Assembly (NCBI GenBank): GCA_003599145.1
Contig: QZIT01000004.1
Coordinates: forward strand, 1 to 64,000
DNA length: 64,000 nucleotides
Direction of reading: 5' to 3'
DNA from: Candidatus Woesearchaeota archaeon
Lineage (GTDB): Archaea; Nanobdellota; Nanobdellia; Woesearchaeales; UBA9642
The notes beneath the pieces were generated by a model. The model worked only from the letters and a program-made list of their open reading frames with translations, did not search any database and was not told the DNA's origin. Below are positions 1-64,000 of the stretch, piece by piece (the first letter of the stretch is position 1; every line of letters starts with the position of its first letter). The translations under genes were made by a program, and so were the position numbers.

Positions 1-1
1 G

Positions 2-715
2 AGCAGGGGTGTCAGTACTGCAGGAGAACTGAGCGATATTGCAAACGTTCCAAGAAGCAGAAGCTACGACGTCCTCGAAAGCCTGGAAAAAAAAGGATTC
101 ATTATCATGAAGATTGGCAAACCAATCAAATACGTTGCTATTCCACCTTCTGAAGTTTTGGAAAGAGTAAAGAAAAAAATTAAGGAAGATATGGACAGAC
201 AGCAGAAATATTTAGAAGAGCTTAGAGGCTCTGATATGCTAAATGAATTAACTCTATTGCATAACAAAGGTGTTGATTTGATTGAGCCTGCAGACCTAAG
301 CGGCTCATTAAAAGGCAGAGACAATATCTATGATCATATGGAGTTGCTTATTAAGGAGGCTGAAAAGTCTATTATTTTAGTAACTTCCACAGAAGGCTTA
401 TTAAGAAAACACGAAGCCTTAAAGCGCTCTTTGAAAAAGGCAAGCGATAGAGGGGTGACTATTCATATAGCAGCACCTTTAACGAAAGAATGCGATCCGG
501 TCGTAAAGGAGTTAAAAGGCATTGCAGAAATTCGCAACATCAATCTTAACGCAAGATTCTGCATTGTTGATGCAGAGCAATTGCTGTTTATGGTGATGTC
601 AGACAAGGAAGTTCATCCTGGCTACGATGTGGGCATCTGGGTGAATACAAAGTTGTTTGCAAATGCTCTTGCAGAATTGTTTTCCATGGTTTGGAAGCAG
701 GCAAAGGCAAAATAA
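2..715 (+). CDS. TrmB-family transcriptional regulator, 5' truncated
   Basis: The open frame runs into the left edge of the window, so the N-terminus is missing. The visible start (…TAGELSDIANVPRSRSYDVL) is a winged-helix recognition segment, followed by a coiled region and a C-terminal half of the TrmB sensor type (IYDHMELLIKEAEKSIILVT). TrmB proteins are archaeal DNA-binding regulators that often sense sugars. No metabolic operon is visible nearby to suggest the effector. An internal ATG at 107 exists, but starting there would remove the DNA-binding domain. A T-rich stretch follows the stop. Confidence 0.8.
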   Translation, partial: SRGVSTAGELSDIANVPRSRSYDVLESLEKKGFIIMKIGKPIKYVAIPPSEVLERVKKKIKEDMDRQQKYLEELRGSDMLNELTLLHNKGVDLIEPADLSGSLKGRDNIYDHMELLIKEAEKSIILVTSTEGLLRKHEALKRSLKKASDRGVTIHIAAPLTKECDPVVKELKGIAEIRNINLNARFCIVDAEQLLFMVMSDKEVHPGYDVGIWVNTKLFANALAELFSMVWKQAKAK

Positions 716-750
716 TTTTATCATCCTTTTTTTTCTTTAACTTTTTTTCA
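716..750 (+). terminator. T-rich transcription terminator
   Basis: Two long T runs directly follow the regulator stop codon. Archaeal RNA polymerase terminates at such T tracts without a hairpin. Confidence 0.5.
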
Positions 751-756
751 TTAAAC

Positions 757-764
757 ATTTAAAC
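757..764 (+). promoter_or_regulatory. TATA box ATTTAAAC
   Basis: Its centre is about 25 nt upstream of the ATG at 785, which implies a leaderless mRNA. Confidence 0.55.
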
Positions 765-784
765 AAGTCTTGTTTACAGATACC

Positions 785-1054
785 ATGCAAGATATTAATA
801 AACTAGTGAAAAATTTTCCTCAGAGAAGGCCATCTCCATTTTTATTCTTTATCAGTGTTATCCTATTGATTGCATTCTATCTCTTTCAAATTTCCTGCTT
901 TGGAAATTATCTTTACGGCGGAATTTTTGCAGTGGCAGTTCTCTTCCTGTTGTGGATGCTGAGAGGAACCTCTTTGAAGGCTAAATTCTTTTATCTTCTG
1001 ATAAATATTATTTTGCTGGCATTGATTTATACAACTCTGCGAACAGCCTGTTGA
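785..1054 (+). CDS. Small membrane protein, three predicted membrane segments
   Basis: This 89-aa protein is not a recognised family. After a basic N-terminus (NFPQRRPSPF) it has three hydrophobic stretches at about residues 19-38, 43-62 and 68-85, so it is probably an integral membrane protein. I chose ATG 785 over TTG 770 because it lies the usual leaderless distance from the TATA box. It is 9 nt upstream of the TraB-family gene and probably cotranscribed. Confidence 0.55.
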   Translation: MQDINKLVKNFPQRRPSPFLFFISVILLIAFYLFQISCFGNYLYGGIFAVAVLFLLWMLRGTSLKAKFFYLLINIILLALIYTTLRTAC

Positions 1055-1063
1055 GGGAAGAAC

Positions 1064-1744
1064 ATGCAGCACAGGAATCTTACTATTATAGGAACTTCTC
1101 ACATAGCAAGACAGTCTGTCAAGTTGATAAAAGAGGCATTGCAGCAGAAGTATGATATTGTCGCCGTAGAATTGGATGCGGCAAGATACCAAGGGCTTAT
1201 GTCTCAGGAAAAACAAAGCTTAAACCCCGCCATCATAAGGCAGATAGGACTCCAAGGCTACCTCTTCGCAGTTATAGGAAAATTTGTTCAGAAGAAACTT
1301 GGAAACATGACCGGAGTACAGCCAGGCTCTGAAATGCTCACGGCAGTTGAACTTGCAAAGAAGCATCATGCAGATGTTTTTTTAATAGACAGGCCGTTGC
1401 AGATAACCTTGAAAAGATTTTCACAGAAACTCTCATGGAAGGAAAAAGGAAAGTTGTTTGCAGATGTTGTTTCAGGAATTTTTGGAGGGAAGAAGATGCG
1501 CATCGACCTCAACAAGGTTCCTGAAGAAGAGCTTATTGAAACGCTTCTTTTGCAGTTAAAAGAGCGATATCCTAATATGTATCTCGTCTTGGTTGAAGAG
1601 AGGAATCATTACATGGCAAGCCAGCTTGCAAAAATTATGGCGAAATTTCCCGATAAAAAAATACTCTGTGTTGTCGGAGCAGGGCATGGTAAAGAACTCT
1701 CTGCGCTCGTTGAAAAAAAACGCCCCAAATTTGAAGCAGTATAA
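1064..1744 (+). CDS. TraB/PrgY-family protein
   Basis: This 226-aa protein carries the TraB domain signature: GTSH at residues 10-13, ExD..R at 36-41 (ELDAAR) and GAGHG at 205-209. TraB-domain proteins include the enterococcal pheromone shutdown protein and related Tiki-type putative metalloproteases, which share conserved His/Glu residues. Many archaeal homologues carry extra C-terminal membrane helices; this one stops after the catalytic-type domain, so it may be soluble. A GAGG ribosome site precedes the ATG. The substrate is unknown. Confidence 0.75.
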   Translation: MQHRNLTIIGTSHIARQSVKLIKEALQQKYDIVAVELDAARYQGLMSQEKQSLNPAIIRQIGLQGYLFAVIGKFVQKKLGNMTGVQPGSEMLTAVELAKKHHADVFLIDRPLQITLKRFSQKLSWKEKGKLFADVVSGIFGGKKMRIDLNKVPEEELIETLLLQLKERYPNMYLVLVEERNHYMASQLAKIMAKFPDKKILCVVGAGHGKELSALVEKKRPKFEAV

Positions 1745-1750
1745 CAAACT

Positions 1751-1758
1751 ATTTAAAT
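1751..1758 (+). promoter_or_regulatory. TATA box ATTTAAAT
   Basis: Its centre is about 25 nt upstream of ATG 1779 (leaderless pattern). Confidence 0.55.
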
Positions 1759-1778
1759 AAAAAAAAGAAAAGCATGCT

Positions 1779-2483
1779 ATGCAAAAGATTCCCCTTTTTA
1801 CGAACAGTGAACTTGCGCAATTGCTTCTGGCAAGCGCGAGCATGGGGCTGATTTTTTTCTTCTGGAAGTGGAGAAAAACAGATTTTGATGTCGCATCAGG
1901 AATAAGCTTTTTTATTTTTTCTGTGCTTGCAGTTTTTCTTTTTGTTGTCATCGCAAGAAGCGTGCAAAAATATGTTGCCAGAAAGAGAGGCTATCTTGCA
2001 GTTTACCAAAGCTCGAGAACAGCTTTAGGATTGACAACGGTGCTTTCTTTCTTTTCCTTTGGTGCTTTAGTTGTTGTCGCTCCTGGGCAAATGGAATTGC
2101 GGCATCAGGCGGCATGGAGACTGGGGAAGTTCCAATACCAGCTTAGGTATAAAGACGTTGCTGCTGTCGCCTTTACCGGGCCTTTGGTGCATATTATGCT
2201 TGCCTTTGTCATGCACTTTTTTTATGTATCAAAAACCGCAACACCCGTCGTCTATTATCTTATTTTCATAAACTTGTTCATTGCAATGTTTGCTCTCTTG
2301 CCTTTGCCTTACTTCGATGGTATTAATGTCCTGATGCATTCTCGAATGCTTTACATATTCCTTTTGGTGTTTGTCATTTCCTTTTCCCTGTTGGTGCTCC
2401 TGACAAACTTCTTTGCGTTCATCATAGCACTGCTTTTGGCAATCCTTTTTGCGGGCGCCTTCCTCTTTATTTTCGAGCGCTAA
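1779..2483 (+). CDS. Site-2-protease-like membrane protein lacking the HExxH site
   Basis: This 234-aa polytopic protein resembles the M50 (site-2 protease) fold. It has FTGPLVHIM at 132-140, in the place of the family's GPxxN region, and NLF…FALLPLPYFDG at 165-181, in the place of the conserved N-P/LDG third-metal-ligand segment. Where the family has HExxH followed by a KxxAxxxG segment, this protein has ARSVQKYVARKRG (59-71), with no metal-binding histidines. It is therefore probably a proteolytically inactive relative, perhaps a membrane chaperone or scaffold. The M50 assignment rests on motifs read by eye. Confidence 0.6.
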   Translation: MQKIPLFTNSELAQLLLASASMGLIFFFWKWRKTDFDVASGISFFIFSVLAVFLFVVIARSVQKYVARKRGYLAVYQSSRTALGLTTVLSFFSFGALVVVAPGQMELRHQAAWRLGKFQYQLRYKDVAAVAFTGPLVHIMLAFVMHFFYVSKTATPVVYYLIFINLFIAMFALLPLPYFDGINVLMHSRMLYIFLLVFVISFSLLVLLTNFFAFIIALLLAILFAGAFLFIFER

Positions 2484-2502
2484 GGACGGTAAAAATCAAT
2501 AC

Positions 2503-2510
2503 ATTTAAAT
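2503..2510 (+). promoter_or_regulatory. TATA box ATTTAAAT for the 45-aa gene
   Basis: It predicts transcription from about 2532 and a leader of about 27 nt. The leader carries a ribosome site, GAGGGGTG, at 2543-2550. Confidence 0.55.
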
Positions 2511-2558
2511 ATAGGTAGTGTCACAGAGTACATTAATAACTTGAGGGGTGAATACACT

Positions 2559-2696
2559 ATGGCAGAAAAAGTTGCAAAAGTAGGCGTTAAAAAGCAATCT
2601 GGTTACCTCTACTTTGTAGACAGACAAGGTGACGTCTCCAGAGCTAAGATGGCTCGAGGAGGACAGAAGAGAAAGAAAGGTAAAAAGAAGAAGTAA
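2559..2696 (+). CDS. 45-aa basic conserved-looking small protein
   Basis: This short gene encodes MAEKVAKVGVKKQSGYLYFV followed by DRQGDVSRAKMARGG and a Lys-rich tail (QKRKKGKKKKK-like). It has its own TATA box, a strong ribosome site (GAGGGGTG, 8 nt spacer) and a palindrome/T-tract terminator, so expression is likely high. The aromatic GYLYFVD segment with a poly-basic C-terminus suggests a nucleic-acid- or ribosome-binding role. That is inference only, since I do not recognise the family. Confidence 0.75.
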   Translation: MAEKVAKVGVKKQSGYLYFVDRQGDVSRAKMARGGQKRKKGKKKK

Positions 2697-2710
2697 TTCT
2701 TCTTTTTCTC

Positions 2711-2730
2711 ACAAACTATATATAGTTTGT
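2711..2730. promoter_or_regulatory. Perfect 20-bp palindrome: terminator plus TATA box
   Basis: ACAAACTATATATAGTTTGT is its own reverse complement and is followed by a T7 run. It lies 14 nt after the stop of the 45-aa gene, so it could form a terminator hairpin. Its CTATATATAG core is centred 27 nt upstream of the Hef ATG at 2747, so it can also be that gene's TATA box. Confidence 0.6.
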
Positions 2731-2746
2731 TTTTTTCTTTTCTTTT

Positions 2747-4918
2747 ATGCTTAATTTCCAGCCGAGGCTTTATCAGGAGACTATTTTTGCCACGACTGCA
2801 AAATCAAATACACTCGTCGTGCTTCCTACAGGAATGGGGAAAACAGCAATTTTCTTAATGCTTGCAGCTCATCGCCTAAAATCCTATCCAAACTCAAAAA
2901 TACTGCTCCTAGGGCCTACCAAGCCTTTGGTTGACCAGTACTACAGCGTTTTTTTTAAACTCTTTTCCATTCCAGAAGAAAAACTCGCCATATTTACTGG
3001 TATGGTTTCTCCTGCCAAACGAGAGGAGTTGTGGAAACAAGCACAAATTATTTTCTCAACTCCGCAAGGATTAGAGAACGACGTACTATCAGGAAAGATT
3101 TCTTTGAAAGATGTTTCTCTTTTGGGATTTGATGAAGCGCACCGTGCAGTGGGAGATTATGCTTATGTTTTCCTTGCGAAAAAATACCATCAGCAGGCGC
3201 AGTATGAGCGCATTGTTGGTTTAACAGCAAGTCCTGGTGATGATGTTGAAACCATTCAAGAGGTGTGCAAGAATTTATTTATAGCTGAAGTTGAAGTGAG
3301 AACAAACGAATCTCCTGATGTTGTTGAATACATACAGGACGTTGACCTGAAAACTGTTAAGGTGGATTTGCCAGAAGAATTTTTGCAGATAAAAAAATAC
3401 CTCGATCAGTGCTATCAATCCAAACTGAATGAAGTTAAGCAGTATGGCTATCTCTATGGTGCTGTTTCCGAATATAACAAAGTAACTATTCTTGCTTTGC
3501 AATCCGCACTGCATGCAAAATTGATGCAGGGTGAGAGGGATTTTGAATTGTTGAAAAGCATCAGTTTATTGGCAGAGGCGCTGAAAGTGCAGCACGCCCT
3601 TGAGCTTATAGAAACACAAGATATTTCTACCCTGCAGGAATATGTGCAAAAATTGCATGACGAAGCTGCAAAAGGAAAAACAAAGGCAACACACAATTTA
3701 GTGAGGGACATCAACTTCAGGTCTGCGCAGATAAAATTGCAGCAAGCACTAGAAAAAAGACTGATCCATCCTAAATTGGAAAAACTGATTTCTATAGTTG
3801 CTGAAAACAAGGGGAAAAAAATGGTTATTTTTAACCAATACAGGGATATGGGAAAAAAAATTGTTGAAATGTTGCAGAAAAACGGCGTTGATGCTCGGTT
3901 GTTTGTAGGGCAGCAGAAAAAAAAAGACACAGGCATGTCCCAGAAAACACAAAAAAAGGTGCTTGATGAATTTCGAGAAGACAAGTTTTTAGTTTTAGTT
4001 TCCAGTAGTGTAGGAGAAGAAGGTTTGGACATTCCTCAAGTTGATTTGGTAATTTTTTATGAGCCTATTCCCAGCGCCATAAGAAAAATTCAAAGATCGG
4101 GAAGAACAGGCAGATTGGAAAAAGGCGCAGTGATTATTCTTATGAGCAAAAATACGCGAGATGAAGCGTATCATTGGGTTGCGCATCATAAGGAAAAAAG
4201 AATGTACCGTGCCATAGAGCAGGTCAAAAAAGAATTGCATAACAGTCCTGTACAGCACAAACTTGATGCTTTTTCCTCATCAGATTTAAAATTATTCGCA
4301 GATTATAGAGAGAAAGGCTCTTTGGTTTTAAAAGAACTTTCCAACAGGGGATTTCAGATTTCTTTAACCAAGCTTGATGTTGCAGATTATGTTTTAAGTG
4401 AGCGAGTTGCTGTTGAGTATAAAACCGTTCAGGATTTTGTCGACTCTATTCTTGATGGAAGACTGCTTTCGCAATTAAAAGACTTGAAAAAATATCAGAA
4501 TCCCGTGGTTATTATTGAAGGGCAGGAAGATATCTATGCAGTAAGAAAAATTCATCCCAGAGCAATACAGGGCATGCTGATCACGATTATTGTTTCTTAT
4601 GGCATTCCTTTGCTGCAAACAAAAAATGCAAAAGAAACAGCAGATATTCTGGAAATGATCGCCAGAAAGGAACAGGAAGAAAAGCAATCAGGATTTACCT
4701 TTCACACTGCAAAACCGTTAACGGATAAGGAATTGCAGGAGTACGTCGTTGGTGCATTTCCCGGTGTTGGCGGTATTATCAATAAAGAACTCTTGAAAAA
4801 GTTTAAAACAGTGAAGAATATCGTCAATGCTTCCGAAGAAGAACTGAAAAAAGTTGACTTAATTGGAGAAAAAAAGGCAAAATCTCTAAGAAACATTTTT
4901 AATAGGGAGTATGAATGA
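2747..4918 (+). CDS. hef: Hef-type helicase/nuclease (FANCM/XPF family)
   Basis: This 723-aa protein has the full Hef architecture. The SF2 helicase has Walker A PTGMGKT at 27-33, DEAH in FDEAHRAVG, the LTASPG motif and motif VI QRSGRTGR. It is followed by an ERCC4-type nuclease domain and a C-terminal helix-hairpin-helix pair (FPGVGGI…VDLIGEKKAKSL). Hef processes stalled forks and branched DNA. The nuclease signature ERKxxxD reads EYKTVQD here (E557, Y558, K559, D563), so the usual Arg is Tyr. The mRNA is likely leaderless from the palindromic TATA at 2711-2730. The stop overlaps the next start (ATGA). Confidence 0.92.
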   Translation: MLNFQPRLYQETIFATTAKSNTLVVLPTGMGKTAIFLMLAAHRLKSYPNSKILLLGPTKPLVDQYYSVFFKLFSIPEEKLAIFTGMVSPAKREELWKQAQIIFSTPQGLENDVLSGKISLKDVSLLGFDEAHRAVGDYAYVFLAKKYHQQAQYERIVGLTASPGDDVETIQEVCKNLFIAEVEVRTNESPDVVEYIQDVDLKTVKVDLPEEFLQIKKYLDQCYQSKLNEVKQYGYLYGAVSEYNKVTILALQSALHAKLMQGERDFELLKSISLLAEALKVQHALELIETQDISTLQEYVQKLHDEAAKGKTKATHNLVRDINFRSAQIKLQQALEKRLIHPKLEKLISIVAENKGKKMVIFNQYRDMGKKIVEMLQKNGVDARLFVGQQKKKDTGMSQKTQKKVLDEFREDKFLVLVSSSVGEEGLDIPQVDLVIFYEPIPSAIRKIQRSGRTGRLEKGAVIILMSKNTRDEAYHWVAHHKEKRMYRAIEQVKKELHNSPVQHKLDAFSSSDLKLFADYREKGSLVLKELSNRGFQISLTKLDVADYVLSERVAVEYKTVQDFVDSILDGRLLSQLKDLKKYQNPVVIIEGQEDIYAVRKIHPRAIQGMLITIIVSYGIPLLQTKNAKETADILEMIARKEQEEKQSGFTFHTAKPLTDKELQEYVVGAFPGVGGIINKELLKKFKTVKNIVNASEEELKKVDLIGEKKAKSLRNIFNREYE

Positions 4919-5412
4919 AACAATCCATTGCAATTTTCTTGAAAAGCAGCTCTGAAATAGAACGCGTAAGAAAAAAATATCTTCCAAACTATAACAAATT
5001 TAAATTGCACATAACCCTCGTTTATGCTTTTGAAGTTAAAGACCAAAATAAGCTAGCTGTTCACATTAAAAAATCTATAAAAGAACTAAAGCCCTTTCCC
5101 TTGTCTTTACACGGTTTGAAGAAGTCTGCAAAAGAATATTATTTATATCTTCTCGTTGATAAAGGGAAAATGAATATCCTAAAATTATATAAAACGTTGA
5201 ATAGTGGAATCTTAAAGAGCTTCCAAAATAAAAAAATTCCCAAGTATGTTCCCCACATAACTCTCGGTGTTTTCAAAACAAAGAACGCAATAGACAGTGC
5301 TTTCAAAGAACTTTCAAAAGAAAATCTTTATTTTGAGACTAAGGTTTCGTCTATTCAGCTTTTAACGCTTGATAAAACTGCTTTGAAAAGTATGGCTAAC
5401 TTTAGGCTGTAA
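4915..5412 (+). CDS. 2'-5' RNA ligase-like 2H phosphoesterase
   Basis: This 165-aa protein contains the two HxT motifs of the 2H phosphoesterase/LigT superfamily: HITL at residues 32-35 and HITL at 114-117. Members hydrolyse or ligate 2',5'-linked or cyclic phosphodiesters in RNA. The spacing of the motifs and the total length fit the family. It overlaps the hef stop by 4 nt and is probably cotranscribed and translationally coupled with it. Confidence 0.8.
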   Translation: MKQSIAIFLKSSSEIERVRKKYLPNYNKFKLHITLVYAFEVKDQNKLAVHIKKSIKELKPFPLSLHGLKKSAKEYYLYLLVDKGKMNILKLYKTLNSGILKSFQNKKIPKYVPHITLGVFKTKNAIDSAFKELSKENLYFETKVSSIQLLTLDKTALKSMANFRL

Positions 5413-5427
5413 TTGCTCATTCATAAC

Positions 5428-5438
5428 ATTTATAAATA
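5428..5438 (+). promoter_or_regulatory. TATA box ATTTATAAATA
   Basis: It predicts a start of transcription near 5457, just before the GGAGG at 5459-5463 that serves lemA. Confidence 0.5.
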
Positions 5439-5470
5439 ACCTTTTCTTGACGGTATGAGGAGGGATGAAC

Positions 5471-6019
5471 ATGTTAGGATGGATATTGTTAATTGTTGCA
5501 ATTATTGTTGTGCTCTACCTGATAGGCGCATTTAACTATTTTATAACCTTGCGTAATAGAATAGACAATGCATGGTCTCAGATAGATGTGCAATTGAAAA
5601 GAAGATTTGATTTAATACCAAACCTTGTTGAAACAGTCAAAGGATATGCAAAGCATGAAAAGGAAACCTTCAAAATGGTCACTGAAGCAAGGAACATCAT
5701 GCAATCAGCAACGACCATGAAGGAAAAGGCAAAGGCAAACAACATGATTTCCGATGCATTGAAAAGTCTGTTTGCCGTAGCCGAAGCTTATCCAAATTTA
5801 AAGGCAAATGAAAATTTCATGCAGCTGCAGGAAGAGCTGTCAGGGACAGAAAATAAAGTATCCTATGCAAGACAGTTTTACAATGACTCTGTATTGAAGT
5901 TAAATACCGCTGTCCAGAAATTTCCTGGTAACATCATAGCGGGCATGTTTGGCATTAAGGAAAGGGAATTCTTCAAGACCGATGAAGTTGAAAGAAAGAA
6001 TGTCAAAGTTTCCTTTTAG
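5471..6019 (+). CDS. lemA: LemA family protein
   Basis: This 182-aa protein has an N-terminal membrane helix (about residues 2-22, MLGWILLIVAIIVVLYLIGA) and a long helical domain with the LemA signatures NRIDNAWSQIDVQLKRR and DLIPNLVETVKGYA, and a FYND-type segment near the end (ARQFYNDSVLKLN). LemA proteins are membrane-anchored coiled-coil proteins, often next to HtpX. Two ATGs are possible (5465 and 5471). The GGAGG at 5459-5463 is correctly spaced only for 5471. It is 3 nt upstream of htpX. Confidence 0.85.
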   Translation: MLGWILLIVAIIVVLYLIGAFNYFITLRNRIDNAWSQIDVQLKRRFDLIPNLVETVKGYAKHEKETFKMVTEARNIMQSATTMKEKAKANNMISDALKSLFAVAEAYPNLKANENFMQLQEELSGTENKVSYARQFYNDSVLKLNTAVQKFPGNIIAGMFGIKEREFFKTDEVERKNVKVSF

Positions 6020-6022
6020 ACA

Positions 6023-6919
6023 ATGCTCAAAACAGATTTTTATACAGAGATTGGTAAAAACAAGCTCAGAAGCACTCTGTTAGTTTTTTTCTTTTCTGTT
6101 TTCATTCTTTTTTTTGCTTACATCGTGGCCATTGCTTTTTTTCCAGGCTATGCAATTTCCCTGTTGATATTTGCATTTATCATAGCGATCATCTTCTCTT
6201 TGATAGGCTATTACACAGGAGATAAACTGGTATTGAGCATAAGCCATGCAAAAGAAGTAACTAAGAAAGAAGACCCTTTTTTAATAAATACGGTTGAAGG
6301 TTTAGCTTTGGCTGCAGGACTGCCTGTTCCTAAAGTGTATCTTATTCAGGAAGACTCTATCAATGCGTTTGCCACAGGAAGAAATCCAGAGCATGCATCT
6401 ATTGCGGTAACGTCAGGAGCAAGAAAAAAACTCAATAGACAGGAATTAGAAGGAGTTTTAGCGCATGAAATGAGCCATATTGGGAATTATGACATCAGAT
6501 TTATGGTTTTAGTTACGGTTTTAGTTGGTGTTGTTGCGCTTTTCAGCGATTTTATGCTGCGAAGCTTTTTATTCGGCGATAAACGAGAAGGAAAGGGCTC
6601 TATTTTTTTTATTTTGCTCGCGCTGGCTTTAGCAATCCTTGCGCCTTTAATCGCACAATTGATTAAGCTTGCTCTTTCAAGAAAAAGAGAGTATCTTGCT
6701 GATGCAACGGCTGTACAATTAACAAGATATCCTGCAGGATTAGCCAACGCTTTAAAAAAAATACATAAGGACACTGACAAAGTTGTTGATACGGCCAACA
6801 AGGCAACTGCGCATCTCTATATCGAAAATCCTTTGAGGAATACAACGGGTTGGTTTGATGGTCTCTTTAGCACTCACCCGCCTATAGAAAAAAGGATAGC
6901 CTTATTGGAAAAGATGTAA
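6023..6919 (+). CDS. htpX: HtpX-like membrane zinc protease (M48)
   Basis: This 298-aa protein has two N-terminal membrane helices, the zinc site HEMSH at 148-152, two further membrane segments and the third-ligand region REYLADATAVQLT. The C-terminal STHPPIEKRI segment is typical of HtpX. HtpX degrades misfolded membrane proteins with its active site facing the cytoplasm. The lemA-htpX pairing is a known arrangement. The last 18 nt overlap the convergent Toprim gene. Confidence 0.92.
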   Translation: MLKTDFYTEIGKNKLRSTLLVFFFSVFILFFAYIVAIAFFPGYAISLLIFAFIIAIIFSLIGYYTGDKLVLSISHAKEVTKKEDPFLINTVEGLALAAGLPVPKVYLIQEDSINAFATGRNPEHASIAVTSGARKKLNRQELEGVLAHEMSHIGNYDIRFMVLVTVLVGVVALFSDFMLRSFLFGDKREGKGSIFFILLALALAILAPLIAQLIKLALSRKREYLADATAVQLTRYPAGLANALKKIHKDTDKVVDTANKATAHLYIENPLRNTTGWFDGLFSTHPPIEKRIALLEKM

Positions 6920-7219
6920 TCCTTCTATTTGCCTTATTTTTGTTTTAAATAACAGATTTCTGATGTCGTTGTTTATACTTACGCCTCTTTGTTTAAACTG
7001 GTGTGAAAGTGCAGCGTATTTTTTTCTTCCCTCTTTGTCTAAATCAGTCAGAATAAGAATTTCTTTTTCATGTATAGACTCTATCAGCTTATACTCTGGA
7101 GTTCCATCGACGCAGACAATCTTGGTAAATCCTAACTTTTCTAAGGCAGCTTTGTCATTCTTGCCTTCTACAATAACAAGCTTTTTTCTGTGCCTTTCTA
7201 TTGCATCTTCAAGTTCCAC
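6902..7219 (-). CDS. Small Toprim-domain protein
   Basis: This 105-aa protein is essentially one Toprim domain: KKLVIVEGKNDKAAL with the catalytic-type Glu, then LILTDLDKEGRK with the DxD. Toprim domains occur in DnaG primases, topoisomerases, OLD nucleases and RNase M5. The short form and the adjacent primase suggest a nucleic-acid role that cannot be narrowed further. The open frame continues upstream, but GTG 7219 is the best start because it lies about 22 nt from the shared palindromic TATA at 7237-7246. It is convergent with htpX and overlaps its 3' end. Confidence 0.75.
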   Translation of the reverse strand: MELEDAIERHRKKLVIVEGKNDKAALEKLGFTKIVCVDGTPEYKLIESIHEKEILILTDLDKEGRKKYAALSHQFKQRGVSINNDIRNLLFKTKIRQIEGLHLFQ

Positions 7220-7236
7220 AGGACAATAAGCAAAAA

Positions 7237-7246
7237 CATATATAAA
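7237..7246. promoter_or_regulatory. Bidirectional TATA element CATATATAAA
   Basis: The TATATA core at 7239-7244 is symmetric. It lies about 26 nt from ATG 7268 on the plus strand and 22 nt from GTG 7219 on the minus strand, so one element could serve both divergent leaderless genes. Confidence 0.55.
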
Positions 7247-7267
7247 AACATTGTTCTTTCCCTTAGT

Positions 7268-8563
7268 ATGTTGCTTGCTAAAACACTTTCTCATTATAAA
7301 AGAGACGATGTTCAAAGGGCTATTGCAGACCATGCTTTGCATAAGGAAGTTGCTGTTCTGTTTCAGCAAGGGTTTGGAAAAAGACCAGATACTTTGCATT
7401 ATGCAAACGACGTTTTAGAGCTTGCGAAAAAAGGCGCCTTAAGCTTTCATGCAAGTGAAGAGCTGTGGAGCAATCCTCTTGCATTAGCAACAAGCATGAG
7501 AAAGCAGGATTTGGATAGTTTAAGAAGAGGATGGGATTTGATTATTGATGTAGACTGCAAGATATTTTCCTACAGCAAAATCGCTGCCTATTATATAGTG
7601 AAGTTCCTTAAGTCTTTCGGCATAAGCGCAATTACCATAAAATTTTCTGGCAATAAAGGCTTTCACATTGCCATTCCTTTTGAGGCGTTTCCTGAAAAAA
7701 TAGGGAGTACAGAAACAAAGAACCTTTTTCCAGAGGCACCTCAGAGAATAGCCCTGTTGATAAAGGAATCTATAAAGCAACCTGTTGCAGATGCAATAAC
7801 TAAATTGGAAAAAAATGACTTAACAAGAATTGTTGAAAAGATAAAAGACAAAAGTGCCATTGTAACGACAAAAACAAAGGAAGGCTCTATGATGATGTTG
7901 AATGTGGATCCTTTCTTAGCCATAGACACTGTTTTAATCAGTTCACGCCATTTATACAGAATGCCCTATTCTTTTCATGAAAAATCTGGCTTAATATCTG
8001 TTCCCTTTGATGCTAATGCGATTTTGCAGTTTGATAAAAAAGATGCAATGCTTGAAAACGTTGTTGTAAAATATCCGTTTTTAGATAGGAATGTGAAAAA
8101 AGGAGAAGCTGCTTCCTTATTGAGAGAAGCGTTTGATTTCAAACCTCGTTTGGAAGTCACTGTTGAAAAAAAATATGTTGAAGCTGAAGAAAAAGTGAAT
8201 GTGAAAGAAGATTTCTTTCCTCCCTGCATACAGAAAATTCTTTTGGGCATGGAAGACGGCAGAAAAAGAGCATTGTTTATTTTAATAAATTTCTTCGGTT
8301 CCATAGGCTGGGATTATAGCAAAATAGAAGAAACTATTCTTGCGTGGAATAAAAAAAATAAGGAGCCATTGAGAGATACCTATGTCATGGGACAATTGAG
8401 ATATGCAAAAGTGAATAAGAAAAAAATTCTGCCTCCTAATTGCAATAATCAGGCCTATTATAAAGATCTAAACGTCTGCTGTCCTGATGACTTATGCAAA
8501 AGAGTAAAGAACCCTGTGAATTATGCAAAGAGGAAGGCGAGAATGATGGAGAGGAATGGGTAG
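7268..8563 (+). CDS. priS: Fused archaeo-eukaryotic primase (PriS plus PriL Fe-S domain)
   Basis: This 431-aa protein starts with a PriS catalytic domain: DVD at 94-96, SGNKGFH at 127-133, and the later IDTVLISSRHLYRMPYSFHE segment with the third Asp and the His-Arg substrate-binding motif. The last 115 residues are not PriS. PPCIQKIL, GRKRALFILINF, ILPPNC and NVCCPDDLC supply four spaced cysteines in the pattern of the PriL C-terminal Fe-S domain. One polypeptide therefore seems to combine both primase subunits in reduced form. Fused primases have been reported in Nanoarchaeum-type archaea. The upstream in-frame GTG/ATG region is excluded because ATG 7268 fits the TATA spacing. Confidence 0.8.
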   Translation: MLLAKTLSHYKRDDVQRAIADHALHKEVAVLFQQGFGKRPDTLHYANDVLELAKKGALSFHASEELWSNPLALATSMRKQDLDSLRRGWDLIIDVDCKIFSYSKIAAYYIVKFLKSFGISAITIKFSGNKGFHIAIPFEAFPEKIGSTETKNLFPEAPQRIALLIKESIKQPVADAITKLEKNDLTRIVEKIKDKSAIVTTKTKEGSMMMLNVDPFLAIDTVLISSRHLYRMPYSFHEKSGLISVPFDANAILQFDKKDAMLENVVVKYPFLDRNVKKGEAASLLREAFDFKPRLEVTVEKKYVEAEEKVNVKEDFFPPCIQKILLGMEDGRKRALFILINFFGSIGWDYSKIEETILAWNKKNKEPLRDTYVMGQLRYAKVNKKKILPPNCNNQAYYKDLNVCCPDDLCKRVKNPVNYAKRKARMMERNG

Positions 8564-8626
8564 TGTTGCTCTTGTCTATTTCTTAAATGGTTTTGATTTT
8601 TTCCAGAAATATTGAGAAAGAGCAAC

Positions 8627-8637
8627 TATATTAATAA
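8627..8637 (+). promoter_or_regulatory. TATA box TATATTAATAA
   Basis: Its centre is about 26 nt upstream of ATG 8657. Confidence 0.5.
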
Positions 8638-8656
8638 GGCCATCTTATTTGAAGGA

Positions 8657-9421
8657 ATGGATAACAAGAGAATTAAAAACTTTAGCAAAACAAAGTATTC
8701 TATAGACAATCCTGTCATGTGGCATGCTGAAGAGCAGAAAAGGGCAAAATCAGAAGTTTATTTTTTAGAAAGGCTTTTCAAAAAATATGGCTCTGGGAAA
8801 TCCGTTCTTGATGTTGGCTGCGGTACAGGTTCTCATGTTAATGCATTCCTGAAAAAGAATTATGCTGCGTTTGGCGTTGACATTAATCCTGAAATGATTG
8901 CGTTTGCGAAAAAGAAATTTGGCAATCAACATTTTGCTGTTGGAGACATGAAGCAAATTCAACTTAAAAATAGATTCGATGCAATTATTTGCTTTCGCTC
9001 AGTTTTCGTCAATAATATAACTCATCAGGAGATCATGCAAACGTTAAACTGTTTTTTTCAGTCTTTAAATAAAAAAGGACTTGTTATTATCGAACTGTTC
9101 AATCCTATCGTACTGATTCAAAAAAAGAAATTTAACGCTAAAGATGTTGAAGTGGCAAACGGCATAAAGGAGATTCGAGAGGAAGCTGTGGATGAACGGA
9201 ACCAGCTGTTGATAGGCAGGAGGTCCTATTATAAAAATAACAAGCTTCTTGAAAAGTGGACTATAACCTCAAGAATGTTCTTTCCCCAAGAATTAAAGTT
9301 TTACCTGGAATCTGCAGGATTTGTTTTTTTAGGCTTCTATGGGGGTTCCTGGGAAGGGTTTTCCATGAAGCATACACAGCTGGACGACTTCCGCATGTTG
9401 GTTGTTGCCAGGAAGCCATAA
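8657..9421 (+). CDS. SAM-dependent class I methyltransferase
   Basis: This 254-aa protein has motif I VLDVGCGTG at 50-58, the acidic motif II region GVDINPEM, and motif post-I/III segments (AVGDMKQI, FDAIICFRSVFVN). The fold is a standard Rossmann-like methyltransferase. The substrate is not evident; the later insertions (IREEAVDERNQLLIGRRSYY) resemble small-molecule methyltransferases of the UbiE/Methyltransf_25 type. ATG 8657 is preferred over upstream TTG 8612 because of the TATA spacing. It lies upstream of the ribosomal operon but is separated from it by that operon's own promoter. Confidence 0.75.
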   Translation: MDNKRIKNFSKTKYSIDNPVMWHAEEQKRAKSEVYFLERLFKKYGSGKSVLDVGCGTGSHVNAFLKKNYAAFGVDINPEMIAFAKKKFGNQHFAVGDMKQIQLKNRFDAIICFRSVFVNNITHQEIMQTLNCFFQSLNKKGLVIIELFNPIVLIQKKKFNAKDVEVANGIKEIREEAVDERNQLLIGRRSYYKNNKLLEKWTITSRMFFPQELKFYLESAGFVFLGFYGGSWEGFSMKHTQLDDFRMLVVARKP

Positions 9422-9429
9422 GCGCAACC

Positions 9430-9438
9430 TTTATAAAT
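9430..9438 (+). promoter_or_regulatory. TATA box TTTATAAAT of the ribosomal superoperon
   Basis: Transcription is predicted near 9460, which leaves a 5' leader of about 90 nt before rpl3. That is unlike most operons in this window. Confidence 0.6.
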
Positions 9439-9481
9439 GGCCAATTATTTCTCAAATTTACGTTAAATTCAAGTGAATTTA

Positions 9482-9538
9482 ATGGATACGAGCCTGAAAA
9501 ATTCCTTTTTTCAGTACAGGATATCCATGTACTTCTAA
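9482..9538 (+). CDS. Possible 18-aa leader peptide upstream of rpl3
   Basis: ATG 9482 opens an 18-codon frame (MDTSLKNSFFQYRISMYF) ending with TAA 13 nt before the rpl3 ATG. It contains the 9494-9514 hairpin. No clear ribosome site precedes it. It may be a chance frame or a translated leader that controls the operon. Confidence 0.25.
   Translation: MDTSLKNSFFQYRISMYF
9494..9514 (+). promoter_or_regulatory. Hairpin in the rpl3 leader
   Basis: CTGAAAAA (9494-9501) pairs perfectly with TTTTTCAG (9507-9514) around a 5-nt loop. It lies in the predicted untranslated leader of the ribosomal operon and could be a feedback or attenuation structure. Confidence 0.4.
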
Positions 9539-9551
9539 AGGACTCAAGCAC

Positions 9552-10514
9552 ATGCCAAAAAGACACGCACCTAGACGAGCCAGTATGCAATTCTGGCCAC
9601 GAAAACGAGCAAAGCGAGCTTATGCTAGAGTGAGGTCCTGGAAAACACAAAAAGAGGTTAATTTAACAGGATTTGCAGGCTATAAGGCAGGCATGACCCA
9701 CATCATGGTGCAGGATACTGACAAAAATTCCTTAACAAAAGGCATGGAAGTGTTTGTTCCGGTAACCGTCGTTGAATGCCCTCCGTTAAGGATTGTTGCT
9801 GTAAGATTCTACAAAAACGGCATTCCTGCAAAGGACATTGTTGTTTCTGTTTCAAAAGAACTGCAGAAAAAAACAAATCTGCCCCAAAAAGCCCACGAAT
9901 TCTCAGAAGTTCCCCATGATGATGTTGCTGTTCTCGTGTATACCCAGCCAAAAATGATAGGGTTTAAGAAAAAACCAGATGTATTCGAAGTGAAACTTTC
10001 AGGTACAGTTCAGGAAAAATTAGATTTCGTCAAAAATAATATTAATAAGGATATCAAGGCAGACTCTTTTTTCAAAGAAGGAGCATTTTTTGATACCCAC
10101 GTCATTACCAAAGGAAAAGGATTTCAAGGTCCGGTAAAAAGATTTGGCATTGACTTAAGACATCACAAATCTGAAAAAACCAAAAGAGGCCCTGGTTCTT
10201 TAGGCGGATGGTCAGAGCAAGGCCATGTTATGTACCGAGTTGCCCACGCTGGACAAATGGGCTATCACCAAAGGACAACCTATAACAAGCAAATTCTTAA
10301 AGTATCTCATAATCCTGAAGAAGTAAATCCTGCAGGCGGATTTATTCATTACGGCATCCTAAGAAATCCTTATGTTTTAGTGAAGGGTTCTGTCGATGGT
10401 CCTAAAAAAAGAATGATACTCTTTACGTTGCCACGAAGAATAACTGTCAAAAAACAGGCACGAGAGCTGCCAACCATAACGCATATCAGCACAAGCTCTA
10501 AACAAGGAAGATGA
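9552..10514 (+). CDS. rpl3: 50S ribosomal protein uL3
   Basis: This 320-aa protein has the archaeal uL3 N-terminus (MPKRHAPRRASMQFWPRKRA), GFAGYKAGMTHI, and the conserved KGKGFQGPVKRFG…GSLGGWSEQGHVMYRVAHAGQMGYHQRT region that reaches the peptidyl transferase centre. It is first in the S10 cluster and is preceded by AAAGGA as a ribosome site. The stop overlaps rpl4 by 4 nt. Confidence 0.97.
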   Translation: MPKRHAPRRASMQFWPRKRAKRAYARVRSWKTQKEVNLTGFAGYKAGMTHIMVQDTDKNSLTKGMEVFVPVTVVECPPLRIVAVRFYKNGIPAKDIVVSVSKELQKKTNLPQKAHEFSEVPHDDVAVLVYTQPKMIGFKKKPDVFEVKLSGTVQEKLDFVKNNINKDIKADSFFKEGAFFDTHVITKGKGFQGPVKRFGIDLRHHKSEKTKRGPGSLGGWSEQGHVMYRVAHAGQMGYHQRTTYNKQILKVSHNPEEVNPAGGFIHYGILRNPYVLVKGSVDGPKKRMILFTLPRRITVKKQARELPTITHISTSSKQGR

Positions 10515-11323
10515 AACTACCTATTATCAATAATGAAAATAAAAAAGTTGGAGAAAAGACTTTACCTAAACAGTTTAATGAACTTTACAGAGCAGATTTA
10601 ATAAAAAGAGCGGTTTTAGCATTACAATCAAACAGAAACGTTTATGGAAGCGATCCTCGTGCAGGAAAAAAAGCATCTGCAAGAATCTCTAAAAGAAGAA
10701 GAGACTACAGGGGAAGCTACGGAAAAGGCATCAGCAGAACGCCAAGAAAAGTAATGACTAAAAAAGGAACGCAGTTTAATTGGACAGGCGCTTTTGCTCC
10801 TAATACGGTAGGGGGAAGAAGAGCGCACCCTCCAAAGTCATGGAAAATTGTAGAACAAAAAATAAACGACAAGGAAAGAAAAATGGCATTAAGGAGTGCT
10901 ATTGCCGCATCGTTGAACAATCAACTTATCTCAAAAAGAAATCATGTTATTCCAACGCAATTCCCGTTTATCATCAGCTCAGAATTTGAAAACATTACCA
11001 AAGCAAAGGATTTTTTCAAAGCCCTTACGTCATTAGGGTTTGAAAAAGAGCTTGCAAGAGTAAAGGAAAAAAAGATCAGGGCAGGCAAAGGCAAAATAAG
11101 AGGAAGAAAATACGACACCAAGAAAGGTCCTTTGATTGTTGTCTCAAAAGAGTGCCCTTTGCTTAAGGCAGGAAAAAATATTCATGGATTGGAAATTGTG
11201 GCTGTTAAACAATTGAACTGCGAATTGCTGGCTCCTGGCTGCACAGCAGGAAGATTAACCTTATATACTGATGCGTCAGTCGATCTTATGCAAAAAGAAA
11301 ACTTGTTCATGGTGGCAAAATGA
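10511..11323 (+). CDS. rpl4: 50S ribosomal protein uL4
   Basis: This 270-aa archaeal-type uL4 has the basic loop typical of the tunnel extension (NRNVYGSDPRAGKKASARIS, then GGRRAHPPKSW). It lines the nascent-chain exit tunnel. It overlaps rpl3 and rpl23 by ATGA junctions, which indicates tight translational coupling. Confidence 0.97.
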   Translation: MKLPIINNENKKVGEKTLPKQFNELYRADLIKRAVLALQSNRNVYGSDPRAGKKASARISKRRRDYRGSYGKGISRTPRKVMTKKGTQFNWTGAFAPNTVGGRRAHPPKSWKIVEQKINDKERKMALRSAIAASLNNQLISKRNHVIPTQFPFIISSEFENITKAKDFFKALTSLGFEKELARVKEKKIRAGKGKIRGRKYDTKKGPLIVVSKECPLLKAGKNIHGLEIVAVKQLNCELLAPGCTAGRLTLYTDASVDLMQKENLFMVAK

Positions 11324-11568
11324 TTATTCAATATCCTTTATCAACAGAAAAATCCATAAGACTTATGGAATCTGAAAACAAGCTCATCTTTGTTGTTTCA
11401 CCAAAGGCAACAAAGCCAGAAATAAAAAAGGAAATTGAGCAAATGTTGAAAGTGACTGTTGACAAAGTAACTGTTTTAATTGGCGCTGACGGCAGGAAAA
11501 GGGCCTACGTAAAATTTGGAAAAGACACTCCTGCCATTGATGTGGCAACAAAGTTAGGATTGATGTAA
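11320..11568 (+). CDS. rpl23: 50S ribosomal protein uL23
   Basis: This 82-aa protein has the usual archaeal length. It opens with PLSTEKSIRLME and ends with the conserved KRAYVKFGKDTPAIDVATKLGL. uL23 sits at the tunnel exit and is the docking site of SRP and other exit-site factors. Confidence 0.97.
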   Translation: MIIQYPLSTEKSIRLMESENKLIFVVSPKATKPEIKKEIEQMLKVTVDKVTVLIGADGRKRAYVKFGKDTPAIDVATKLGLM

Positions 11569-11569
11569 G

Positions 11570-12274
11570 ATGGGAAAGAATTTAATTCAGCAGGCGAGAG
11601 GAAAAGGAACGCCTAGATACAGAGCTCCAAGCTTTAATTATTTTGGAGCAGCTAAAATAAACTTCAAGCAGGAATCTGCAAAGGTAGTTGATTTAGTTTT
11701 TTGCAGAGGCCATAGTGCGCCTTTGGCAAAATTGCAGTTTCCCAATAAAGAAGAAGGCTTGATTATTGCTTCAGACGGCATGAAAGTGGGCAATATCATT
11801 TACTTTGGCCAGCACGCGCAGCCATTAACAGGAAATACCTTGTTATTGAAAGACATTCCTGAAGGCTCATTAGTCTATAATATAGAGGGCATTCCTGGCG
11901 ATGGCGGAAGGTACGTCAGAGCATCTGGCGGATTTGCAAAAGTCAGCATCAAGACAGAAAATCAAGTCATGATCATCTTTCCTTCAAAAAAACAAAAAAC
12001 ATTCCATCCCTTATGCAAGGCCACAATGGGTATTGCTGCGGGAGGCGGAAGAAAGGAAAAGCCAATTATGAAAGCTGGAAATATGTACCATAGGATGAGA
12101 GCCAGAAACAAACGGTATCCTGAAATTTCAGGCTCTGCGCAAAACGCTGTGGACCATCCAATGGGCAACAAGAGAACATCGAGAAAATCAAAGGCTAAGC
12201 CCGTTTCAAGAAATGCGCCTCCTGGAAGAAAGGTTGGTTATATAGCAGCACGAAGAACAGGGCAGAAGAAATAA
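11570..12274 (+). CDS. rpl2: 50S ribosomal protein uL2
   Basis: This 234-aa protein starts MGKNLIQQARGKGTPRYRAP, as archaeal uL2 does, and contains AVDHPMGNKRTSRKSK near the C-terminus, the variant of the HPHGG-type loop at the subunit interface. In most archaea this loop reads HPFGG; here Met and Asn replace Phe and Gly. It is one nt after rpl23. Confidence 0.96.
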   Translation: MGKNLIQQARGKGTPRYRAPSFNYFGAAKINFKQESAKVVDLVFCRGHSAPLAKLQFPNKEEGLIIASDGMKVGNIIYFGQHAQPLTGNTLLLKDIPEGSLVYNIEGIPGDGGRYVRASGGFAKVSIKTENQVMIIFPSKKQKTFHPLCKATMGIAAGGGRKEKPIMKAGNMYHRMRARNKRYPEISGSAQNAVDHPMGNKRTSRKSKAKPVSRNAPPGRKVGYIAARRTGQKK

Positions 12275-12275
12275 C

Positions 12276-12656
12276 ATGGCAAAAAAAGAATTTACCTTTC
12301 GGGGAAAAGAACTTGAAGAGCTGAAAAAGCTTTCCATAGAGGAATTTGCAACGCTGCTTCCTGCGCGACAGCGCAGAAGCATACAGAGAGGGTTTACTGA
12401 TGAAAAGAAGAAATTCCTCAAAAAAGTTGCAAAAAAAGACAACGTTAAAACACACTTAAGAACCATGATTGTGTTTCCATCTATGGTGGGTAAGATTATA
12501 AAAATATACAACGGAAAGGAGTTTACTCCGGTTATTATCCAGGAAGAAATGATTGGCTGCTTTTTTGGCGAGTTATCCTTGACGAGGAGAAAAGTAGGCC
12601 ATAACGCACCAGGCATAGGAGCGACAAAATCCAGTTCAAACGTATCAGTAAAATGA
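12276..12656 (+). CDS. rps19: 30S ribosomal protein uS19
   Basis: This 126-aa protein has the archaeal N-terminal extension, then the uS19 core THLRTMIVFPSMVGKIIKIYNG, GEFSLTRR-like GELSLTRRKVGHNAPGIGAT. It forms part of the head of the small subunit with uS13. It overlaps rpl22 by 4 nt. Confidence 0.97.
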   Translation: MAKKEFTFRGKELEELKKLSIEEFATLLPARQRRSIQRGFTDEKKKFLKKVAKKDNVKTHLRTMIVFPSMVGKIIKIYNGKEFTPVIIQEEMIGCFFGELSLTRRKVGHNAPGIGATKSSSNVSVK

Positions 12657-13312
12657 ATGACCAAATAACTGCAAAAGTTTCAGGACGCGATTTGAGTATT
12701 TCGAGAAAGACAGGCATAGAGATTTGCAATCACCTGCGCAACAGGACAACCAAGCAGGCAAAAAGCATACTTGAAGATGCCATTGCCTTAAAAAGGCCAA
12801 TCCCTCATAAGCGATTTACCAATGGATTGGGTCATAAGCGGGGAAATCTGACGTCAGGACGATACTCTATCAAGGCGTGCACTGAACTTTTGAACATGAT
12901 TAAATCAGCAGAATCCAACGCGCAAGATAAAGGACTTAATATCAATGCATTAAAAATTGTTCATTTTGCAACACAGAAAGCATCAACACCATTTCATCAT
13001 GGAAGGCAGACAAGAAGAAAAACAAAGCGAAGTCATGTCGATTTGGTTGTTGCAGAAATGAGCAAAGATGATAAAAAGATAGAAGCAAAGCACGAAAAAT
13101 CTGGCGAAGCAGAATCAGACAAAAAACCAGTTATTGAAAAAAAAGTCACTGTAACGCCTATTGAAAAGACAGTTCCTGAAAAGACGGTGTCAAAAGAAAT
13201 CAAAAAGACCGATGCTCAAAAAAAGAACTATGAAGAAGAAAGGGCAAGACTCAAAAAAATTGTTGAAGAAAAAAGAAAGCAAAAAGAACAGGAAAAGAAG
13301 TTGATGGCATAA
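12653..13312 (+). CDS. rpl22: 50S ribosomal protein uL22 with charged C-terminal extension
   Basis: The first 140 residues are archaeal uL22 (ISRKTGIEICNHLRNRTTKQ, GRYSIKAC, PFHHGRQTRRKTKRSHVDLV). Residues from about 140 to 219 form a Lys/Glu-rich low-complexity tail (KKPVIEKKVTVTPIEKT…) absent from most homologues. Similar tails occur on uS3, eL32 and eL14 here, so they seem a trait of this genome. Confidence 0.95.
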   Translation: MNDQITAKVSGRDLSISRKTGIEICNHLRNRTTKQAKSILEDAIALKRPIPHKRFTNGLGHKRGNLTSGRYSIKACTELLNMIKSAESNAQDKGLNINALKIVHFATQKASTPFHHGRQTRRKTKRSHVDLVVAEMSKDDKKIEAKHEKSGEAESDKKPVIEKKVTVTPIEKTVPEKTVSKEIKKTDAQKKNYEEERARLKKIVEEKRKQKEQEKKLMA

Positions 13313-14055
13313 TGATTGAACGGAAATTTATCAAACAAAATATGAAAGAGCATGCAATTAAAGAGTATATTTCACAGCATGTTTCCAATGCAGGCCATAG
13401 CTATACTAAATTGCAGCGGACTCCTTTGGGAGAAAAAATCATCATCTGCGCTTCCCGTCCAGGCTTAGTGGTGGGCAAGAGCGGAGCAAATATTGCACGG
13501 TTAACCAGAGAACTAAAAGAAAAATTCCACTTAGAAAATCCGCAGATAGAGCTTGTTGAAGTTGAGCAGCCGGATCTTGATCCTAGCGTTGTTTCAGAGA
13601 GCATTGCAGGCTCTTTGGAAAGATATGGCTCTGCGAGATTCAAGGCAATAGGGCATGCAGCCATGACAAAAGTGATGAAAGCAGGCGCCCTCGGCGTTGA
13701 AATTGTCATCTCAGGAAAAATTCCCAGTACCAGAGCAAAATCGTGGAGATTTTACCAAGGATACTTGAAGAAATGCGGAGACATTGCCTTAGTTGGCGTA
13801 CACAAGGCTTATGCAAGTGCAAAGCTCAAAACGGGCATCATAGGCATCAAGGTCAGTATTTTGCCATCGACCACCGTGCTTCCTGACCACATAGAATTTG
13901 TTGAGCAGAAGCAAGAACTGGTTGAAGAAGTAACGGAAACCGATAGTGCAGTGCAGGAAATAAAAGAACAGGTTGCTGAAGAAACACAACCTGCAAAAAA
14001 ACCCGCAAAGAAGGCGACTAAAAAAACAAAGGCGAAAAAGAAAGATGAAAGCTAA
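13312..14055 (+). CDS. rps3: 30S ribosomal protein uS3
   Basis: This 247-aa protein has the KH domain with VVGKSGANIARLTREL (GxxG type) and the C-terminal S3 domain (GSARFKAIGHAAMTKVMKAGALGVEI, IPSTRAKSWRFYQGYL). It forms part of the mRNA entry channel. The last 40 residues are an Ala/Lys/Glu-rich tail. It overlaps rpl29 by 11 nt. Confidence 0.97.
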   Translation: MIERKFIKQNMKEHAIKEYISQHVSNAGHSYTKLQRTPLGEKIIICASRPGLVVGKSGANIARLTRELKEKFHLENPQIELVEVEQPDLDPSVVSESIAGSLERYGSARFKAIGHAAMTKVMKAGALGVEIVISGKIPSTRAKSWRFYQGYLKKCGDIALVGVHKAYASAKLKTGIIGIKVSILPSTTVLPDHIEFVEQKQELVEEVTETDSAVQEIKEQVAEETQPAKKPAKKATKKTKAKKKDES

Positions 14056-14224
14056 AGAATTACGTTCACTAAACAAAGAAGAGCAAGAAAAAAAACTTGG
14101 AGAGGCTCAGTTTGAACTCATGAAGATGAAGTCCCAAGTCGCAACAGGGACAACACCAAAAAATCCTCATGAGATCAAAAAAGTTAAGAAAATAATTGCG
14201 AGAATAAAGACACTACAAAAATGA
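14045..14224 (+). CDS. rpl29: 50S ribosomal protein uL29
   Basis: This 59-aa protein begins MKAKELRSLNKEEQEKKLGE, a standard uL29 start. A longer in-frame version exists upstream, but it overlaps the uS3 tail and adds only a basic stretch unlike uL29, so ATG 14045 is chosen. It overlaps the aIF1 start by ATGA. Confidence 0.93.
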   Translation: MKAKELRSLNKEEQEKKLGEAQFELMKMKSQVATGTTPKNPHEIKKVKKIIARIKTLQK

Positions 14225-14529
14225 GTGAGATAGATCCAATAACAGGCCTTCCAAAAGACCTTGGCGTATGGGAAACAATAACGAAAGAAAGCCAAAAGAT
14301 AACGGCAAAAATCGTCAAGAAAAAATTCGGCAAACAATACACCCTTGTGCAAGGGTTTGAAACCAAAGAAGTTGACCTGAAGGACGTTGTGAAGAAGCTG
14401 AAAAGCAAATTTGCTTGCGGCGGAACAACAAAGGACAATTATGTCGAGCTTCAAGGCAATCACCTGGGGAAAATCAAGCAAGCCCTTATTGACCTCGGGT
14501 TTCAGCCGGAAACCATAGACGTCAAGTGA
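14221..14529 (+). CDS. sui1: Translation initiation factor aIF1 (SUI1)
   Basis: This 102-aa protein has the SUI1 core (KFGKQYTLVQGFE, CGGTTKDNYVELQGNHLGKIKQAL). aIF1 binds the P-site region of the 30S subunit and guards start-codon choice. In archaea it commonly lies between rpl29 and the RNase P gene rnp1. Here the rnp1 slot is empty and a 51-nt spacer leads to uS17. Confidence 0.95.
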   Translation: MSEIDPITGLPKDLGVWETITKESQKITAKIVKKKFGKQYTLVQGFETKEVDLKDVVKKLKSKFACGGTTKDNYVELQGNHLGKIKQALIDLGFQPETIDVK

Positions 14530-14580
14530 ACGTGGAAAGGAGCACAGGATCATCATACCTAGCTAATAAAAGTGGAACAC

Positions 14581-14838
14581 ATGAAAAAAAAACTACCAAC
14601 AAGAGGAAGAACCTTTGTAGGAACGGTTGTCAGCAATAAAATGCAGAGAACCGTCACGGTGCAGTGGGTTAGAAAGAGGTACATGAACAAATACGAGCGA
14701 TACGAGCTGCGCAGAACAAAAGTAAAAGCGCACAATCCAGACACGATTGATGCCAAGATGGGCGATAGGGTAAAAATCATGGAAACAAGGCCTATTTCAA
14801 AAACAAAACACTTTATCGTTATTGAGGTGTTGAAATGA
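14581..14838 (+). CDS. rps17: 30S ribosomal protein uS17
   Basis: This 85-aa protein contains RTFVGTVVSNKMQRTVTVQW and KAHNPDTIDAKMGDRVKIMETRPISKTKHF, both diagnostic of archaeal uS17. ATG 14581 is chosen over GTG 14572 because a GTGGA site precedes it. It overlaps rpl14 by ATGA. Confidence 0.94.
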   Translation: MKKKLPTRGRTFVGTVVSNKMQRTVTVQWVRKRYMNKYERYELRRTKVKAHNPDTIDAKMGDRVKIMETRPISKTKHFIVIEVLK

Positions 14839-15236
14839 AGGCAGTCAAGGCAAGTATCGGCAAACCATTGCCTGTCGGTGCCTATATAGAAACCTGTGAC
14901 AATTCAGGCGCAAAAATAATCAAAATCACTGCAGTTATAGGACACAAAACCGTCAAGGGAAGATATCCTGCGGCAGGCGTAAGCGATTTAATCAGTGCGG
15001 CAGTGAAAAAGGGAAAACCAGATATGAGAAAGCAGGTTGTTTTTGGAGTCATCGTCAGGCAGCGAAAAGAGTATAGACGGCCTGATGGTACAAGAATTAA
15101 ATTCGAGGACAACAGTGTTGTTATCGTCAAAGATAAAAAAGGAAACCCTAAGGGAACCTTGCTGAAAGGACCTATTGCAAAAGAAGTCGTTGAACGGTGG
15201 CCTGCGATTGCAAAAATCGCGAGCGTTGTGGTGTAA
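14835..15236 (+). CDS. rpl14: 50S ribosomal protein uL14
   Basis: This 133-aa protein has YIETCDNSGAKIIKITAVIG and the conserved VVIVKDKKGNPKGTLLKGPI…ERWPAIAKIAS. uL14 is at the subunit interface and contacts initiation and anti-association factors. Length and order are standard. Confidence 0.97.
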   Translation: MKAVKASIGKPLPVGAYIETCDNSGAKIIKITAVIGHKTVKGRYPAAGVSDLISAAVKKGKPDMRKQVVFGVIVRQRKEYRRPDGTRIKFEDNSVVIVKDKKGNPKGTLLKGPIAKEVVERWPAIAKIASVVV

Positions 15237-15237
15237 T

Positions 15238-15624
15238 ATGAAAACAAAATTTTCACCTTCATGGAAATCAAGTGTACAACCAAGAAAGCAGAGAAAATAC
15301 AGAAAGCATGCTCCGTTGCATTTGCGCTCAGCGTTCTTGAATGTGCATCTTTCAAAGGAGCTGAGAACAAAATACGGCAAGCGTAGCATGGGTATCAGGC
15401 AGGGAGATAAAGTGCGAATAATGAAAGGTAGGTTCGTAAAAACAGAGGGCACTGTTGAATCGGTTAATTTGAAGAAAATTAAGGTGTATATTTCAAAGGC
15501 AGAAATCCAGAAAAAAGACGGCTCAAAAACTAAGTATCCTTTGGACCCTTCAAATTTGCTCTTGCTGGAAGCGGTTATGGATGATAAAAAACGATCAAAA
15601 AAGTTGAACAAAGTGAAACCATGA
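15238..15624 (+). CDS. rpl24: 50S ribosomal protein uL24
   Basis: This 128-aa protein starts MKTKFSPSWKSSVQPRKQRK and carries the KOW motif (IRQGDKVRIMKGRFVKTEGT). It is an early assembly protein near the tunnel exit. The frame is open further upstream inside rpl14, but ATG 15238 is one nt after the rpl14 stop and matches the family N-terminus. Confidence 0.95.
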   Translation: MKTKFSPSWKSSVQPRKQRKYRKHAPLHLRSAFLNVHLSKELRTKYGKRSMGIRQGDKVRIMKGRFVKTEGTVESVNLKKIKVYISKAEIQKKDGSKTKYPLDPSNLLLLEAVMDDKKRSKKLNKVKP

Positions 15625-16280
15625 AAAGACACATGAAAAGAATCAGTGCGCCAAGAACGTGGGCGCTGCCAAGAAAAGAGAATAAGTTTGTTACGCGTCC
15701 TTATCCAGGACCGCATAAGAAAGAATTAGGAACGTCCCTTGAGTTCTTCTTCAAAGTTATGCTTAACACAGTAAAAACAAAGAGAGAAGTAAATCATCTT
15801 TTGCAGACACAGGAAGTATTGTTGAATGGCAAACGCAAAAAAGACAGGAGAACGCCTGTGGGGTTTTTGGATGTCATCGCCATACCAAAAGCAAAAGAGT
15901 ACTATACCATAACGCTGAACAGAGACGGATTTTTGGACGCGCAGTCCATTACTGCAAAAGAAGCAGTCCAAAGGTATTGTAAACTCGTCAGGAAAACACC
16001 GATGAAGAAAAAAGTGCAGCTCAATTTCCTCGATGGCACAACGCTGACGGTCGATGATGCGAAAAAATACGCGCTTGGAGATACGTTGGTATTAAGCATT
16101 CCAGAGCATAAACTGCTTGAACACATTCCTGCAAATAAAGGCTCAAAAATTATCATCTATGCAGGAACCAACAGAGGAACACAGAGCACCATTAAAGACA
16201 TTGAAGGCAAGCAGGTTATCTTTGAAAAAGATGGCGCTTCCATCAGCACAAAAAAAGAATACGCCATAGCTATAGCATGA
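15621..16280 (+). CDS. rps4e: 30S ribosomal protein eS4
   Basis: This 219-aa protein opens with HMKRISAPRTWALPRKENKF, has an S4-like RNA-binding region (VKTKREVNHLLQTQEVLLNG), and ends in a KOW-like barrel (SKIIIYAGTNRGTQSTIKDI). It is the archaeal/eukaryotic S4e and is always in this slot between uL24 and uL5. Confidence 0.96.
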   Translation: MKRHMKRISAPRTWALPRKENKFVTRPYPGPHKKELGTSLEFFFKVMLNTVKTKREVNHLLQTQEVLLNGKRKKDRRTPVGFLDVIAIPKAKEYYTITLNRDGFLDAQSITAKEAVQRYCKLVRKTPMKKKVQLNFLDGTTLTVDDAKKYALGDTLVLSIPEHKLLEHIPANKGSKIIIYAGTNRGTQSTIKDIEGKQVIFEKDGASISTKKEYAIAIA

Positions 16281-16789
16281 ATCCTATGAAAGCAATTCGG
16301 ATAGAGAAAATGACCCTGAACGTGGGTGCAGGCAAAGATCAGGCTAAATTAAATAAGGGAGTTATTTTGATTAAGCATTTGACAGGCATAGAGCCGGTAA
16401 AAACAGCAACACAAAAGAGAATACCCAGCTGGGGATTGCGACCAGGACTGCCTATAGGATGTAAATTGACCTTGAGAAAGGACGTCGATCCGTTGCTGAA
16501 ACAGCTTCTGGGAGCAAAGGATAACATTTTGAAAGAAGATAATTTTGATGAATGCGGAAACGTTTCGTTTGGCATTCATGAATACATTGACATTCCTGGA
16601 GTAAAATATGTTCCTGAAATAGGCGTTATGGGTTTGCAGATTTGTATAACTTTACAGAGACCAGGGTACAGGGTTAAAAAAAGAGTGCTTAAAAAAGGCG
16701 CCATTTCAAAGACACACAGAATCAACAAGCAAGATGCGATTCAGTTCATGAAAGAACGTTTCGCATTGAAACTAGAGGAGGAACAATGA
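16277..16789 (+). CDS. rpl5: 50S ribosomal protein uL5
   Basis: This 170-aa protein has [40 protein letters not shown] and the [19 protein letters not shown] segment of uL5, which binds 5S rRNA. A second ATG at 16286 is an alternative start. ATGA overlaps are present at both ends. Confidence 0.96.
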
Positions 16790-17016
16790 CAGCAAGCGAT
16801 CCTAAAAAAATGCTGAATCAGATCGCAGGAAAGCCTGCCAAAATCAAACGCTATGAAAAGCATAATCTGCCAAGACCTAGAAATAAGGGAGAAACTACAA
16901 AAAAATGTGAGCGCTGCGGCAGAACAGGCGCACATATCAGCAAGTATGGCATTAACGTGTGCAGGCAGTGCTTTAGAGAAGTTGCAACGAAAATAGGATT
17001 CAAAAAATACAGTTAA
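16786..17016 (+). CDS. rps14: 30S ribosomal protein uS14 (zinc-binding form)
   Basis: The protein is 76 aa, slightly longer than the usual archaeal uS14 of about 55, with an extra N-terminal 20 residues. The zinc knuckle is CERCGRTG…CRQC (two CxxC pairs). Confidence 0.95.
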
Positions 17017-17025
17017 GGTGAACGA

Positions 17026-17418
17026 ATGACTCAAAACGATACTCTAGCAACAACCCTTTCACAAATCATGAACTACGAGCGATTGGGGAAGAGAGAAACT
17101 ATGGTCAAGGCAAACTCTGCATTAATAAGAACAGTGCTGACGCTTTTGCAGAACGAGCGCTATATTGGCGCATTTGAAATCGTCCCTGACGGCAAGACAG
17201 GAATCCTAAAAATAAACTTGCTGGGCAATATCAATAAGATAGGAGTTATCAAGCCGAGATTTTCAGTTTCCATGGCTGAGTATGAAAAATTTGAAAAAAG
17301 GTATTTGCCGGCAAAGGATTTTGGTGTGCTGATTGTGTCAACATCAAAAGGCATGATGACGCACCTTGAGGCCAAAAAAATGCATCTCGGAGGAAAGCTC
17401 ATTAGCTACTGTTACTAA
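17026..17418 (+). CDS. rps8: 30S ribosomal protein uS8
   Basis: This 130-aa protein begins DTLATTLSQIMNYERLGKRE and ends with DFGVLIVSTSKGMMTHLEAK, diagnostic of archaeal uS8, a primary binder of the 16S central domain. In bacteria this protein represses the spc operon. An AAGGTGA ribosome site precedes the ATG. Confidence 0.97.
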   Translation: MTQNDTLATTLSQIMNYERLGKRETMVKANSALIRTVLTLLQNERYIGAFEIVPDGKTGILKINLLGNINKIGVIKPRFSVSMAEYEKFEKRYLPAKDFGVLIVSTSKGMMTHLEAKKMHLGGKLISYCY

Positions 17419-17419
17419 G

Positions 17420-17965
17420 ATGAAACTCGACAAACTTGAGGAGAAAATAAAGATTCCAGAGCACTGTACGGTTGCGTATGCAGACTATCAGCTCACGGTC
17501 AAAGGAATAAAGTCTGAAGTAGTCAGAAAAATCCATTCTCCCAAAGTGCAGATTCATGTCGAAAACGGATTTGTGGTTTTTCGTGTTAACAAACCGTCAA
17601 AAAGGGAAAAAACCCTGCTGTTTACGTATGTTGCCCACGTACATAACATGTTTAAGGGAGTTACCCAAGGGCATATCTATAAACTGAAAGTTTGTTCAGG
17701 ACACTTTCCTATGTCCGTAAGCATAAAGAATAATGTGTTTGAAATAAAAAACTTTTTCGGAGCAAAAGTGCCAAAGCATCTAACGATTTCCAAAGGCGTT
17801 GCTGTTGCAGTCAACGGCAATGACGTTACGGTTGAGTCATCTGATAAAGAGCTTGCAGGACAGACTGCAGCATCCATAGAACGATTAACCAGAAGGCCCG
17901 GTTTTGATAAAAGAATATTTCAAGACGGCATATACATTGTTGAAAAAGACGGCAAGGCGATTTAA
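17420..17965 (+). CDS. rpl6: 50S ribosomal protein uL6
   Basis: This 181-aa protein has two uL6 repeats and the ending RRPGFDKRIFQDGIYIVEKDG. ATG 17420 follows the rps8 stop by 1 nt and gives the typical start MKLDKLEEKIKIPEH; the upstream open extension inside rps8 is discarded. Confidence 0.95.
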   Translation: MKLDKLEEKIKIPEHCTVAYADYQLTVKGIKSEVVRKIHSPKVQIHVENGFVVFRVNKPSKREKTLLFTYVAHVHNMFKGVTQGHIYKLKVCSGHFPMSVSIKNNVFEIKNFFGAKVPKHLTISKGVAVAVNGNDVTVESSDKELAGQTAASIERLTRRPGFDKRIFQDGIYIVEKDGKAI

Positions 17966-18514
17966 ATGGATTTGTTGAACGTAAAGAAAGCGATAAAGAA
18001 AAGGAACCCTGTTTTTATCAGGCAGGACGCTCATAAAAGAAAAAGCCTTGCAAAAAAATGGATAAGACCAAAGGGAATACAGTCAAAGATGAGATTGCAC
18101 TTGAGGAGTTATAGGCGAGTTGTAAAACCCGGCTATGGAACTCCCGCAGCTTTGAGAGGACTGAATAAAGAAGGCAAAAAAGAATATTTGATAAGCAGCG
18201 TAAAAGACTTGGAGCACATTCCCGCAGGTTCCTCTATAGTATTTTCGGGAAACCTTGGCGCAAGAAAGAAACTTATACTTATAGACTTGGCAAAGAAAAA
18301 GAATTTTCTCTTTGTCAACGTCAATCCAGAAACCTTTGCCTTGCAGGTAAAGAAAAAACAAGATGAGAAAAAAGCGATAAAGAAAAAGATTTCAGAAAAG
18401 AAAAGCCTAGAGCAAAAGATAAAGAAGAAAGAAGAAAAACCTGCAGAGCTGACTGATGAAGAAAGAAAGAAAAAGGAGAAGGAGGAAAAAGACAAAGTCT
18501 TAACGCAAAAATGA
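17966..18514 (+). CDS. rpl32e: 50S ribosomal protein eL32 with charged tail
   Basis: The first 120 residues are eL32 (FIRQDAHKRKSLAKKWIRPK, YGTPAALRGL, SSIVFSGNLGARKKLILIDLA). The remaining 60 are almost only Lys and Glu, as on uL22. It starts immediately after the rpl6 stop. Confidence 0.95.
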   Translation: MDLLNVKKAIKKRNPVFIRQDAHKRKSLAKKWIRPKGIQSKMRLHLRSYRRVVKPGYGTPAALRGLNKEGKKEYLISSVKDLEHIPAGSSIVFSGNLGARKKLILIDLAKKKNFLFVNVNPETFALQVKKKQDEKKAIKKKISEKKSLEQKIKKKEEKPAELTDEERKKKEKEEKDKVLTQK

Positions 18515-18960
18515 ACCTCAGACTTCAAAAACGGTTAGCTGCACAATTGCTCGGATGTTCAAAAAACAGAGTGCATTTTGACGAATCGCAAATAGACGAG
18601 ATTAAAGAAGCCATAACGAAGAGAGACATCAAAGGCTTAATTAACGATGGCATCATTACGAAGATGCATGCAAAAGGCATTTCCAAAGTACGGGCGAGAG
18701 CCCATAAAGTCCAGAAAAGAAAAGGTCTTCAGAAAGGTTCTGGCTCCAGAAAAGGAAAGGCAACAGCGAGACTGCCAAAAAAAACAGTATGGATAGGAGC
18801 CATGAGAACACAAAGAGCATTCTTGCGCTTGCTGAAGGAAAAGTCTTTGATTACCAATGAGAATTATAAATTACTTTTCAGAAAATCCAAAGGAGGATTC
18901 TTCAGAAGTAGGAAACACTTGAAAACCTACTTGCAGGAAAACAGATTGTTTAAGAAGTGA
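18511..18960 (+). CDS. rpl19e: 50S ribosomal protein eL19
   Basis: This 149-aa protein begins LRLQKRLAAQLLGCSKNRVH and contains KGSGSRKGKATARLPKKTVW. It has standard length and position between eL32 and uL18. ATGA overlap with eL32. Confidence 0.96.
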   Translation: MNLRLQKRLAAQLLGCSKNRVHFDESQIDEIKEAITKRDIKGLINDGIITKMHAKGISKVRARAHKVQKRKGLQKGSGSRKGKATARLPKKTVWIGAMRTQRAFLRLLKEKSLITNENYKLLFRKSKGGFFRSRKHLKTYLQENRLFKK

Positions 18961-18965
18961 TTACC

Positions 18966-19529
18966 ATGGCATCAAAAAAGAAAAAGGTCATTCCCTACAA
19001 AAGAAAGAGAAACGGCAGGACTAATTATAAGGTCAGGTTGAAGCTGCTTTTGAGCAGAAAGCCAAGACTCGTAGTCAGAAAATCGAATACGAAGCTGGTT
19101 GCGCAGATTGTTGAGTACGTTCCTTCAGGAGATAAAATCATCAGCGCCGCAGTCTCGACAGAGTTGAAAAAATATGGGTGGTCCTTTTCGCTTAAAAATA
19201 TTCCTTCAGCTTACTTGCTGGGGGTTTTGATTGCCAAAAAAGCGCTTGACAAAAAAGTCAATCACGCAATCTTTGATATCGGTTCGCAGAGATCCAATAA
19301 AGGCTCAAAGCTTTACGCAGTGCTGAACGGCGCTATTGATGCAGGCATGAGCATTCCTGCAGACAACAGTATTTTTCCTTCAAAAGACAGAGTTTCGGGA
19401 AAGCATATTGCAGGGTACTTCAGCAGCGCCGCAGGAAATCAGTTTTCGAATTACAAAAAAGAAAAGTTGTCAGTGCAATCAATGGAAAAACAGATAGAGG
19501 AAATAAAACATAAAATACTTGCAAAATGA
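18966..19529 (+). CDS. rpl18: 50S ribosomal protein uL18
   Basis: This 187-aa protein contains YKVRLKLLLSRKPRLVVRKS and HAIFDIGSQRSNKGSKLYAV; it binds 5S rRNA with uL5. ATG 18966 is chosen over the in-frame GTG at 18957 that overlaps the eL19 stop. Confidence 0.94.
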   Translation: MASKKKKVIPYKRKRNGRTNYKVRLKLLLSRKPRLVVRKSNTKLVAQIVEYVPSGDKIISAAVSTELKKYGWSFSLKNIPSAYLLGVLIAKKALDKKVNHAIFDIGSQRSNKGSKLYAVLNGAIDAGMSIPADNSIFPSKDRVSGKHIAGYFSSAAGNQFSNYKKEKLSVQSMEKQIEEIKHKILAK

Positions 19530-20221
19530 GACAAAAAAAATTCAAGAGCAATACTGAAAGAGAAGTCAAGGATCTTAGCAGCTGGAAGCCTAAAACAGAT
19601 TTAGGCAACAAAGTAAAGTCAGGAGAAATAACTGACGTTGATGCTATCTTGGCCCAAGGATTGAAAATCATGGAGTCTGAAATAACCGACAGTTTATTGC
19701 CAGGTTTAGAGTCTGACCTTCTTTTGATAGGCCAGGCAAAAGGAAAGTTTGGCGGCGGTAAAAGAAGAGTTTTCAGGCAGACGCAGAAAAAGACAAAAGA
19801 AGGCAATAAGCCGAAATTTTCCACTGTGGCAATCATCGGTAATAAGCAGGGATATATAGGCATAGGCTTTGGAAAAGCAAAGGAAACTGTTCTTGCAAGA
19901 GAAAAAGCAATGAGAAACGCAAAGCTAAATATTTTCAAAATTAAGCGAGGATCTGGAAGCTGGGAGTCCCAGAGTGCAGAACTTCACTCTATACCTTTTG
20001 CTGTCGAGGGAAAATGTGGTAGTGTAAGAATAAAATTAATTCCTGCACCAAAAGGAAAAGGTCTTGTTTGTGAAAAGGAACTTGCAAAGATTTTAAAACT
20101 TGCAGGTATCACTGACATCTGGACAAAAACAGATGGACAGACTAAAAATAAAATAAATCTTGTCTATGCAGCTATGGACGCTTTAAAAAAATTGAACACG
20201 ACAAAAGTTATGGTGAAATAA
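19526..20221 (+). CDS. rps5: 30S ribosomal protein uS5
   Basis: This 231-aa protein has the double-stranded RNA-binding-like core (KPKFSTVAIIGNKQGYIGIG, FGKAKETVLAREKA) and the C-terminal GSVRIKLIPAPKGKGLVCEK. It sits near the mRNA entry site and the decoding centre. Confidence 0.96.
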   Translation: MRQKKFKSNTEREVKDLSSWKPKTDLGNKVKSGEITDVDAILAQGLKIMESEITDSLLPGLESDLLLIGQAKGKFGGGKRRVFRQTQKKTKEGNKPKFSTVAIIGNKQGYIGIGFGKAKETVLAREKAMRNAKLNIFKIKRGSGSWESQSAELHSIPFAVEGKCGSVRIKLIPAPKGKGLVCEKELAKILKLAGITDIWTKTDGQTKNKINLVYAAMDALKKLNTTKVMVK

Positions 20222-20224
20222 ATC

Positions 20225-20671
20225 ATGGAAACCGCGAAGAAAGCAAAGGCAGTAAAGCAACCGACTAAAAAGACTGCTGAGAAAGCAGATACGCCCTCCG
20301 GAAAGCTCCTTGCAGCAGTCAGAATCAGAGGAGAAGTCAGGGTCAATACTGTGTTTGTAGATACCTTGAACATGCTTAGATTGTTCAGAAAGCATGCGTG
20401 CATTGTTTTACAGGACACTCCTGCAAATAGAGGCATGCTGCAAAAAGTAAAAGATTACATCACCTATGGAGAGGTGAGCAGCGAAACAATTTCTTTGCTG
20501 TCTACAAAAAGAAAAAAAGACTCGACAAGTTCAAAGGCATTCACTGTTTTTAGATTGAATCCTCCTCGAGGAGGTTTCGAACGAAAAGGCATAAAGCTTC
20601 CTTTTACGCAGGGAGGAGTTTTGGGTTATAGAGGAGAAAAAATAAATACTCTTATTCAAAAAATGTTGTAA
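20225..20671 (+). CDS. rpl30: 50S ribosomal protein uL30
   Basis: This 148-aa protein has a basic Lys/Thr-rich extension (first 27 residues), then the uL30 core LLAAVRIRGEVRVNTVFVDT and LNPPRGGFERKGIKLPFTQG typical of archaeal L30. Confidence 0.94.
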   Translation: METAKKAKAVKQPTKKTAEKADTPSGKLLAAVRIRGEVRVNTVFVDTLNMLRLFRKHACIVLQDTPANRGMLQKVKDYITYGEVSSETISLLSTKRKKDSTSSKAFTVFRLNPPRGGFERKGIKLPFTQGGVLGYRGEKINTLIQKML

Positions 20672-20676
20672 GGTGT

Positions 20677-21120
20677 ATGATGACAGTCAATAAACGCAAA
20701 AAAAATTCCAGAATGCGAGGCAGCCACACCCATGGCGGCGGAGCAAAGAAAAAGCGCAGAGGAGCAGGCCATAGAGGAGGCAGAGGAAATGCAGGTTCTG
20801 GAAAAAGAGGAGACGCCAAAAAACCATCATATTGGAAAAATCCCCTCCCGGCACCAAAATTCAAGTCAAGACAAAAACCAGATAAAGTCTTGAATATCTC
20901 GGATATTGAAATCAGGTTTGAAAATCTGTTGAAATCAGGAGTCATGGAGAAACAAGGAGACATCTATGCTGTTGACCTGACAAAAATGAAAGTCGATAAA
21001 CTCTTGGCAACAGGAACTCCAACTCGCAAGTATAAAATAACAGTAGGCAAGGCTTCGAAAAAAGCTGTTGAAAAAATAAAGGCAAAGCAGGGAGAGGTTC
21101 TTGCAGATGGCATGGTATAA
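20677..21120 (+). CDS. rpl15: 50S ribosomal protein uL15
   Basis: This 147-aa protein has the Gly/Arg-rich N-terminus RMRGSHTHGGGAKKKRRGAG that penetrates rRNA. The last 14 nt overlap secY. Two adjacent ATGs (20677 and 20680) can start it; GGTG precedes them. Confidence 0.95.
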   Translation: MMTVNKRKKNSRMRGSHTHGGGAKKKRRGAGHRGGRGNAGSGKRGDAKKPSYWKNPLPAPKFKSRQKPDKVLNISDIEIRFENLLKSGVMEKQGDIYAVDLTKMKVDKLLATGTPTRKYKITVGKASKKAVEKIKAKQGEVLADGMV

Positions 21121-22498
21121 TGTTATCAGCGATAATTTGCCTGAAGTCGCTTCGCCGACACAAAAAAGACTTTCCTTCAAGGAAAAGCTCAAGTGGACGC
21201 TTATTGTTTTAGTTGCTTTTTTCGTTCTTGGTTCTATCCCCCTGTTTGGATTAGATCCTCAAAACACATTCAGATTTGAACAATTAGAAGTGCTTTTAGG
21301 AGCGAGTTTTGGAAGCTTGATTTCCTTGGGTATAGGCCCTATCGTTACAGCATCTATTGTTTTGCAGTTGCTCAATGGAACAGGAATTCTAAAATTTGAC
21401 CTGACTCAGCATGAAGGAAAGAAGAATTTTCAGTCATTGCAGAAGGTTATGGCTTTGTTTTTTATTTTGCTTGAAGGCGCTATTTATGTTTTCATGGGAG
21501 GTTTAGGACCTCCACAGCAGTTTTTAGGAACAACAACATACTTTTACTTGCAATTAGTGCTGATTGCGCAATTGCTTGTGGGAGGTATTCTTATTTTGTT
21601 GATGGATGAGTTAGTTTCTAAATGGGGATTCGGCTCTGGTATTAGTTTGTTTATCGCTGCAGGAGTGAGCAAGCAAATACTTATAGGTTTATTATCTCCT
21701 TTTACATCAGCAGCTGCTTCAGGAGGAGGCATTGGGTTTTTTGGCTATCCTTTTGGAGGTGAAGATGCGCCTGTAGGAGCAATCTGGCAGATACTCCATG
21801 GCATTTCACAGGGGATTCCTCAAGAATTTGCGCTCGCCATAGCTGCAATTGTTGCAACGGTCGCCATATTTTTAATAGCTATTTTCGTTCAATCAATGAA
21901 AGTTGAAATTCCCTTATCCTTTGGAAGAATCAGAGGTCATGGAATAAGATGGCCATTGAGTTTCATGTATACAAGTAACATTCCGGTTATCCTGATTGCA
22001 GCGCTTCTGGCAAACATACAATTGTTTACTTCTTTGTTTGGAATTTCACAGACAAGCGTTGCGTGGCTCAATGGCATTAACTTCGTTCAAATAATTTTAA
22101 CAAGGCCTGTCACCATGATAGACATTGGACAGGCATTGCTGTATATGCTGATTTTGATTGTTGGCTCTGTTATTTTTGCTGTCTTTTGGGTTCAAAGTGC
22201 TGGCTTGGACGCAAAATCACAGGCAAAACAGATGATGGCTTCAGGATTGCAAATACCTGGTTTTAGAAGAGATCCAAGAGTTTTGGAAAGAATGCTGAAA
22301 AGATACATTGGACCTTTAACGGTTATGGGTGCTATTGCCGTAGGAATTCTTGCAGCATTGGCAGACTTAAGCGGAGCTTTGGGAAGGGGAACAGGAATTC
22401 TGCTTACCGTCATGATTATCTATAGGCTGTATGAAGACATTGCAAGGCAGCACTTGATGGACATGAACCCCATGATGAGAAAATTCATGGGTGGATAA
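21107..22498 (+). CDS. secY: Preprotein translocase subunit SecY
   Basis: This 463-aa protein has ten membrane segments and the SecY features: plug-region sequence after helix 1 (IPLFGLDPQNT), SIVLQLLNGTGILKFD, and the C-terminal loops VEIPLSFGRIRGHGIRWPLS and AKQMMASGLQIPGFRRDPRV that bind the ribosome. It is the channel through which the large exported proteins encoded downstream would pass. ATG 21107 is preceded by GGGAGAGG. Confidence 0.97.
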   Translation: MAWYNVISDNLPEVASPTQKRLSFKEKLKWTLIVLVAFFVLGSIPLFGLDPQNTFRFEQLEVLLGASFGSLISLGIGPIVTASIVLQLLNGTGILKFDLTQHEGKKNFQSLQKVMALFFILLEGAIYVFMGGLGPPQQFLGTTTYFYLQLVLIAQLLVGGILILLMDELVSKWGFGSGISLFIAAGVSKQILIGLLSPFTSAAASGGGIGFFGYPFGGEDAPVGAIWQILHGISQGIPQEFALAIAAIVATVAIFLIAIFVQSMKVEIPLSFGRIRGHGIRWPLSFMYTSNIPVILIAALLANIQLFTSLFGISQTSVAWLNGINFVQIILTRPVTMIDIGQALLYMLILIVGSVIFAVFWVQSAGLDAKSQAKQMMASGLQIPGFRRDPRVLERMLKRYIGPLTVMGAIAVGILAALADLSGALGRGTGILLTVMIIYRLYEDIARQHLMDMNPMMRKFMGG

Positions 22499-22504
22499 CA
22501 AAAC

Positions 22505-22514
22505 TTTTATAAAA
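22505..22514 (+). promoter_or_regulatory. TATA box TTTTATAAAA
   Basis: Its centre is about 26 nt upstream of ATG 22536, a separate leaderless promoter after secY. Confidence 0.55.
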
Positions 22515-22535
22515 CACCTATCTATCCCTTTTGTT

Positions 22536-23315
22536 ATGGTGTTGGATAATTTCTTTTTAATGGATTTGCCACCTGTTCTAGCCATATTCTTGCTCTCTGC
22601 GGTGCTTACTTTTTTGCTGACTATTGCCTATAAGTATACAACAGACCAGAAAAGGCTGAAATTCTTAAAAGAAGAGCAGAAAAAGTTGCAAAAAGAGTAC
22701 AAGCAGCATATGAAGGACCCTAAGAAAGCCATGAAAGTCAATGAGAAACTCATGGGCGTTAATCTCGAGGTCATGAAAAAGTCTTTTAAATCAACGCTGT
22801 ACACATTTCTGCCTTTGATTTTTATTTTTGCATGGATGAACGGGCACATGGCAAAAGAAGCAATTTATCCAGATCAGCCATTTACCGTAACTGCATTTTT
22901 TGAGAAAGAAGCAACAGGAGTGATAACTTTAAATGCATCAAGCTTGCAATTACTAAGCAATGCAACGATTGCTGTAGGAGAGGAAGTGAGTTGGGAGCTA
23001 AAGGGAAAAGAAGGCAAGCACATTATCCTGTACAGCTATGGTACTGAACTCTATCAGCAGGAAGTGCTGATAACAAAAGAATGGCACTATATAGACCCTC
23101 TCTTGGAAAAGCCAAGAACGCTTTTCGGGTGGAACACAGGAGATGATTACCCTATAAATAAAGAAAGCAATCTGGAAAAAATCCAGGTTAACTTGAAATC
23201 AATCAAGCCATTTCAGGGAGTTCCTCTTTTGCAGGCTTTAAACTGGCTGTGGACGTATATTTTGTTTTCCTTAGGGCTGTCTATTTTGTTTAGAAAGGTT
23301 ATGAAAGTGTATTAA
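22536..23315 (+). CDS. EMC3/DUF106-type Oxa1-superfamily membrane insertase-like protein
   Basis: This 259-aa protein has an N-terminal membrane helix, a charged coiled coil (QKRLKFLKEEQKKLQKEYKQ) followed by DPKKAMKVNEKLMGVNLEVMKKS, then two or three further membrane helices, with an exported beta-rich insertion. This is the layout of archaeal DUF106 proteins (YidC/Oxa1/Get1/EMC3 superfamily), which bind ribosomes and help membrane insertion. Its place after secY is conserved in archaea, usually after adk, which is missing here. The longer in-frame start at 22491 is rejected on TATA spacing. Confidence 0.88.
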   Translation: MVLDNFFLMDLPPVLAIFLLSAVLTFLLTIAYKYTTDQKRLKFLKEEQKKLQKEYKQHMKDPKKAMKVNEKLMGVNLEVMKKSFKSTLYTFLPLIFIFAWMNGHMAKEAIYPDQPFTVTAFFEKEATGVITLNASSLQLLSNATIAVGEEVSWELKGKEGKHIILYSYGTELYQQEVLITKEWHYIDPLLEKPRTLFGWNTGDDYPINKESNLEKIQVNLKSIKPFQGVPLLQALNWLWTYILFSLGLSILFRKVMKVY

Positions 23316-23593
23316 AGCGTTTTCAGGTCTATTGATTCTAAAACAAGTCTTCCTTTATGGTCCTGCAAGCTGTAGACTTGAAAAGTTGTATAGCACTCTT
23401 TTTTCGCTCGGTAATGTCCTAAAAGGATATCGAGCTCTCTTCTGTCGCACAATAAAACTTGCTCTCCTGATTCAAGTATCGCTGATAGTGTGTTATCTGT
23501 TCTTGTTTGGTGAACGATATATGCCTCCTTTGCTACGAGTTCAGAAATATCTGTAATATTCGTGTTTATTTCAACAGTCAAAGCAGCTGCCAT
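23312..23593 (-). CDS. Hypothetical 93-aa protein on the reverse strand
   Basis: It is a reverse-strand gene inside the ribosomal region, between DUF106 and eL34. The protein (starting MAAALTVEINTNITDISELV, later CDRRELDILLGHYRAKKECY) is soluble, with mixed alpha/beta character, and I do not recognise it. Support comes from a TATA box (TTATAAAG) 25 nt upstream of ATG 23593 and a 4-nt end-to-end overlap with the convergent DUF106 gene. Confidence 0.55.
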   Translation of the reverse strand: MAAALTVEINTNITDISELVAKEAYIVHQTRTDNTLSAILESGEQVLLCDRRELDILLGHYRAKKECYTTFQVYSLQDHKGRLVLESIDLKTL

Positions 23594-23613
23594 GAGTGCG
23601 GAAAACCGGCTCA

Positions 23614-23622
23614 CTTTATAAG
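23614..23622 (-). promoter_or_regulatory. TATA box for the reverse-strand gene
   Basis: CTTATAAAG on the minus strand is centred 25 nt upstream of ATG 23593. It is only 25 nt from the eL34 TATA box, so the two genes share a short divergent promoter region. Confidence 0.5.
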
Positions 23623-23638
23623 TTTTACGAACAGAAGC

Positions 23639-23647
23639 TTTATAAAT
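23639..23647 (+). promoter_or_regulatory. TATA box TTTATAAAT of eL34
   Basis: Its centre is 26 nt upstream of ATG 23669 (leaderless). Confidence 0.6.
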
Positions 23648-23668
23648 CCCCTGTAATTTCTCAAATGC

Positions 23669-23929
23669 ATGGTAAGACCAAGCAGGCGTTCAAGAACGTT
23701 GAGAAGAGTGTACGTTAAAAAGCCAAGTGGAAAGAATACTATTCACTACAAAAAGAGAAAGCCTCAGCCTGCTCATTGCGGTATCTGCCATGCAGTGCTG
23801 AAAGGTGTTCCTAGTGAAAGGCCCTATAAGATGCAGAATATGGCCAAAACTATGAAAAGACCTGAAAGACCCTATGGCGGAGTGTTATGCTCTGCTTGTA
23901 CCAGAAAGAAAATTAAGCAAAATATTTAG
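23669..23929 (+). CDS. rpl34e: 50S ribosomal protein eL34
   Basis: This 86-aa protein begins MVRPSRRSRTLRRVYVKKPS and has the zinc ribbon CGIC…CSAC. The usual order is eL34-Cmk-eL14-Cbf5; here cmk is absent and eL14 follows after 53 nt. Confidence 0.95.
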   Translation: MVRPSRRSRTLRRVYVKKPSGKNTIHYKKRKPQPAHCGICHAVLKGVPSERPYKMQNMAKTMKRPERPYGGVLCSACTRKKIKQNI

Positions 23930-23982
23930 TTCTCTTCAGCACCTGGCGACAGTGCTGTTCTGCAAGAGGACAGGAGGAAAAA

Positions 23983-24339
23983 ATGTTTGATATAGGAAGA
24001 ATGGTTGTTAAAATAGCAGGAAGAGATGCTGGAAAAAAAGCAGTGATTGTTGAAGTAGTCAATGAACATTACGTTGTTGTTGATGGAGAAACACGAAGAC
24101 GAAAGTGCAATGTGAAGCATCTTGAACCTTTAGAGCAGACAGTTGACCTTAAAAAAAATGCTTCTCATGAAGAAATTACTAAACTCTTTGCTTCCATGAA
24201 CTTAACTGCTTGGAAAACAAAGCCAAAACCAAAAACAGAAAAGCCTAAAAAAGTAAGAAAGACTGTTGAAGAAGCAAATACTGAGAAAAAAGCCGACAAA
24301 AAAGAAATAAAAAAATCAGCAAAGAAGACAGCAAAATAA
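23983..24339 (+). CDS. rpl14e: 50S ribosomal protein eL14
   Basis: This 118-aa protein opens with FDIGRMVVKIAGRDAGKKAV (KOW motif) and VVDGETRRRKCNVKHLEP, characteristic of eL14. The last 40 residues are a Lys-rich tail. GGAGGAAAAA precedes the ATG. Cbf5, its usual partner, does not follow. Confidence 0.93.
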   Translation: MFDIGRMVVKIAGRDAGKKAVIVEVVNEHYVVVDGETRRRKCNVKHLEPLEQTVDLKKNASHEEITKLFASMNLTAWKTKPKPKTEKPKKVRKTVEEANTEKKADKKEIKKSAKKTAK

Positions 24340-24353
24340 TTTTTTTTTCTTTT
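24340..24353 (+). terminator. Poly-T terminator after the ribosomal region
   Basis: A long T tract directly follows the eL14 stop and separates the ribosomal region from the surface-protein cluster. Confidence 0.6.
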
Positions 24354-24370
24354 CGGTTGCTTCATAGCAA

Positions 24371-24380
24371 ATTTTATAAA
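24371..24380 (+). promoter_or_regulatory. TATA box ATTTTATAAA
   Basis: Its centre is 26 nt upstream of ATG 24403. It opens the surface-protein cluster. Confidence 0.6.
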
Positions 24381-24402
24381 CTGAGCTCTTCTTAATTGCC
24401 GT

Positions 24403-27400
24403 ATGGGAAAAAGAGGGCAGGTGACTATTTTTGTAATTCTAGGAATAGTCTTGATTGCGGCATTTGCCTTTGTTTTTTACGCTAAATTTTTGTTATTAGA
24501 TTCCAATCTGCAATCCCAAACAGATAAATCAGTGAGAAATTTTGTCAGAGACACATCATTAAACAATTATGTTTCAACCTGTTTGCTAAAAGTCGGCCAT
24601 AACGGCATTGAGCAAATAGCCCTGCAGGGCGGTTATCTTTATGACTATCAGCAGGGCCCTATCAACACATCTCCTTTTGTTCAAGGTGTTGATTATCTTC
24701 CTTTCAATTATTCTAATCAGTCGTTGAATGTTTCTTACGCGATTTATGCCAATGATATCTGTCCTATTGTGCAGCAGTATCCCTGGCAGTATCCCTATCC
24801 CTCTACCTACATGAACCAACTAAATATCACCTACAGAAATTTTCTCATCAATACCTGTTCAAACTTTCATCAGCAAAAGAGCGGTTTTTTTGGCTCTAAC
24901 AATCTTTCAAGAATGTGCAATTTTTTTGGAGTGAACGCATACCAAACAACCAACATCAGTGCATTGAGGTTTACCTGCGATCCATTTCACTATAATTCAT
25001 TTGGACAAACGAGCATGCAAGAGCAATTGGAATATTACACGCAAAAACATCTTCCTAACTGCACCAATTTTTCAAAATACAATCAGCTGACAGGCTATAA
25101 CGTAACGCTTCTTGACAATGCATCTGTTAAAGTTTATTTTGGAGCAAAGGACATAACCTTTTATGCAGAGTATCCCTTTGAAATTTTGGTTAACGGACAG
25201 CCTAAAACAGTTTTTTATCAGTTTACTGCTAAATCAGATGCGCAGCTGAAAGACCTCTATACCTATGTTTTTGATCTTGTCACAGAAGACGTTCAGAATC
25301 CCTTCTTTAACAAAACAAAAGATCATTACTTTTTGCATTCCTATAAAACAAGCTATCTATATCAAGAGTATAGAAACGCCTGCCCTTTGTGCATCAATGC
25401 CACGTTTGATGATATTATTGTTATTGCAGATAATGAAAGCATTGTTAACGGAAAACCCTTGACGTTTATTTTTTCCATCGTTAACAGAAGGCCCGCTTTG
25501 GAGTATCTTCATGATCCAACGCTAACGTTTTTTAATACGACAACAGACTTGCTCTATCTGGAAAACGACACCATTAATCTCAGTCCTCAAGGTTACGATC
25601 CTGACGAGCTTGACCTTTACTACAATTATTCCCTGTGGAAAGAAACGTATGATGAGTACTTTGATTTTTCCTGTTGCAATGTTTTTGGAGGGAGTGTTAA
25701 TTGCACGGTTAATTTTTCTCAGTGCAATGTGAAAATTCCGTCTGTACAACCGCAAAATTGGACTAACTCAACCGCATTTCAATTAACCAAAAGAAATGCC
25801 TCGTATCAAACAAACAGAAGCGATACAGGCTTTCATATCGTGAACATTTCAGTTAGCGATAGACAAAACCTGGTTGATTATCAAGAAGTCAGGATTACTA
25901 TTTTTGACAGACCCTTGGCAGTTATTAATGTATCGAACGCTTATGCAGATATCAATGACAGCCATGCGTCTATTGAAGACGTTTACTTTTTAGAGGCAAA
26001 TAATTCAAGACATTCTGCCATGCTTTACGGAACCATTTCTTCATTTCTGTGGCAGGACTTGCTAGAAAATTTTTCTATCAACACAACGAATGTTACGGTA
26101 CTTTTGCCAAACGAGACATTCCATATTGATGAGTCCCTCGCCATCAGCATACAGCCTATTCCTTATACCTTGGCAAACATTGCAAGATACTTTAACGAAA
26201 CAGGAGCAAGAAACGTTTCCTTGGTTGTTTTTGAAAATACGATTATAGGTATTATTTCGAGTTTGCCTGCTTATGAAGAGATTGAAGTATTTGCCTGTTT
26301 GCCTCACAGAGACAGTGCTCCTTCATGGCCGTATAACATGGTTCAAAATCCTTTGTACAGTTCTATTAACCAAGATCCCTTTCAGGCAAACCATACATGC
26401 TGTTACAATGGTTCTGACGGTGGTAGCTACGGCACCATAAAAAGCTCTGCAAACATTTGCTATACTATCATAGAGTACGGGGCAGTTTCCAGCTTTGCAG
26501 TCATTCCAGGAGCTCATATTTCGTACAACCCTCCCTCTACAGACCCTTCTCTTAACTATGCTTATCTGAACGACATCTTTAAGAGGGACTTTGAAAGAAA
26601 TTGTTCAGGATTAAGGGGAAATACCTGTACGGGACCTGCCAGTGAAACAAGAATTCATCCAAATGTTTATGATACGACAAAAGCGTGCCTTCCCGATATT
26701 TTTGACAGTGCAAGCATAACACATTTTGGAGCAAAAGGATATATTAATACAGGTCCCGCATATACTCAAACGGAGACCTGTTCAGGTCCTACGATGACAA
26801 CAGCAGTTCCTGATCCGGCAGCGGTTTCCTGCACGCTTTACAATCCACCTGAAAGTTTTGAAAGTAATTTTGGACTGAAAGACGCAAATGGAAATGCTGC
26901 TGATGGAATGTGCAATGAGCAAGGTTGGTGTGCAACGAACACAGGAGCATCAGGAGGGTACTTCAAAGCGCCTTCTGGCTACACTGCTCCTTACAATTGC
27001 ACTTCTCAGTGCAATAATGGGTATTGCGATTATCCTACAAGCTGTTTTTGCGAACAATCTTGTGGTTCAGATCCTTTTTGCCATCAAAAACCATCAGGAT
27101 ATGCTGCAAGTTTCACTGATCAAAATCCCTTGGGGCAGTACAAGCTATTCTCAACAGGAGTTCAATCAGAAACAGGTTGCGGAAATTCCTGCAACAAGCT
27201 CACCTGTTCTCCCTACACTTTCAATGCGAATGCATTAATTTGCAATACCAAAAACACAGCAACCTCTTCCCAGCAATGCGATGACGGGTATGTTTTTGAC
27301 CCTACAACCAAGAAATGCGTTGCCTGTCTTAATAACAAGGAAACGTACGGAGATACGCCCAATGGACTTTGCGAGGATGGAACAGGAAACTCTGCATATG

Positions 27401-27669
27401 CCTGTGATGCAGATTCTGCCTGCGATGAAAAAAACACCGGAGCAGTTATTTGCAGCGGCAAATTGAGAATTGCTATCTGTAATTCTGCATGTAAATATCA
27501 GCAAACTGCCTTTGTCTGCAGTTCTGCATGCGGCGCGCATGCTTTCTGTAACGGCAAGGCACCCAATGCTTGTGTCAATGTGGGTTTCCTTGATATGAAA
27601 TGCAATTCCGGATGTGCTGGTTATACCTATTACTATGGCAACACCAACTGCGCAGTGCCGTGGCCTTAA
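24403..27669 (+). CDS. Giant exported protein with prepilin-like N-terminus
   Basis: This 1088-aa protein starts GKRG-QVTIFVILGIVLIAA, a class III (type IV prepilin-like) signal: basic residues, RG, Q, then a hydrophobic helix (about residues 7-28). The rest is extracellular: Asn/Thr/Ser-rich with many N-glycosylation sequons up to about residue 640, and a strongly Cys-rich last 400 residues (for example CNNGYCDYPTSCFCEQSCGS). No membrane segment follows the first. No enzyme motif was recognised. The layout suggests a prepilin-anchored adhesin or tip protein, which is inference. It is the first gene of the cluster. Confidence 0.8.
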   Translation: MGKRGQVTIFVILGIVLIAAFAFVFYAKFLLLDSNLQSQTDKSVRNFVRDTSLNNYVSTCLLKVGHNGIEQIALQGGYLYDYQQGPINTSPFVQGVDYLPFNYSNQSLNVSYAIYANDICPIVQQYPWQYPYPSTYMNQLNITYRNFLINTCSNFHQQKSGFFGSNNLSRMCNFFGVNAYQTTNISALRFTCDPFHYNSFGQTSMQEQLEYYTQKHLPNCTNFSKYNQLTGYNVTLLDNASVKVYFGAKDITFYAEYPFEILVNGQPKTVFYQFTAKSDAQLKDLYTYVFDLVTEDVQNPFFNKTKDHYFLHSYKTSYLYQEYRNACPLCINATFDDIIVIADNESIVNGKPLTFIFSIVNRRPALEYLHDPTLTFFNTTTDLLYLENDTINLSPQGYDPDELDLYYNYSLWKETYDEYFDFSCCNVFGGSVNCTVNFSQCNVKIPSVQPQNWTNSTAFQLTKRNASYQTNRSDTGFHIVNISVSDRQNLVDYQEVRITIFDRPLAVINVSNAYADINDSHASIEDVYFLEANNSRHSAMLYGTISSFLWQDLLENFSINTTNVTVLLPNETFHIDESLAISIQPIPYTLANIARYFNETGARNVSLVVFENTIIGIISSLPAYEEIEVFACLPHRDSAPSWPYNMVQNPLYSSINQDPFQANHTCCYNGSDGGSYGTIKSSANICYTIIEYGAVSSFAVIPGAHISYNPPSTDPSLNYAYLNDIFKRDFERNCSGLRGNTCTGPASETRIHPNVYDTTKACLPDIFDSASITHFGAKGYINTGPAYTQTETCSGPTMTTAVPDPAAVSCTLYNPPESFESNFGLKDANGNAADGMCNEQGWCATNTGASGGYFKAPSGYTAPYNCTSQCNNGYCDYPTSCFCEQSCGSDPFCHQKPSGYAASFTDQNPLGQYKLFSTGVQSETGCGNSCNKLTCSPYTFNANALICNTKNTATSSQQCDDGYVFDPTTKKCVACLNNKETYGDTPNGLCEDGTGNSAYACDADSACDEKNTGAVICSGKLRIAICNSACKYQQTAFVCSSACGAHAFCNGKAPNACVNVGFLDMKCNSGCAGYTYYYGNTNCAVPWP

Positions 27670-27675
27670 CACAAA

Positions 27676-27685
27676 CTATATATAT
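27676..27685 (+). promoter_or_regulatory. TATA box CTATATATAT
   Basis: It predicts transcription near 27707, with a ribosome site GAGGAAGG at 27717-27724 for the TTG start at 27729. Confidence 0.5.
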
Positions 27686-27728
27686 CAGAAGTTTTCAGTT
27701 ATACAAGAGGAAAAGAGAGGAAGGAAGC

Positions 27729-30700
27729 TTGAAAAGATATACCTTTATTTTGGCATTGTTGCTTTTCTTAGCTTTTATACCAGTTGCATCTTCGTTTTGC
27801 TGTTATGGCCCTGCGTTTTCAACAACAGACTATTGTTTTGATCAGCTGGAAATGGCTGATGCTGCCCAGGCACAGGATATTTGCAATCAGGGATCTGCAA
27901 CGTGGTCTGATGCTGCAAGCTGCAATGAGATTGCCCAATGCACTACATATGGTTGTTGTTGCGATGGAACTGTTCCCGTATCAAATTCTGTAAATGGAGT
28001 TGTTCAAGCAGCATGCGAAGTAAGCCAAGAAACAAACCTTGAGTTCATTCCTTATCCTGATATACAGCAATCAGGTTCCTGTTCAGAAATATGTCAAACT
28101 TCAGGACCTCCTCCTGTAACAACCTATAGCATTGTGGGAAAAGTAGTAAATGGAGCAGGCCAGGGACTTGCTAATGTGCAGATATACTATGGAGCTAATC
28201 TTCAATGGGGACTTACTGATGGCGCTGGTAATTTTGTCATTTCTTCTTTGAATCCAGGAACATACACTGTGCGTGCAGAAAGCGGTAATGCTTGCAGTGA
28301 TGATGATCAAGTAACTGTTGTTGATCAAAATGTGCCCTTGCAGTTGACTCTTACGTGTACTGATTTTCCTATCTGGCAATGTACTTCATGGAGTGCTTGT
28401 ATTTTCGGTCAGCAAACAAGAACCTGTACTCAAACAGCTTCAACAGGAGGAACAACACCTATTGCTCCTGAATCGGCAAGAGCTTGTCAAGGCGAAGAAC
28501 CAGGGCAAGAACCTTTCTGCGATGACGCTGTTTTAAGCAATGGAGAAAAATGTTATTACGATCCAGCAACCAACACCTTTATCGACGTTTCCTGTGGCTT
28601 AAAGGAATTTTGCATACCTAAAGGATTGTCAGGAGGCTGCTTATGTTTAGTTACTCCTGAGGATACTGATATAACTCCTGGTGATGGCATTTGCGAGGGA
28701 GCAGAAACCTGTGAAAATTCTCCTGATGACTGCAGTGAGAGTTGTTTGTCTGTTTGCGAACAAGGTGTTCCTGCTATTTCAGGAATTTTGCCAGTTCCTC
28801 AATCGCAAAACGTTACGGTTTTATGGTCTATTACTGATAGAAGTTGCATTGACCATTTTATTTTGCATAAATGCACTGCTCAAGGCTGCCAAGATTTTTC
28901 AGTCAGCGAAACGCATTTTAATGACACCTTGCAGCCAGGTGTAGAATACTGTTACAATGTTACTGCAGATTTTTCAAGTCCTCTTGCAGAAGATACAACG
29001 TCTGCAAAAGCATGTTATACGTTAAATGCATCTGTTTGCCTAGCAACCCATCCTCTTGCAGATGACCAAACATTTTGTCATAATACAACAGATCAGCTCA
29101 ATGCAATAGCAACCTGCGATGCTTCTAATCAATTGAATATAACGCTTTGTTCTGCCATTACAGGAATAGCTACTTCAACGTGTTATTATAAACCTCTAAA
29201 TGGAAAAACCACCACCAATTGCACACAAACGGTTGACGGTGTTTGCGAGCTCTGCAACGGCCCTTATAGCATGTTTGGCGCTTTTGATTTTGGACTGAAA
29301 ACCAGTTTAGATATAGGATTAACGTCTTGTTCAGTATTGGAAGCAACCTATAATGCATGCTATTTTGATAAAACGCTTTTAACCGTAAATAAGTATTATG
29401 ATTGCTCTGAAGTCACCTCTTGCTATGATTATCAGTCAGCAGCTTCTTGCAATGATCCTTGCAACAAGCTTGAAGAAACATGTCAGTGGAATTCCTTTAA
29501 AGGCCTGACAGGAGTCTGTATGCCTGTTGAAAAAGAAAAACAAGACTGTGATAAGTGCAACGATGAGCAATACAATCATGTTTTCCCTGGTTGCCTTCCT
29601 GAGATGTGCAATCTTTTTGGGGATGCCTGCTATTATACTGATATCAATAATGCAGATTTATGCACAGGCCCTGGCACAGAAATAGGCAATGCCTGTTTCT
29701 ATTACATGGATGAAGCTGCCTGTGGAATACCTTCTGCAAGTTTAGACGAAACAACAAATATGCTCACCAAAAGCAATGATAACCAATCTTTAGGAACGTG
29801 CGACTGGACAGATGCTGCTCTTTGCATTAAAGACGCTGATGATGATGGTTTTGATGATTGTCCTGCAGTTGAGTTCTCAACATTAACAGAAATAACCAAG
29901 TGCAGGAATGATAATATCCCTCCAGAGTCAACGGTTTCTATTGAAGATGTCTATGATGTTGGAAAATTTGATGTTGGTATTGCTGTAAAAGACAATGCCT
30001 ATGCAGATGTTCCTGTTTTATTTTCAATGACTAAATGCGATGATGAAACGTGTGACGTTGAAAAAATCTATCCTGATAAAACATTTCCTGAATTACAAAT
30101 AAATGAGTCTGAAAATAGTTATTATCTTTTAAGGTACTTTGCAAAAGATGCTTCTAAAAATCTTGAAGTTATCAAAGAAAAAGTTATCCAGTTTATTGCG
30201 CCATTAGCAATAACGGAAAGAGCGAATAGCACGATAGGTCATTATGACATTAATTACGGATGGTTACACTCGCTTTCTTTGCATTTTTCAACGAATAGAG
30301 AAGCATTTTGCAAGGGCATTTTAACGCCTGTTAATCAAGATTCATTTGCTGCAAGAATTGACAGGCTAGGAAACGATTTCGCAATTAATTATGCCAATTT
30401 AGGAGGTGCAACGTACAACTTTGATATTTCCTGTCAGGATGCTTATTCAGAACCTGTAACTGAACGATGGACATTTTCCTTAGAGGGAGATTATGCTATT
30501 TACAATGTAACGCCTAAAGGTGGAACGTTTAACAGTTCAGATGTGGTCATTTCTTTCTTAGTATCTAATGATACTGTTGATACCCGATGTAATCTTTCTA
30601 GAGCTGGACCGACGTATGCTTTAGCAAACTATGAAACATGGACAACAGGCAATAAAGAGTATCATACGGCGCTTAAACATGCTGAACCAGGAAAATATGA

Positions 30701-31202
30701 GTATTATGCTGCGTGTGTCATTAATGTTTCTGCTCCAGCTAAGGAATATTTAGAAGGAGATTTGAATGATATGGCTTATTTCTGGATAGACACGACTAAA
30801 CCATTGACAACAGTCTTTGAATTATCATCGAATAAGCCAGTCATTTTTAACAATTCAAAAATATATGAAAATGTGACTTTGTTATTTTCTTGTAACGATA
30901 CTAATCTTGATAATGTTGAAGAACGAGAAGACATGCCGTCTCTCGACCACAATTTCGGATGCAACGCAATATACTATACCAACGTTAGCTTGAATGCTTC
31001 TTGTCCTGCGCAAGGAGTTGCATACACGGCATTGCCATCTGAAAATCCTACGCTGAAGGTTGATTATAAAAACCCTGGAAAAGCAAAGCTCTGCTATTAC
31101 AGCGTCGATAATGGAGGCAATAAAGAAACAACAAAACATGTTTTGCTCAACTTGAAAAATCTAAAACCGTTCGGCATTACGATAGCGCTGGTTCCCTCAT
31201 GA
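27729..31202 (+). CDS. Giant Sec-exported Cys-rich multidomain protein
   Basis: This 1157-aa protein has a Sec signal peptide (KRYTFILALLLFLAFIPVAS, cleavage near ASS). It includes a CarboxypepD_reg-like beta domain at about 131-200 (GKVVNGAGQGLANVQIYY, PGTYTVRAES), a thrombospondin-1-like segment (WQCTSWSACIFGQQTRTC, about 215-230), a GDGICEGAETC…DDC motif near 317-335, and many paired cysteines. The TTG start is chosen because of the signal peptide and GAGGAAGG; the frame opens further upstream but adds no signal. No C-terminal anchor is seen, so it may be released or held by a partner. It overlaps the next gene by 4 nt. Confidence 0.75.
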   Translation: MKRYTFILALLLFLAFIPVASSFCCYGPAFSTTDYCFDQLEMADAAQAQDICNQGSATWSDAASCNEIAQCTTYGCCCDGTVPVSNSVNGVVQAACEVSQETNLEFIPYPDIQQSGSCSEICQTSGPPPVTTYSIVGKVVNGAGQGLANVQIYYGANLQWGLTDGAGNFVISSLNPGTYTVRAESGNACSDDDQVTVVDQNVPLQLTLTCTDFPIWQCTSWSACIFGQQTRTCTQTASTGGTTPIAPESARACQGEEPGQEPFCDDAVLSNGEKCYYDPATNTFIDVSCGLKEFCIPKGLSGGCLCLVTPEDTDITPGDGICEGAETCENSPDDCSESCLSVCEQGVPAISGILPVPQSQNVTVLWSITDRSCIDHFILHKCTAQGCQDFSVSETHFNDTLQPGVEYCYNVTADFSSPLAEDTTSAKACYTLNASVCLATHPLADDQTFCHNTTDQLNAIATCDASNQLNITLCSAITGIATSTCYYKPLNGKTTTNCTQTVDGVCELCNGPYSMFGAFDFGLKTSLDIGLTSCSVLEATYNACYFDKTLLTVNKYYDCSEVTSCYDYQSAASCNDPCNKLEETCQWNSFKGLTGVCMPVEKEKQDCDKCNDEQYNHVFPGCLPEMCNLFGDACYYTDINNADLCTGPGTEIGNACFYYMDEAACGIPSASLDETTNMLTKSNDNQSLGTCDWTDAALCIKDADDDGFDDCPAVEFSTLTEITKCRNDNIPPESTVSIEDVYDVGKFDVGIAVKDNAYADVPVLFSMTKCDDETCDVEKIYPDKTFPELQINESENSYYLLRYFAKDASKNLEVIKEKVIQFIAPLAITERANSTIGHYDINYGWLHSLSLHFSTNREAFCKGILTPVNQDSFAARIDRLGNDFAINYANLGGATYNFDISCQDAYSEPVTERWTFSLEGDYAIYNVTPKGGTFNSSDVVISFLVSNDTVDTRCNLSRAGPTYALANYETWTTGNKEYHTALKHAEPGKYEYYAACVINVSAPAKEYLEGDLNDMAYFWIDTTKPLTTVFELSSNKPVIFNNSKIYENVTLLFSCNDTNLDNVEEREDMPSLDHNFGCNAIYYTNVSLNASCPAQGVAYTALPSENPTLKVDYKNPGKAKLCYYSVDNGGNKETTKHVLLNLKNLKPFGITIALVPS

Positions 31203-34200
31203 TTGCAAAAACTGTGAAACTACTGTTTGCTTTTTTGCTAGTTTGTATTTTATGCGCAACACTTAGCTCTGCAGACTTAGAAGTAGATATTGGTTTTATA
31301 GGGTCAACCAACGATTCAACTCCCAGTATAGATGTTACCTTTTCAGAGCCGAATGTTACGTTGGTCAGCTTTGATGTTGACGGTGCAGGGTCATTGACGT
31401 ACACAAAAAACGAAACCAATGCAACAACAAAATATCGCTTTCAAGTAAACAATATTTTGTACAATGGTCCTCACACTTTTTTTGTTTCAGGAAAAAATAG
31501 TTGGGATACCGTAGTTAATGGCACTGCCAATTTCACGGTTGATGTAGATTACATTGATATTGCTTTGGTTCAGCCTCCTTTAGGCATTGCAACGACTGCT
31601 GTTTTCGATGTGAGATTAAGAACGCAGCCATATGCAGACAGCTGCAAACTGGGAAAGATTTCTCTGAATGACAATTTTAACAATATAACCACTTGGTATG
31701 CGTCGTTGCCTTTTGTTTTATCTTTAGAGTCTCCTTCATCTCCTTCTTTTTTCTTCATAAACAACTTTAATCAGGCTGCTCCTCTTCAGTTTTCAAGCCC
31801 TGAAGAATACAAAAACTTTACCGTCATTTGCAAGGCATTTAACACCTATCATCTTGCAAAATTTGAATTGGGGTATGACACCACTGCTCCTGTGGTCAAT
31901 ATTTCCCTTAATCCAAACCCTGTTGTTGATTATGGCAGCAGGATGACCTTGTTGAATATAACTACATCTGATAGATCTGTCTGTACTATAATCCAAATTC
32001 CGAGTACACTCATCAATAATGTCAGTGCTGAGGAAAGAGCAAATTATCTGACGCTGTATTCAACGCCAATTTTCTACGATTTCATTTATTCGACTACTCT
32101 CGGCTTTCCCAACTTTCATTTTGATTACACTGCACAGTGTGTAAATCTTGCAGGGTTATCGACGCTAAAAACCTTTTCTGTTGATCTTGCTTTTGAAACT
32201 GACCTTACCATAACACAATTATCTCCGTCGTTCATTAAAGAGACCGATACCGTGGTAAATTTAGAAACAAATCTTTTATCTGATTGTTATCTCAACGGAA
32301 CATTCATGCAGTCTTTTGACAACGGAAAAACACACTCGTTGTCTTTTGTCAACCTGCCTCAGGGAAACAATACGTTTTTAGCGTCCTGCGAAGCTAAAAC
32401 AGGTGCTGTTGCAGAAAAAATAATTTCTGTTTTTGTTGACTCTCTCGCACCAACAGGAACAGTTATTGATGCACATGTCTATACTTGTTCTTTATCAACC
32501 ATACAGGCAACCATGGCTGCAAATGATTCTGGTTCTGGCGTCAAGGGATTTAATGTTTCTTTGATGAAAGGAACGCAAGCAATTATGAACTGGACGTTCT
32601 TGAGCGGAAATCCAAAGCAGTTTTTGGTTGATACGAATTTAACGAGCAATGCCGTGTACACATGGAATGCACATGCAATAGATCACGCAGGAAATGTCGC
32701 TGCTTTGGCTGTAAAATCAGTTACGGCAGTTGCCGATGGCGGTGATAGATGTGATTTTATTCCTCCTGTAGTTGATGTCTCTATTGTGAATACCAGTGAA
32801 TTCATAACAAGTGTAAGAGTCTCCTGTTCTGACAATGGTTCTGGTTGTTCGAATAACTTTAACTATTCTTTTAGCGAGGATGGTTCGTGCAGCTATGCCA
32901 GCAGGTCAACGTTAGAAACGCTTTTGCCAACGTATGTTGATGCAACATTTTGCTATCTTGTTTCAGATAACAATGGCAACGTAAAATCAGGGAGTGTTTA
33001 TGTTGATGTTCTTGCAGATGTTGGTCCATTGACCATCACTCATGCCATGCCTGAATATGTTGCTACAACTTTCCTGACTCTGGAAGTCAGAACGAATCTT
33101 GCAGCGTCGTGTTTGGTCGATAATGCAACCATGACCAAAGCAGAAAATGACAGAAAGCATACCAAATCATTTACAGGATTAAGCCAGGGAGAACGAATAT
33201 TTTCAGTACGCTGCAATGCAACAAATGAAACCGCACAGAAGGATATCGAGGTATTCATTGATTCGCTCGCTCCGTCATCAGCAGTGATAACTGCAAACAG
33301 CAGAAGCTGTGTGCTCGACGAATTACAGGCAAGCTTTGAAGCAAATGATTCTGGTTCTGGCGTCAAAGGATTTAACTATAGCATTTCCAAAGGCTCAACG
33401 GTTGTTGCCCAATGGAGGTTTGTCGATGACAATCCTGCTGACGTAGAGAGAAGCATCGACTTGGATGCAGGCTCTACCTACACTTGGAATGTGGTTACGA
33501 TAGACAAAGCAGGAAATAAGGCAGCAGCAGCTACAAAAAGCATTATTGCTTCAGATGAAGACGAAACTGCCTGCGATGAAACTCCTCCTACGGTTTCGGT
33601 TAATGTAACCAATGTTACCGGAGGTGTCATGGTTGAGCTTTCATGCAGGGATGCAGGCGTTGGCTGCGCGACAAAATATAATTACAGTTTTTCATCAACA
33701 TCTACATGCGCATATAGAAATCAAACAACGTATGGCACGAGACTTTTATTAAAGGAAACGAAGTATTTCTGCTATTATGCTTATGACAAGAACGATAATG
33801 TGGTTACAGGAAAAAAACAAATCGTGGTAAGAGCTAATAGGACAACGGGAAACGATGATGATGACCCGGATGCTAGCTGCAATAATGGCAGAAAAGACGG
33901 CTCTGAAACAGGCATTGATTGCGGAGGTTCCTGTGATTCCTGTCCAAATAATGCTGATTGCGAGCAAGATGCTGATTGTGATTCTGGTTATTGCGGACAG
34001 GGAATCTGCAAGTTGCCTTTGTGCACGGATGTCATTAAAAATGGAAGGGAAAGCGATGTTGACTGCGGTGGAAACTGCACGCAATGCGCTTTTGGAAAGT
34101 TATGCTACTTAAACACCGATTGTCAGGTTGGATTAATCTGCAGAAACAATAAATGCAGTTATGATTGTGCTCTGGATAGTGATGCTGATGGCATGAACGA

Positions 34201-35245
34201 TTGTTGGGAACAGGAGCACTTTAACTGCAAAACCTGTGCTGATGCCAAGGCAGACCCTGATAAAGACGGCTTTAACAATCTTAAGGAGTATATTGCAGGA
34301 ACAGATCCTGATGACAAAGAAAGTCATCCTGAGCGAAAATCCATACTCCCTCTTTTGTTACTGATACTGGGCATTGCTCTCATGATAGGAGGTCTGCTCT
34401 ATGTTTTTGTTTTCGCAGATAGGAATAGAAAGAATGGCAAAGAAGCAATCATGATACAAAACACGTTGGAAAAAATGCAAAATCCTGAAATGTCTGACCA
34501 GGATGTAAAACAAAACGTAGATACTATTGTTTCTAGAATGTATCAAAAGAAAGCTGTAAGAAAAGATGATAAAAGAGAAAAATTGTTTAAGTCATTTGAA
34601 GAGGGAAAAGAGTCAGAAAACGAATCTGTAGATGCTGAGGCAACAGGAACAAAATTTCCTGAAGGAAAACAAGCAATTATGATCAAGAAAAAAGATGATA
34701 AAAACGAAAATAAAGAAGACGACGAGTACGTTGATTTAGCTGCCTTAAAGGACAAAGAATCCTTGCGCAAAGAAGATATGAAGAAGCAGGTCTTTGAAAG
34801 ATTAGAGGGATTGTCTAAGAATAGAAAGAAGGTCTCTGGAAAATTAGCTGATGAAAAAGTTGAAACTGCGAAAAAAATCAGTGAAGCGAAAACGAGCAAA
34901 TCACCAAAACCTAAAACTGCATTTAAGTCAACGCCATCAAAAATGACCAATAAGGAAGTATTTGCAAAGCTTGCCGAACTTGCAAAGCAGTCAAAAACAA
35001 AAGTGCAGAAAGTTATGACGGATAAGAAAACCGTTTCTCATAAAGACATGATGAATATCTTTGCAGAATTGACTGACAAAAAACAGTTGAATCAGGATGT
35101 CTTTAAAGTCATTCTTTCAGAATTGCTGAGCAGGGGAAAACTCACGAAAACGACAGTTACCTCGATGCTCTTTAAATTCATGGAGCAGAATCTGCTCACG
35201 AAAAAAGAAGTAAATCAAATCATGGATGAATTGAAGCTCAAATGA
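31199..35245 (+). CDS. Giant Sec-exported repeat protein with membrane anchor and cytoplasmic tail
   Basis: This 1348-aa protein has a signal peptide (LLFAFLLVCILCATLSSA) and Ig-like beta domains that include two tandem copies of a unit of about 275 residues (from about residue 336 and 611). Then come Cys motifs of the DGSETGIDCGGSCDSC type and calcium-loop-like DSDADGMNDCWE and DPDKDGFNNLKEY. A single helix (about 1048-1075, LPLLLLILGIALMIGG) leads to a charged 270-residue tail rich in Lys/Glu. The tail must be cytoplasmic if the signal peptide is used, so this protein could link the outside structure to the cell interior. It overlaps its neighbours by 4 nt on both sides. Confidence 0.75.
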   Translation: MIAKTVKLLFAFLLVCILCATLSSADLEVDIGFIGSTNDSTPSIDVTFSEPNVTLVSFDVDGAGSLTYTKNETNATTKYRFQVNNILYNGPHTFFVSGKNSWDTVVNGTANFTVDVDYIDIALVQPPLGIATTAVFDVRLRTQPYADSCKLGKISLNDNFNNITTWYASLPFVLSLESPSSPSFFFINNFNQAAPLQFSSPEEYKNFTVICKAFNTYHLAKFELGYDTTAPVVNISLNPNPVVDYGSRMTLLNITTSDRSVCTIIQIPSTLINNVSAEERANYLTLYSTPIFYDFIYSTTLGFPNFHFDYTAQCVNLAGLSTLKTFSVDLAFETDLTITQLSPSFIKETDTVVNLETNLLSDCYLNGTFMQSFDNGKTHSLSFVNLPQGNNTFLASCEAKTGAVAEKIISVFVDSLAPTGTVIDAHVYTCSLSTIQATMAANDSGSGVKGFNVSLMKGTQAIMNWTFLSGNPKQFLVDTNLTSNAVYTWNAHAIDHAGNVAALAVKSVTAVADGGDRCDFIPPVVDVSIVNTSEFITSVRVSCSDNGSGCSNNFNYSFSEDGSCSYASRSTLETLLPTYVDATFCYLVSDNNGNVKSGSVYVDVLADVGPLTITHAMPEYVATTFLTLEVRTNLAASCLVDNATMTKAENDRKHTKSFTGLSQGERIFSVRCNATNETAQKDIEVFIDSLAPSSAVITANSRSCVLDELQASFEANDSGSGVKGFNYSISKGSTVVAQWRFVDDNPADVERSIDLDAGSTYTWNVVTIDKAGNKAAAATKSIIASDEDETACDETPPTVSVNVTNVTGGVMVELSCRDAGVGCATKYNYSFSSTSTCAYRNQTTYGTRLLLKETKYFCYYAYDKNDNVVTGKKQIVVRANRTTGNDDDDPDASCNNGRKDGSETGIDCGGSCDSCPNNADCEQDADCDSGYCGQGICKLPLCTDVIKNGRESDVDCGGNCTQCAFGKLCYLNTDCQVGLICRNNKCSYDCALDSDADGMNDCWEQEHFNCKTCADAKADPDKDGFNNLKEYIAGTDPDDKESHPERKSILPLLLLILGIALMIGGLLYVFVFADRNRKNGKEAIMIQNTLEKMQNPEMSDQDVKQNVDTIVSRMYQKKAVRKDDKREKLFKSFEEGKESENESVDAEATGTKFPEGKQAIMIKKKDDKNENKEDDEYVDLAALKDKESLRKEDMKKQVFERLEGLSKNRKKVSGKLADEKVETAKKISEAKTSKSPKPKTAFKSTPSKMTNKEVFAKLAELAKQSKTKVQKVMTDKKTVSHKDMMNIFAELTDKKQLNQDVFKVILSELLSRGKLTKTTVTSMLFKFMEQNLLTKKEVNQIMDELKLK
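32206..33845 (+). repeat. Tandem duplication of a roughly 275-residue unit
   Basis: Two full-length copies lie head to tail inside the 1348-aa gene. They align from LTITQLSPSF/LTITHAMPEY to NYSF. A 26-nt stretch coding ANDSGSGVK is identical at 32519 and 33341, exactly 822 nt apart. Confidence 0.8.
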
Positions 35246-35721
35246 AAGCCCAGATTGCAGGACAGATTTTTATTTACATTCTCGCCATTATTGTTGTGGG
35301 TATCATTATCTTGATAGGCTATCGCTATATTGGAAAATTAACTGCATTGAAATGCGATGCAGAAATAAGCACGTTTGGAAAGCAAATTAACGATGCTGTT
35401 GAACAATACGATGCGTATGGTTCTTTGGGCAACATCGAACTTGCTGTTCCCTGTAAATATCAAGAAGTTTGCTTTGTGGATGCAGCGGCTGTTGAAAGCG
35501 GAAACAGCGCAGGAATTGACAACGGGTTTATTAAGCAAAGTGTCGAATCAAAAATACAAATGAATGTTTTTTTGCTTGGTGACAATCTAAAACCCGTAAG
35601 CTACAATGCGCATATCATTGTTCCTGAAACCATGGTTTGCATTGATGCAGACGGAAAACAATTTTTCTTGGAGCTAAAAGGATTAAACGGAAAGACTTCT
35701 TTAAATAACAGCGCAGAATAA
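35242..35721 (+). CDS. Prepilin-like protein, 159 aa
   Basis: The N-terminus (MKAQIAGQIFIYILAIIVVG) is a short charged lead followed by a hydrophobic helix, as in pseudopilins. The body is soluble and has four cysteines, one pair spaced C-x5-C (CKYQEVC). It overlaps the 1348-aa gene by ATGA, so the two are coupled. No family was recognised. Confidence 0.65.
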   Translation: MKAQIAGQIFIYILAIIVVGIIILIGYRYIGKLTALKCDAEISTFGKQINDAVEQYDAYGSLGNIELAVPCKYQEVCFVDAAAVESGNSAGIDNGFIKQSVESKIQMNVFLLGDNLKPVSYNAHIIVPETMVCIDADGKQFFLELKGLNGKTSLNNSAE

Positions 35722-35754
35722 TGCAGGTTTTGAATAGTGCTTAATAAAATAACC

Positions 35755-35762
35755 TTTATAAA
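35755..35762 (+). promoter_or_regulatory. TATA box TTTATAAA
   Basis: Its centre is about 25 nt upstream of ATG 35784. Confidence 0.6.
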
Positions 35763-35783
35763 CACTGCCTGCTGAAAGACAGT

Positions 35784-36806
35784 ATGGCTATAGCAAAGAA
35801 AGCAGCGATAGAAATGCAGTTCAACTGGATTTTTATTATTATTGCAGGAGCCGTGCTTTTGGCATTCTTCTTTATTATTACGCAATCTCAAAGAGAGTCT
35901 TCAAAAATCAATGCAGATTTGAAAATACTGCAGCATACCGATACTGTTCTGAAAAATATCGAGCAGTCGTCATTAAATTCTGATTCAACGATCGTTACCC
36001 TGGGGTTTCCTAAAACTGCATTTCAGATTTCCTGTGGAGAGGTTTCAGAATTGAGTATTCAAGATTCAGGTTATGCGGTTTCTTTAAAAAATCAAGCAGT
36101 ATTCTCGCCAAAAAATTTAGAGGGCTCTAAAATTAATGCATGGATTGTCAATTACAATATTCCCTATAAGGTTATGCCGTTTGTCTATTTAACCGCGGCA
36201 GATAGATTGTTTGTTTTTGTAAACGATAGCAATTCAGGAGGAAAAGTGGAACAGCTTTTCTACGAATTTAGTGCAAATTTTTCATCTGTTTTAGTGAATG
36301 ACATCAGTTCAGTTCCTGAAGGTTATGATACCTATGTTTATGTTACCTATTCTACTACTTCTAATACACCCAATATTAATCCAAGTAATCCAAAGTATCT
36401 CATTATTCATATCAAGCCAGATTCAGGGTCTGATTATGATGGTGTTGGTAATGTTCAGTTTTATAAAACAGGAGAGGCTGTTCCTCATGCAGGTTTTGCG
36501 TATTTAAAAAAAGAATCTGTTTTTGGAGCGATGTTTTCTGAAGATGGAAATTTTTATAAATGCACCATGGAAAAAGTGTTTACTCGTGCAAAGTATGTTA
36601 ATACGTTGCATGCTGATCGTGCAATTGCCATACAAAAGAACATGACCAATACGGTTTGTGAGCCTGTCTATGTGTGGCCTGTTTATTATCTTCATGAGAT
36701 GAAATCAATGAACTTTTCAAGCATGCCTGATTATTACGATAACCTGATAAAACTAGAAAAAGGCAATAAGGATTTGGCAAAACTAAGCTGTCCATTGCTC
36801 TACTAA
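35784..36806 (+). CDS. Prepilin-like protein, 340 aa
   Basis: The start AIAKKA-AIEMQFNWIFIIIA has the K-K-A…E pattern and a hydrophobic helix at about 14-32. The extracellular part (QSQRESSKINADLKILQHTD…) begins with a helical stretch, as pilin stalks do, then a beta-rich domain with a few Cys. With the 159-, 161- and 154-aa proteins it makes a set of one large and three small pilin-like proteins, resembling in size the minor pseudopilins of type II secretion. That comparison is inference. Confidence 0.65.
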   Translation: MAIAKKAAIEMQFNWIFIIIAGAVLLAFFFIITQSQRESSKINADLKILQHTDTVLKNIEQSSLNSDSTIVTLGFPKTAFQISCGEVSELSIQDSGYAVSLKNQAVFSPKNLEGSKINAWIVNYNIPYKVMPFVYLTAADRLFVFVNDSNSGGKVEQLFYEFSANFSSVLVNDISSVPEGYDTYVYVTYSTTSNTPNINPSNPKYLIIHIKPDSGSDYDGVGNVQFYKTGEAVPHAGFAYLKKESVFGAMFSEDGNFYKCTMEKVFTRAKYVNTLHADRAIAIQKNMTNTVCEPVYVWPVYYLHEMKSMNFSSMPDYYDNLIKLEKGNKDLAKLSCPLLY

Positions 36807-36807
36807 A

Positions 36808-37293
36808 ATGAAACCACGCAACGCACAAATCCAATTGGGAGAATCAACAGCTGCAATCGTAGTCATTATCATATTGATAGTGCTAGGTTTAGTTTTTTAC
36901 AGCGTTCTTTCCCGTTCTAATGTTGATGATAAAAAAATAGAAATTGCAAATTTGGAAGCAATAGAAGTTGCCAGTTTTGCAACGGCAATTCCTGAGCTGC
37001 ACTGCACATTTTTAGGAGCTGCATCTGCAAACTGCTTTGATGCAGTCAAGGTTGCCAATTTTTCAAGCTTGCTGAGCTCAGATACTGATGCCTATCTCTA
37101 TTATGCAGAATTTTTTAAAAATGCACGAATATCCATTGAAGAAGTGTATCCGGGAAATGCATCTTGGTTGATTTATGAAAATAATAAATCTGTAAGGCAA
37201 TCAGAGCTTCCTGTTTATATTCCTATAAATCTCTATTATCCTTTAGATGATGATTACAGCTTTGCTGTTTTAAAAGTGGTGAAATACTCATGA
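36808..37293 (+). CDS. Prepilin-like protein, 161 aa
   Basis: The N-terminus KPRNA-QIQLGESTAAIVVI resembles a prepilin signal with a Glu in the early mature part, followed by a hydrophobic helix to about residue 33. Only two cysteines are present. It starts 1 nt after the 340-aa gene and overlaps the next gene by 4 nt. Confidence 0.6.
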   Translation: MKPRNAQIQLGESTAAIVVIIILIVLGLVFYSVLSRSNVDDKKIEIANLEAIEVASFATAIPELHCTFLGAASANCFDAVKVANFSSLLSSDTDAYLYYAEFFKNARISIEEVYPGNASWLIYENNKSVRQSELPVYIPINLYYPLDDDYSFAVLKVVKYS

Positions 37294-37754
37294 AATCACA
37301 GATAGAGATTATGGGATTGGCAGTCATTATTATTTTAGTTGCTGTAGGATTCTTTTTCATCATATCCTTTAAGCTCAACAAACCTCAGATTGACCACGTG
37401 CAGACATTGAGAGATAATCAATTTGCCCAGCAGTATGTAACCAGTCTGGTAAAGACAAACACACAGTGCGGATTTACGATTACAGAATTAATGCAAGATT
37501 GCGCAGTTTTTCATAACATCAACTGCACTGTTGACAGCTGCACCTATTTAAACAGGACGCTTGAAGTAATAGCGAATAAAACCCTTTTGAATTGGAGCTA
37601 TACCTATAATCTGTCGATCAATGAACTTCATTTAGAATTTCAAAATCCTCAAAGAAACTGCACAGCAACCATGCCAAGAGCAGCGCAGGGATTTGAATTG
37701 ATTACTTTGTATGGTTTGGGCGATGTCATGATTACGCTTGACGTTTGCAAATAA
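37290..37754 (+). CDS. Prepilin-like protein, 154 aa
   Basis: It begins KSQIEIMGLAVIIILVAVGF and has a hydrophobic helix at about 7-29. The exported part contains several cysteines (CGFTITELMQDC, CTVDSC) and N-glycosylation sequons. It is the last gene of the 35784 operon. Confidence 0.6.
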   Translation: MKSQIEIMGLAVIIILVAVGFFFIISFKLNKPQIDHVQTLRDNQFAQQYVTSLVKTNTQCGFTITELMQDCAVFHNINCTVDSCTYLNRTLEVIANKTLLNWSYTYNLSINELHLEFQNPQRNCTATMPRAAQGFELITLYGLGDVMITLDVCK

Positions 37755-37770
37755 TTCCAAAAAGCAAAAC

Positions 37771-37780
37771 TTTTAATAAT
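37771..37780 (+). promoter_or_regulatory. TATA box TTTTAATAAT
   Basis: Its centre is 26 nt upstream of ATG 37801, which supports the 38-aa gene. Confidence 0.5.
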
Positions 37781-37800
37781 CATCTTCTTAAAAATACAGC

Positions 37801-37917
37801 ATGGCAGATGGAGAGCAGGATGTAACCTGGAATAAATTAGTGTTGTATATTTTGCTTGCCCTTGTTCTTATCATCATGATTGTTTTATTCCTCAAGGTGA
37901 GAAAATCGCTCCTATGA
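37801..37917 (+). CDS. 38-aa single-span membrane protein
   Basis: This micro-gene encodes MADGEQDVTWNKLVLYILLA then a continued hydrophobic helix and KVRKSLL. It is an acidic head, one membrane helix (about 13-31) and a basic end, which suggests N-out topology. Its TATA box is correctly placed and it overlaps the next gene by ATGA. It is probably a small component of the same complex. Confidence 0.65.
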   Translation: MADGEQDVTWNKLVLYILLALVLIIMIVLFLKVRKSLL

Positions 37918-38744
37918 AAAAAGCAGAAATAGGAACAGTAGTAACAGCAATCATCTTTATTGTATCAGCTATACTGCTTATTGTTTTTGGAAAAGCGATT
38001 ATAGATACCCTCAACAAGGATATAGACAGAAATGACTGCAAGGACAGTGTCTTTGCGCAGTCAGTAACCACCTTGAGAAAAGATTTTGGAATAACGACTG
38101 TTGAAGCAAGCCTGCTGAATTACCGTTGTCCAAGGTATCAAATAACTTTCTTCCCAGATCATGTGGATTTTGGATTCTTTAAGGGGAAAAAACTCCAGAC
38201 AGAGACCTATGAAATTAGCCTTCCCTATCAGCAGCCGACAAAAAAAATTTCGCAATTGAATAATCAAATAGTTAATCATGTTCTTGCTGAAGAACTCAAA
38301 TGGTGCTGGTGGCAGTTTCATGAAGGAAAACTGCATTTGTTTAGAAGCGAAAAAAGCCTGATTTTCAATGACTTTGGAGATAACGACGAAATGTGCTTTG
38401 TCTGCAACGAAATACGATTTTCTCCAGAGGTAGCACAAAAGGAGTTTACAGGATTTTTTGATTATATCAACATAACAAAGGTTCCTGGCAAAGAATACAC
38501 GTATTATGATTATATTGCAGGCTTGAATAACCAGTACTGCTATAAGTATGCAGATAAACCTAATTGCTGGGAAGCTTTTATCGCCGACCATGCAGGAATA
38601 GCCAGAGAGCCTGTTTTTGATACCTCTCAAACATACACTATTGTTTTTATGCGCATGGGTCAGGATCCTTTGGCAGATACTTATTTTAGCTATCTTCTTC
38701 CGTATAGTGAATTGAACAAACAATGCAATGTGCAGGCAACCTGA
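37914..38744 (+). CDS. Prepilin-like protein, 276 aa, paralogue of the next gene
   Basis: It starts MKKA-EIGTVVTAIIFIVSA (K-K-A-E pattern, helix at about 5-27). Residues 45 onward share a pattern with the next protein: C-K-D/N…, a CW…EGKLxLF segment (CWWQFHEGKLHLF), CxxC (CFVC) plus an N-E/I-I-R-F-like strand, and a Y-x-E/D-Y segment near an IPLK/NITK site. Several more cysteines follow. The function is unknown. Confidence 0.65.
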   Translation: MKKAEIGTVVTAIIFIVSAILLIVFGKAIIDTLNKDIDRNDCKDSVFAQSVTTLRKDFGITTVEASLLNYRCPRYQITFFPDHVDFGFFKGKKLQTETYEISLPYQQPTKKISQLNNQIVNHVLAEELKWCWWQFHEGKLHLFRSEKSLIFNDFGDNDEMCFVCNEIRFSPEVAQKEFTGFFDYINITKVPGKEYTYYDYIAGLNNQYCYKYADKPNCWEAFIADHAGIAREPVFDTSQTYTIVFMRMGQDPLADTYFSYLLPYSELNKQCNVQAT

Positions 38745-39586
38745 TGGCAGAACGAACGACTTCAAACATGTTGGTGTTGATTATTATTTGCTTAGCCGGT
38801 TTGCTCATTCTTTTTTTGATCGTTAAAAATATACGGATGGTTACTGAAGATGCTGTTGAGGATGCCGAATGTAAAAACGGCGTTTTGCAGCATGCGCTTG
38901 CCGTTAAAATGACCCGTGAAGATGTTGAGCCTGAAATAAAATGCAGAACCAATAAAATTACAGTCTATGAAGCTGACGAAGAAGCTGTGAAAAAGCAGAT
39001 AGCAGAGCGCATGAGAGTTTGTTGGTCTACCTGGGGCGAGGGCAAATTGACACTATTTCAAAAAGAAGGCATTTATTGTCACGTTTGCGATATTATTGAA
39101 TTCAAAGACCGTGTTGAAGTAAACAATTTTGCGCTCTGGTTAAATACCCACGAAATCCCCTTAAAAAATACGACCTATGCAGAATATATGTCTGCAGTGA
39201 ACAGGGAAGAATCCTTAATTGAACATCCTCCTCAGCCGCAAATAACAGACTCATTTACAACAGATGAAAGATATTCCGTTATTTTTACGTATGCAAAAGG
39301 ACAATCTGCGATAACCGAGTTCTTAGCAGGAAACAGAGGATTTTTCCTTGCAGGAGGAACAGGTGCTGTTTTAGCAGGAACCTTATTCTCAGCGGGAGTC
39401 ATTGCTGTTTCAGGTCCTATAGGCTGGATTTTGGGAGGTGTGGCTGTTGCAGGTGCAGGCGTTGGCTCAGTAGCGTTTTCGTTAACTTCTCCTGATATAG
39501 GCTGGATATCAACAGTTTCTTTTGTTGAATACAATGCAGACAATATCAAAGCGTTAAACTGCGAAATAGCTCCTGCTGTACCGTAA
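38744..39586 (+). CDS. Membrane protein, 280 aa, with glycine-rich hydrophobic hairpin
   Basis: The N-terminal helix (about 9-29, MLVLIIICLAGLLILFLIV) follows AERTTS. It has CWSTWGEGKLTLF, CHVC and IPLKNTTYAEYM, which mark it as a paralogue of the previous gene. Unlike that one, it carries at about 195-245 a Gly/Ala-rich hydrophobic stretch (GGTGAVLAGTLFSAGVIAVS, GGVAVAGAGVGSVAF) that looks like a glycine-zipper hairpin able to enter a membrane. The start ATG 38744 overlaps the previous TGA. Confidence 0.65.
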   Translation: MAERTTSNMLVLIIICLAGLLILFLIVKNIRMVTEDAVEDAECKNGVLQHALAVKMTREDVEPEIKCRTNKITVYEADEEAVKKQIAERMRVCWSTWGEGKLTLFQKEGIYCHVCDIIEFKDRVEVNNFALWLNTHEIPLKNTTYAEYMSAVNREESLIEHPPQPQITDSFTTDERYSVIFTYAKGQSAITEFLAGNRGFFLAGGTGAVLAGTLFSAGVIAVSGPIGWILGGVAVAGAGVGSVAFSLTSPDIGWISTVSFVEYNADNIKALNCEIAPAVP

Positions 39587-39588
39587 AG

Positions 39589-39596
39589 TATTTAAT
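39589..39596 (+). promoter_or_regulatory. TATA-like TATTTAAT
   Basis: Its centre is 25 nt upstream of ATG 39618, not of the earlier in-frame ATG 39606, and so favours the shorter start. Confidence 0.4.
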
Positions 39597-39617
39597 GTTT
39601 AAACCATGAAAAAAACT

Positions 39618-39761
39618 ATGAAAAAAGCAATGGAAGCAGACATGCTAGGGTGGATGATTCTTGCCATTATTTTTGGCATTGTTGTTTTAGTCATTATCAT
39701 AGCTGCCAGCCCTGAGTTTTTTTCAAAGATTCCTTTAATAAGAAATCTGTTGGGTCCTTAA
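39618..39761 (+). CDS. 47-aa single-span membrane protein
   Basis: It encodes MKKA-MEADMLGWMILAIIFG followed by a strongly hydrophobic run and IAASPEFFSKIPLIRNLLGP. The MKKA…E start resembles the prepilin-like N-termini of its neighbours, but almost no body follows the helix. An alternative start at 39606 would add four residues. It is 1 nt before the next gene. Confidence 0.6.
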   Translation: MKKAMEADMLGWMILAIIFGIVVLVIIIAASPEFFSKIPLIRNLLGP

Positions 39762-39762
39762 C

Positions 39763-40125
39763 ATGGAAATTTCTACATTTGGTAAAGTCGTTTTAATGCT
39801 TTTGGTAGTTGGTGTTGTGCTGTTTGCGGGCGTTCCTGCGCTCGCCAATACTAAAGGAGGCTTGGCTGATCTAGTAGGATTAGATACTGTTTTTGGTTCT
39901 GGAAGAGAAAAGCAAGAAGCAATAAACCAGATAAGAGATGCTATAGCTTATTGTTCCTTGACTAAAGCAGAAGTCTGCGGAAAAGTAGAATCTAAAAAGA
40001 CCATAAAGCAGGAAGAAGTTATTGCAAACACTCCTGTGCAATGGAATATTCAAGAGGGAAAGTGCTTTAGTTTTGCCTATGATCAGGCAAATAGCAAGGT
40101 ATTGGTCAATCCTTGTTTAAAATAA
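39763..40125 (+). CDS. Small exported/membrane protein, 120 aa
   Basis: It has an N-terminal hydrophobic helix (about 8-25, VVLMLLVVGVVLFAGVPALA) that could be a signal peptide with an ALA cleavage site or a prepilin-type anchor (E-I-S-T-F-G-K). The exported part has four Cys. Its last 20 nt recur 318 nt downstream in another frame (see the duplication). Confidence 0.6.
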   Translation: MEISTFGKVVLMLLVVGVVLFAGVPALANTKGGLADLVGLDTVFGSGREKQEAINQIRDAIAYCSLTKAEVCGKVESKKTIKQEEVIANTPVQWNIQEGKCFSFAYDQANSKVLVNPCLK

Positions 40126-40134
40126 TCGTAAATG

Positions 40135-40143
40135 TTATATAAT
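40135..40143 (+). promoter_or_regulatory. TATA box TTATATAAT (first copy)
   Basis: It predicts transcription near 40165, with GAGGTGG at 40170-40176 before ATG 40181. Confidence 0.5.
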
Positions 40144-40180
40144 GCCTCTGCTCAAAATGAAGTAACAACGAGGTGGAATA

Positions 40181-40438
40181 ATGACCAAAAAAGGTGTTGA
40201 ACTTTCTGTCAATGTTATCATTATAGCGGTCATAGCGCTGATTGTTCTTGTTTTGCTGGCTTTCTTGGTACTAAGAAGCTGTTGCAGTATAAGCAAAGGA
40301 AATTTCTGTGAAAACACTGGAGGAACCTGTAAAGATGTCTGTGATTCAACGTATGAAAGTCAGGACCTTTTAAACGTGTGCTCAAAAGATCTTGTAGATC
40401 AAGGGTTAGATAAATGCTGTAAGTCAATCCCTGTTTAA
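40181..40438 (+). CDS. Cys-rich mini-pilin A, 85 aa
   Basis: It encodes MTKKG-VELSVNVIIIAVIAL, helix to about residue 29, then a compact Cys-rich module (CENTGGTCKDVCDSTYESQD…CSKDL…KCC). It has an extra CC right after the helix (RSCCSI) where its twin has GG. Its last residues (KSIPV) are read from DNA that corresponds to the tail of the upstream gene, so its 3' end is a duplication junction. Confidence 0.7.
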   Translation: MTKKGVELSVNVIIIAVIALIVLVLLAFLVLRSCCSISKGNFCENTGGTCKDVCDSTYESQDLLNVCSKDLVDQGLDKCCKSIPV

Positions 40439-40451
40439 AATAATCGTAAAC

Positions 40452-40460
40452 TTTATATAA
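40452..40460 (+). promoter_or_regulatory. TATA box TTTATATAA (second copy)
   Basis: This is the duplicated promoter for mini-pilin B, with GAGGTGG at 40488-40494 before ATG 40499. Confidence 0.5.
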
Positions 40461-40498
40461 TGCCTCTGCTCAAAATGAAGTAACAACGAGGTGGAATA

Positions 40499-40753
40499 AT
40501 GACCAAAAAAGGTGTTGAACTTTCTGTCAATGTTATCATTATAGCGGCCATAGCGCTGATTGTTCTTGTTTTGCTGGCTTTCTTAGTGCTAAGAAGCGGC
40601 GGCGGAATAAGCAAGGGAACGTCTTGCGAAAGCATAGGCGGCAGTTGCAAAGACTCTTGCGACAACACCTATGAACGACAGGACATATCAAAAGTCTGTT
40701 CAAAAGAACTTGCAGATCAGGGATTAAATAAATGCTGCCTGCCATTGAGTTAG
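40499..40753 (+). CDS. Cys-rich mini-pilin B, 84 aa
   Basis: This is the twin of mini-pilin A: identical first residues MTKKGVELSVNVIIIA, then a diverged module CESIGGSCKDSCDNTYERQD…CSKEL…KCC. The six-cysteine spacing is kept. It is followed after 7 nt by the third family member with an AGGTG ribosome site. Confidence 0.7.
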   Translation: MTKKGVELSVNVIIIAAIALIVLVLLAFLVLRSGGGISKGTSCESIGGSCKDSCDNTYERQDISKVCSKELADQGLNKCCLPLS

Positions 40754-40760
40754 GTGTCCA

Positions 40761-41009
40761 ATGAAAAAAGCAGTAGAAATGTCACTGAATACCATCGTCA
40801 TTGCTGTTTTAGTGCTGCTAGTTTTGGCAATTCTTGCTTTTTTATTGTTAGGTGGAGCAAAAAACTTCACTACAAAATCTGCATGCATTAAAGAAGGTGG
40901 TACTTGTCAGAACGCACCTTGTCCTACTGGTTATGAGCAAGTATCTTCCACTGAACTTTGCCCTTCTGGTTCAGGTCAAGTGTGTTGTAGGGTTCAGCTC
41001 ACACCATGA
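40761..41009 (+). CDS. Cys-rich mini-pilin C, 82 aa
   Basis: It starts MKKA-VEMSLNTIVIAVLVLL and has one helix and the module CIKEGGTCQNAPCPTGYEQ…CPSGSGQVCC, a variant of the same six-Cys pattern ending in VCC. It overlaps the next gene by ATGA. Confidence 0.7.
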   Translation: MKKAVEMSLNTIVIAVLVLLVLAILAFLLLGGAKNFTTKSACIKEGGTCQNAPCPTGYEQVSSTELCPSGSGQVCCRVQLTP

Positions 41010-42403
41010 ACAAATCAGGACTTGGAGATATTGGCACAGTAGGAAAAATTTTAATTGTTCTCTTAGCTGTGCTTGTGCTGATTGTTATTTTTACCAATAC
41101 GACAAAGGAATTGCAGCAGTGCAGAGTTCCCAATCAATGCGTTGCAGCAAGCGATTGTGAAGAAGGAGCAGTGTTAAATTCTATGTATTGTGAAGATCCT
41201 GCGAAAACGCAAGTTTGCTGCCAAAGAGTAAAAGAAAAGCCTCAGGAAACAACATCCATTCTTGCAAAAGGAGAATCATACACACTTAAAGAATATCAAC
41301 ATAGCGTCAAGGTTGATGACATTTCTGCAGATGGAAGTACGGTAACATTAACGATAACTAGCACTCCTGTAACAGAAACCTTTACTGCAGGAGTTCCTAA
41401 ACAAGTTACGTTAACAGAAGCAGATGGAACGCAAAAAGTCTATGAAGTTACAGTAGCCACGCGTAAAATAGGAGATATCTGGCAGGCAACTGTGCAAATG
41501 AAACAAGTTGTACCTGTCGGCTCTGACGGAACAGGTTCAGGAGATTCGCCATCAGTAATATCTGTTATTCATAAAGAAGCAGAGGTGAAGAATGGCCAAA
41601 CAGTGCAGTATACAGATTCTGCAGAATTGCATTTCAGCTTTAAAGTACAAAATCCTCCAGGCAGTTGCGTTGCTTACATAGCTGATTCTGCAAATAAGCT
41701 TTTAGCAGATACCAATGGAGAGGTAAGGGAAGTGTTTGAAAAAGATGCCTGTAAAGAATGGCAGGAATTTCCATGGCAGTTAGATGCGGGATTAGATGCA
41801 AAATACCTGCAAATCATTTCCTTTAAAGATGGTTGCACTCCAAGGCCTAGAGGAGCACCAGATGATGCTCAATATTATAACTCAAAATTAGCTTCTTGTT
41901 GGGCATCTTCTGTAAAGATTGTGTTGCAGAAACAAGTGCCTTATGGACCTCCTGATAATGGAACTGGTAATCCTGAAAATAATCAACCCAACATAGCTGT
42001 TTGCGAACCCAATAAAATTATCCAAACCAGATGTGCATGTGGTTCTGTTGATTTTGATCCTTTGCTGTTGCAACCCAGGGAACATGCTTGCATAAATAAT
42101 GCTCTTCAGCAATTTCCTAGTTCATCAAACTGTCCTTCTGGAATAAAAACGCAAAGCACCTGCAGATGTGGCGATGATATCCTTACAGAATCTATGACTG
42201 ATCTATTCTGCTTTGAGTCTATTGCCTACAGTTGTACTGAACTTAATTCCTGCAATGGTTATTGCGCGCTTGATGGAGAACCTAACGACTGCTTGGAAGA
42301 CACGGTGACTCTGTGTGATAATAATCCTTGCGGATTTGGAAGCGGTTGTCAACTATCTGGTTCAGGCATTCAAACAAGAACATGTACTGCTTACTATACG
42401 TAA
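41006..42403 (+). CDS. Prepilin-like protein with Cys module and beta domains, 465 aa
   Basis: It starts MNKSG-LGDIGTVGKILIVL, one helix, then the same Cys module (CRVPNQCVAASDCEEGA…VCC, to about residue 72). After this come a beta-rich domain (YTLKEYQHSVKVDDISADGS) and a Cys-rich C-terminal third (CACGSV, CRCGDD, CNGYCALDG). It reads as a mini-pilin fused to a larger exposed head. No enzyme motif was seen. Confidence 0.65.
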   Translation: MNKSGLGDIGTVGKILIVLLAVLVLIVIFTNTTKELQQCRVPNQCVAASDCEEGAVLNSMYCEDPAKTQVCCQRVKEKPQETTSILAKGESYTLKEYQHSVKVDDISADGSTVTLTITSTPVTETFTAGVPKQVTLTEADGTQKVYEVTVATRKIGDIWQATVQMKQVVPVGSDGTGSGDSPSVISVIHKEAEVKNGQTVQYTDSAELHFSFKVQNPPGSCVAYIADSANKLLADTNGEVREVFEKDACKEWQEFPWQLDAGLDAKYLQIISFKDGCTPRPRGAPDDAQYYNSKLASCWASSVKIVLQKQVPYGPPDNGTGNPENNQPNIAVCEPNKIIQTRCACGSVDFDPLLLQPREHACINNALQQFPSSSNCPSGIKTQSTCRCGDDILTESMTDLFCFESIAYSCTELNSCNGYCALDGEPNDCLEDTVTLCDNNPCGFGSGCQLSGSGIQTRTCTAYYT

Positions 42404-42407
42404 TACC

Positions 42408-42713
42408 ATGAACAAAAAAGCTTTTGAAATAGGAAAACTTGGATCCATATTGCTTATGCTAGCGGTCATTCTCGTTGTCTACTTTGCCATTATCCGTCCT
42501 ATAGTGCTCAATGCGCAAAGTGCAACTGATTTAAGCCAGTGTGAAAAATCTACGCTTCCAGGAGAAACAACGATAGGAAAACCAGTCAAAGGCGTTTGCA
42601 AGCAAGATGCCTGTGAGACGAACGTTTATGCTCAATCCATTAGTGATTATGGCTGCAAGCAAAAATATGGAGATAGTTACGTTTGCTGCATTCCTAAACC
42701 TGTTGAACCATAA
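42408..42713 (+). CDS. Cys-rich mini-pilin D, 101 aa
   Basis: It starts MNKKA-FEIGKLGSILLMLA, one helix to about 30, then CEKSTLPGETTIG…CKQDAC…YGCKQKYGDSYVCC. It ends in the same VCC signature as its neighbours. It is the last gene of the mini-pilin operon. ATG 42408 is selected over an upstream in-frame extension inside the previous gene. Confidence 0.65.
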   Translation: MNKKAFEIGKLGSILLMLAVILVVYFAIIRPIVLNAQSATDLSQCEKSTLPGETTIGKPVKGVCKQDACETNVYAQSISDYGCKQKYGDSYVCCIPKPVEP

Positions 42714-42714
42714 C

Positions 42715-42724
42715 ATTTAAATAA
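42715..42724 (+). promoter_or_regulatory. TATA box ATTTAAATAA
   Basis: Its centre is 26 nt upstream of ATG 42746. Confidence 0.6.
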
Positions 42725-42745
42725 AGAATTTTCTAAATTTATTAA

Positions 42746-43651
42746 ATGAAAAAAGGCTTTCTTACCTGGGAAGCAATGGTCAAGCTGATTATTGCAGCGA
42801 TTATTATTGTGTTTATGGTTTTTGCCTTTTCAAAATGCATGAGCTCTCTTTTTGGAGGTAATAAAGACCAGGCAGCCATAGATGGCTTTAGATTGCTTGC
42901 ATATAATGTTAATTCTTTGATTAGCTCTGGCGAGGAGTATGGCTCTTCTGAAACTATTGTTTATTTTCCTAAAGGTTACTACATAATAGGGTTTGATAAG
43001 CGAGAGGATGGCCATGTGACCTACAGAAAGCCTTCTAAGTGCTATGAAAATAATCAGCCGCAAGCATGTCTTTGTCTTTATAATGATAAACCCGAACCTG
43101 ATAATAAGGATGAAAACATCTTAACTTGCATGGTTTTTCAATCTGAAAAAGAAGTCGTATTTTTGACAGAAAAGGACTTTATTTCTACGAATAACATAGA
43201 TTCTGTTTTTTCTTCAGGATTGCAAAGAAATGATGTTGATTATGGTTCTGCTTTTCCTCAGGATTTAACCAATAATTTTGACAAGCAATATCAGAAGTAC
43301 TTTCAATCTAAATACTATTTTCTTCATTTAATAGGAAATGATGATTTACAGTATATTCCCCTGTACTCGGACATGGCTAAAGCAGACGGAAAGATCATTA
43401 TTTATGTTGCAAGATCCACGGAACCTGTATATTTCTTCAGCCTGCTTTTTAAGGATCCTGCCTACGGCACAGTAAATGAAATCAGACCTTTGGTTATGGA
43501 AAAAAAGATCAATCTGTGCACTTTTAATCAGCCAATAACCTCTCCATGCATATGCCATAGAAATGCAGATACTTCTTTGAATATTTCTGATTCTGGCTAT
43601 TGTTGTGTAAAGGACGATAAAGTTATTTATCACTCAACAACGACCTGTTAA
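42746..43651 (+). CDS. Prepilin-like protein, 301 aa
   Basis: It starts MKKG-FLTWEAMVKLIIAAII (K-K-G plus E, helix at about 12-30). The exported part has an aromatic beta-rich domain (VYFPKGYYIIGFDKR), several paired Cys (CLCLYND, CICHRN, CCVKDD), and few sequons. It has its own leaderless promoter. No family was recognised. Confidence 0.6.
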   Translation: MKKGFLTWEAMVKLIIAAIIIVFMVFAFSKCMSSLFGGNKDQAAIDGFRLLAYNVNSLISSGEEYGSSETIVYFPKGYYIIGFDKREDGHVTYRKPSKCYENNQPQACLCLYNDKPEPDNKDENILTCMVFQSEKEVVFLTEKDFISTNNIDSVFSSGLQRNDVDYGSAFPQDLTNNFDKQYQKYFQSKYYFLHLIGNDDLQYIPLYSDMAKADGKIIIYVARSTEPVYFFSLLFKDPAYGTVNEIRPLVMEKKINLCTFNQPITSPCICHRNADTSLNISDSGYCCVKDDKVIYHSTTTC

Positions 43652-43660
43652 ACTAAAACT

Positions 43661-43668
43661 ATTTAAAC
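43661..43668 (+). promoter_or_regulatory. TATA box ATTTAAAC
   Basis: Its centre is 25 nt upstream of ATG 43689 and it opens the last operon of the cluster. Confidence 0.6.
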
Positions 43669-43688
43669 ACTTTCTTTCTAAAGTAAGC

Positions 43689-44504
43689 ATGGATAAAAGG
43701 GGTATGGAGAAGGATCTCTATTTTTTTATTATAGAGATTGTTTTTGTTCTTGCAACAGGCATTTTGCTCTTTTGGTATGTTTCCATAAACGCAGATTCTA
43801 CTTTATTCTGGAAAAATTACTATGCAAAAGACCTTGCCTTAACCATGGATGCTGTTGAAGGTGTTCCGGAAGATGTTGATATAACCTTTGCTCCCTTAAG
43901 CATAGACCATGCTTTTGAGTATGAACTGCTGCAAGGCATAGTGAATATCTATGCTGTTCCGAGAGATCTGCCTTCAAGATTTCACTTTGCTGTAGATTCT
44001 TATTATTCGTTTTCCAACCAAAATTTTTTCAGCGGCTTTCAAATAAAAAAACAAGGAAGAAATATTGCTTTCAATGAGCAGCCTTTGGAAAACGCCTGCA
44101 AAAATATCCTAACAAAAGATGATTACAAGGAAAAACATTATTTTATAGGGTCAACTGATGAAACTTTTGCGAAGAATGTTAAGGCAGCTTTAGAAAATGG
44201 CTTGAAAAACGAAAATGTTGCTCTCGAAAGCTATCCTATTGATGCAGATTTCTCACTGCAAATCAAACAGGATTCAACAATCAGTGAAACAACCATTTAC
44301 GTTAATGGAGAGCATCCTAAAAGCAAAAAATTTGCATGCATTCTTGAAGAAAAATTAATAGCAAAACGATTTTCTGTTACGACCAACGAGCTTGTTTTGC
44401 AGAAACAGCCATCTGCCGTCATCGTTTTAGGAACAAAAGATGATTTAGATATTAACACCCTTGTTCCGGCAATCTTTGAATCCATAAAGGAGTATTACCA
44501 ATGA
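43689..44504 (+). CDS. Prepilin-like protein, 271 aa
   Basis: It starts MDKRG-MEKDLYFFIIEIVF, one helix (about 10-30). The exported domain is alpha/beta with few Cys (CKNIL, CILEEKL). It contains no recognised motif. It overlaps the next gene by ATGA. Confidence 0.6.
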   Translation: MDKRGMEKDLYFFIIEIVFVLATGILLFWYVSINADSTLFWKNYYAKDLALTMDAVEGVPEDVDITFAPLSIDHAFEYELLQGIVNIYAVPRDLPSRFHFAVDSYYSFSNQNFFSGFQIKKQGRNIAFNEQPLENACKNILTKDDYKEKHYFIGSTDETFAKNVKAALENGLKNENVALESYPIDADFSLQIKQDSTISETTIYVNGEHPKSKKFACILEEKLIAKRFSVTTNELVLQKQPSAVIVLGTKDDLDINTLVPAIFESIKEYYQ

Positions 44505-45004
44505 AAAATGCCCAAGTAAAAAGAATGTTGCTGAACATTTACAGGTTTATTTTTCTGGCATTTGTTTTGGGAGTCACTGTCTTCTTAATAAAGTTCATGG
44601 TAATAACTAATTTAGAAACAGAGGCAGTGGAAAAGGAAGTGTTCTTCAACAGAGTTTTGTATGGAACAGCAATCAATTATCAGGACCCTGTAACACAAAA
44701 AATATACCCAGGCATTGTTGACATGGTTAAATTTACTTCAGCAAATCTAGAGCAACACATTAATTATTCCATAAAAGACCGATTAGGAGCCCAGCTAGAT
44801 TTAAAAAACCTGAAAACAAATGAAACAAAAACCATTTATCTCAATGAACAATGGTATCTTGATAAGCGTCCTTTATTCCTTGCAAATGTTCAGGGGAGAG
44901 GCAGCGTGAAAGGATATATCAGAGCAGTTCCTGTAACGATCTATGAAAATAACAGCCACGCTCAGGGAATATTGACCATACACCTATTGAGGCAGAATGA
45001 TTAG
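44501..45004 (+). CDS. Membrane-anchored protein, 167 aa
   Basis: A basic N-terminus (KNAQVKRMLLNIYR) and one helix (about 15-34) precede a Cys-free exported domain (YPGIVDMVKFTSANLEQHIN). The longer charged lead is less prepilin-like than its neighbours. It overlaps the next gene by 8 nt. Confidence 0.6.
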   Translation: MKNAQVKRMLLNIYRFIFLAFVLGVTVFLIKFMVITNLETEAVEKEVFFNRVLYGTAINYQDPVTQKIYPGIVDMVKFTSANLEQHINYSIKDRLGAQLDLKNLKTNETKTIYLNEQWYLDKRPLFLANVQGRGSVKGYIRAVPVTIYENNSHAQGILTIHLLRQND

Positions 45005-45530
45005 ATTCAATAAAAAAGGAGAAGATGCGCTTGTTGACTTTATAGCCATAGGTATTTTTATTCTAACCGTTATTGCATTATTTGTGCTTTACACGTTTGT
45101 TGGCAAACCAACCAATCAGGCTGTGCAGGAACAGTTTGATGAAATCGAAACAGGAACAGTATTAACGTTCTTATTGAAAATGCCTGTAGAATTCGAACAG
45201 AAAAATTTTACGGTTGCTGAATTAATCATTCTTTCAAAGGCAGATCAAAAATATAAAGATAAACTTGAAGCAGAGCTTCCTAAAATTTTTACGCTCTATG
45301 GGACAGAACCTGTGTATTATGAACTTGAAACTGCTGATTTGTATATCGTGAAAGACAAGCAATGGTGGACTACAAGACAAGTGACAAAGCAAAAGACTCA
45401 AACCTATACAGAAAAAGCCCATCTTCCAGGATTAGATGGCAAGATTATTGAAGTCGAGTTTACTTTTGGCTATATGCTTAATGGAAAAAGTTTGTGGGCA
45501 TTATTTCAATATGCGAGGATGACTCCATGA
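44997..45530 (+). CDS. Prepilin-like protein, 177 aa
   Basis: It starts IRFNKKG-EDALVDFIAIGI, a good class III-type signal (K-K-G, then E), with a helix at about 13-31. The exported part lacks Cys and is beta/alpha mixed (VYYELETADLYIVKDKQWWT). Its end overlaps the start of the cell-wall-hydrolase gene by 4 nt, so the two are translationally coupled. Confidence 0.65.
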   Translation: MIRFNKKGEDALVDFIAIGIFILTVIALFVLYTFVGKPTNQAVQEQFDEIETGTVLTFLLKMPVEFEQKNFTVAELIILSKADQKYKDKLEAELPKIFTLYGTEPVYYELETADLYIVKDKQWWTTRQVTKQKTQTYTEKAHLPGLDGKIIEVEFTFGYMLNGKSLWALFQYARMTP

Positions 45531-48448
45531 AAAAAGCGCAATTACTCACTGCAGGCATAGCTTTTGTAGCCATAGCAGCGCTGATTTTTGGCTACGTTGC
45601 ACTGTCAAAAAGTCTTCAGCCTGCAGACAAAACCCCTATTGGCACAAAGCAGTACGAAATTTTTAAGGCAGCCCAAGAAGCACAGAAAGCCCAGGTTTAC
45701 GTTGATGAATCTGCCAAGTTGGCACTGTCGAAAAGTCTGTACACCTTGGGGCTTACAGGAGGCTTTTATGCTCAGCAACTGGGTGATGACGCGCTCACGG
45801 TTCAGGTAGATTATCCTTGCGGAAGTTATATTTATCCGCTCTGGAATACAGAAACTCAAGAGTGCTATCCTGTTTTGCAAGAGCAAGTTTCTTTTTCAAT
45901 GAATGATTATCTTAAAGAGTATTATGCATCCTATGGCGAGAGTACAGGCATATTCATGCCCTCAAGGCATACCATGACTATTAGTCAAAATGGTCTTTCT
46001 GCTGTAGCATTGGAAAACAGCAACATTCCTTTAGGCAGCTATGCTTTTCAGGGCATTTCTGTTCCGGAAGATGAACCTGTTCTTATTTGCAGTACAGGAG
46101 AATGCGTTATGGGTGTTGCAGATTATTACTATGCTAAATTCGGTCCAGGAGGAAAAAGCTTTGGTTATATTTGGGGCGGGGAAAATCCTTATGCACCAGC
46201 AACTCCAACAACGCAGTTTTTTGCAGGAACAGATACAACTCAAACTCAACCAGGTTTTGATTGCTCTGGATGGACATGGTGGGTCATGAAACACGCAGGC
46301 GTTTCTTCTTTTGAACAAAGAGCAACAGCAACTGATTATTTGCAAATGGCCAGAGCAAGGGCAGTGCTTGTCTGCGGAGATGGAGGAAATCTTTGCACGC
46401 TGGATGTTATCAATCAGCAGGCACAGCCAGGAGATGTTCTATTTATTCACCCTAAGAGTGGAGGAGTTGGTCACGTTGCATTGTATGCGGGCAATGGAGA
46501 ATTAATGGAATCTGCAGGAGGCATTGGCTTAATCAAACGAGCAATACCTGCAAATTATCTGCCAGGAGGAAAAGCGCAAATTCACAGTATTTATCGATTT
46601 CCTTATGATCCAAACGGAGAGGAGCTTTTTACCAGCACTGTTTTCCACCAAACAAAAGCAGATGTTGACAGTGAAGATAGAGTAACCTGTACGCATCATA
46701 TAACGTTTGCAGAAAGGCCTCTTCTTGATGAAAAAGAGATACAGAACATTTTGGAAGACAGAAAAAGCCCTGCTGCAGAATACGCAAGCGTTATTTATCA
46801 AAAAGCTATGGAAACAAAAATAGATACTGCTTTTGCATTGGCAGTCTTTGCCCATGAATCGCTCTATGGAACTGCAGGAGTTGCAACCAGAACCAATGGA
46901 TTTGGAAATAGAAGGCCCCCTCAGGCATGCGTCTATGATAAAAATCAATGCCAGATAAATGGAAAATGTTCTGTAACCAACTGCAATTGCAATTTTGTTG
47001 ACTACAATAGCAAAACAGGATACTTTTGTGGTTATGATGGCTGGGAAGCATCTATTAATGACTGGTTTGACTTTGTCAAAAGAAATTACGTTGATAAAGG
47101 AATAAACACCCCTGAAGATTTTGTTCCTGTCTATGCTCCTGCCTCAGAGAATGATGTCAATGCCTATACTGGTTTTATCTATAAATACATGGACAAGTAT
47201 GCCGAAACAGACAGGAGTGAATGCAAGGAAAGGTCTTTTGAATCTGCAGGATACTATCCCACTAAGCAAAGCTTCACCATTAGTCCTTCTTATGATCTCG
47301 GAACATATACAGCACTTGCAGATTTTGCAAAGCAGACTGTTGCAAGTTGCCAGAATCAAGTTGCTGATTGCGTTGATCATGAGATAGCAACGTTTAATGC
47401 AAATAACGACATAGAACTCTCAAGAAGCTGTGAACAGGAAACTGTTTTTTATGATATTGCAGAGGGCATTGAAGACTGCAAATTGAGCGAGGATACTGAT
47501 TGTGTCTGCCAAATTTCATATGATGCAACAAAGCAGAAAAACGACCAGGAAATTTTGTTTTACTACAACGAAACCTATAAGATGTATTTTATGAAGCAGG
47601 GAGATGCTAGCTATGCTCTTAACATTGATGAGCTTTATTATTCTGATGATCCAAATATAGGACCAGCAAATACGATACATAAACAGTATTCCTATGAAGT
47701 GTTCTATGAAAACGACGTTTTTAAAGAAGCAAAATTAAGCATAGAAAATAAAATCCAAACAACCATATCCGGAAACAAAAAAGTCTATGCCATAGACAAA
47801 CCGCAGTTTGCAATCTACAAATTTAAACAGAATTTTGTTTCGTTGGATTATCAATATACGCTGCTTTCACCAGAATCAAACCTCAAACAATGTACGGTGA
47901 AAAAAACAAACTTCAGAGTTTGTGCCAAAACACAGTCTGTTACGTTATTCGAAAATGATAAACTCGTTGAAAAACCCGTATTCATAAAGTTTGCTTTGCA
48001 TATTGATGATGCCATTCCACCTTCAAGGCTTACAGGGTTAACGATGAATGATGTTTCTGGATTTTCAGATTCCTTACTTTTAAGCTGGAACATTCCTCAG
48101 GAAACAGATGTTGCTAGTTATGCGATCTATTATGCTAAAGCTCCCTTTACTCAGAATCCTGGAAATAGCTTGAATGTGAGTGCAGTTCCTTTGCACACCT
48201 TTTCAACAGTTTCATTAACCAATAAGCAGTGCGATGCCTATGGAATTCTTTGCAATTATTATGTTGAAGGCATTCCCCTTGAACCTGGTAATATCTATGC
48301 TGATGCAACCAAGCACTATCTGATTCTTGATGGCTTGGAAGATACTACCTATTATCTGGCAGTTATTGCTCTGGATGCAAATAATAATGAACACGCAGAG
48401 TTTGTGCAGGGCTTTAACTACGGCAGTGCGACAGTCTCAAATCAGTAA
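45527..48448 (+). CDS. Prepilin-anchored NlpC/P60 plus glucosaminidase-like protein with FN3 domain
   Basis: This 973-aa protein starts MKKA-QLLTAGIAFVAIAALI, the local prepilin-like signal. At about 195-360 is an NlpC/P60 (C40) peptidase: FDCSGW with Cys246, PGDVLF, and GHVALYAG with His316. At about 405-560 is a lysozyme-like, glucosaminidase-type domain with HES at 443-445 (Glu444), GFGNRR, and WEASINDWFDFVK. Residues about 840-960 look like a fibronectin III domain (SDSLLLSWNIPQETDVASYA). C40 and GH73-type enzymes cut murein, which archaea of this kind are not known to make, so the target may be a partner's wall. It is the last gene of the cluster. Confidence 0.78.
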   Translation: MKKAQLLTAGIAFVAIAALIFGYVALSKSLQPADKTPIGTKQYEIFKAAQEAQKAQVYVDESAKLALSKSLYTLGLTGGFYAQQLGDDALTVQVDYPCGSYIYPLWNTETQECYPVLQEQVSFSMNDYLKEYYASYGESTGIFMPSRHTMTISQNGLSAVALENSNIPLGSYAFQGISVPEDEPVLICSTGECVMGVADYYYAKFGPGGKSFGYIWGGENPYAPATPTTQFFAGTDTTQTQPGFDCSGWTWWVMKHAGVSSFEQRATATDYLQMARARAVLVCGDGGNLCTLDVINQQAQPGDVLFIHPKSGGVGHVALYAGNGELMESAGGIGLIKRAIPANYLPGGKAQIHSIYRFPYDPNGEELFTSTVFHQTKADVDSEDRVTCTHHITFAERPLLDEKEIQNILEDRKSPAAEYASVIYQKAMETKIDTAFALAVFAHESLYGTAGVATRTNGFGNRRPPQACVYDKNQCQINGKCSVTNCNCNFVDYNSKTGYFCGYDGWEASINDWFDFVKRNYVDKGINTPEDFVPVYAPASENDVNAYTGFIYKYMDKYAETDRSECKERSFESAGYYPTKQSFTISPSYDLGTYTALADFAKQTVASCQNQVADCVDHEIATFNANNDIELSRSCEQETVFYDIAEGIEDCKLSEDTDCVCQISYDATKQKNDQEILFYYNETYKMYFMKQGDASYALNIDELYYSDDPNIGPANTIHKQYSYEVFYENDVFKEAKLSIENKIQTTISGNKKVYAIDKPQFAIYKFKQNFVSLDYQYTLLSPESNLKQCTVKKTNFRVCAKTQSVTLFENDKLVEKPVFIKFALHIDDAIPPSRLTGLTMNDVSGFSDSLLLSWNIPQETDVASYAIYYAKAPFTQNPGNSLNVSAVPLHTFSTVSLTNKQCDAYGILCNYYVEGIPLEPGNIYADATKHYLILDGLEDTTYYLAVIALDANNNEHAEFVQGFNYGSATVSNQ

Positions 48449-48457
48449 ACAAAAAAC

Positions 48458-48465
48458 TATATAAA
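48458..48465 (+). promoter_or_regulatory. TATA box TATATAAA
   Basis: Its centre is 26 nt upstream of ATG 48488 (leaderless). Confidence 0.6.
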
Positions 48466-48487
48466 CCATTTGCCTTTCTCAAAATCC

Positions 48488-49534
48488 ATGTTTAACGTTC
48501 CTCTTCCTGAAATAAAGCAGAAAATCAAGGATAAAACAGGTCTTTCTGAGCAGGAAGTCAATGAAAAGATTAAGGAAAAGCTCAAAAAGCTTTCTGGATT
48601 GATAAGCGAAGAAGGCGCAGCGCACATTCTGGCAAACGAGCTAGGCATAAAGCTTTTAGATACGTCTAATTTAAAAATCAAAAATATCATGGCAGGCATG
48701 CGCCACGTTGATATTATAGGAAAGGCAACGCAAGTAGGAACCGTGAAGGAATTTGCCTCTCAAAATAGAGCAGGAAAGCTGGGGAGTTTTTCTCTTCATG
48801 ATGAAACAGGGTCTATCAGAGTTGTTTTATGGAATGACCAGGCTGAGTTTGTTACTAAAATCAATCAGGGAGACGTCGTTAAAATAAAAGCCGCGTATGT
48901 TCGCAACAATACAGGAAAAATAGAGCTGCATTTAAATGACTTAAGCAAAATAGCAATCAATCCAGAAGGAGAAACAGTCAATTTTAGCGTACATCTGGAA
49001 CGAAAGCAAATTAAAGCCCTGACAGAACAGGATCAGAATGTTGAATTGCTTGCAACCATTGTTCAAGTGTATGAGCCGAGATTCTATGAAGTCTGCCCAA
49101 CGTGCAATAAAAAAGTAAAACTGCAGGATGGCGTTTTTATCTGCGATGCTCATAAAGAAGTCATTCCTAGCTATGGCTACTTGCTCAGCTTATTTTTAGA
49201 TGACGGTTCATCAAATATCAGAACAGTTTTTTTCAAGAGCCAGATGCAAAACCTGCTTGCCATGGATGATGCGCAGATATTGCAGTTTAGAACTTCTTTG
49301 CAGGATTTTGAAGTTAAAAAGAATGATTTATTGGGTTCTATTGTAAAAGTGATCGGTCGAGTATCGCAAAATCAAAATTTTAACAGAACAGAATTTGTTG
49401 TCAATAAGGTATTTTTAAATCCAGATCCTGAACAGGAATTGCAAAAGCTAAACAAAGATCTTCCCAAATTGGAGCCAAAAAAATATGAAGATGATGAATT
49501 ATACACCTTGGAAGAGCTTGAAGAAATAGAGTAA
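48488..49534 (+). CDS. rpa: Replication protein A, single-strand DNA-binding
   Basis: This 348-aa protein has two OB folds: one around 70-160 (VDIIGKATQVGTVKEFAS, GSIRVVLWNDQAEF) and a second around 170-320 with an embedded zinc finger (CPTC…CDAH). An N-terminal helical region (KIKDKTGLSEQEVNEKIKEK) precedes them. This matches archaeal single-chain RPA. The acidic tail (YEDDELYTLEELEEIE) may bind partner proteins. ATG 48488 is favoured by the TATA spacing. Confidence 0.88.
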   Translation: MFNVPLPEIKQKIKDKTGLSEQEVNEKIKEKLKKLSGLISEEGAAHILANELGIKLLDTSNLKIKNIMAGMRHVDIIGKATQVGTVKEFASQNRAGKLGSFSLHDETGSIRVVLWNDQAEFVTKINQGDVVKIKAAYVRNNTGKIELHLNDLSKIAINPEGETVNFSVHLERKQIKALTEQDQNVELLATIVQVYEPRFYEVCPTCNKKVKLQDGVFICDAHKEVIPSYGYLLSLFLDDGSSNIRTVFFKSQMQNLLAMDDAQILQFRTSLQDFEVKKNDLLGSIVKVIGRVSQNQNFNRTEFVVNKVFLNPDPEQELQKLNKDLPKLEPKKYEDDELYTLEELEEIE

Positions 49535-49536
49535 TC

Positions 49537-49544
49537 TTTATAAA
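49537..49544 (+). promoter_or_regulatory. TATA box TTTATAAA
   Basis: It predicts transcription near 49563, with GAGGTGG at 49569-49575 before ATG 49580. Confidence 0.5.
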
Positions 49545-49579
49545 CTGATTCTTGCTATAGATGCTATCGAGGTGGTTTT

Positions 49580-50053
49580 ATGGAAAAAATGATACTATGG
49601 ATTGTTTCTTTAGTTGCCATTGTTTCTATTGTTGGCATGGTTGTCCTTTTTACAACGGTTAATAGCTATAAGAGCTTAGAAGGTGCTGCTTTGGCTCCAA
49701 AATACGCCCTGAATCCTAGGGACCAGCCTGTTGTTTGCGAAGGCTCTAACTGCGCAGGTCCTATAGACATTACTCCTCCAGTTATTAGTCCCTTGAATTT
49801 AACTGCAACTACAAAGCTTGTTTCTCTTTATTGTGTTGTCACTGACCCTGAAACGAATATTGCTGAAGTGAACATAACCATAACGTTCAATGGCACAGTG
49901 ATGTACTCTGACGTCTGGAAAACTTGCAATGTTCACGCTTGTGGATCAACTATAAGCATGGACTATGCGCCAGGTAATTGGACTGCTACATGTGCAGCGA
50001 AGAACACTGCAGGGTTGCGTGCATCGGAGCATATAGCTCGTTATTTCAGCTAA
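49580..50053 (+). CDS. Exported membrane-anchored protein with Ig-like domain, 157 aa
   Basis: It has an N-terminal membrane helix (about 5-26, ILWIVSLVAIVSIVGMVVLF) and an exported beta domain (DITPPVISPLNLTATTKLVS, GNWTATCAAKNTAG) with six Cys and several sequons, resembling the Ig-like units of the 1348-aa cluster protein. It may be an outlying member of the same surface system. It has its own promoter and ribosome site. Confidence 0.6.
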   Translation: MEKMILWIVSLVAIVSIVGMVVLFTTVNSYKSLEGAALAPKYALNPRDQPVVCEGSNCAGPIDITPPVISPLNLTATTKLVSLYCVVTDPETNIAEVNITITFNGTVMYSDVWKTCNVHACGSTISMDYAPGNWTATCAAKNTAGLRASEHIARYFS

Positions 50054-50073
50054 TTTATTTTTTTCAAAACCTT

Positions 50074-50081
50074 TTTATATA
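50074..50081 (+). promoter_or_regulatory. TATA box TTTATATA
   Basis: It predicts transcription near 50104, which would exclude a start at GTG 50089. Confidence 0.5.
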
Positions 50082-50106
50082 CTGGTGAGTGAGTAAGCAA
50101 AAAGAG

Positions 50107-50937
50107 GTGTGTACCATAGTCTTCGAGCAGCTATTCAAAGTTAAGCAGATCAAAAGCAATGCGTTCAACATATTTATCTTAGGGTTCATCTTTTCTGAAT
50201 TAGGTATCTTAAGTTCCTTGCTCATTTTTAGAAGAAATTTTGAATATGCTGGTTTGTTAAGCATAGCCTTTACAAGCTTATTGGCTCTGCCGTTTCTTTA
50301 TTCTCTTCTGGATTTTCGCAATATTGAAATGTCCAACGGAAAATCTTTTTTCAAGACTATTTTTACCAATAACAAAACGATTCTAAATGCCTATCTGCTT
50401 TTGTTTTTAGGAATCTTTCTCAGCTATGCGCTTTTTTCCATAGCCATGCCTAATTTTTCAACCTACACAATTTTTAAAAGCCAGTTCTCCTCTGCAAATC
50501 TTGCAGGGCAGGCAACTACGGTTCAATTAAATTTCGGAGATATTTTGGGAAATAACTTTCAAGTATTGATGGCGAGTTTTATATTTTCACTGTTATTTGG
50601 CGTCGGTAGCATTTTATTTTTGACGTGGAATGCTTCTGTCTGGGGAACCATTATGGGATTTTTCGCAAAACAATCAGCATTGGTGATCAGCCAGAATCCT
50701 TTCGTTGCTTTTTCCATTATGTTTGTCAAATTTCTTCCTCATTTAGTTACTGAAGCCGCAAGCTACTTTTTTGCGGTCATTGCCGGAGTTGTTATTTCAC
50801 AGACGCTGGTGAATGAAAATTATAAATCAGAAAAATTTCAATATACCTTGCTGGAGGGATTGACCTTGTTTTTCATCGCTGTAGTCTTATTATTTATTGC
50901 AGCGTGGCTAGAGGTCTATCTTTTCCCATTGCTGTAA
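50107..50937 (+). CDS. SpoIIM/DUF95-like membrane protein, first copy
   Basis: This roughly 276-aa polytopic protein has five to six hydrophobic segments and the family-like LFGVGSILFLTWNASVWGTI…PHLVTEAASYFFAVIAGVVI. Stage II sporulation M-like proteins are common in archaea, with unclear roles. The start is uncertain: GTG 50107 is chosen, but the twin gene begins MFEQLF where this one reads VFEQLF with a GTC codon, and GAGGTG at 50104-50109 is spaced for a start at ATA 50116 or GTC 50119. The second copy follows 1 nt after its stop. Confidence 0.7.
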   Translation: MCTIVFEQLFKVKQIKSNAFNIFILGFIFSELGILSSLLIFRRNFEYAGLLSIAFTSLLALPFLYSLLDFRNIEMSNGKSFFKTIFTNNKTILNAYLLLFLGIFLSYALFSIAMPNFSTYTIFKSQFSSANLAGQATTVQLNFGDILGNNFQVLMASFIFSLLFGVGSILFLTWNASVWGTIMGFFAKQSALVISQNPFVAFSIMFVKFLPHLVTEAASYFFAVIAGVVISQTLVNENYKSEKFQYTLLEGLTLFFIAVVLLFIAAWLEVYLFPLL

Positions 50938-50938
50938 C

Positions 50939-51745
50939 ATGTTTGAACAACTCTTTACCGTGCATTGGATTGAGCAAAAGCCCTGGTTTGCTTTCATTTT
51001 AGGATTTTGCTACAGCGTGTTCGGGGTTTTTAGTGCATTTATTGTTTTTCCTGAAAATGTCGGCATGATGAGCATCGCCTTTACCAGCATGTTGATTATT
51101 CCATCATTAAATAATCTGCTTTCTATAGAGGAGAATAAAGAGATACGGGAAAAAAAATTGTCCATGAAGCTTCTTTTTAAGGACCATAAGGATATGTTTG
51201 AAATTTATGTTTTTTTGTTTTTGGGCATGCTGTTAACCTATTCAGTCATTGCGTTGATTTTGCCAGACTTCACGGTAAAGAATATGTTTGCTTCTCAGCT
51301 AAGCCCTTTCTACGGAGGAAACGCGTATGCCTTCGGAACCTTTCTTTCCATTTTGCAAAACAATTTTGTTGTCTTATGCATCTGTTTGCTGTTGTCTTTG
51401 GCCTATGGCGCAGGCAGTATTTTGTTTTTGACGTGGAATGCTTCTGTCTGGGGAAGTATTTTTGGATTTGTTGCAAAGCAGTCTGCAAATGTGCTCGGGC
51501 AAAATCCTTTTCAATATTTTGCTTTGACGATCATTAAAGTTTTTCCGCATATGATTATGGAAGCTTCCAGTTATTTTTTTGCGGTCATTGCCGGCGGTGT
51601 TATTTCAAAGGCAATTATTAGGGAAAAGGCAAATGACGAAAAATTCAAGCACGTTTTTACCGACGGCATTATCTTTTTTTGCATAGCGCTCATTTTATTG
51701 TTAATTGCTGCATGGCTCGAGGTTTACCTTTTTCCAAAATTCTAA
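50939..51745 (+). CDS. SpoIIM/DUF95-like membrane protein, second copy
   Basis: This 268-aa paralogue of the previous gene has the same layout and near-identical blocks, such as SILFLTWNASVWGSIFGFVA and SSYFFAVIAGGVISKAI, and the ending LIAAWLEVYLFP. The pair arose by tandem duplication and may form a heteromer. It is followed by a YdjM-like gene after 1 nt. Confidence 0.75.
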   Translation: MFEQLFTVHWIEQKPWFAFILGFCYSVFGVFSAFIVFPENVGMMSIAFTSMLIIPSLNNLLSIEENKEIREKKLSMKLLFKDHKDMFEIYVFLFLGMLLTYSVIALILPDFTVKNMFASQLSPFYGGNAYAFGTFLSILQNNFVVLCICLLLSLAYGAGSILFLTWNASVWGSIFGFVAKQSANVLGQNPFQYFALTIIKVFPHMIMEASSYFFAVIAGGVISKAIIREKANDEKFKHVFTDGIIFFCIALILLLIAAWLEVYLFPKF

Positions 51746-51746
51746 C

Positions 51747-52187
51747 ATGTTGGGAAGAACGCATCTGGTTATGGGATTGTATTTGTTTTTGCTATTTGAC
51801 AGGCTCACTACAGTCAATAAGCTCATTCTTTTTTTAATCATGATATTTGCGTCATTGCTTCCCGATATTGACAGTGCGCGTGCATGGCTTGGAAATAAAT
51901 TGGTCGCATTTACATTCGGCCATAGGGGATTTTTTCATTCAGTATTTCCCGTTATTATGTTTGCCATCATTATGCAATTTATTTTTAATAACTTCATCTA
52001 CACCATCGCCTTTAGTACAGCTTATCTTTTTCATTTACTGCTCGATTCCTTTACGTTTCAGGGCATAAAGCCCTTTGTTTTTGGTCCTGCATTGAAAGGA
52101 TTTACCAAAACGGGGTCTGTGGTTGATTTATTCTTATTTGTATTTCTTATTTGCGTATCGTTGCTGATGGCTTTCAAGGTTATTTAA
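51747..52187 (+). CDS. YdjM/DUF457-type metal-dependent membrane hydrolase-like
   Basis: This 146-aa protein has the family pattern: THLVMG near the start, LLPDIDS, HRGFFHS, HLLLDSFTFQGI, in membrane helices. These His/Asp sites define the LexA-regulated inner-membrane hydrolase family, whose substrate is not settled. It is in an operon with the two SpoIIM-like genes. Its end overlaps the convergent oxidoreductase gene by 4 nt. Confidence 0.78.
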   Translation: MLGRTHLVMGLYLFLLFDRLTTVNKLILFLIMIFASLLPDIDSARAWLGNKLVAFTFGHRGFFHSVFPVIMFAIIMQFIFNNFIYTIAFSTAYLFHLLLDSFTFQGIKPFVFGPALKGFTKTGSVVDLFLFVFLICVSLLMAFKVI

Positions 52188-53140
52188 GAAGAGTTGCCTT
52201 TCATGAGAACGTTGTGCATGTAGGCGACATAATCGTATTGCGTTTCTCTGCAGTCAGAATCAAAAATGCCGCGCAGGAAATTTTCCCAAAGCTGTGCTCG
52301 GGGATTTCTATACATATGTTCTTGGCCGTTGCCCTTTCGTACTTCATGATAGACGCCTTTTCCATTGATCTCTACAACTCTTCCCGGCAAAAATTCCCAT
52401 GAGAACTTTTCCTGTTCTGCAACGAGCGTTATTTTTCTTTCTGGTTTTCCAGAAACGTACGCAAGCCTCGCAACTGCATGAACGCTGTTCTCTCCATACG
52501 CTATTTCAAAAGAAACGTCGCAGGTTTTTTCAGAAAAGTCAGTTTTTAAGGATTCTTGAACGATGCTCCCTCCTAGCATTGAACTGATGTGAGGAAAAAT
52601 ATTGAGATATACTGATTCATTTCTTGCTCGTTCAGGAAGCTGATAGATTATTTCTATTGCTGTCGGTTGGTGTAGGTGCACTGCTTGTTCTATGGACGGT
52701 GCCTCAACGCGCAACTGCGTTCCAATATCAAGCATTAAGCTTTTTTCTCTTGCAAGCGTGATAAGCGCATCGCCTTCTTCTTGAGTAGTTGCTAGCGGCT
52801 TTTCAATAAGGACGTGCTTTCCATGCTCTAAGGCAAGCATGCCCAGCGCATAATGGTCTGAGCTTGGCGTTGCTATAACTGCAATGGCTGCAGGGGAATT
52901 TGAAAGCAAGGCGATAGCATCGTCGCTATAGACAAAGCCGTTTGCTTGAAGGTAATTGCAGCATCGCTCGCTTAGCCCATCAGTAAAAGAGCTCCATTTT
53001 GTCGCATCTTTTCTCGCGAGACCAGTAACTCTTGGAATGATTATTCCTCCTCCTGTTTCAACAGGGTCAAGATTGACCAAAGTGTCAAGATGATTTTTTC
53101 CAATCCTTGCTCCTGCAATAACAACTTCAACCGTTTGCAT
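52184..53140 (-). CDS. Gfo/Idh/MocA-family oxidoreductase
   Basis: This 318-aa protein has an NAD(P)-binding fold at the N-terminus (VEVVIAGARIGKNHLDTL, a variant of GxGxxG), then VIATPSSDHYALGMLALEHG and the family signature EKPLATT. The C-terminal domain is beta-rich. Members oxidise or reduce sugars or other metabolites. In place of the GxGRIG run, this one reads GARIG, losing one Gly. The minus-strand TATA GTTTATAAAC (53162-53171) is 26 nt upstream of the ATG. Confidence 0.82.
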   Translation of the reverse strand: MQTVEVVIAGARIGKNHLDTLVNLDPVETGGGIIIPRVTGLARKDATKWSSFTDGLSERCCNYLQANGFVYSDDAIALLSNSPAAIAVIATPSSDHYALGMLALEHGKHVLIEKPLATTQEEGDALITLAREKSLMLDIGTQLRVEAPSIEQAVHLHQPTAIEIIYQLPERARNESVYLNIFPHISSMLGGSIVQESLKTDFSEKTCDVSFEIAYGENSVHAVARLAYVSGKPERKITLVAEQEKFSWEFLPGRVVEINGKGVYHEVRKGNGQEHMYRNPRAQLWENFLRGIFDSDCRETQYDYVAYMHNVLMKGNSS

Positions 53141-53161
53141 TGGCTAGGGAATTATGTTCTA

Positions 53162-53171
53162 GTTTATAAAC
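53162..53171 (-). promoter_or_regulatory. TATA box GTTTATAAAC
   Basis: A perfect 10-bp palindrome, centred 26 nt upstream of the oxidoreductase ATG at 53140. Confidence 0.55.
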
Positions 53172-53232
53172 GTTGATGCTTGCTCGTTTTCTGTATCCTC
53201 CCGTAAAAACCACTGGACATGCGCACAGAAAC

Positions 53233-53240
53233 TATATAAA
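53233..53240 (+). promoter_or_regulatory. TATA box TATATAAA of the radA operon
   Basis: It predicts transcription near 53263 and a leader of about 90 nt, long for this genome. Confidence 0.55.
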
Positions 53241-53281
53241 GATTGCATGCTTCTCTGTATTGCTGCAAAAGACAGCCCTCC

Positions 53282-53317
53282 CATCCCTCGAAGCGCTTGC
53301 TTCTCAATAAGGGGATG
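53282..53317 (+). promoter_or_regulatory. Nested stem structure in the radA operon leader
   Basis: CATCCC (53282-53287) can pair with GGGATG (53312-53317), enclosing a second hairpin GAAGC/GCTTC (53290-53294 and 53299-53303, loop GCTT). A strong ribosome site, AAAGGAG, follows near 53336-53342. Confidence 0.4.
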
Positions 53318-53351
53318 TTGAAATAAAAACCGAAAGGAAAGGAGTGAAACA

Positions 53352-53651
53352 ATGGAAAAACCAAAGATACCTTCAGTAAACGATGTTCTGGGAAGAAAGC
53401 TTCCTGAAAAAACTTTTAGGGCAAGTCCAGTTTCAGCAACTATTTGGACGAATGAGTTTGAAAGAGATGGAAAACAATCTACGTATCAAACCGTTGTTGT
53501 TGAAAGATCATATAAGGATAAAAATAATGCATGGCAGAAAACCAGCACGTTTAGAATTGCAGATTTGCCCAAAGTTGCACTTGTGGTAACAAAGGCATAT
53601 GAATATCTTGCATTGTCAGATACAGATACTATTGAAGAGGAGGATTGGTAA
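53352..53651 (+). CDS. Conserved small protein upstream of radA
   Basis: This 99-aa protein contains [40 protein letters not shown] and the ending [18 protein letters not shown]. Similar small proteins with SATIWxNE and RYKDKDGxW…DLPKAxLVxxKAYEY occur widely in bacteria and archaea without a known function. One nt before the radA start, it is cotranscribed with it, which suggests a DNA-related role (inference). Confidence 0.75.
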
Positions 53652-53652
53652 T

Positions 53653-54609
53653 ATGGTTAAAAAGAAAGAAGAAGAAGTTGTTCAAAAAGTTGACATTACA
53701 GATTTGCCTGGAGTAGGAGCAGCCACTGCTGAAAAACTGATAAGCGCGGGCTTTGACAATTTAATTGCGATTGCCGTGGCAACACCTGGAGAATTAGTTG
53801 AAGCAAGTGGTGTAACCGAGGCTGTTGCAAGAAAAATTATCCAAACAGCAAGAGGCTCTTTTAACATGGGATTTCAAAGCGGTGAAGACCTTCTGAAAAG
53901 AAGAGCAGAAGTGATAAAATTAAGTACGGGAAGCAATGCGTTTAATGCTTTGTTGGGAGGAGGTTTTGAAACAAGAGCAATAACAGAATGCTTTGGTGCC
54001 TATGGAAGTGGCAAGACGCAAATAGCCCATTCCCTTGCAGTCAACGTGCAGCAAAATGAAGACGCTGTTGCTGTTTTTATTGATACAGAAAACACATTCA
54101 GGCCTGAAAGAATTATCCAGTTTGCAGAGGCAAAAGGACTTGATGCCCAGCAAGTATTAAAAAATATTAAAGTTGCCAGAGCCTATAACAGTGACCACCA
54201 AATGTTGCTTGCTGAGAAGGTTGAAGATTTAATAAAACAGGGATTGAATGTTAAATTAGTTATTGTTGACAGTTTAACTGCTCATTTCAGGGCAGAGTTT
54301 GTTGGAAGAGGAACACTTGCTGAAAGGCAGCAGAAGCTGAATAAACATATGCACACGCTTGCAAGATTGGCAGATTTAAACAATTTATGTGTTTTTGTTA
54401 CCAATCAGGTCATGGCAAAACCCGATATGTTCTTTGGAGATCCAACAGAAGCCATTGGAGGTAACATTGTTGCGCATAACAGCACGTTTAGAATTTATTT
54501 GCGAAGGGGCAAAAAAGGAAGCAGAGTTGCAAAACTCGTTGACAGCCCAAACTTGCCAGATTCAGAATGTGTGTTTTTCGTAACAGAAAAAGGAATTATT
54601 GACGAGTGA
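53653..54609 (+). CDS. radA: DNA recombinase RadA
   Basis: This 318-aa protein has an N-terminal helix-hairpin-helix domain ([20 protein letters not shown]), the linker polymerisation motif SFNMGFQSG, Walker A GAYGSGKT at 115-122 and Walker [15 protein letters not shown], followed by loops L1/L2 ([13 protein letters not shown]) and the C-terminal AEX core. Walker A usually begins GEFGSGKT in archaea; here Glu-Phe is Ala-Tyr. It forms filaments on ssDNA for strand exchange. No intein is present. Confidence 0.95.
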
Positions 54610-54658
54610 TTAGGTGTAATAAACTTACGCTTAATACTTATTATGTGTAATATTACTC

Positions 54659-54670
54659 GGGCAGGGCTTA
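54659..54670 (+). repeat. 12-bp inverted repeat, left copy
   Basis: GGGCAGGGCTTA is the exact reverse complement of 55194-55205, on either side of the transglutaminase-like gene. Confidence 0.6.
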
Positions 54671-54678
54671 ACAACAAA

Positions 54679-54687
54679 TTTATATAA
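54679..54687 (+). promoter_or_regulatory. TATA box TTTATATAA
   Basis: Its centre is 25 nt upstream of ATG 54708 (leaderless). Confidence 0.55.
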
Positions 54688-54707
54688 CCTCTAACTTATC
54701 TAACCTT

Positions 54708-55196
54708 ATGAGCTTAATTTCAACCTTTGAATCAATTAGAGATATACCTTATAGAATTCCCTTGAAGTGGGGGGAAGAAGATGATTGTTGTAGTGGCAAA
54801 CACGAAAAATTGTTCAACTTGCTAAAGAAAAATGGTTATGAAGTTAGGTATCGTGTTTGCGTTTTTTTGTGGAGTAATTTAAATCTTCCTCCAGAATTAG
54901 AAAAAATTCCTCACGATAATGATTGCACACATACTTATTTAGAAATAAAGATTGATAGCGATTGGAAAATTTTGGATGCTACTTGGGATGCAGGTTTGAA
55001 AGGAATTTTCCATATAAACAAATGGGATGGAAAATCAGATACGGAAATTGCTGTAAAACCCACCAAAATTTTCACTCCAGAAAAAAGTCTAGAAATCGTG
55101 AACAATCAAAACGAAGAATTAATCAATAAAGATCTAAAAATTAATGGGAAATTCTATAATGGTTTTAATGAATGGTTAGATAAGAATAGAAAATAA
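54708..55196 (+). CDS. Transglutaminase-like cysteine peptidase-fold protein
   Basis: This 162-aa cytosolic protein has the order of a transglutaminase-like triad: Cys27/28 in DDCCSGKH, His75 in CTHTYLEIKI and Asp90 in WKILDATWDAG. Such folds hydrolyse or transfer amide groups; the target is unknown. No signal peptide. It is isolated between 12-bp inverted repeats and an atypical, more GC-rich spacer, so it may have arrived as a cassette. Confidence 0.65.
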   Translation: MSLISTFESIRDIPYRIPLKWGEEDDCCSGKHEKLFNLLKKNGYEVRYRVCVFLWSNLNLPPELEKIPHDNDCTHTYLEIKIDSDWKILDATWDAGLKGIFHINKWDGKSDTEIAVKPTKIFTPEKSLEIVNNQNEELINKDLKINGKFYNGFNEWLDKNRK

Positions 55197-55205
55197 GCCC
55201 TGCCC
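55194..55205 (-). repeat. 12-bp inverted repeat, right copy
   Basis: TAAGCCCTGCCC, exact reverse complement of 54659-54670. It overlaps the stop codon of the transglutaminase-like gene. Confidence 0.6.
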
Positions 55206-55264
55206 TGCGCCATACTGTCGGTCGCTTCGCTCTCTCGTTCGCCTTGCAGGCTCACCACATAACA

Positions 55265-55315
55265 GCGATTAAGAGGAAATTTCCCAAATTCGCTTCGCGA
55301 ACTTCTCTTAATCGC
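55265..55315. repeat. Palindromic element in a GC-rich spacer
   Basis: GCGATTAAGAG (55265-55275) is the exact reverse complement of CTCTTAATCGC (55305-55315). Between them lie two smaller palindromes, GGAAATTTCC and TTCGCGAA. The spacer 55206-55260 is visibly richer in GC than its surroundings and codes for nothing I can recognise. Confidence 0.55.
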
Positions 55316-55348
55316 GATGTTAAATCCAATGCTCAATAGTTGTGCTCT

Positions 55349-55762
55349 TTACTTTCTTTGTGCAGAATATCTTTCAACTAGAGCATCAAGTCCTCTGCGA
55401 ATTGCAGGAATTGTTGAAGGCAAATGTTTTTTTATGAACCCTGCAGTTTTTTTACCTACACCGCTATAATAAAAATCAACAAATGCCCTGCCAGCTACAC
55501 TGTTCATGAGAACAGTATCTCTAAATTCTCTCAAGGCATTGACTTGTGGTGCATTTCTATCTCCATAGACTGCAGTTGCAACAAAACAAGCGTCATTTTC
55601 TGCTTTGCAGGTATTGCAGTGATAATTTTGTCCAAATGGGGAATCTAGGAAGTAAAGTGCAGGATTCACTGCTGCGTTCATAAAATTATGACTTTTTTCT
55701 AAGTCTTCACTACCGCAGTTTGGGCATTTGCCTTTTTCAAAATCTTCTCTTGCATAGCTCAT
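55349..55762 (-). CDS. Zinc-ribbon protein with CFVATAVYG domain
   Basis: This 137-aa protein has a zinc ribbon (CPNCGSED…CNTC) followed by CFVATAVYGDRNAPQVNALR and FRD…YYSGVGKKTAGFI. The CFIATAAYG-type domain is widespread at the C-termini of bacterial and archaeal proteins, with unknown function. No signal peptide. ATG 55762 is chosen on TATA spacing; the frame is also open from TTG 55771. Confidence 0.7.
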   Translation of the reverse strand: MSYAREDFEKGKCPNCGSEDLEKSHNFMNAAVNPALYFLDSPFGQNYHCNTCKAENDACFVATAVYGDRNAPQVNALREFRDTVLMNSVAGRAFVDFYYSGVGKKTAGFIKKHLPSTIPAIRRGLDALVERYSAQRK

Positions 55763-55786
55763 ACCTTTCAAGAAGGCACATTACTT

Positions 55787-55795
55787 CATAAATAT
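55787..55795 (-). promoter_or_regulatory. TATA box for the zinc-ribbon gene
   Basis: AATATTTAT on the minus strand, about 29 nt upstream of the ATG at 55762. The same AT-rich block also reads as a TATA on the plus strand. Confidence 0.4.
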
Positions 55796-55899
55796 TTTTA
55801 TTTTATTCTGCCATGGTGATACTGATAAACAAGAGCAGACCCTTTATGCTATTAACTCATGATTGTGGAAAACCAGACGATGAGAAAGCTTAGCGCAGA

Positions 55900-56214
55900 T
55901 TATTTCATCTCTTTTTTCAACCAATCTGCATATTTCTTATTAGCATCAACATCAATCTTGATAATGCAAGGTGTTGTATACGAATGTATTTTTTCAACTT
56001 CTTTCTTTACTTTTTCATAGTTTGATGCAACAGTTTTTGCAATAAGCACGCATTCCTTTTCCTCAGCAACTTTTCCTTTCCAAGGATACAGGGAAGTCAC
56101 GTTTTCATAGATGTTTGCACATCCAATAAGCTTTTTTTTCAATAAATGGCCTGCAATCTTTTTTGCTTCTTCTTTTGAAGCAGCAGTTATGTAGATAAAG
56201 CTAAGGTTTGCCAT
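55900..56214 (-). CDS. cutA: Divalent-cation tolerance protein CutA
   Basis: This 104-aa protein matches CutA1 in length and pattern: FIYITAASKEEAKKIAGHLL, KKLIGCANIYENVTSLYPWK and GKVAEEKECVLIAKT, with the late YTTPCIIKIDVD segment. CutA1 is a trimeric PII-like fold protein of unsettled role. The minus-strand TATA at 56236-56243 lies 26 nt upstream. Confidence 0.92.
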   Translation of the reverse strand: MANLSFIYITAASKEEAKKIAGHLLKKKLIGCANIYENVTSLYPWKGKVAEEKECVLIAKTVASNYEKVKKEVEKIHSYTTPCIIKIDVDANKKYADWLKKEMK

Positions 56215-56262
56215 GGTTTTAGTGATGTTATTTTCTTTAAAAATATGCTTAATTTAACAACA

Positions 56263-56270
56263 TTTTTATA
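56263..56270 (+). promoter_or_regulatory. TATA box TTTTTATA
   Basis: Its centre is about 25 nt upstream of ATG 56292. Confidence 0.5.
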
Positions 56271-56291
56271 CTTATAGAGCTTAGCTAAATT

Positions 56292-56513
56292 ATGATCATC
56301 AAAATAACTAAAGATGTGCCTTTGCACGAGATTATCAGCATGCATCCTTCTACGGCAACCGTGATGATTAAGTATGGTTTATATTCAAGCAGCTTTGCTG
56401 ATGCCCCTTGGGCAACCATAAGCCATGCCGCAGTAACTCACAGAATGTCTGCAAGAGACATGAATAACCTTATTGATGAGCTCAATGAGATTATTAGCAA
56501 GCGCAAAAGGTGA
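56292..56513 (+). CDS. DUF1858-like small protein without cysteines
   Basis: This 73-aa protein fits DUF1858 (ITKDVPLHEIISMHPSTATV, then IDELNEIIS). Typical members carry Cys after YG (GMxCxxC) and associate with redox or cluster-containing proteins. Here that place reads YGLYSSSFADA, with no Cys at all. So it may keep only a protein-interaction role. Confidence 0.65.
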   Translation: MIIKITKDVPLHEIISMHPSTATVMIKYGLYSSSFADAPWATISHAAVTHRMSARDMNNLIDELNEIISKRKR

Positions 56514-56560
56514 TTCTTGTTTTCCATGAATTATGTTCTATTATATATTCTTGATAACGC

Positions 56561-56570
56561 AAATATTTAA
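56561..56570 (+). promoter_or_regulatory. Candidate distal TATA box of the nrdR operon
   Basis: AAATATTTAA would start transcription near 56592, at the first NrdR-like box. A second TATA-like TTTTTAAAAA at 56613-56622 would instead give a leaderless nrdR mRNA starting near 56641. Confidence 0.45.
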
Positions 56571-56590
56571 ATACAAGTTCTCAAACAAAA

Positions 56591-56606
56591 ATACAACAGA
56601 TTGTAG
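56591..56606 (+). promoter_or_regulatory. Degenerate first NrdR box
   Basis: ATACAACAGATTGTAG matches the clear box at 56622 at 10 of 16 positions and is exactly 31 bp upstream of it, about three helical turns, as known for paired NrdR boxes. Confidence 0.45.
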
Positions 56607-56621
56607 TTTTGCTTTTTAAAA

Positions 56622-56637
56622 ACACAATATATGGTGT
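56622..56637 (+). promoter_or_regulatory. NrdR box
   Basis: ACACAATATATGGTGT fits the bacterial NrdR-box consensus (ACACWATATATWGTGT type) except at one position. It ends 3 nt before the nrdR ATG, between the proximal TATA-like element and the start codon, so bound NrdR would block initiation of its own operon. Confidence 0.75.
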
Positions 56638-56640
56638 TCC

Positions 56641-57093
56641 ATGAAATGTCCCTATTGCAGCCATTCAGAGACTAAAGTGCTCGATTCCCGTGATTCAGAT
56701 GACCTTACCAGAAGAAGAAGAGAATGCTTGCAGTGCGAAAAGAGATTCACTACCTATGAACGCATTGAAAATGTTGAATTAACCGTTATTAAAAAAGACG
56801 GCAAGAGGCAACAGTTTGACAGGAATAAAATTGTCAATGGATTTTTAAAAGCCTGTGAAAAAAGGCCTATAACCAGGGAAGCAATAGAGCAGACTGTTGA
56901 TGCCATCGAAAAGGAATTACGGCAGTTGGAAAGCGTTGAAATTCCAAGTAAAGAAATAGGGGAGCTGGTCATGAAATACCTGAACAAATTAGACAAAGTC
57001 GCCTACATACGCTTCGCTTCTGTGTACAGGGAATTTACTGATCTGGAAACGTTTGAGAAAGAGTTGAAAAAACTACTGAAAAAGGAGGGATAG
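56641..57093 (+). CDS. nrdR: Transcriptional repressor NrdR
   Basis: This 150-aa protein has the NrdR zinc ribbon (Cys3, Cys6, Cys29, Cys32, with RRRREC) and an ATP-cone domain from about 49 (VIKKDGKRQQFDRNKIVNGF) to about 135 (VAYIRFASVYREF). It senses ATP/dATP and represses ribonucleotide reductase genes. NrdR is typical of bacteria and rare in archaea. It is autoregulated, if the two boxes upstream are real, and lies 1 nt before nrdJ. Confidence 0.95.
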   Translation: MKCPYCSHSETKVLDSRDSDDLTRRRRECLQCEKRFTTYERIENVELTVIKKDGKRQQFDRNKIVNGFLKACEKRPITREAIEQTVDAIEKELRQLESVEIPSKEIGELVMKYLNKLDKVAYIRFASVYREFTDLETFEKELKKLLKKEG

Positions 57094-57094
57094 C

Positions 57095-59557
57095 ATGACA
57101 CTAAAAAAGATACAGCTGACTGAAAATCAACTTAAGGTTATAAAAGACAAGTACTTAAAAGATTCTCCGACAGTTGAAGACTGGCTAGAGATGATTGCTG
57201 AAAATATTGCCCTTCCGGAAATTCTTTTCTCAGACCCTGATTATGAGGAGCTCTTTAAGGACGTTCATGCTGAGCTGAATGAGTATGAATCTGATGGCAA
57301 AACCTTTAAACAGTTTATCCTGCATAAGGCAAGCTTTGACCACAATGAACGCGGAAAGAACTTTGAAAAGTTTATGAAAAACCTAACAGCATTATCAAAA
57401 GAAAAAAAATACTCTAAAAAATTTCAGGAAGCAAAAAAAACCTTTTACAGTCTGCTGTCTAATTTTGAATTTTTGCCTAATAGTCCAACCTTGATGAATG
57501 CAGGAAGAAGGCTGCAGCAATTAAGCGCTTGCTATGTTCTGCCTGTGGGAGATTCTATTGAGGAAATTTATGAATCAGTAAAGAATATGGCAATTATCCA
57601 TAAATCAGGAGGAGGCACTGGATTTTCATTCAGCAGATTAAGGCCTGCTGAAGACGAAGTGCTTTCGACAAAAGGCATTAGCTCAGGCCCTATGAGTTTT
57701 ATGGGTATTTTTGACAAATCAACAGAAGTGGTGAAGCAGGGAGGCACGAGAAGAGGAGCCAATATGGGCATCTTAAGATACGACCATCCCGATGTTTTAC
57801 GGTTTATTGAGGCAAAAAAGACATCAGGAGTATTGGAGAATTTTAACATATCTGTAGCCATTGATGATTATTTCATGCAGTGCGTCAAGAACAATGCAGA
57901 CTACGCATTAATCAATCCGCGAGATAAATCTGTTGTAAAAACAGTAAACGCAAAAGAAGTCTATAGAAAACTAGTGCAGGGAGCTTGGGAAACAGGAGAT
58001 CCTGGAATCATCATCATTGACAGAATCAACAATTCAAGCAGCAACACGACTCCTGCAATGGGGCAGATAGAATCAACCAATCCCTGCGGAGAACAGCCTT
58101 TGCTTCCTTACGAGCCCTGCAATTTAGGAAGCATCAATCTTTCAAAATTTGTTGAAGAGGATGGCGTTGATTTTGATTGGGAAAGACTCAAACAGTGTGT
58201 TTTTGACAGCGTTCATTTCTTAGATAACGTCATTGACATAAACAATTATCCTTTAAGACAGATAGAACTGCTTGCAAAAAGCAATAGAAGAATTGGCTTA
58301 GGGGTTATGGGCTGGGCAGAGTCTCTTGTCATGCTGGGATTGCCATACAACAGTGAAGAGGCAATTAAAAAAGCAGAGCAAGTTATGCAGTTCATCAATG
58401 AAAAAGCGCTCGATGCATCTGAAGAGCTTGCAAAAGAAAGAGGGGTTTTTCCAAACTGGAAAAATAGCGCTTATGATCCTGATGGTCAGTATTTTAGAGG
58501 AGAAAAAAGGACTCCAAGGCATTGCGCAAGAACGACTATTGCGCCAACAGGAACAATAGGCATCACTGCAGGATTGCAGGGAGCAGGCATTGAGCCGTTT
58601 TTTGCTGTTGTTTATACAAGATACAATGCTGCAGGCATTGACGCCCTAAAAAAAGGAGAAACTCCTGCTGAAAAAGACACCTTTTTCGAAGTTAATCCTT
58701 TATTCAAACGCATTGCAGAGAAACACAGGCATTTCGGGTTTCCAGAAGAGGAGCTTTGGAAAAAAATAGACCAAAACCACAAATCGCTTGTTGGCATAAA
58801 AGAAATACCTGTCAAAATACAAAACCTGTTCTTAACATCGCATGACTTAGCTCCCTTGGACCATGTTAAGGTTCAGTGTGCATTTCAAAAATACACAGAC
58901 AATGCAGTTTCAAAAACAGTCAATTTGAAAAATGAAGCAACGATTGCAGATGTCGATGAAGTGTACATGAAGGCTTATGAATGGGGAGCTAAAGGAATCA
59001 CCATTTACAGAGATGGAAGCAAATCCTTTCAGGTATTGAATATCAAAGAGCAAAAAAAGAAAAAGAAAGAAAGCGAATTCGGAGAGCTATCATCGTACTA
59101 TGAAGTGCAAACAGGTCAAGGGTCATTGCACATCCACATTAATTATGATGAAGACGGCCCTACAAAACTGTTCTGCAATTTAAGCCCAACAGGAACAGAA
59201 ATCAGCGGATTGGTAACTGCCTTGAGCATTTTAATTTCAAAGTTCCTTGAAGCAGGGGGGGAGCCTGAAAAGCTGCTGAAGCATTTGAATTCCATAAAAG
59301 GAGACAAGCCTTTCGGATTTGGGCCTAAAAGAATAGATTCCATACCCCATGCGATTTCTAAAGTGCTGAGAAATCATCTGATTATGACAGGAAAGCTGCA
59401 GCAGATGAATGGGCAGACCATGCTGCATGAAGAACCGCAAAAAACTCTTGAAAAACCTCAGATGTACTGTCCGAAATGCTTCAGCACTAATGTTGAAATG
59501 TCCTCTGGATGCAGTGAGCCGACATGCTTTGACTGTGGCTATAGCAAGTGTAGTTGA
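57095..59557 (+). CDS. nrdJ: Adenosylcobalamin-dependent ribonucleotide reductase (class II)
   Basis: This 820-aa protein has the class II RNR core: SACYVLPVGDSIEEI with Cys146, HKSGGGTGFSFSRLRP, the finger-loop NPCGEQPLLPYEPCNLGSIN (Asn329, Cys331, Glu333), and PTGTIGITAGLQGAGIEP. The C-terminus has a second Cys cluster (YCPKCFSTN…CFDCGYSKCS) that probably passes electrons. It makes dNTPs using coenzyme B12, so the organism needs cobalamin. An ATP cone is absent from its N-terminus. The 59-residue C-terminal zone after the barrel is typical of NrdJ with TSCPD-like domains (ECCSGCSEPTC-like). Confidence 0.95.
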   Translation: MTLKKIQLTENQLKVIKDKYLKDSPTVEDWLEMIAENIALPEILFSDPDYEELFKDVHAELNEYESDGKTFKQFILHKASFDHNERGKNFEKFMKNLTALSKEKKYSKKFQEAKKTFYSLLSNFEFLPNSPTLMNAGRRLQQLSACYVLPVGDSIEEIYESVKNMAIIHKSGGGTGFSFSRLRPAEDEVLSTKGISSGPMSFMGIFDKSTEVVKQGGTRRGANMGILRYDHPDVLRFIEAKKTSGVLENFNISVAIDDYFMQCVKNNADYALINPRDKSVVKTVNAKEVYRKLVQGAWETGDPGIIIIDRINNSSSNTTPAMGQIESTNPCGEQPLLPYEPCNLGSINLSKFVEEDGVDFDWERLKQCVFDSVHFLDNVIDINNYPLRQIELLAKSNRRIGLGVMGWAESLVMLGLPYNSEEAIKKAEQVMQFINEKALDASEELAKERGVFPNWKNSAYDPDGQYFRGEKRTPRHCARTTIAPTGTIGITAGLQGAGIEPFFAVVYTRYNAAGIDALKKGETPAEKDTFFEVNPLFKRIAEKHRHFGFPEEELWKKIDQNHKSLVGIKEIPVKIQNLFLTSHDLAPLDHVKVQCAFQKYTDNAVSKTVNLKNEATIADVDEVYMKAYEWGAKGITIYRDGSKSFQVLNIKEQKKKKKESEFGELSSYYEVQTGQGSLHIHINYDEDGPTKLFCNLSPTGTEISGLVTALSILISKFLEAGGEPEKLLKHLNSIKGDKPFGFGPKRIDSIPHAISKVLRNHLIMTGKLQQMNGQTMLHEEPQKTLEKPQMYCPKCFSTNVEMSSGCSEPTCFDCGYSKCS

Positions 59558-59563
59558 TGGAAA

Positions 59564-60094
59564 TTGGCTGTTGCGAAGGAAAAATTAGGATTAGTGCACG
59601 TCATTACGGGAAATGGCAAAGGCAAAACAACATCTGGCATGGGAACAGCAGTTAGGGCTTTAGGAAGAGGATTGAAGGTTAAACTCATTCAATTCTTTAA
59701 AAGAGATACAGGGGAGCAGTATTTTTTTGCTAAGCTGAACGTTCCTTATGTGCAGTTTCAGCCTTTGCATCCTTACTTTAAGAAATATGCAGAAGAGCAC
59801 TTTGAAGATTTGAAAAAAGAATTGCTGTTGTTTTGGAAAAAAGAATTTACAAACCTTGAGCAATTCGATGTTCTGATTGTCGATGAATTGGGGCCAGGGC
59901 TAAACTGGAAGGTTATTGAGGAAAAAACAGTTCTTGACTTTTTGAAAAAAAAGCCTAAGCACCTCGAAGTCGTTTTGACAGGAAGAGATTTTCCCCAGTC
60001 TGTTTTGGATAAGGCAGACTATGTTTCAGAGGTTTCTATGATAAAACATCCGTATCAGAAGGGAATTCTGGCAAGAGAAGGTGTCGAGTTTTAG
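59564..60094 (+). CDS. cobA: Cob(I)alamin adenosyltransferase (CobA/CobO type)
   Basis: This 176-aa protein has the P-loop GNGKGKTT at 16-23, then DVLIVDELGPGLNW and LEVVLTGRDFPQSVLDKADY, diagnostic of CobO/BtuR-type ATP:corrinoid adenosyltransferase. It makes the adenosylcobalamin that the NrdJ just upstream needs. The family start is probably TTG 59564; GTG 59594 is a shorter option. With no other cobalamin genes in the window, it likely works on salvaged corrinoid. Confidence 0.88.
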   Translation: MAVAKEKLGLVHVITGNGKGKTTSGMGTAVRALGRGLKVKLIQFFKRDTGEQYFFAKLNVPYVQFQPLHPYFKKYAEEHFEDLKKELLLFWKKEFTNLEQFDVLIVDELGPGLNWKVIEEKTVLDFLKKKPKHLEVVLTGRDFPQSVLDKADYVSEVSMIKHPYQKGILAREGVEF

Positions 60095-60128
60095 TTTTTT
60101 AATAACTTTTGAGTAGTTAAAACGAGAA

Positions 60129-60138
60129 TATTTTTAAA
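60129..60138 (+). promoter_or_regulatory. TATA box TATTTTTAAA
   Basis: Its centre is 26 nt upstream of ATG 60160. Confidence 0.5.
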
Positions 60139-60159
60139 GAGTGCTTTATTTCTCTTAGT

Positions 60160-60435
60160 ATGCTCGTATGGCTCTTTACCATTGTTGATATGATCATTTT
60201 GCTAGTTGTTTTGCTCACGCAATTAGGTCTAGCAACGCCTTGGAGAATTCTGACCGTTTGCGCAGCAGTGCTCATTCTTAAAGGCATAGCATTCAAAGGA
60301 GAGTTTATGAGCGTTGTTGACTTGATTTTTGGTGTTTACATTATTCTGATGATTTTTGGGGCAAGATGGTTTATCAGCTACCTGCTTATGTTTTGGCTAG
60401 CCTATAAAATTTTCTTTGCATTTATCAGGCATTGA
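60160..60435 (+). CDS. Small integral membrane protein, 91 aa
   Basis: It has three hydrophobic segments (about 3-23, 27-45, 58-88) separated by a short basic loop (KGIAFKGEF). It resembles the small archaeal membrane proteins of no known function. It is convergent with the MopE-like gene, 6 nt apart. Confidence 0.6.
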   Translation: MLVWLFTIVDMIILLVVLLTQLGLATPWRILTVCAAVLILKGIAFKGEFMSVVDLIFGVYIILMIFGARWFISYLLMFWLAYKIFFAFIRH

Positions 60436-60441
60436 AAAGAT

Positions 60442-61209
60442 TTAGAGAATACTTTTAATAAAATCCCACAATCTTGAAAGTACAGTTGATTTTCCTTCAG
60501 TTTCGTCTGGCTTTTCTTCGTTGTCTTGCTTTTCAGCCTTTACCTCGTTGCAGACAATGTGATTATCTTTAATTCCATCGCAATCGTTGTCTTTGCTGTC
60601 GCAGATCTCTGGCAAAGGCTTTTTATCATCACACACTGTCCAAGAACCGTTTGTGCAGCTTTGGATGCCTCCTGCACATTCTCCTTCAGATAAACCACAG
60701 ATTCTCTCAGGAAGCTCTTCATCAGTTGCATTATCGCAGTCATCATCTATGCCATTGCAAATTTCTGCTTGTGGCAATGGAGCATCGCAGGAAGTCCATT
60801 CTCCATTAACACAAGTTTCCTTTCCTCTCGTGCAGATGCCTATGCCTATACCGCAAGATTTTTCTAAATTATCATCGATCCTGCCGTTGCAGTCATCATC
60901 TATGCCGTTGCAGGTTTCTTCTTCATTTGAGCAAATCCCCAAAACAACATAATCTTGCTCCTGTGTTGCCTGAATGCCATACACGTAAAACCTTAAGTCG
61001 TTGAATCTTTTTGCATTTTCCATTTTAAGGATAAGCACTTCTTTCTCAACCTTTAGCAGTATTTTATCTTCTGCAACACTTTGCACAAGAATTTCCTTCC
61101 CATCTTTCTCTAAGGTGTAATTTTGCCCTGCATAGAACACTTCTGCAGAAGCTACAGGGATAAGGAGAATGAATAAAATAAACCAGTAGTTTTTCATTAT
61201 TGCTTTCAT
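60442..61209 (-). CDS. Exported protein with three MopE-type metal-binding motifs
   Basis: This 255-aa protein has a signal peptide (FILFILLIPVASA) and a beta domain, then three repeats of the MopE-like metal-binding motif: ETCNGIDDDCNG, EICNGIDDDCDN and EICDSKDNDCDG, each with Cys pairs. The motif is common in secreted proteins and is thought to bind Ca or Cu. The C-terminus has a charged stretch and an amphipathic helix (LSRLWDFIKSIL). It is the last gene of a three-gene operon starting at 61749. Confidence 0.7.
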   Translation of the reverse strand: MKAIMKNYWFILFILLIPVASAEVFYAGQNYTLEKDGKEILVQSVAEDKILLKVEKEVLILKMENAKRFNDLRFYVYGIQATQEQDYVVLGICSNEEETCNGIDDDCNGRIDDNLEKSCGIGIGICTRGKETCVNGEWTSCDAPLPQAEICNGIDDDCDNATDEELPERICGLSEGECAGGIQSCTNGSWTVCDDKKPLPEICDSKDNDCDGIKDNHIVCNEVKAEKQDNEEKPDETEGKSTVLSRLWDFIKSIL

Positions 61210-61213
61210 TATG

Positions 61214-61384
61214 CTACTCCTTTTTATACTTTTTTATAAGCTTTAAAAAAACAAACGAAATAATGGCCAAAACAGCTAAAATAACCCAGAATATAGCAAA
61301 GCTGTACACTCTAAATGCAGCTAAAAGAATATTGGCAATAAGCAAAAGAGAAAGCAAGATGCTGATTATTTGCTTTTGATTCAT
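61214..61384 (-). CDS. 56-aa membrane protein between CoA-binding and MopE-like genes
   Basis: This short gene encodes MNQKQIISILLSLLLIANIL followed by a second hydrophobic segment (IFWVILAVLAIISFVFL) and a basic end (KLIKKYKKE), so two membrane helices. It overlaps the CoA-binding stop by ATGA and lies 4 nt before the MopE-like start, with AAAAGGAG near its own 3' end serving the next gene. It would be missed by a length cut-off. Confidence 0.7.
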   Translation of the reverse strand: MNQKQIISILLSLLLIANILLAAFRVYSFAIFWVILAVLAIISFVFLKLIKKYKKE

Positions 61385-61749
61385 AATGCACCAGGATTAA
61401 TGCCTATGGCCAGAATGCTGCATGCCTGTAATACTTTTATTTTTTTGTCTTTAAGTTTTTTGATGATTGCAGGGCTTTCGCTGCCAGGATTCAAATAAAC
61501 CTGTTTTATGCCTTTTTTGGCAAATGCCTCCACAAGGTTAAGGCCTATTTCAGGAGAAACATATAATGAGGCAGTTTCAACCGGCTCTTTAATATCAAGA
61601 ATGGATGTAAAGCAAGGCAGTCCTTCAATGGTTTTCTCCTTTAAATTAACAGGAAACACCTTAAAGCCTGCTTGTTTATAGGCTCTTACTGCCTTATTGC
61701 CATATTTATCTTTATTGTTTGAAGCTCCGATAATTGCTATAGATTGCAT
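61381..61749 (-). CDS. CoA-binding domain protein
   Basis: This 122-aa protein is a single CoA-binding (Rossmann) domain: SIAIIGASNNKDKYGNKAVR, FKVFPVNLKEKTIEGLPCF, and QVYLNPGSESPAII. Stand-alone forms are related to the CoA-binding part of succinyl-CoA synthetase and occur widely. The role is unknown. The minus-strand TATA TATTAATAG (61771-61779) is 26 nt upstream. Confidence 0.85.
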   Translation of the reverse strand: MQSIAIIGASNNKDKYGNKAVRAYKQAGFKVFPVNLKEKTIEGLPCFTSILDIKEPVETASLYVSPEIGLNLVEAFAKKGIKQVYLNPGSESPAIIKKLKDKKIKVLQACSILAIGINPGAL

Positions 61750-61797
61750 GATTATCTTAAGAAACGGTGTTATTAATAGTTTGTGATTTAAAAAAGT

Positions 61798-61805
61798 TTT
61801 ATATA
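61798..61805 (+). promoter_or_regulatory. TATA box TTTATATA
   Basis: Its centre is 26 nt upstream of ATG 61828. Confidence 0.55.
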
Positions 61806-61827
61806 CTCTCTTTCATTGCCTTGCGTT

Positions 61828-62532
61828 ATGAAAGGCCTTGCTGATGCAGAAATCTATGAACAAGAATTAAACTATTGGCCATACAAAACCTCTTTGCGCA
61901 AAGTGATAGCTTCTATTTGCAAGCACGCACCTCGCAATGGAACAGTACTTGATTTGATGTGCGGTCCAGGATATTTGCTTAAAGAGATTGCAAAAAAAAG
62001 AAAAGACCTTATGCTTAAAGGGGTAGATATAGATAACAGGTATATTGCGTATGCAAAAAAAAGATATCCAAGCATAAACTTTGAAAAAGGAGATGTCCTT
62101 AAATGGAAGTCAAAAGAACTTTTTGATGTTGTTGTTTGTACAGGGTCTTTGCACCATATTCCCTATGCATTGCAGGAAAAAGCCGTAAAGAGAATGGCAG
62201 ATTTGACAAAACAAGAGGGTTTAACCGTGCTTTCAGATTGCCATGTGGATGATTACTCCAACGAACTTCAGAGAAAGCTCGCCGCTGCAAAGCTTGGTTA
62301 TGAGTATCTCAAGGAAACCCTGAAAAATAAGGCTCCTCAGCCGGCAATAGAGTCAACCATAGACATATTGTGGAACGATGTTCTGATGCACGAGTTTAAA
62401 ACTTCTTTTAAAAAAAGACTTTCTGTATATAAAAAATACTTCAAGGGCGTTCAAACCTTTAAAACGTGGCCAAACTTTAAGTCTGAATATGGAGACTACG
62501 TTTCTTTTTGCACTAAAAGGCAACTTCCATAA
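61828..62532 (+). CDS. SAM-dependent class I methyltransferase
   Basis: This 234-aa protein has motif I TVLDLMCGPG, then GVDIDNRYIAYAKKRYPSIN, DVVVCTGSLHHIPY and a later helical region with KAPQPAIESTIDILWND. The substrate is unknown. ATG 61828 is chosen from TATA spacing over the upstream TTG 61816. Confidence 0.75.
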   Translation: MKGLADAEIYEQELNYWPYKTSLRKVIASICKHAPRNGTVLDLMCGPGYLLKEIAKKRKDLMLKGVDIDNRYIAYAKKRYPSINFEKGDVLKWKSKELFDVVVCTGSLHHIPYALQEKAVKRMADLTKQEGLTVLSDCHVDDYSNELQRKLAAAKLGYEYLKETLKNKAPQPAIESTIDILWNDVLMHEFKTSFKKRLSVYKKYFKGVQTFKTWPNFKSEYGDYVSFCTKRQLP

Positions 62533-62533
62533 A

Positions 62534-62542
62534 CTTTATTAA
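62534..62542 (+). promoter_or_regulatory. TATA box CTTTATTAA
   Basis: Its centre is about 27 nt upstream of GTG 62566 and 33 nt upstream of ATG 62572. Confidence 0.45.
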
Positions 62543-62565
62543 TCACTTGCATTTTTTTATTTTCG

Positions 62566-62889
62566 GTGATTATGATGTTAGAACTGACAAAAGACAATTT
62601 TGACAAAGAAGTATTGAAAAGCGATAAACCCGTTATTGTGGATTTCTGGGCTTCATGGTGCGGCCCTTGCAGGATGATGGCTCCTGTTTTTGAAGAATTA
62701 AGCAAAGAAATGTCTCATGCAAAATTTGCAAAGCTTGATACAGAGGCATACCCAGAAATTGCTTCACATTACGGTATTATGAGCATTCCCTCTTTGCTCG
62801 TTTTCAAGAAAGGTTCTGAAGCAGACCGATTGATGGGGTATATGCCTAAACCTGTATTAAAGCAAAAAATAGAAAAAATGCTAGCTTAA
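62566..62889 (+). CDS. trxA: Thioredoxin
   Basis: This 107-aa protein has [20 protein letters not shown] with the CGPC active site (Cys32/Cys35), the cis-Pro in SIPSLLVF, and the standard length. The start may be GTG 62566, or the ATGs at 62572/62575. It reduces cytosolic disulfides and may supply electrons to NrdJ. It overlaps the convergent lipoprotein gene by 9 nt. Confidence 0.93.
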
Positions 62890-63225
62890 GGGACAGCCGC
62901 TTAAACCGCTTAATTTATCCAGAGGCATTTCTCCAGGGAATAAAATTCCATGAATCTCCCAGGTTGGATAGCCTTGAATTCCTTTTTCTTCACATAAAGC
63001 GGGATTCGCCTTTGCGCCTTTTGCGTCGCACTCTACATAATTAATATACATAAATGCGCTGCCAAATTCTTTTTTCTGATTTGCACAATGGCTGCACCAA
63101 TAGGCGCCATACATGCTTGCGTTGTTTTCTGTAAGGCACTGCGCAAATGTTGTGTAGTCTTTTTTTGCGCATCCCGATAGTACTAAGAGACTTATAGTGA
63201 TTGCAATAAAGAGTATGTTCTTCAT
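62881..63225 (-). CDS. Thioredoxin-like lipoprotein
   Basis: This 114-aa protein has a lipoprotein signal (LLVLSGC, Cys19) and a thioredoxin-type CxxC ([13 protein letters not shown], Cys44/Cys47), followed by [12 protein letters not shown], the pattern of thioredoxin domains found with VKOR. It would work outside the membrane and could help form disulfides in the Cys-rich surface proteins encoded upstream (inference). Confidence 0.8.
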
Positions 63226-63248
63226 AGAACTGAAGATTTTGCTGTTCT

Positions 63249-63962
63249 TTATAATATTTTTGTTTTTAGAACGTCAATAAAGGAAAAGAATTCTTCGTTG
63301 CTCAATTCATACATCTTTTTGTCAAAGAATTTTTCCTCAAATAGTTTTTTCATTTCTTTTTTTGTTTTTTTCTTTTCAAAAAGTTTCAAAAGGCCATTTT
63401 TTATCTTTTTGTCGTCCTGTAAAACCAATTTGTGGAGCGCTTCTTCAAAGTCACTTCTTTTTTTCCTGGTAAGCTTAACAACAACGCTGTCTGTTCTTGG
63501 TTCTGGATAAAAAGCCTTTCTTGAAACGTCCTGCATTTTTTCAACATCAAAAAAGCACTGCGCTAAAAAACCAAGGCGTCTGGTTTTGTCGGCAATAACT
63601 TCGTAAAAGCTATCGCCAACAGTCAATACGGCAAGCTCAAACTCCTTCTTGAACATTTTTTTTAATAATGGCTCGCTGATGCTGTAGGGTATATTCGAAA
63701 CTATCTTGTTAAATTCTAGTTTTTCTATCATTTTCAGAATGTTGCCATGTTGCACTTCAACATTCTTTAAATCCAATGTGAAAGAATCATCAACATCTAC
63801 AGCAATAACTTTGCATTTTTTGCATAAGTTTCGGGTTAAATAGCCTCTTCCAAAGCCAATTTCCAGAACAACGTCTGTCTTTTCTAAATCAGCATAGCTA
63901 ACAATCTCTTTTAACAGTTTTCCATCGAGCATGAAGTGTTGGTCGTACTTTGCCTTGTCCAT
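63249..63962 (-). CDS. ksgA: 16S rRNA dimethyladenosine transferase KsgA/Dim1
   Basis: This 237-aa protein has GQHF-like YDQHFMLD, motif I EIGFGRGYLTRNL at 35-47, IAVDVDD, NIPY at 90-93, and PEPRTDSVVVKL. It dimethylates two adjacent adenines in helix 45 of 16S rRNA. The start region is open upstream to the edge of the window, so a slightly longer form cannot be excluded. TATA ATTATAAAG in its 3' end (63248-63255, minus strand) serves the lipoprotein gene. Confidence 0.92.
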   Translation of the reverse strand: MDKAKYDQHFMLDGKLLKEIVSYADLEKTDVVLEIGFGRGYLTRNLCKKCKVIAVDVDDSFTLDLKNVEVQHGNILKMIEKLEFNKIVSNIPYSISEPLLKKMFKKEFELAVLTVGDSFYEVIADKTRRLGFLAQCFFDVEKMQDVSRKAFYPEPRTDSVVVKLTRKKRSDFEEALHKLVLQDDKKIKNGLLKLFEKKKTKKEMKKLFEEKFFDKKMYELSNEEFFSFIDVLKTKIL

Positions 63963-64000
63963 CCTGTAAAGAACTCGCTTGCCTATAAAAAAATAACCTT

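Follow-up and report, generated by a model that had tools for sequence, protein, structure and literature searches.

A run of 20 consecutive genes in a woesearchaeal genome encodes prepilin-like and giant exported proteins. The reading that we favor, and consider fairly probable, is a surface machine resembling type IV filaments, in which wall-cutting enzymes would be carried on a modular pilin and the most likely target is bacterial. The strongest clue, missed in the initial annotation of this DNA, is that the enzyme borne by the last protein of the run, O, is swapped from species to species among unrelated peptidoglycan hydrolases, pointing to a bacterial target. All conclusions are drawn from sequence and from one confident predicted structure, that of protein F.

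The gene cluster and its conservation

The window, the whole 64,000-nucleotide stretch of DNA that was analyzed, sits on contig 4 of 6 of a 1.31-Mb genome that is 97% complete. Its open reading frames agree with the initial annotation, which had described a run of about 20 plus-strand genes with ATGA overlaps, closed by a wall-hydrolase-like gene. Positions 24403-48448 hold an unbroken series of 20 plus-strand genes, among which six -4 (ATGA) overlaps occur, and the closing gene encodes the 973-residue O, with an NlpC/P60 domain (E=1.4e-12) and a glucosaminidase-like domain. The left flank is a ribosomal-protein region whose last gene, L14e-like, lies at 23983-24339. The genes, and the right-hand neighbor R, are as follows.

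A, 24403..27669, plus strand: 1088 aa, Cys-rich (4.6%), exported, with prepilin-like N-terminus (KRG, then QVTIFVIL); present in part of the relatives
B, 27729..31202, plus strand: secreted giant of about 1157 aa, 6.2% Cys, class-I-like signal peptide, CarboxypepD_reg match (E=8e-8)
C, 31199..35245, plus strand: Ig-like stalk of 1348 aa (weak match here), 3.1% Cys, one transmembrane segment near the C-terminus
D, 35242..35721, plus strand: 159 aa, prepilin-like
E, 35784..36806, plus strand: 340 aa, prepilin-like, with the conserved motif QFNWIF; serves as the cluster marker
F, 36808..37293, plus strand: 161 aa, prepilin-like, invariant Glu12
G, 37290..37754, plus strand: 154 aa, prepilin-like
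H, 37914..38744, plus strand: 276 aa, prepilin-like, with a Cys pattern common to H and I
I, 38723..39586, plus strand: 287 aa, membrane-anchored relative of H, invariant Cys residues
Unlettered, 39763..40125, plus strand: membrane-anchored protein of 120 aa; no relatives found
P1, 40181..40438, plus strand: 85 aa, prepilin-like, conserved N-terminal helix and small six-Cys domain
P2, 40499..40753, plus strand: 84-aa paralogue of P1
P3, 40761..41009, plus strand: 82-aa paralogue of P1
Unlettered, 41006..42403, plus strand: prepilin-like protein of 465 aa, Cys-rich (5.6%); almost no relatives found
Unlettered, 42408..42713, plus strand: prepilin-like protein of 101 aa, Cys-rich; almost no relatives found
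K, 42746..43651, plus strand: 301 aa, prepilin-like
L, 43689..44504, plus strand: 271 aa, prepilin-like
M, 44501..45004, plus strand: 167 aa, membrane-anchored
N, 44997..45530, plus strand: 177 aa, prepilin-like
O, 45527..48448, plus strand: 973 aa, prepilin-like N-terminus, NlpC/P60 and glucosaminidase-like domains, conserved C-terminal region
R, 48488..49534, plus strand: OB-fold protein resembling replication factor A (RPA-like)

R is the constant right-hand neighbor of O in many genomes; it is probably outside the machine, with no evident functional link. Farther downstream, at 50089-51745, are two tandem paralogous membrane proteins of the SpoIIM family, also seen downstream in some relatives. 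Two unlinked exported proteins, encoded at 49580-50053 and at L166:10203-11387, share a near-identical N-terminal helix, MEKMxxWIxSLVAxVxIVGMV.

Useful Pfam matches within the cluster are confined to B, C (weak) and O. The pilin and archaellin families of Pfam match none of the proteins of the cluster, and matches to defensin, Haspin kinase, TadB/TadC_N and similar models, all under cut-off, were discarded.

A shared N-terminal pattern, a K/R-rich lead followed by a hydrophobic helix, had been described for these proteins in the initial annotation. Under a strict sequence rule for class III signals (a short K/R lead, then A, G or S, then a hydrophobic helix), 13 of 19 called cluster genes qualify, against 14 of 463 elsewhere (Fisher p=4e-14). 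With the added demand of a Glu within 7 residues, the counts become 10 of 19 and 2 of 463 (p=3e-14). The 463 background genes were called by a simple gene caller over about 388 kb outside the window, some 30% of the genome. Gene A (KRGQVTIFVIL...) is absent from the caller's set, which makes the figure for the cluster, if anything, an underestimate. With such numbers, the earlier observation is correct and far from chance. Two points need correction: the signal peptides of B and C are ordinary, class-I-like ones and not of the prepilin type, and the start of B is probably TTG 27729, which follows a purine-rich stretch, and not ATG 27600 within gene A.

The description of the giants as adhesin-like is supported: relatives of C, whose homologues reach 5588 aa, contain Ig-like Big_13 and TSP3 domains. 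The predicted cytoplasmic tail of C is 281 aa long, and ranges from 155 to 396 aa across all relatives checked. The giant, Ig-like, Cys-rich proteins B and C may be pictured as adhesins or stalks. We also considered whether A, B and C might be the known large murein transglycosylases, and rejected this since no hydrolase domain was found in four B/C relatives scanned.

The AlphaFold model of F (pLDDT 92.1, pTM 0.77) has a 55-residue N-terminal helix (residues 5-59), two short helices and a four-stranded sheet, which we take to be the layout of a type IV pilin. A Foldseek search of the PDB with this model gave no significant match to a solved pilin (best E 0.06). A search with the model of the O N-terminus, a poor one (pLDDT 70.5), gave nothing significant, and sequence searches of the PDB with E, F and O N-terminal profiles gave nothing credible. 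In a filament of this kind the subunits would be the small Cys-rich P together with larger, non-identical minor subunits (A, D-I, K-N), with P1 a candidate major subunit.

A profile was built for each cluster gene, and gene order was read in 80 loci and about 70 more. The order A-B-C-D-E-F-G-(H/I)-P-K-L-M-N-O-R is near-invariant across Woesearchaeota. In a set of 140 loci, partly redundant because two collections contribute some of the same species, the canonical order holds for 852 of 859 adjacent pairs, and 999 of 1003 genes lie on one strand. Synteny in relatives, which the initial annotation had looked to for support, is thus conserved, and the scattering of genes that it had named beforehand as contrary evidence is not seen. 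Of 145 genomes of the order, 126 have gene E, or 105 of 122 if only those of good quality are counted, as do 157 of 193 genomes of a phylum sample. It is almost always single-copy, and these are raw counts that ignore relatedness. For the pattern search with E, a closer subset of its relatives was used, the full alignment being too diverse. The taxa recorded for these relatives are Woesearchaeota or Nanoarchaeota. Gaps and mis-binned contigs are possible in these metagenome-assembled genomes; one contig that carries the cluster (L095, JAFCCF010000001.1) is named Candidatus Aminicenantes bacterium, and is probably a wrongly binned archaeal contig. In other orders of the class, the loci seen contain only a C-D-E-F-G core, with a large secreted protein typically encoded just after it.

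Prepilin peptidase and motor genes

The class III signals would be trimmed by a prepilin peptidase encoded outside the cluster. Its gene, and those for an ATPase and a platform protein, had been predicted to lie elsewhere in the genome, and candidates for all three are there. The single prepilin peptidase gene of this genome is at G000:C1:219268-219597 (E=7e-16), and 139 of 145 genomes of the order have one. Two ordinary ATPase-TadC-TadC loci are also present. The TadC domain PF00482 is absent from 24 of the 145 genomes, most of which have E. Because many genomes with the cluster lack this domain, a machine without a motor was at first suggested. That reading, a motor-less anchoring system, was abandoned when a profile search revealed that nearly all of these genomes have a third, divergent ATPase, about 760 aa long, adjoining a TadC-like protein of about 740 aa; the two genes are adjacent in most of 16 loci read. 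In the genome studied here, the divergent ATPase (C3:133225-135504) and a 743-aa TadC-like protein (C3:137829-140060) are unlinked to the cluster.

The divergent ATPase matches archaeal GspE, CpaF and FlaI structures with E=5.5e-35 to 3e-19, and the NCBIfam model for FlaI at 8e-38, far below the family cut-off. The 743-aa protein has no match in Pfam; its profile match to ordinary TadC is moderate (hhalign E=3e-5, probability 73%). The TadC-like gene occurs in 188 of 193 genomes, a raw count ignoring relatedness, and in all 14 sampled genomes that have E and lack PF00482 TadC, where for 4 of the 14 the absence of TadC means no entry among the matches listed. Some genomes with the divergent motor have no detectable E, and most genomes retain an ordinary TadC system as well. 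As there is no linkage between motor and cluster, their suggested pairing draws on co-occurrence and elimination. Co-segregation of motor subtype and E was set aside as proof of the pairing, as the genomes with the divergent motor are other lineages, in which E may simply be undetectable. In the mechanism that we propose, the divergent FlaI/CpaF-type ATPase and the 743-aa TadC-like platform would assemble a short pilus or pseudopilus, for which the cluster would supply the extracellular part.

Protein O, its exchangeable hydrolases and their probable target

In O, the NlpC/P60 domain spans residues 214-331 and scores over the Pfam cut-off, and a glucosaminidase-like domain spans residues 424-559. 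The catalytic Cys and His motifs are present (DCSG from residue 245, GHVALY from residue 315). Relatives of O match one another mostly at their N- and C-terminal ends; the middle differs because, according to domain scans, the domain there is exchanged. In 26 of 43 individually scanned genomes, O has a peptidoglycan hydrolase domain, above the Pfam cut-off in 23. The types are SLT, M23, M15/VanY, NlpC/P60, Amidase_2, Amidase_3 and M74, families that we take to represent five unrelated folds. Amidase_3 occurs with M74, and some O proteins carry two hydrolase domains. Certain genomes have two neighboring genes in place of a single O, with the N-terminus and the hydrolase encoded by the first of them. 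Catalytic motifs are mostly kept among the relatives checked: the HxH motif of M23 in nine of nine and its H-x-D motif in seven, the Glu-Ser of SLT in four of four, and the M15 motif in one of three. In the remaining 17 of the 43 genomes, many from two lineages (f25, f60), O has no recognized hydrolase, and one of these has a phosphoesterase. We regard O as a candidate modular pilin. The enzyme that it would display is exchangeable and, for the majority of lineages, cuts peptidoglycan by hydrolysis.

Individual homologues depart from this pattern. A calcineurin-like phosphoesterase or an added TPM domain is found in those at L223:15605-17083 and L184:10751-14275, and among other homologues there are isolated matches to polysaccharide deacetylase and NAGPA. 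The slot is therefore broader than wall hydrolases. The genome also has a second wall-hydrolase-like locus, in which an 843-aa protein (G000:C1:570480-573011; L063:10480-13011, minus strand) shares 55% identity, over one stretch, with the NlpC/P60 region of O and adjoins a class-III-like protein (L063:13052-14248).

No Mur ligase domain was found in this genome or in four sampled members of its family, and the domain is absent from 89 of the 145 genomes of the order, this one included. Given this lack of Mur ligases, the wall to be cut probably belongs to another cell, and the enzymes of O are most likely aimed at the peptidoglycan of a bacterium. The machine would fix the archaeon to another cell and locally open the peptidoglycan of that cell. 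A further-reaching version, which we offer as a tentative possibility, is a dedicated wall-breaching organelle, unlike ordinary archaeal pili, that docks on living bacteria, opens their peptidoglycan, and has its enzyme swapped with the prey or host.

The same genes might instead encode a type IV pilus of the ordinary adhesive sort, rich in minor pilins. The enzyme of O would then be incidental, or would serve to scavenge nutrients from dead bacteria. We think this rather unlikely, as five unrelated folds have been exchanged at one position with their catalytic motifs mostly kept, which suggests selection for peptidoglycan cutting. In its favor are the O proteins with no recognized hydrolase, a motor and a peptidase that belong to type IV filaments, and the precedent of archaeal pili with multiple pilins (PMC4858521). 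Scavenging and attack are indistinguishable by sequence.

An S-layer-associated envelope scaffold, in which class III signals would provide membrane anchoring for wall parts and no filament is built, seems improbable to us. Of three scanned secreted proteins that follow the core in other orders of the class (L224:7779-10064, L232:3551-5815, L236:4145-6841), two resemble S_layer_C, one over the cut-off, and the third has no domain match. The core itself is near-universal and single-copy, resembling housekeeping envelope genes, and the model of F has no significant match to a solved pilin. However, prepilin-type N-termini fit a secreted assembly better, a conserved secretion ATPase and TadC-like platform occur in nearly the same genomes, and the giants have Ig repeats of adhesin type. 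That the hydrolases remodel the archaeon's own wall is very improbable: a Mur_ligase_M protein does occur in 56 of 145 genomes of the order, but it is mostly a single gene of about 400 aa, too few for murein synthesis (a few genomes have several), and the genome studied here and its sampled family members have none.

Comparison with known systems

Few partners of the abundant Woesearchaeota are known, and all cultivated DPANN archaea are described, in the accessible part of one account, as dependent on archaeal hosts (PMC11291902). A near-universal machine with peptidoglycan-specific enzymes would point to bacteria, and if the wall-breaching organelle is real, a major DPANN lineage would have bacteria as its hosts or prey. 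The genes are testable: hydrolase types on O could be set against the wall chemistry of the bacteria found alongside. Some 20 mostly unannotated families gain a common context, and a motor largely missed by standard profiles comes into view.

The initial annotation presented the cluster as a new surface machine. The ordered cluster is indeed conserved; its distance from known systems was overstated, because both motor and peptidase come from the type-IV-filament repertoire and because some DPANN dark-matter islands had already been inferred to be diverged pilins (Makarova, Wolf and Koonin 2019, PMC6393860). In the open literature consulted, we found no description of the ordered cluster, the exchangeable hydrolase slot on a prepilin-like carrier or the pairing with a divergent motor. 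These three are apparently new, while woesearchaeal murein transglycosylases are already known.

Of the systems that can be compared, the DPANN islands are close in that unannotated, signal-bearing island proteins were read as diverged pilins; the accessible part of that paper does not describe a conserved cluster, a phylum-wide distribution or a hydrolase slot (PMC6393860). Archaeal type IV pili likewise combine class III proteins, an ATPase with TadC, a prepilin peptidase and large surface proteins, and their pilin sets can stand apart from the motor (Makarova et al. 2016, PMC4858521; a term search of its text finds no mention of DPANN). In contrast to these pili, about 15 non-identical prepilin-like proteins stand here in one fixed cluster with no linked motor, the ATPase and TadC-like protein are much more divergent, and one subunit bears an enzyme.

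Peptidoglycan-degrading proteins of large size have been reported from these same lineages. Woesearchaeota and Pacearchaeota have a common protein module with large murein transglycosylases, for which attachment to bacterial walls was proposed (Castelle et al. 2021, PMC8204110), and predatory Woesearchaeota were proposed on similar grounds (Vigneron et al. 2022, PMC9723730). Both reports, in their accessible parts, treat single enzymes, and do not describe gene context, a prepilin-like carrier, hydrolase exchange or a motor. A further study describes peptidoglycan hydrolases of archaea that are aimed at bacterial walls and kill bacteria; it detected them through homology, in about 5% of archaeal genomes and prominently in Nanoarchaeota, and pilins are unmentioned in its text (PLoS Biol 2025, PMC12352652).

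For the carrier, there is a resemblance to the bacterial modular type IV pilins, such as PilB and PilC of Streptococcus sanguinis, where a pilin bears a functional module as a graft (PMC8179133). Like O as we interpret it, these have many exchangeable modules, and the likeness would be to their small pilin module. What O bears, by contrast, is a peptidoglycan hydrolase, and for its archaeal carrier no relative was detected among solved structures.
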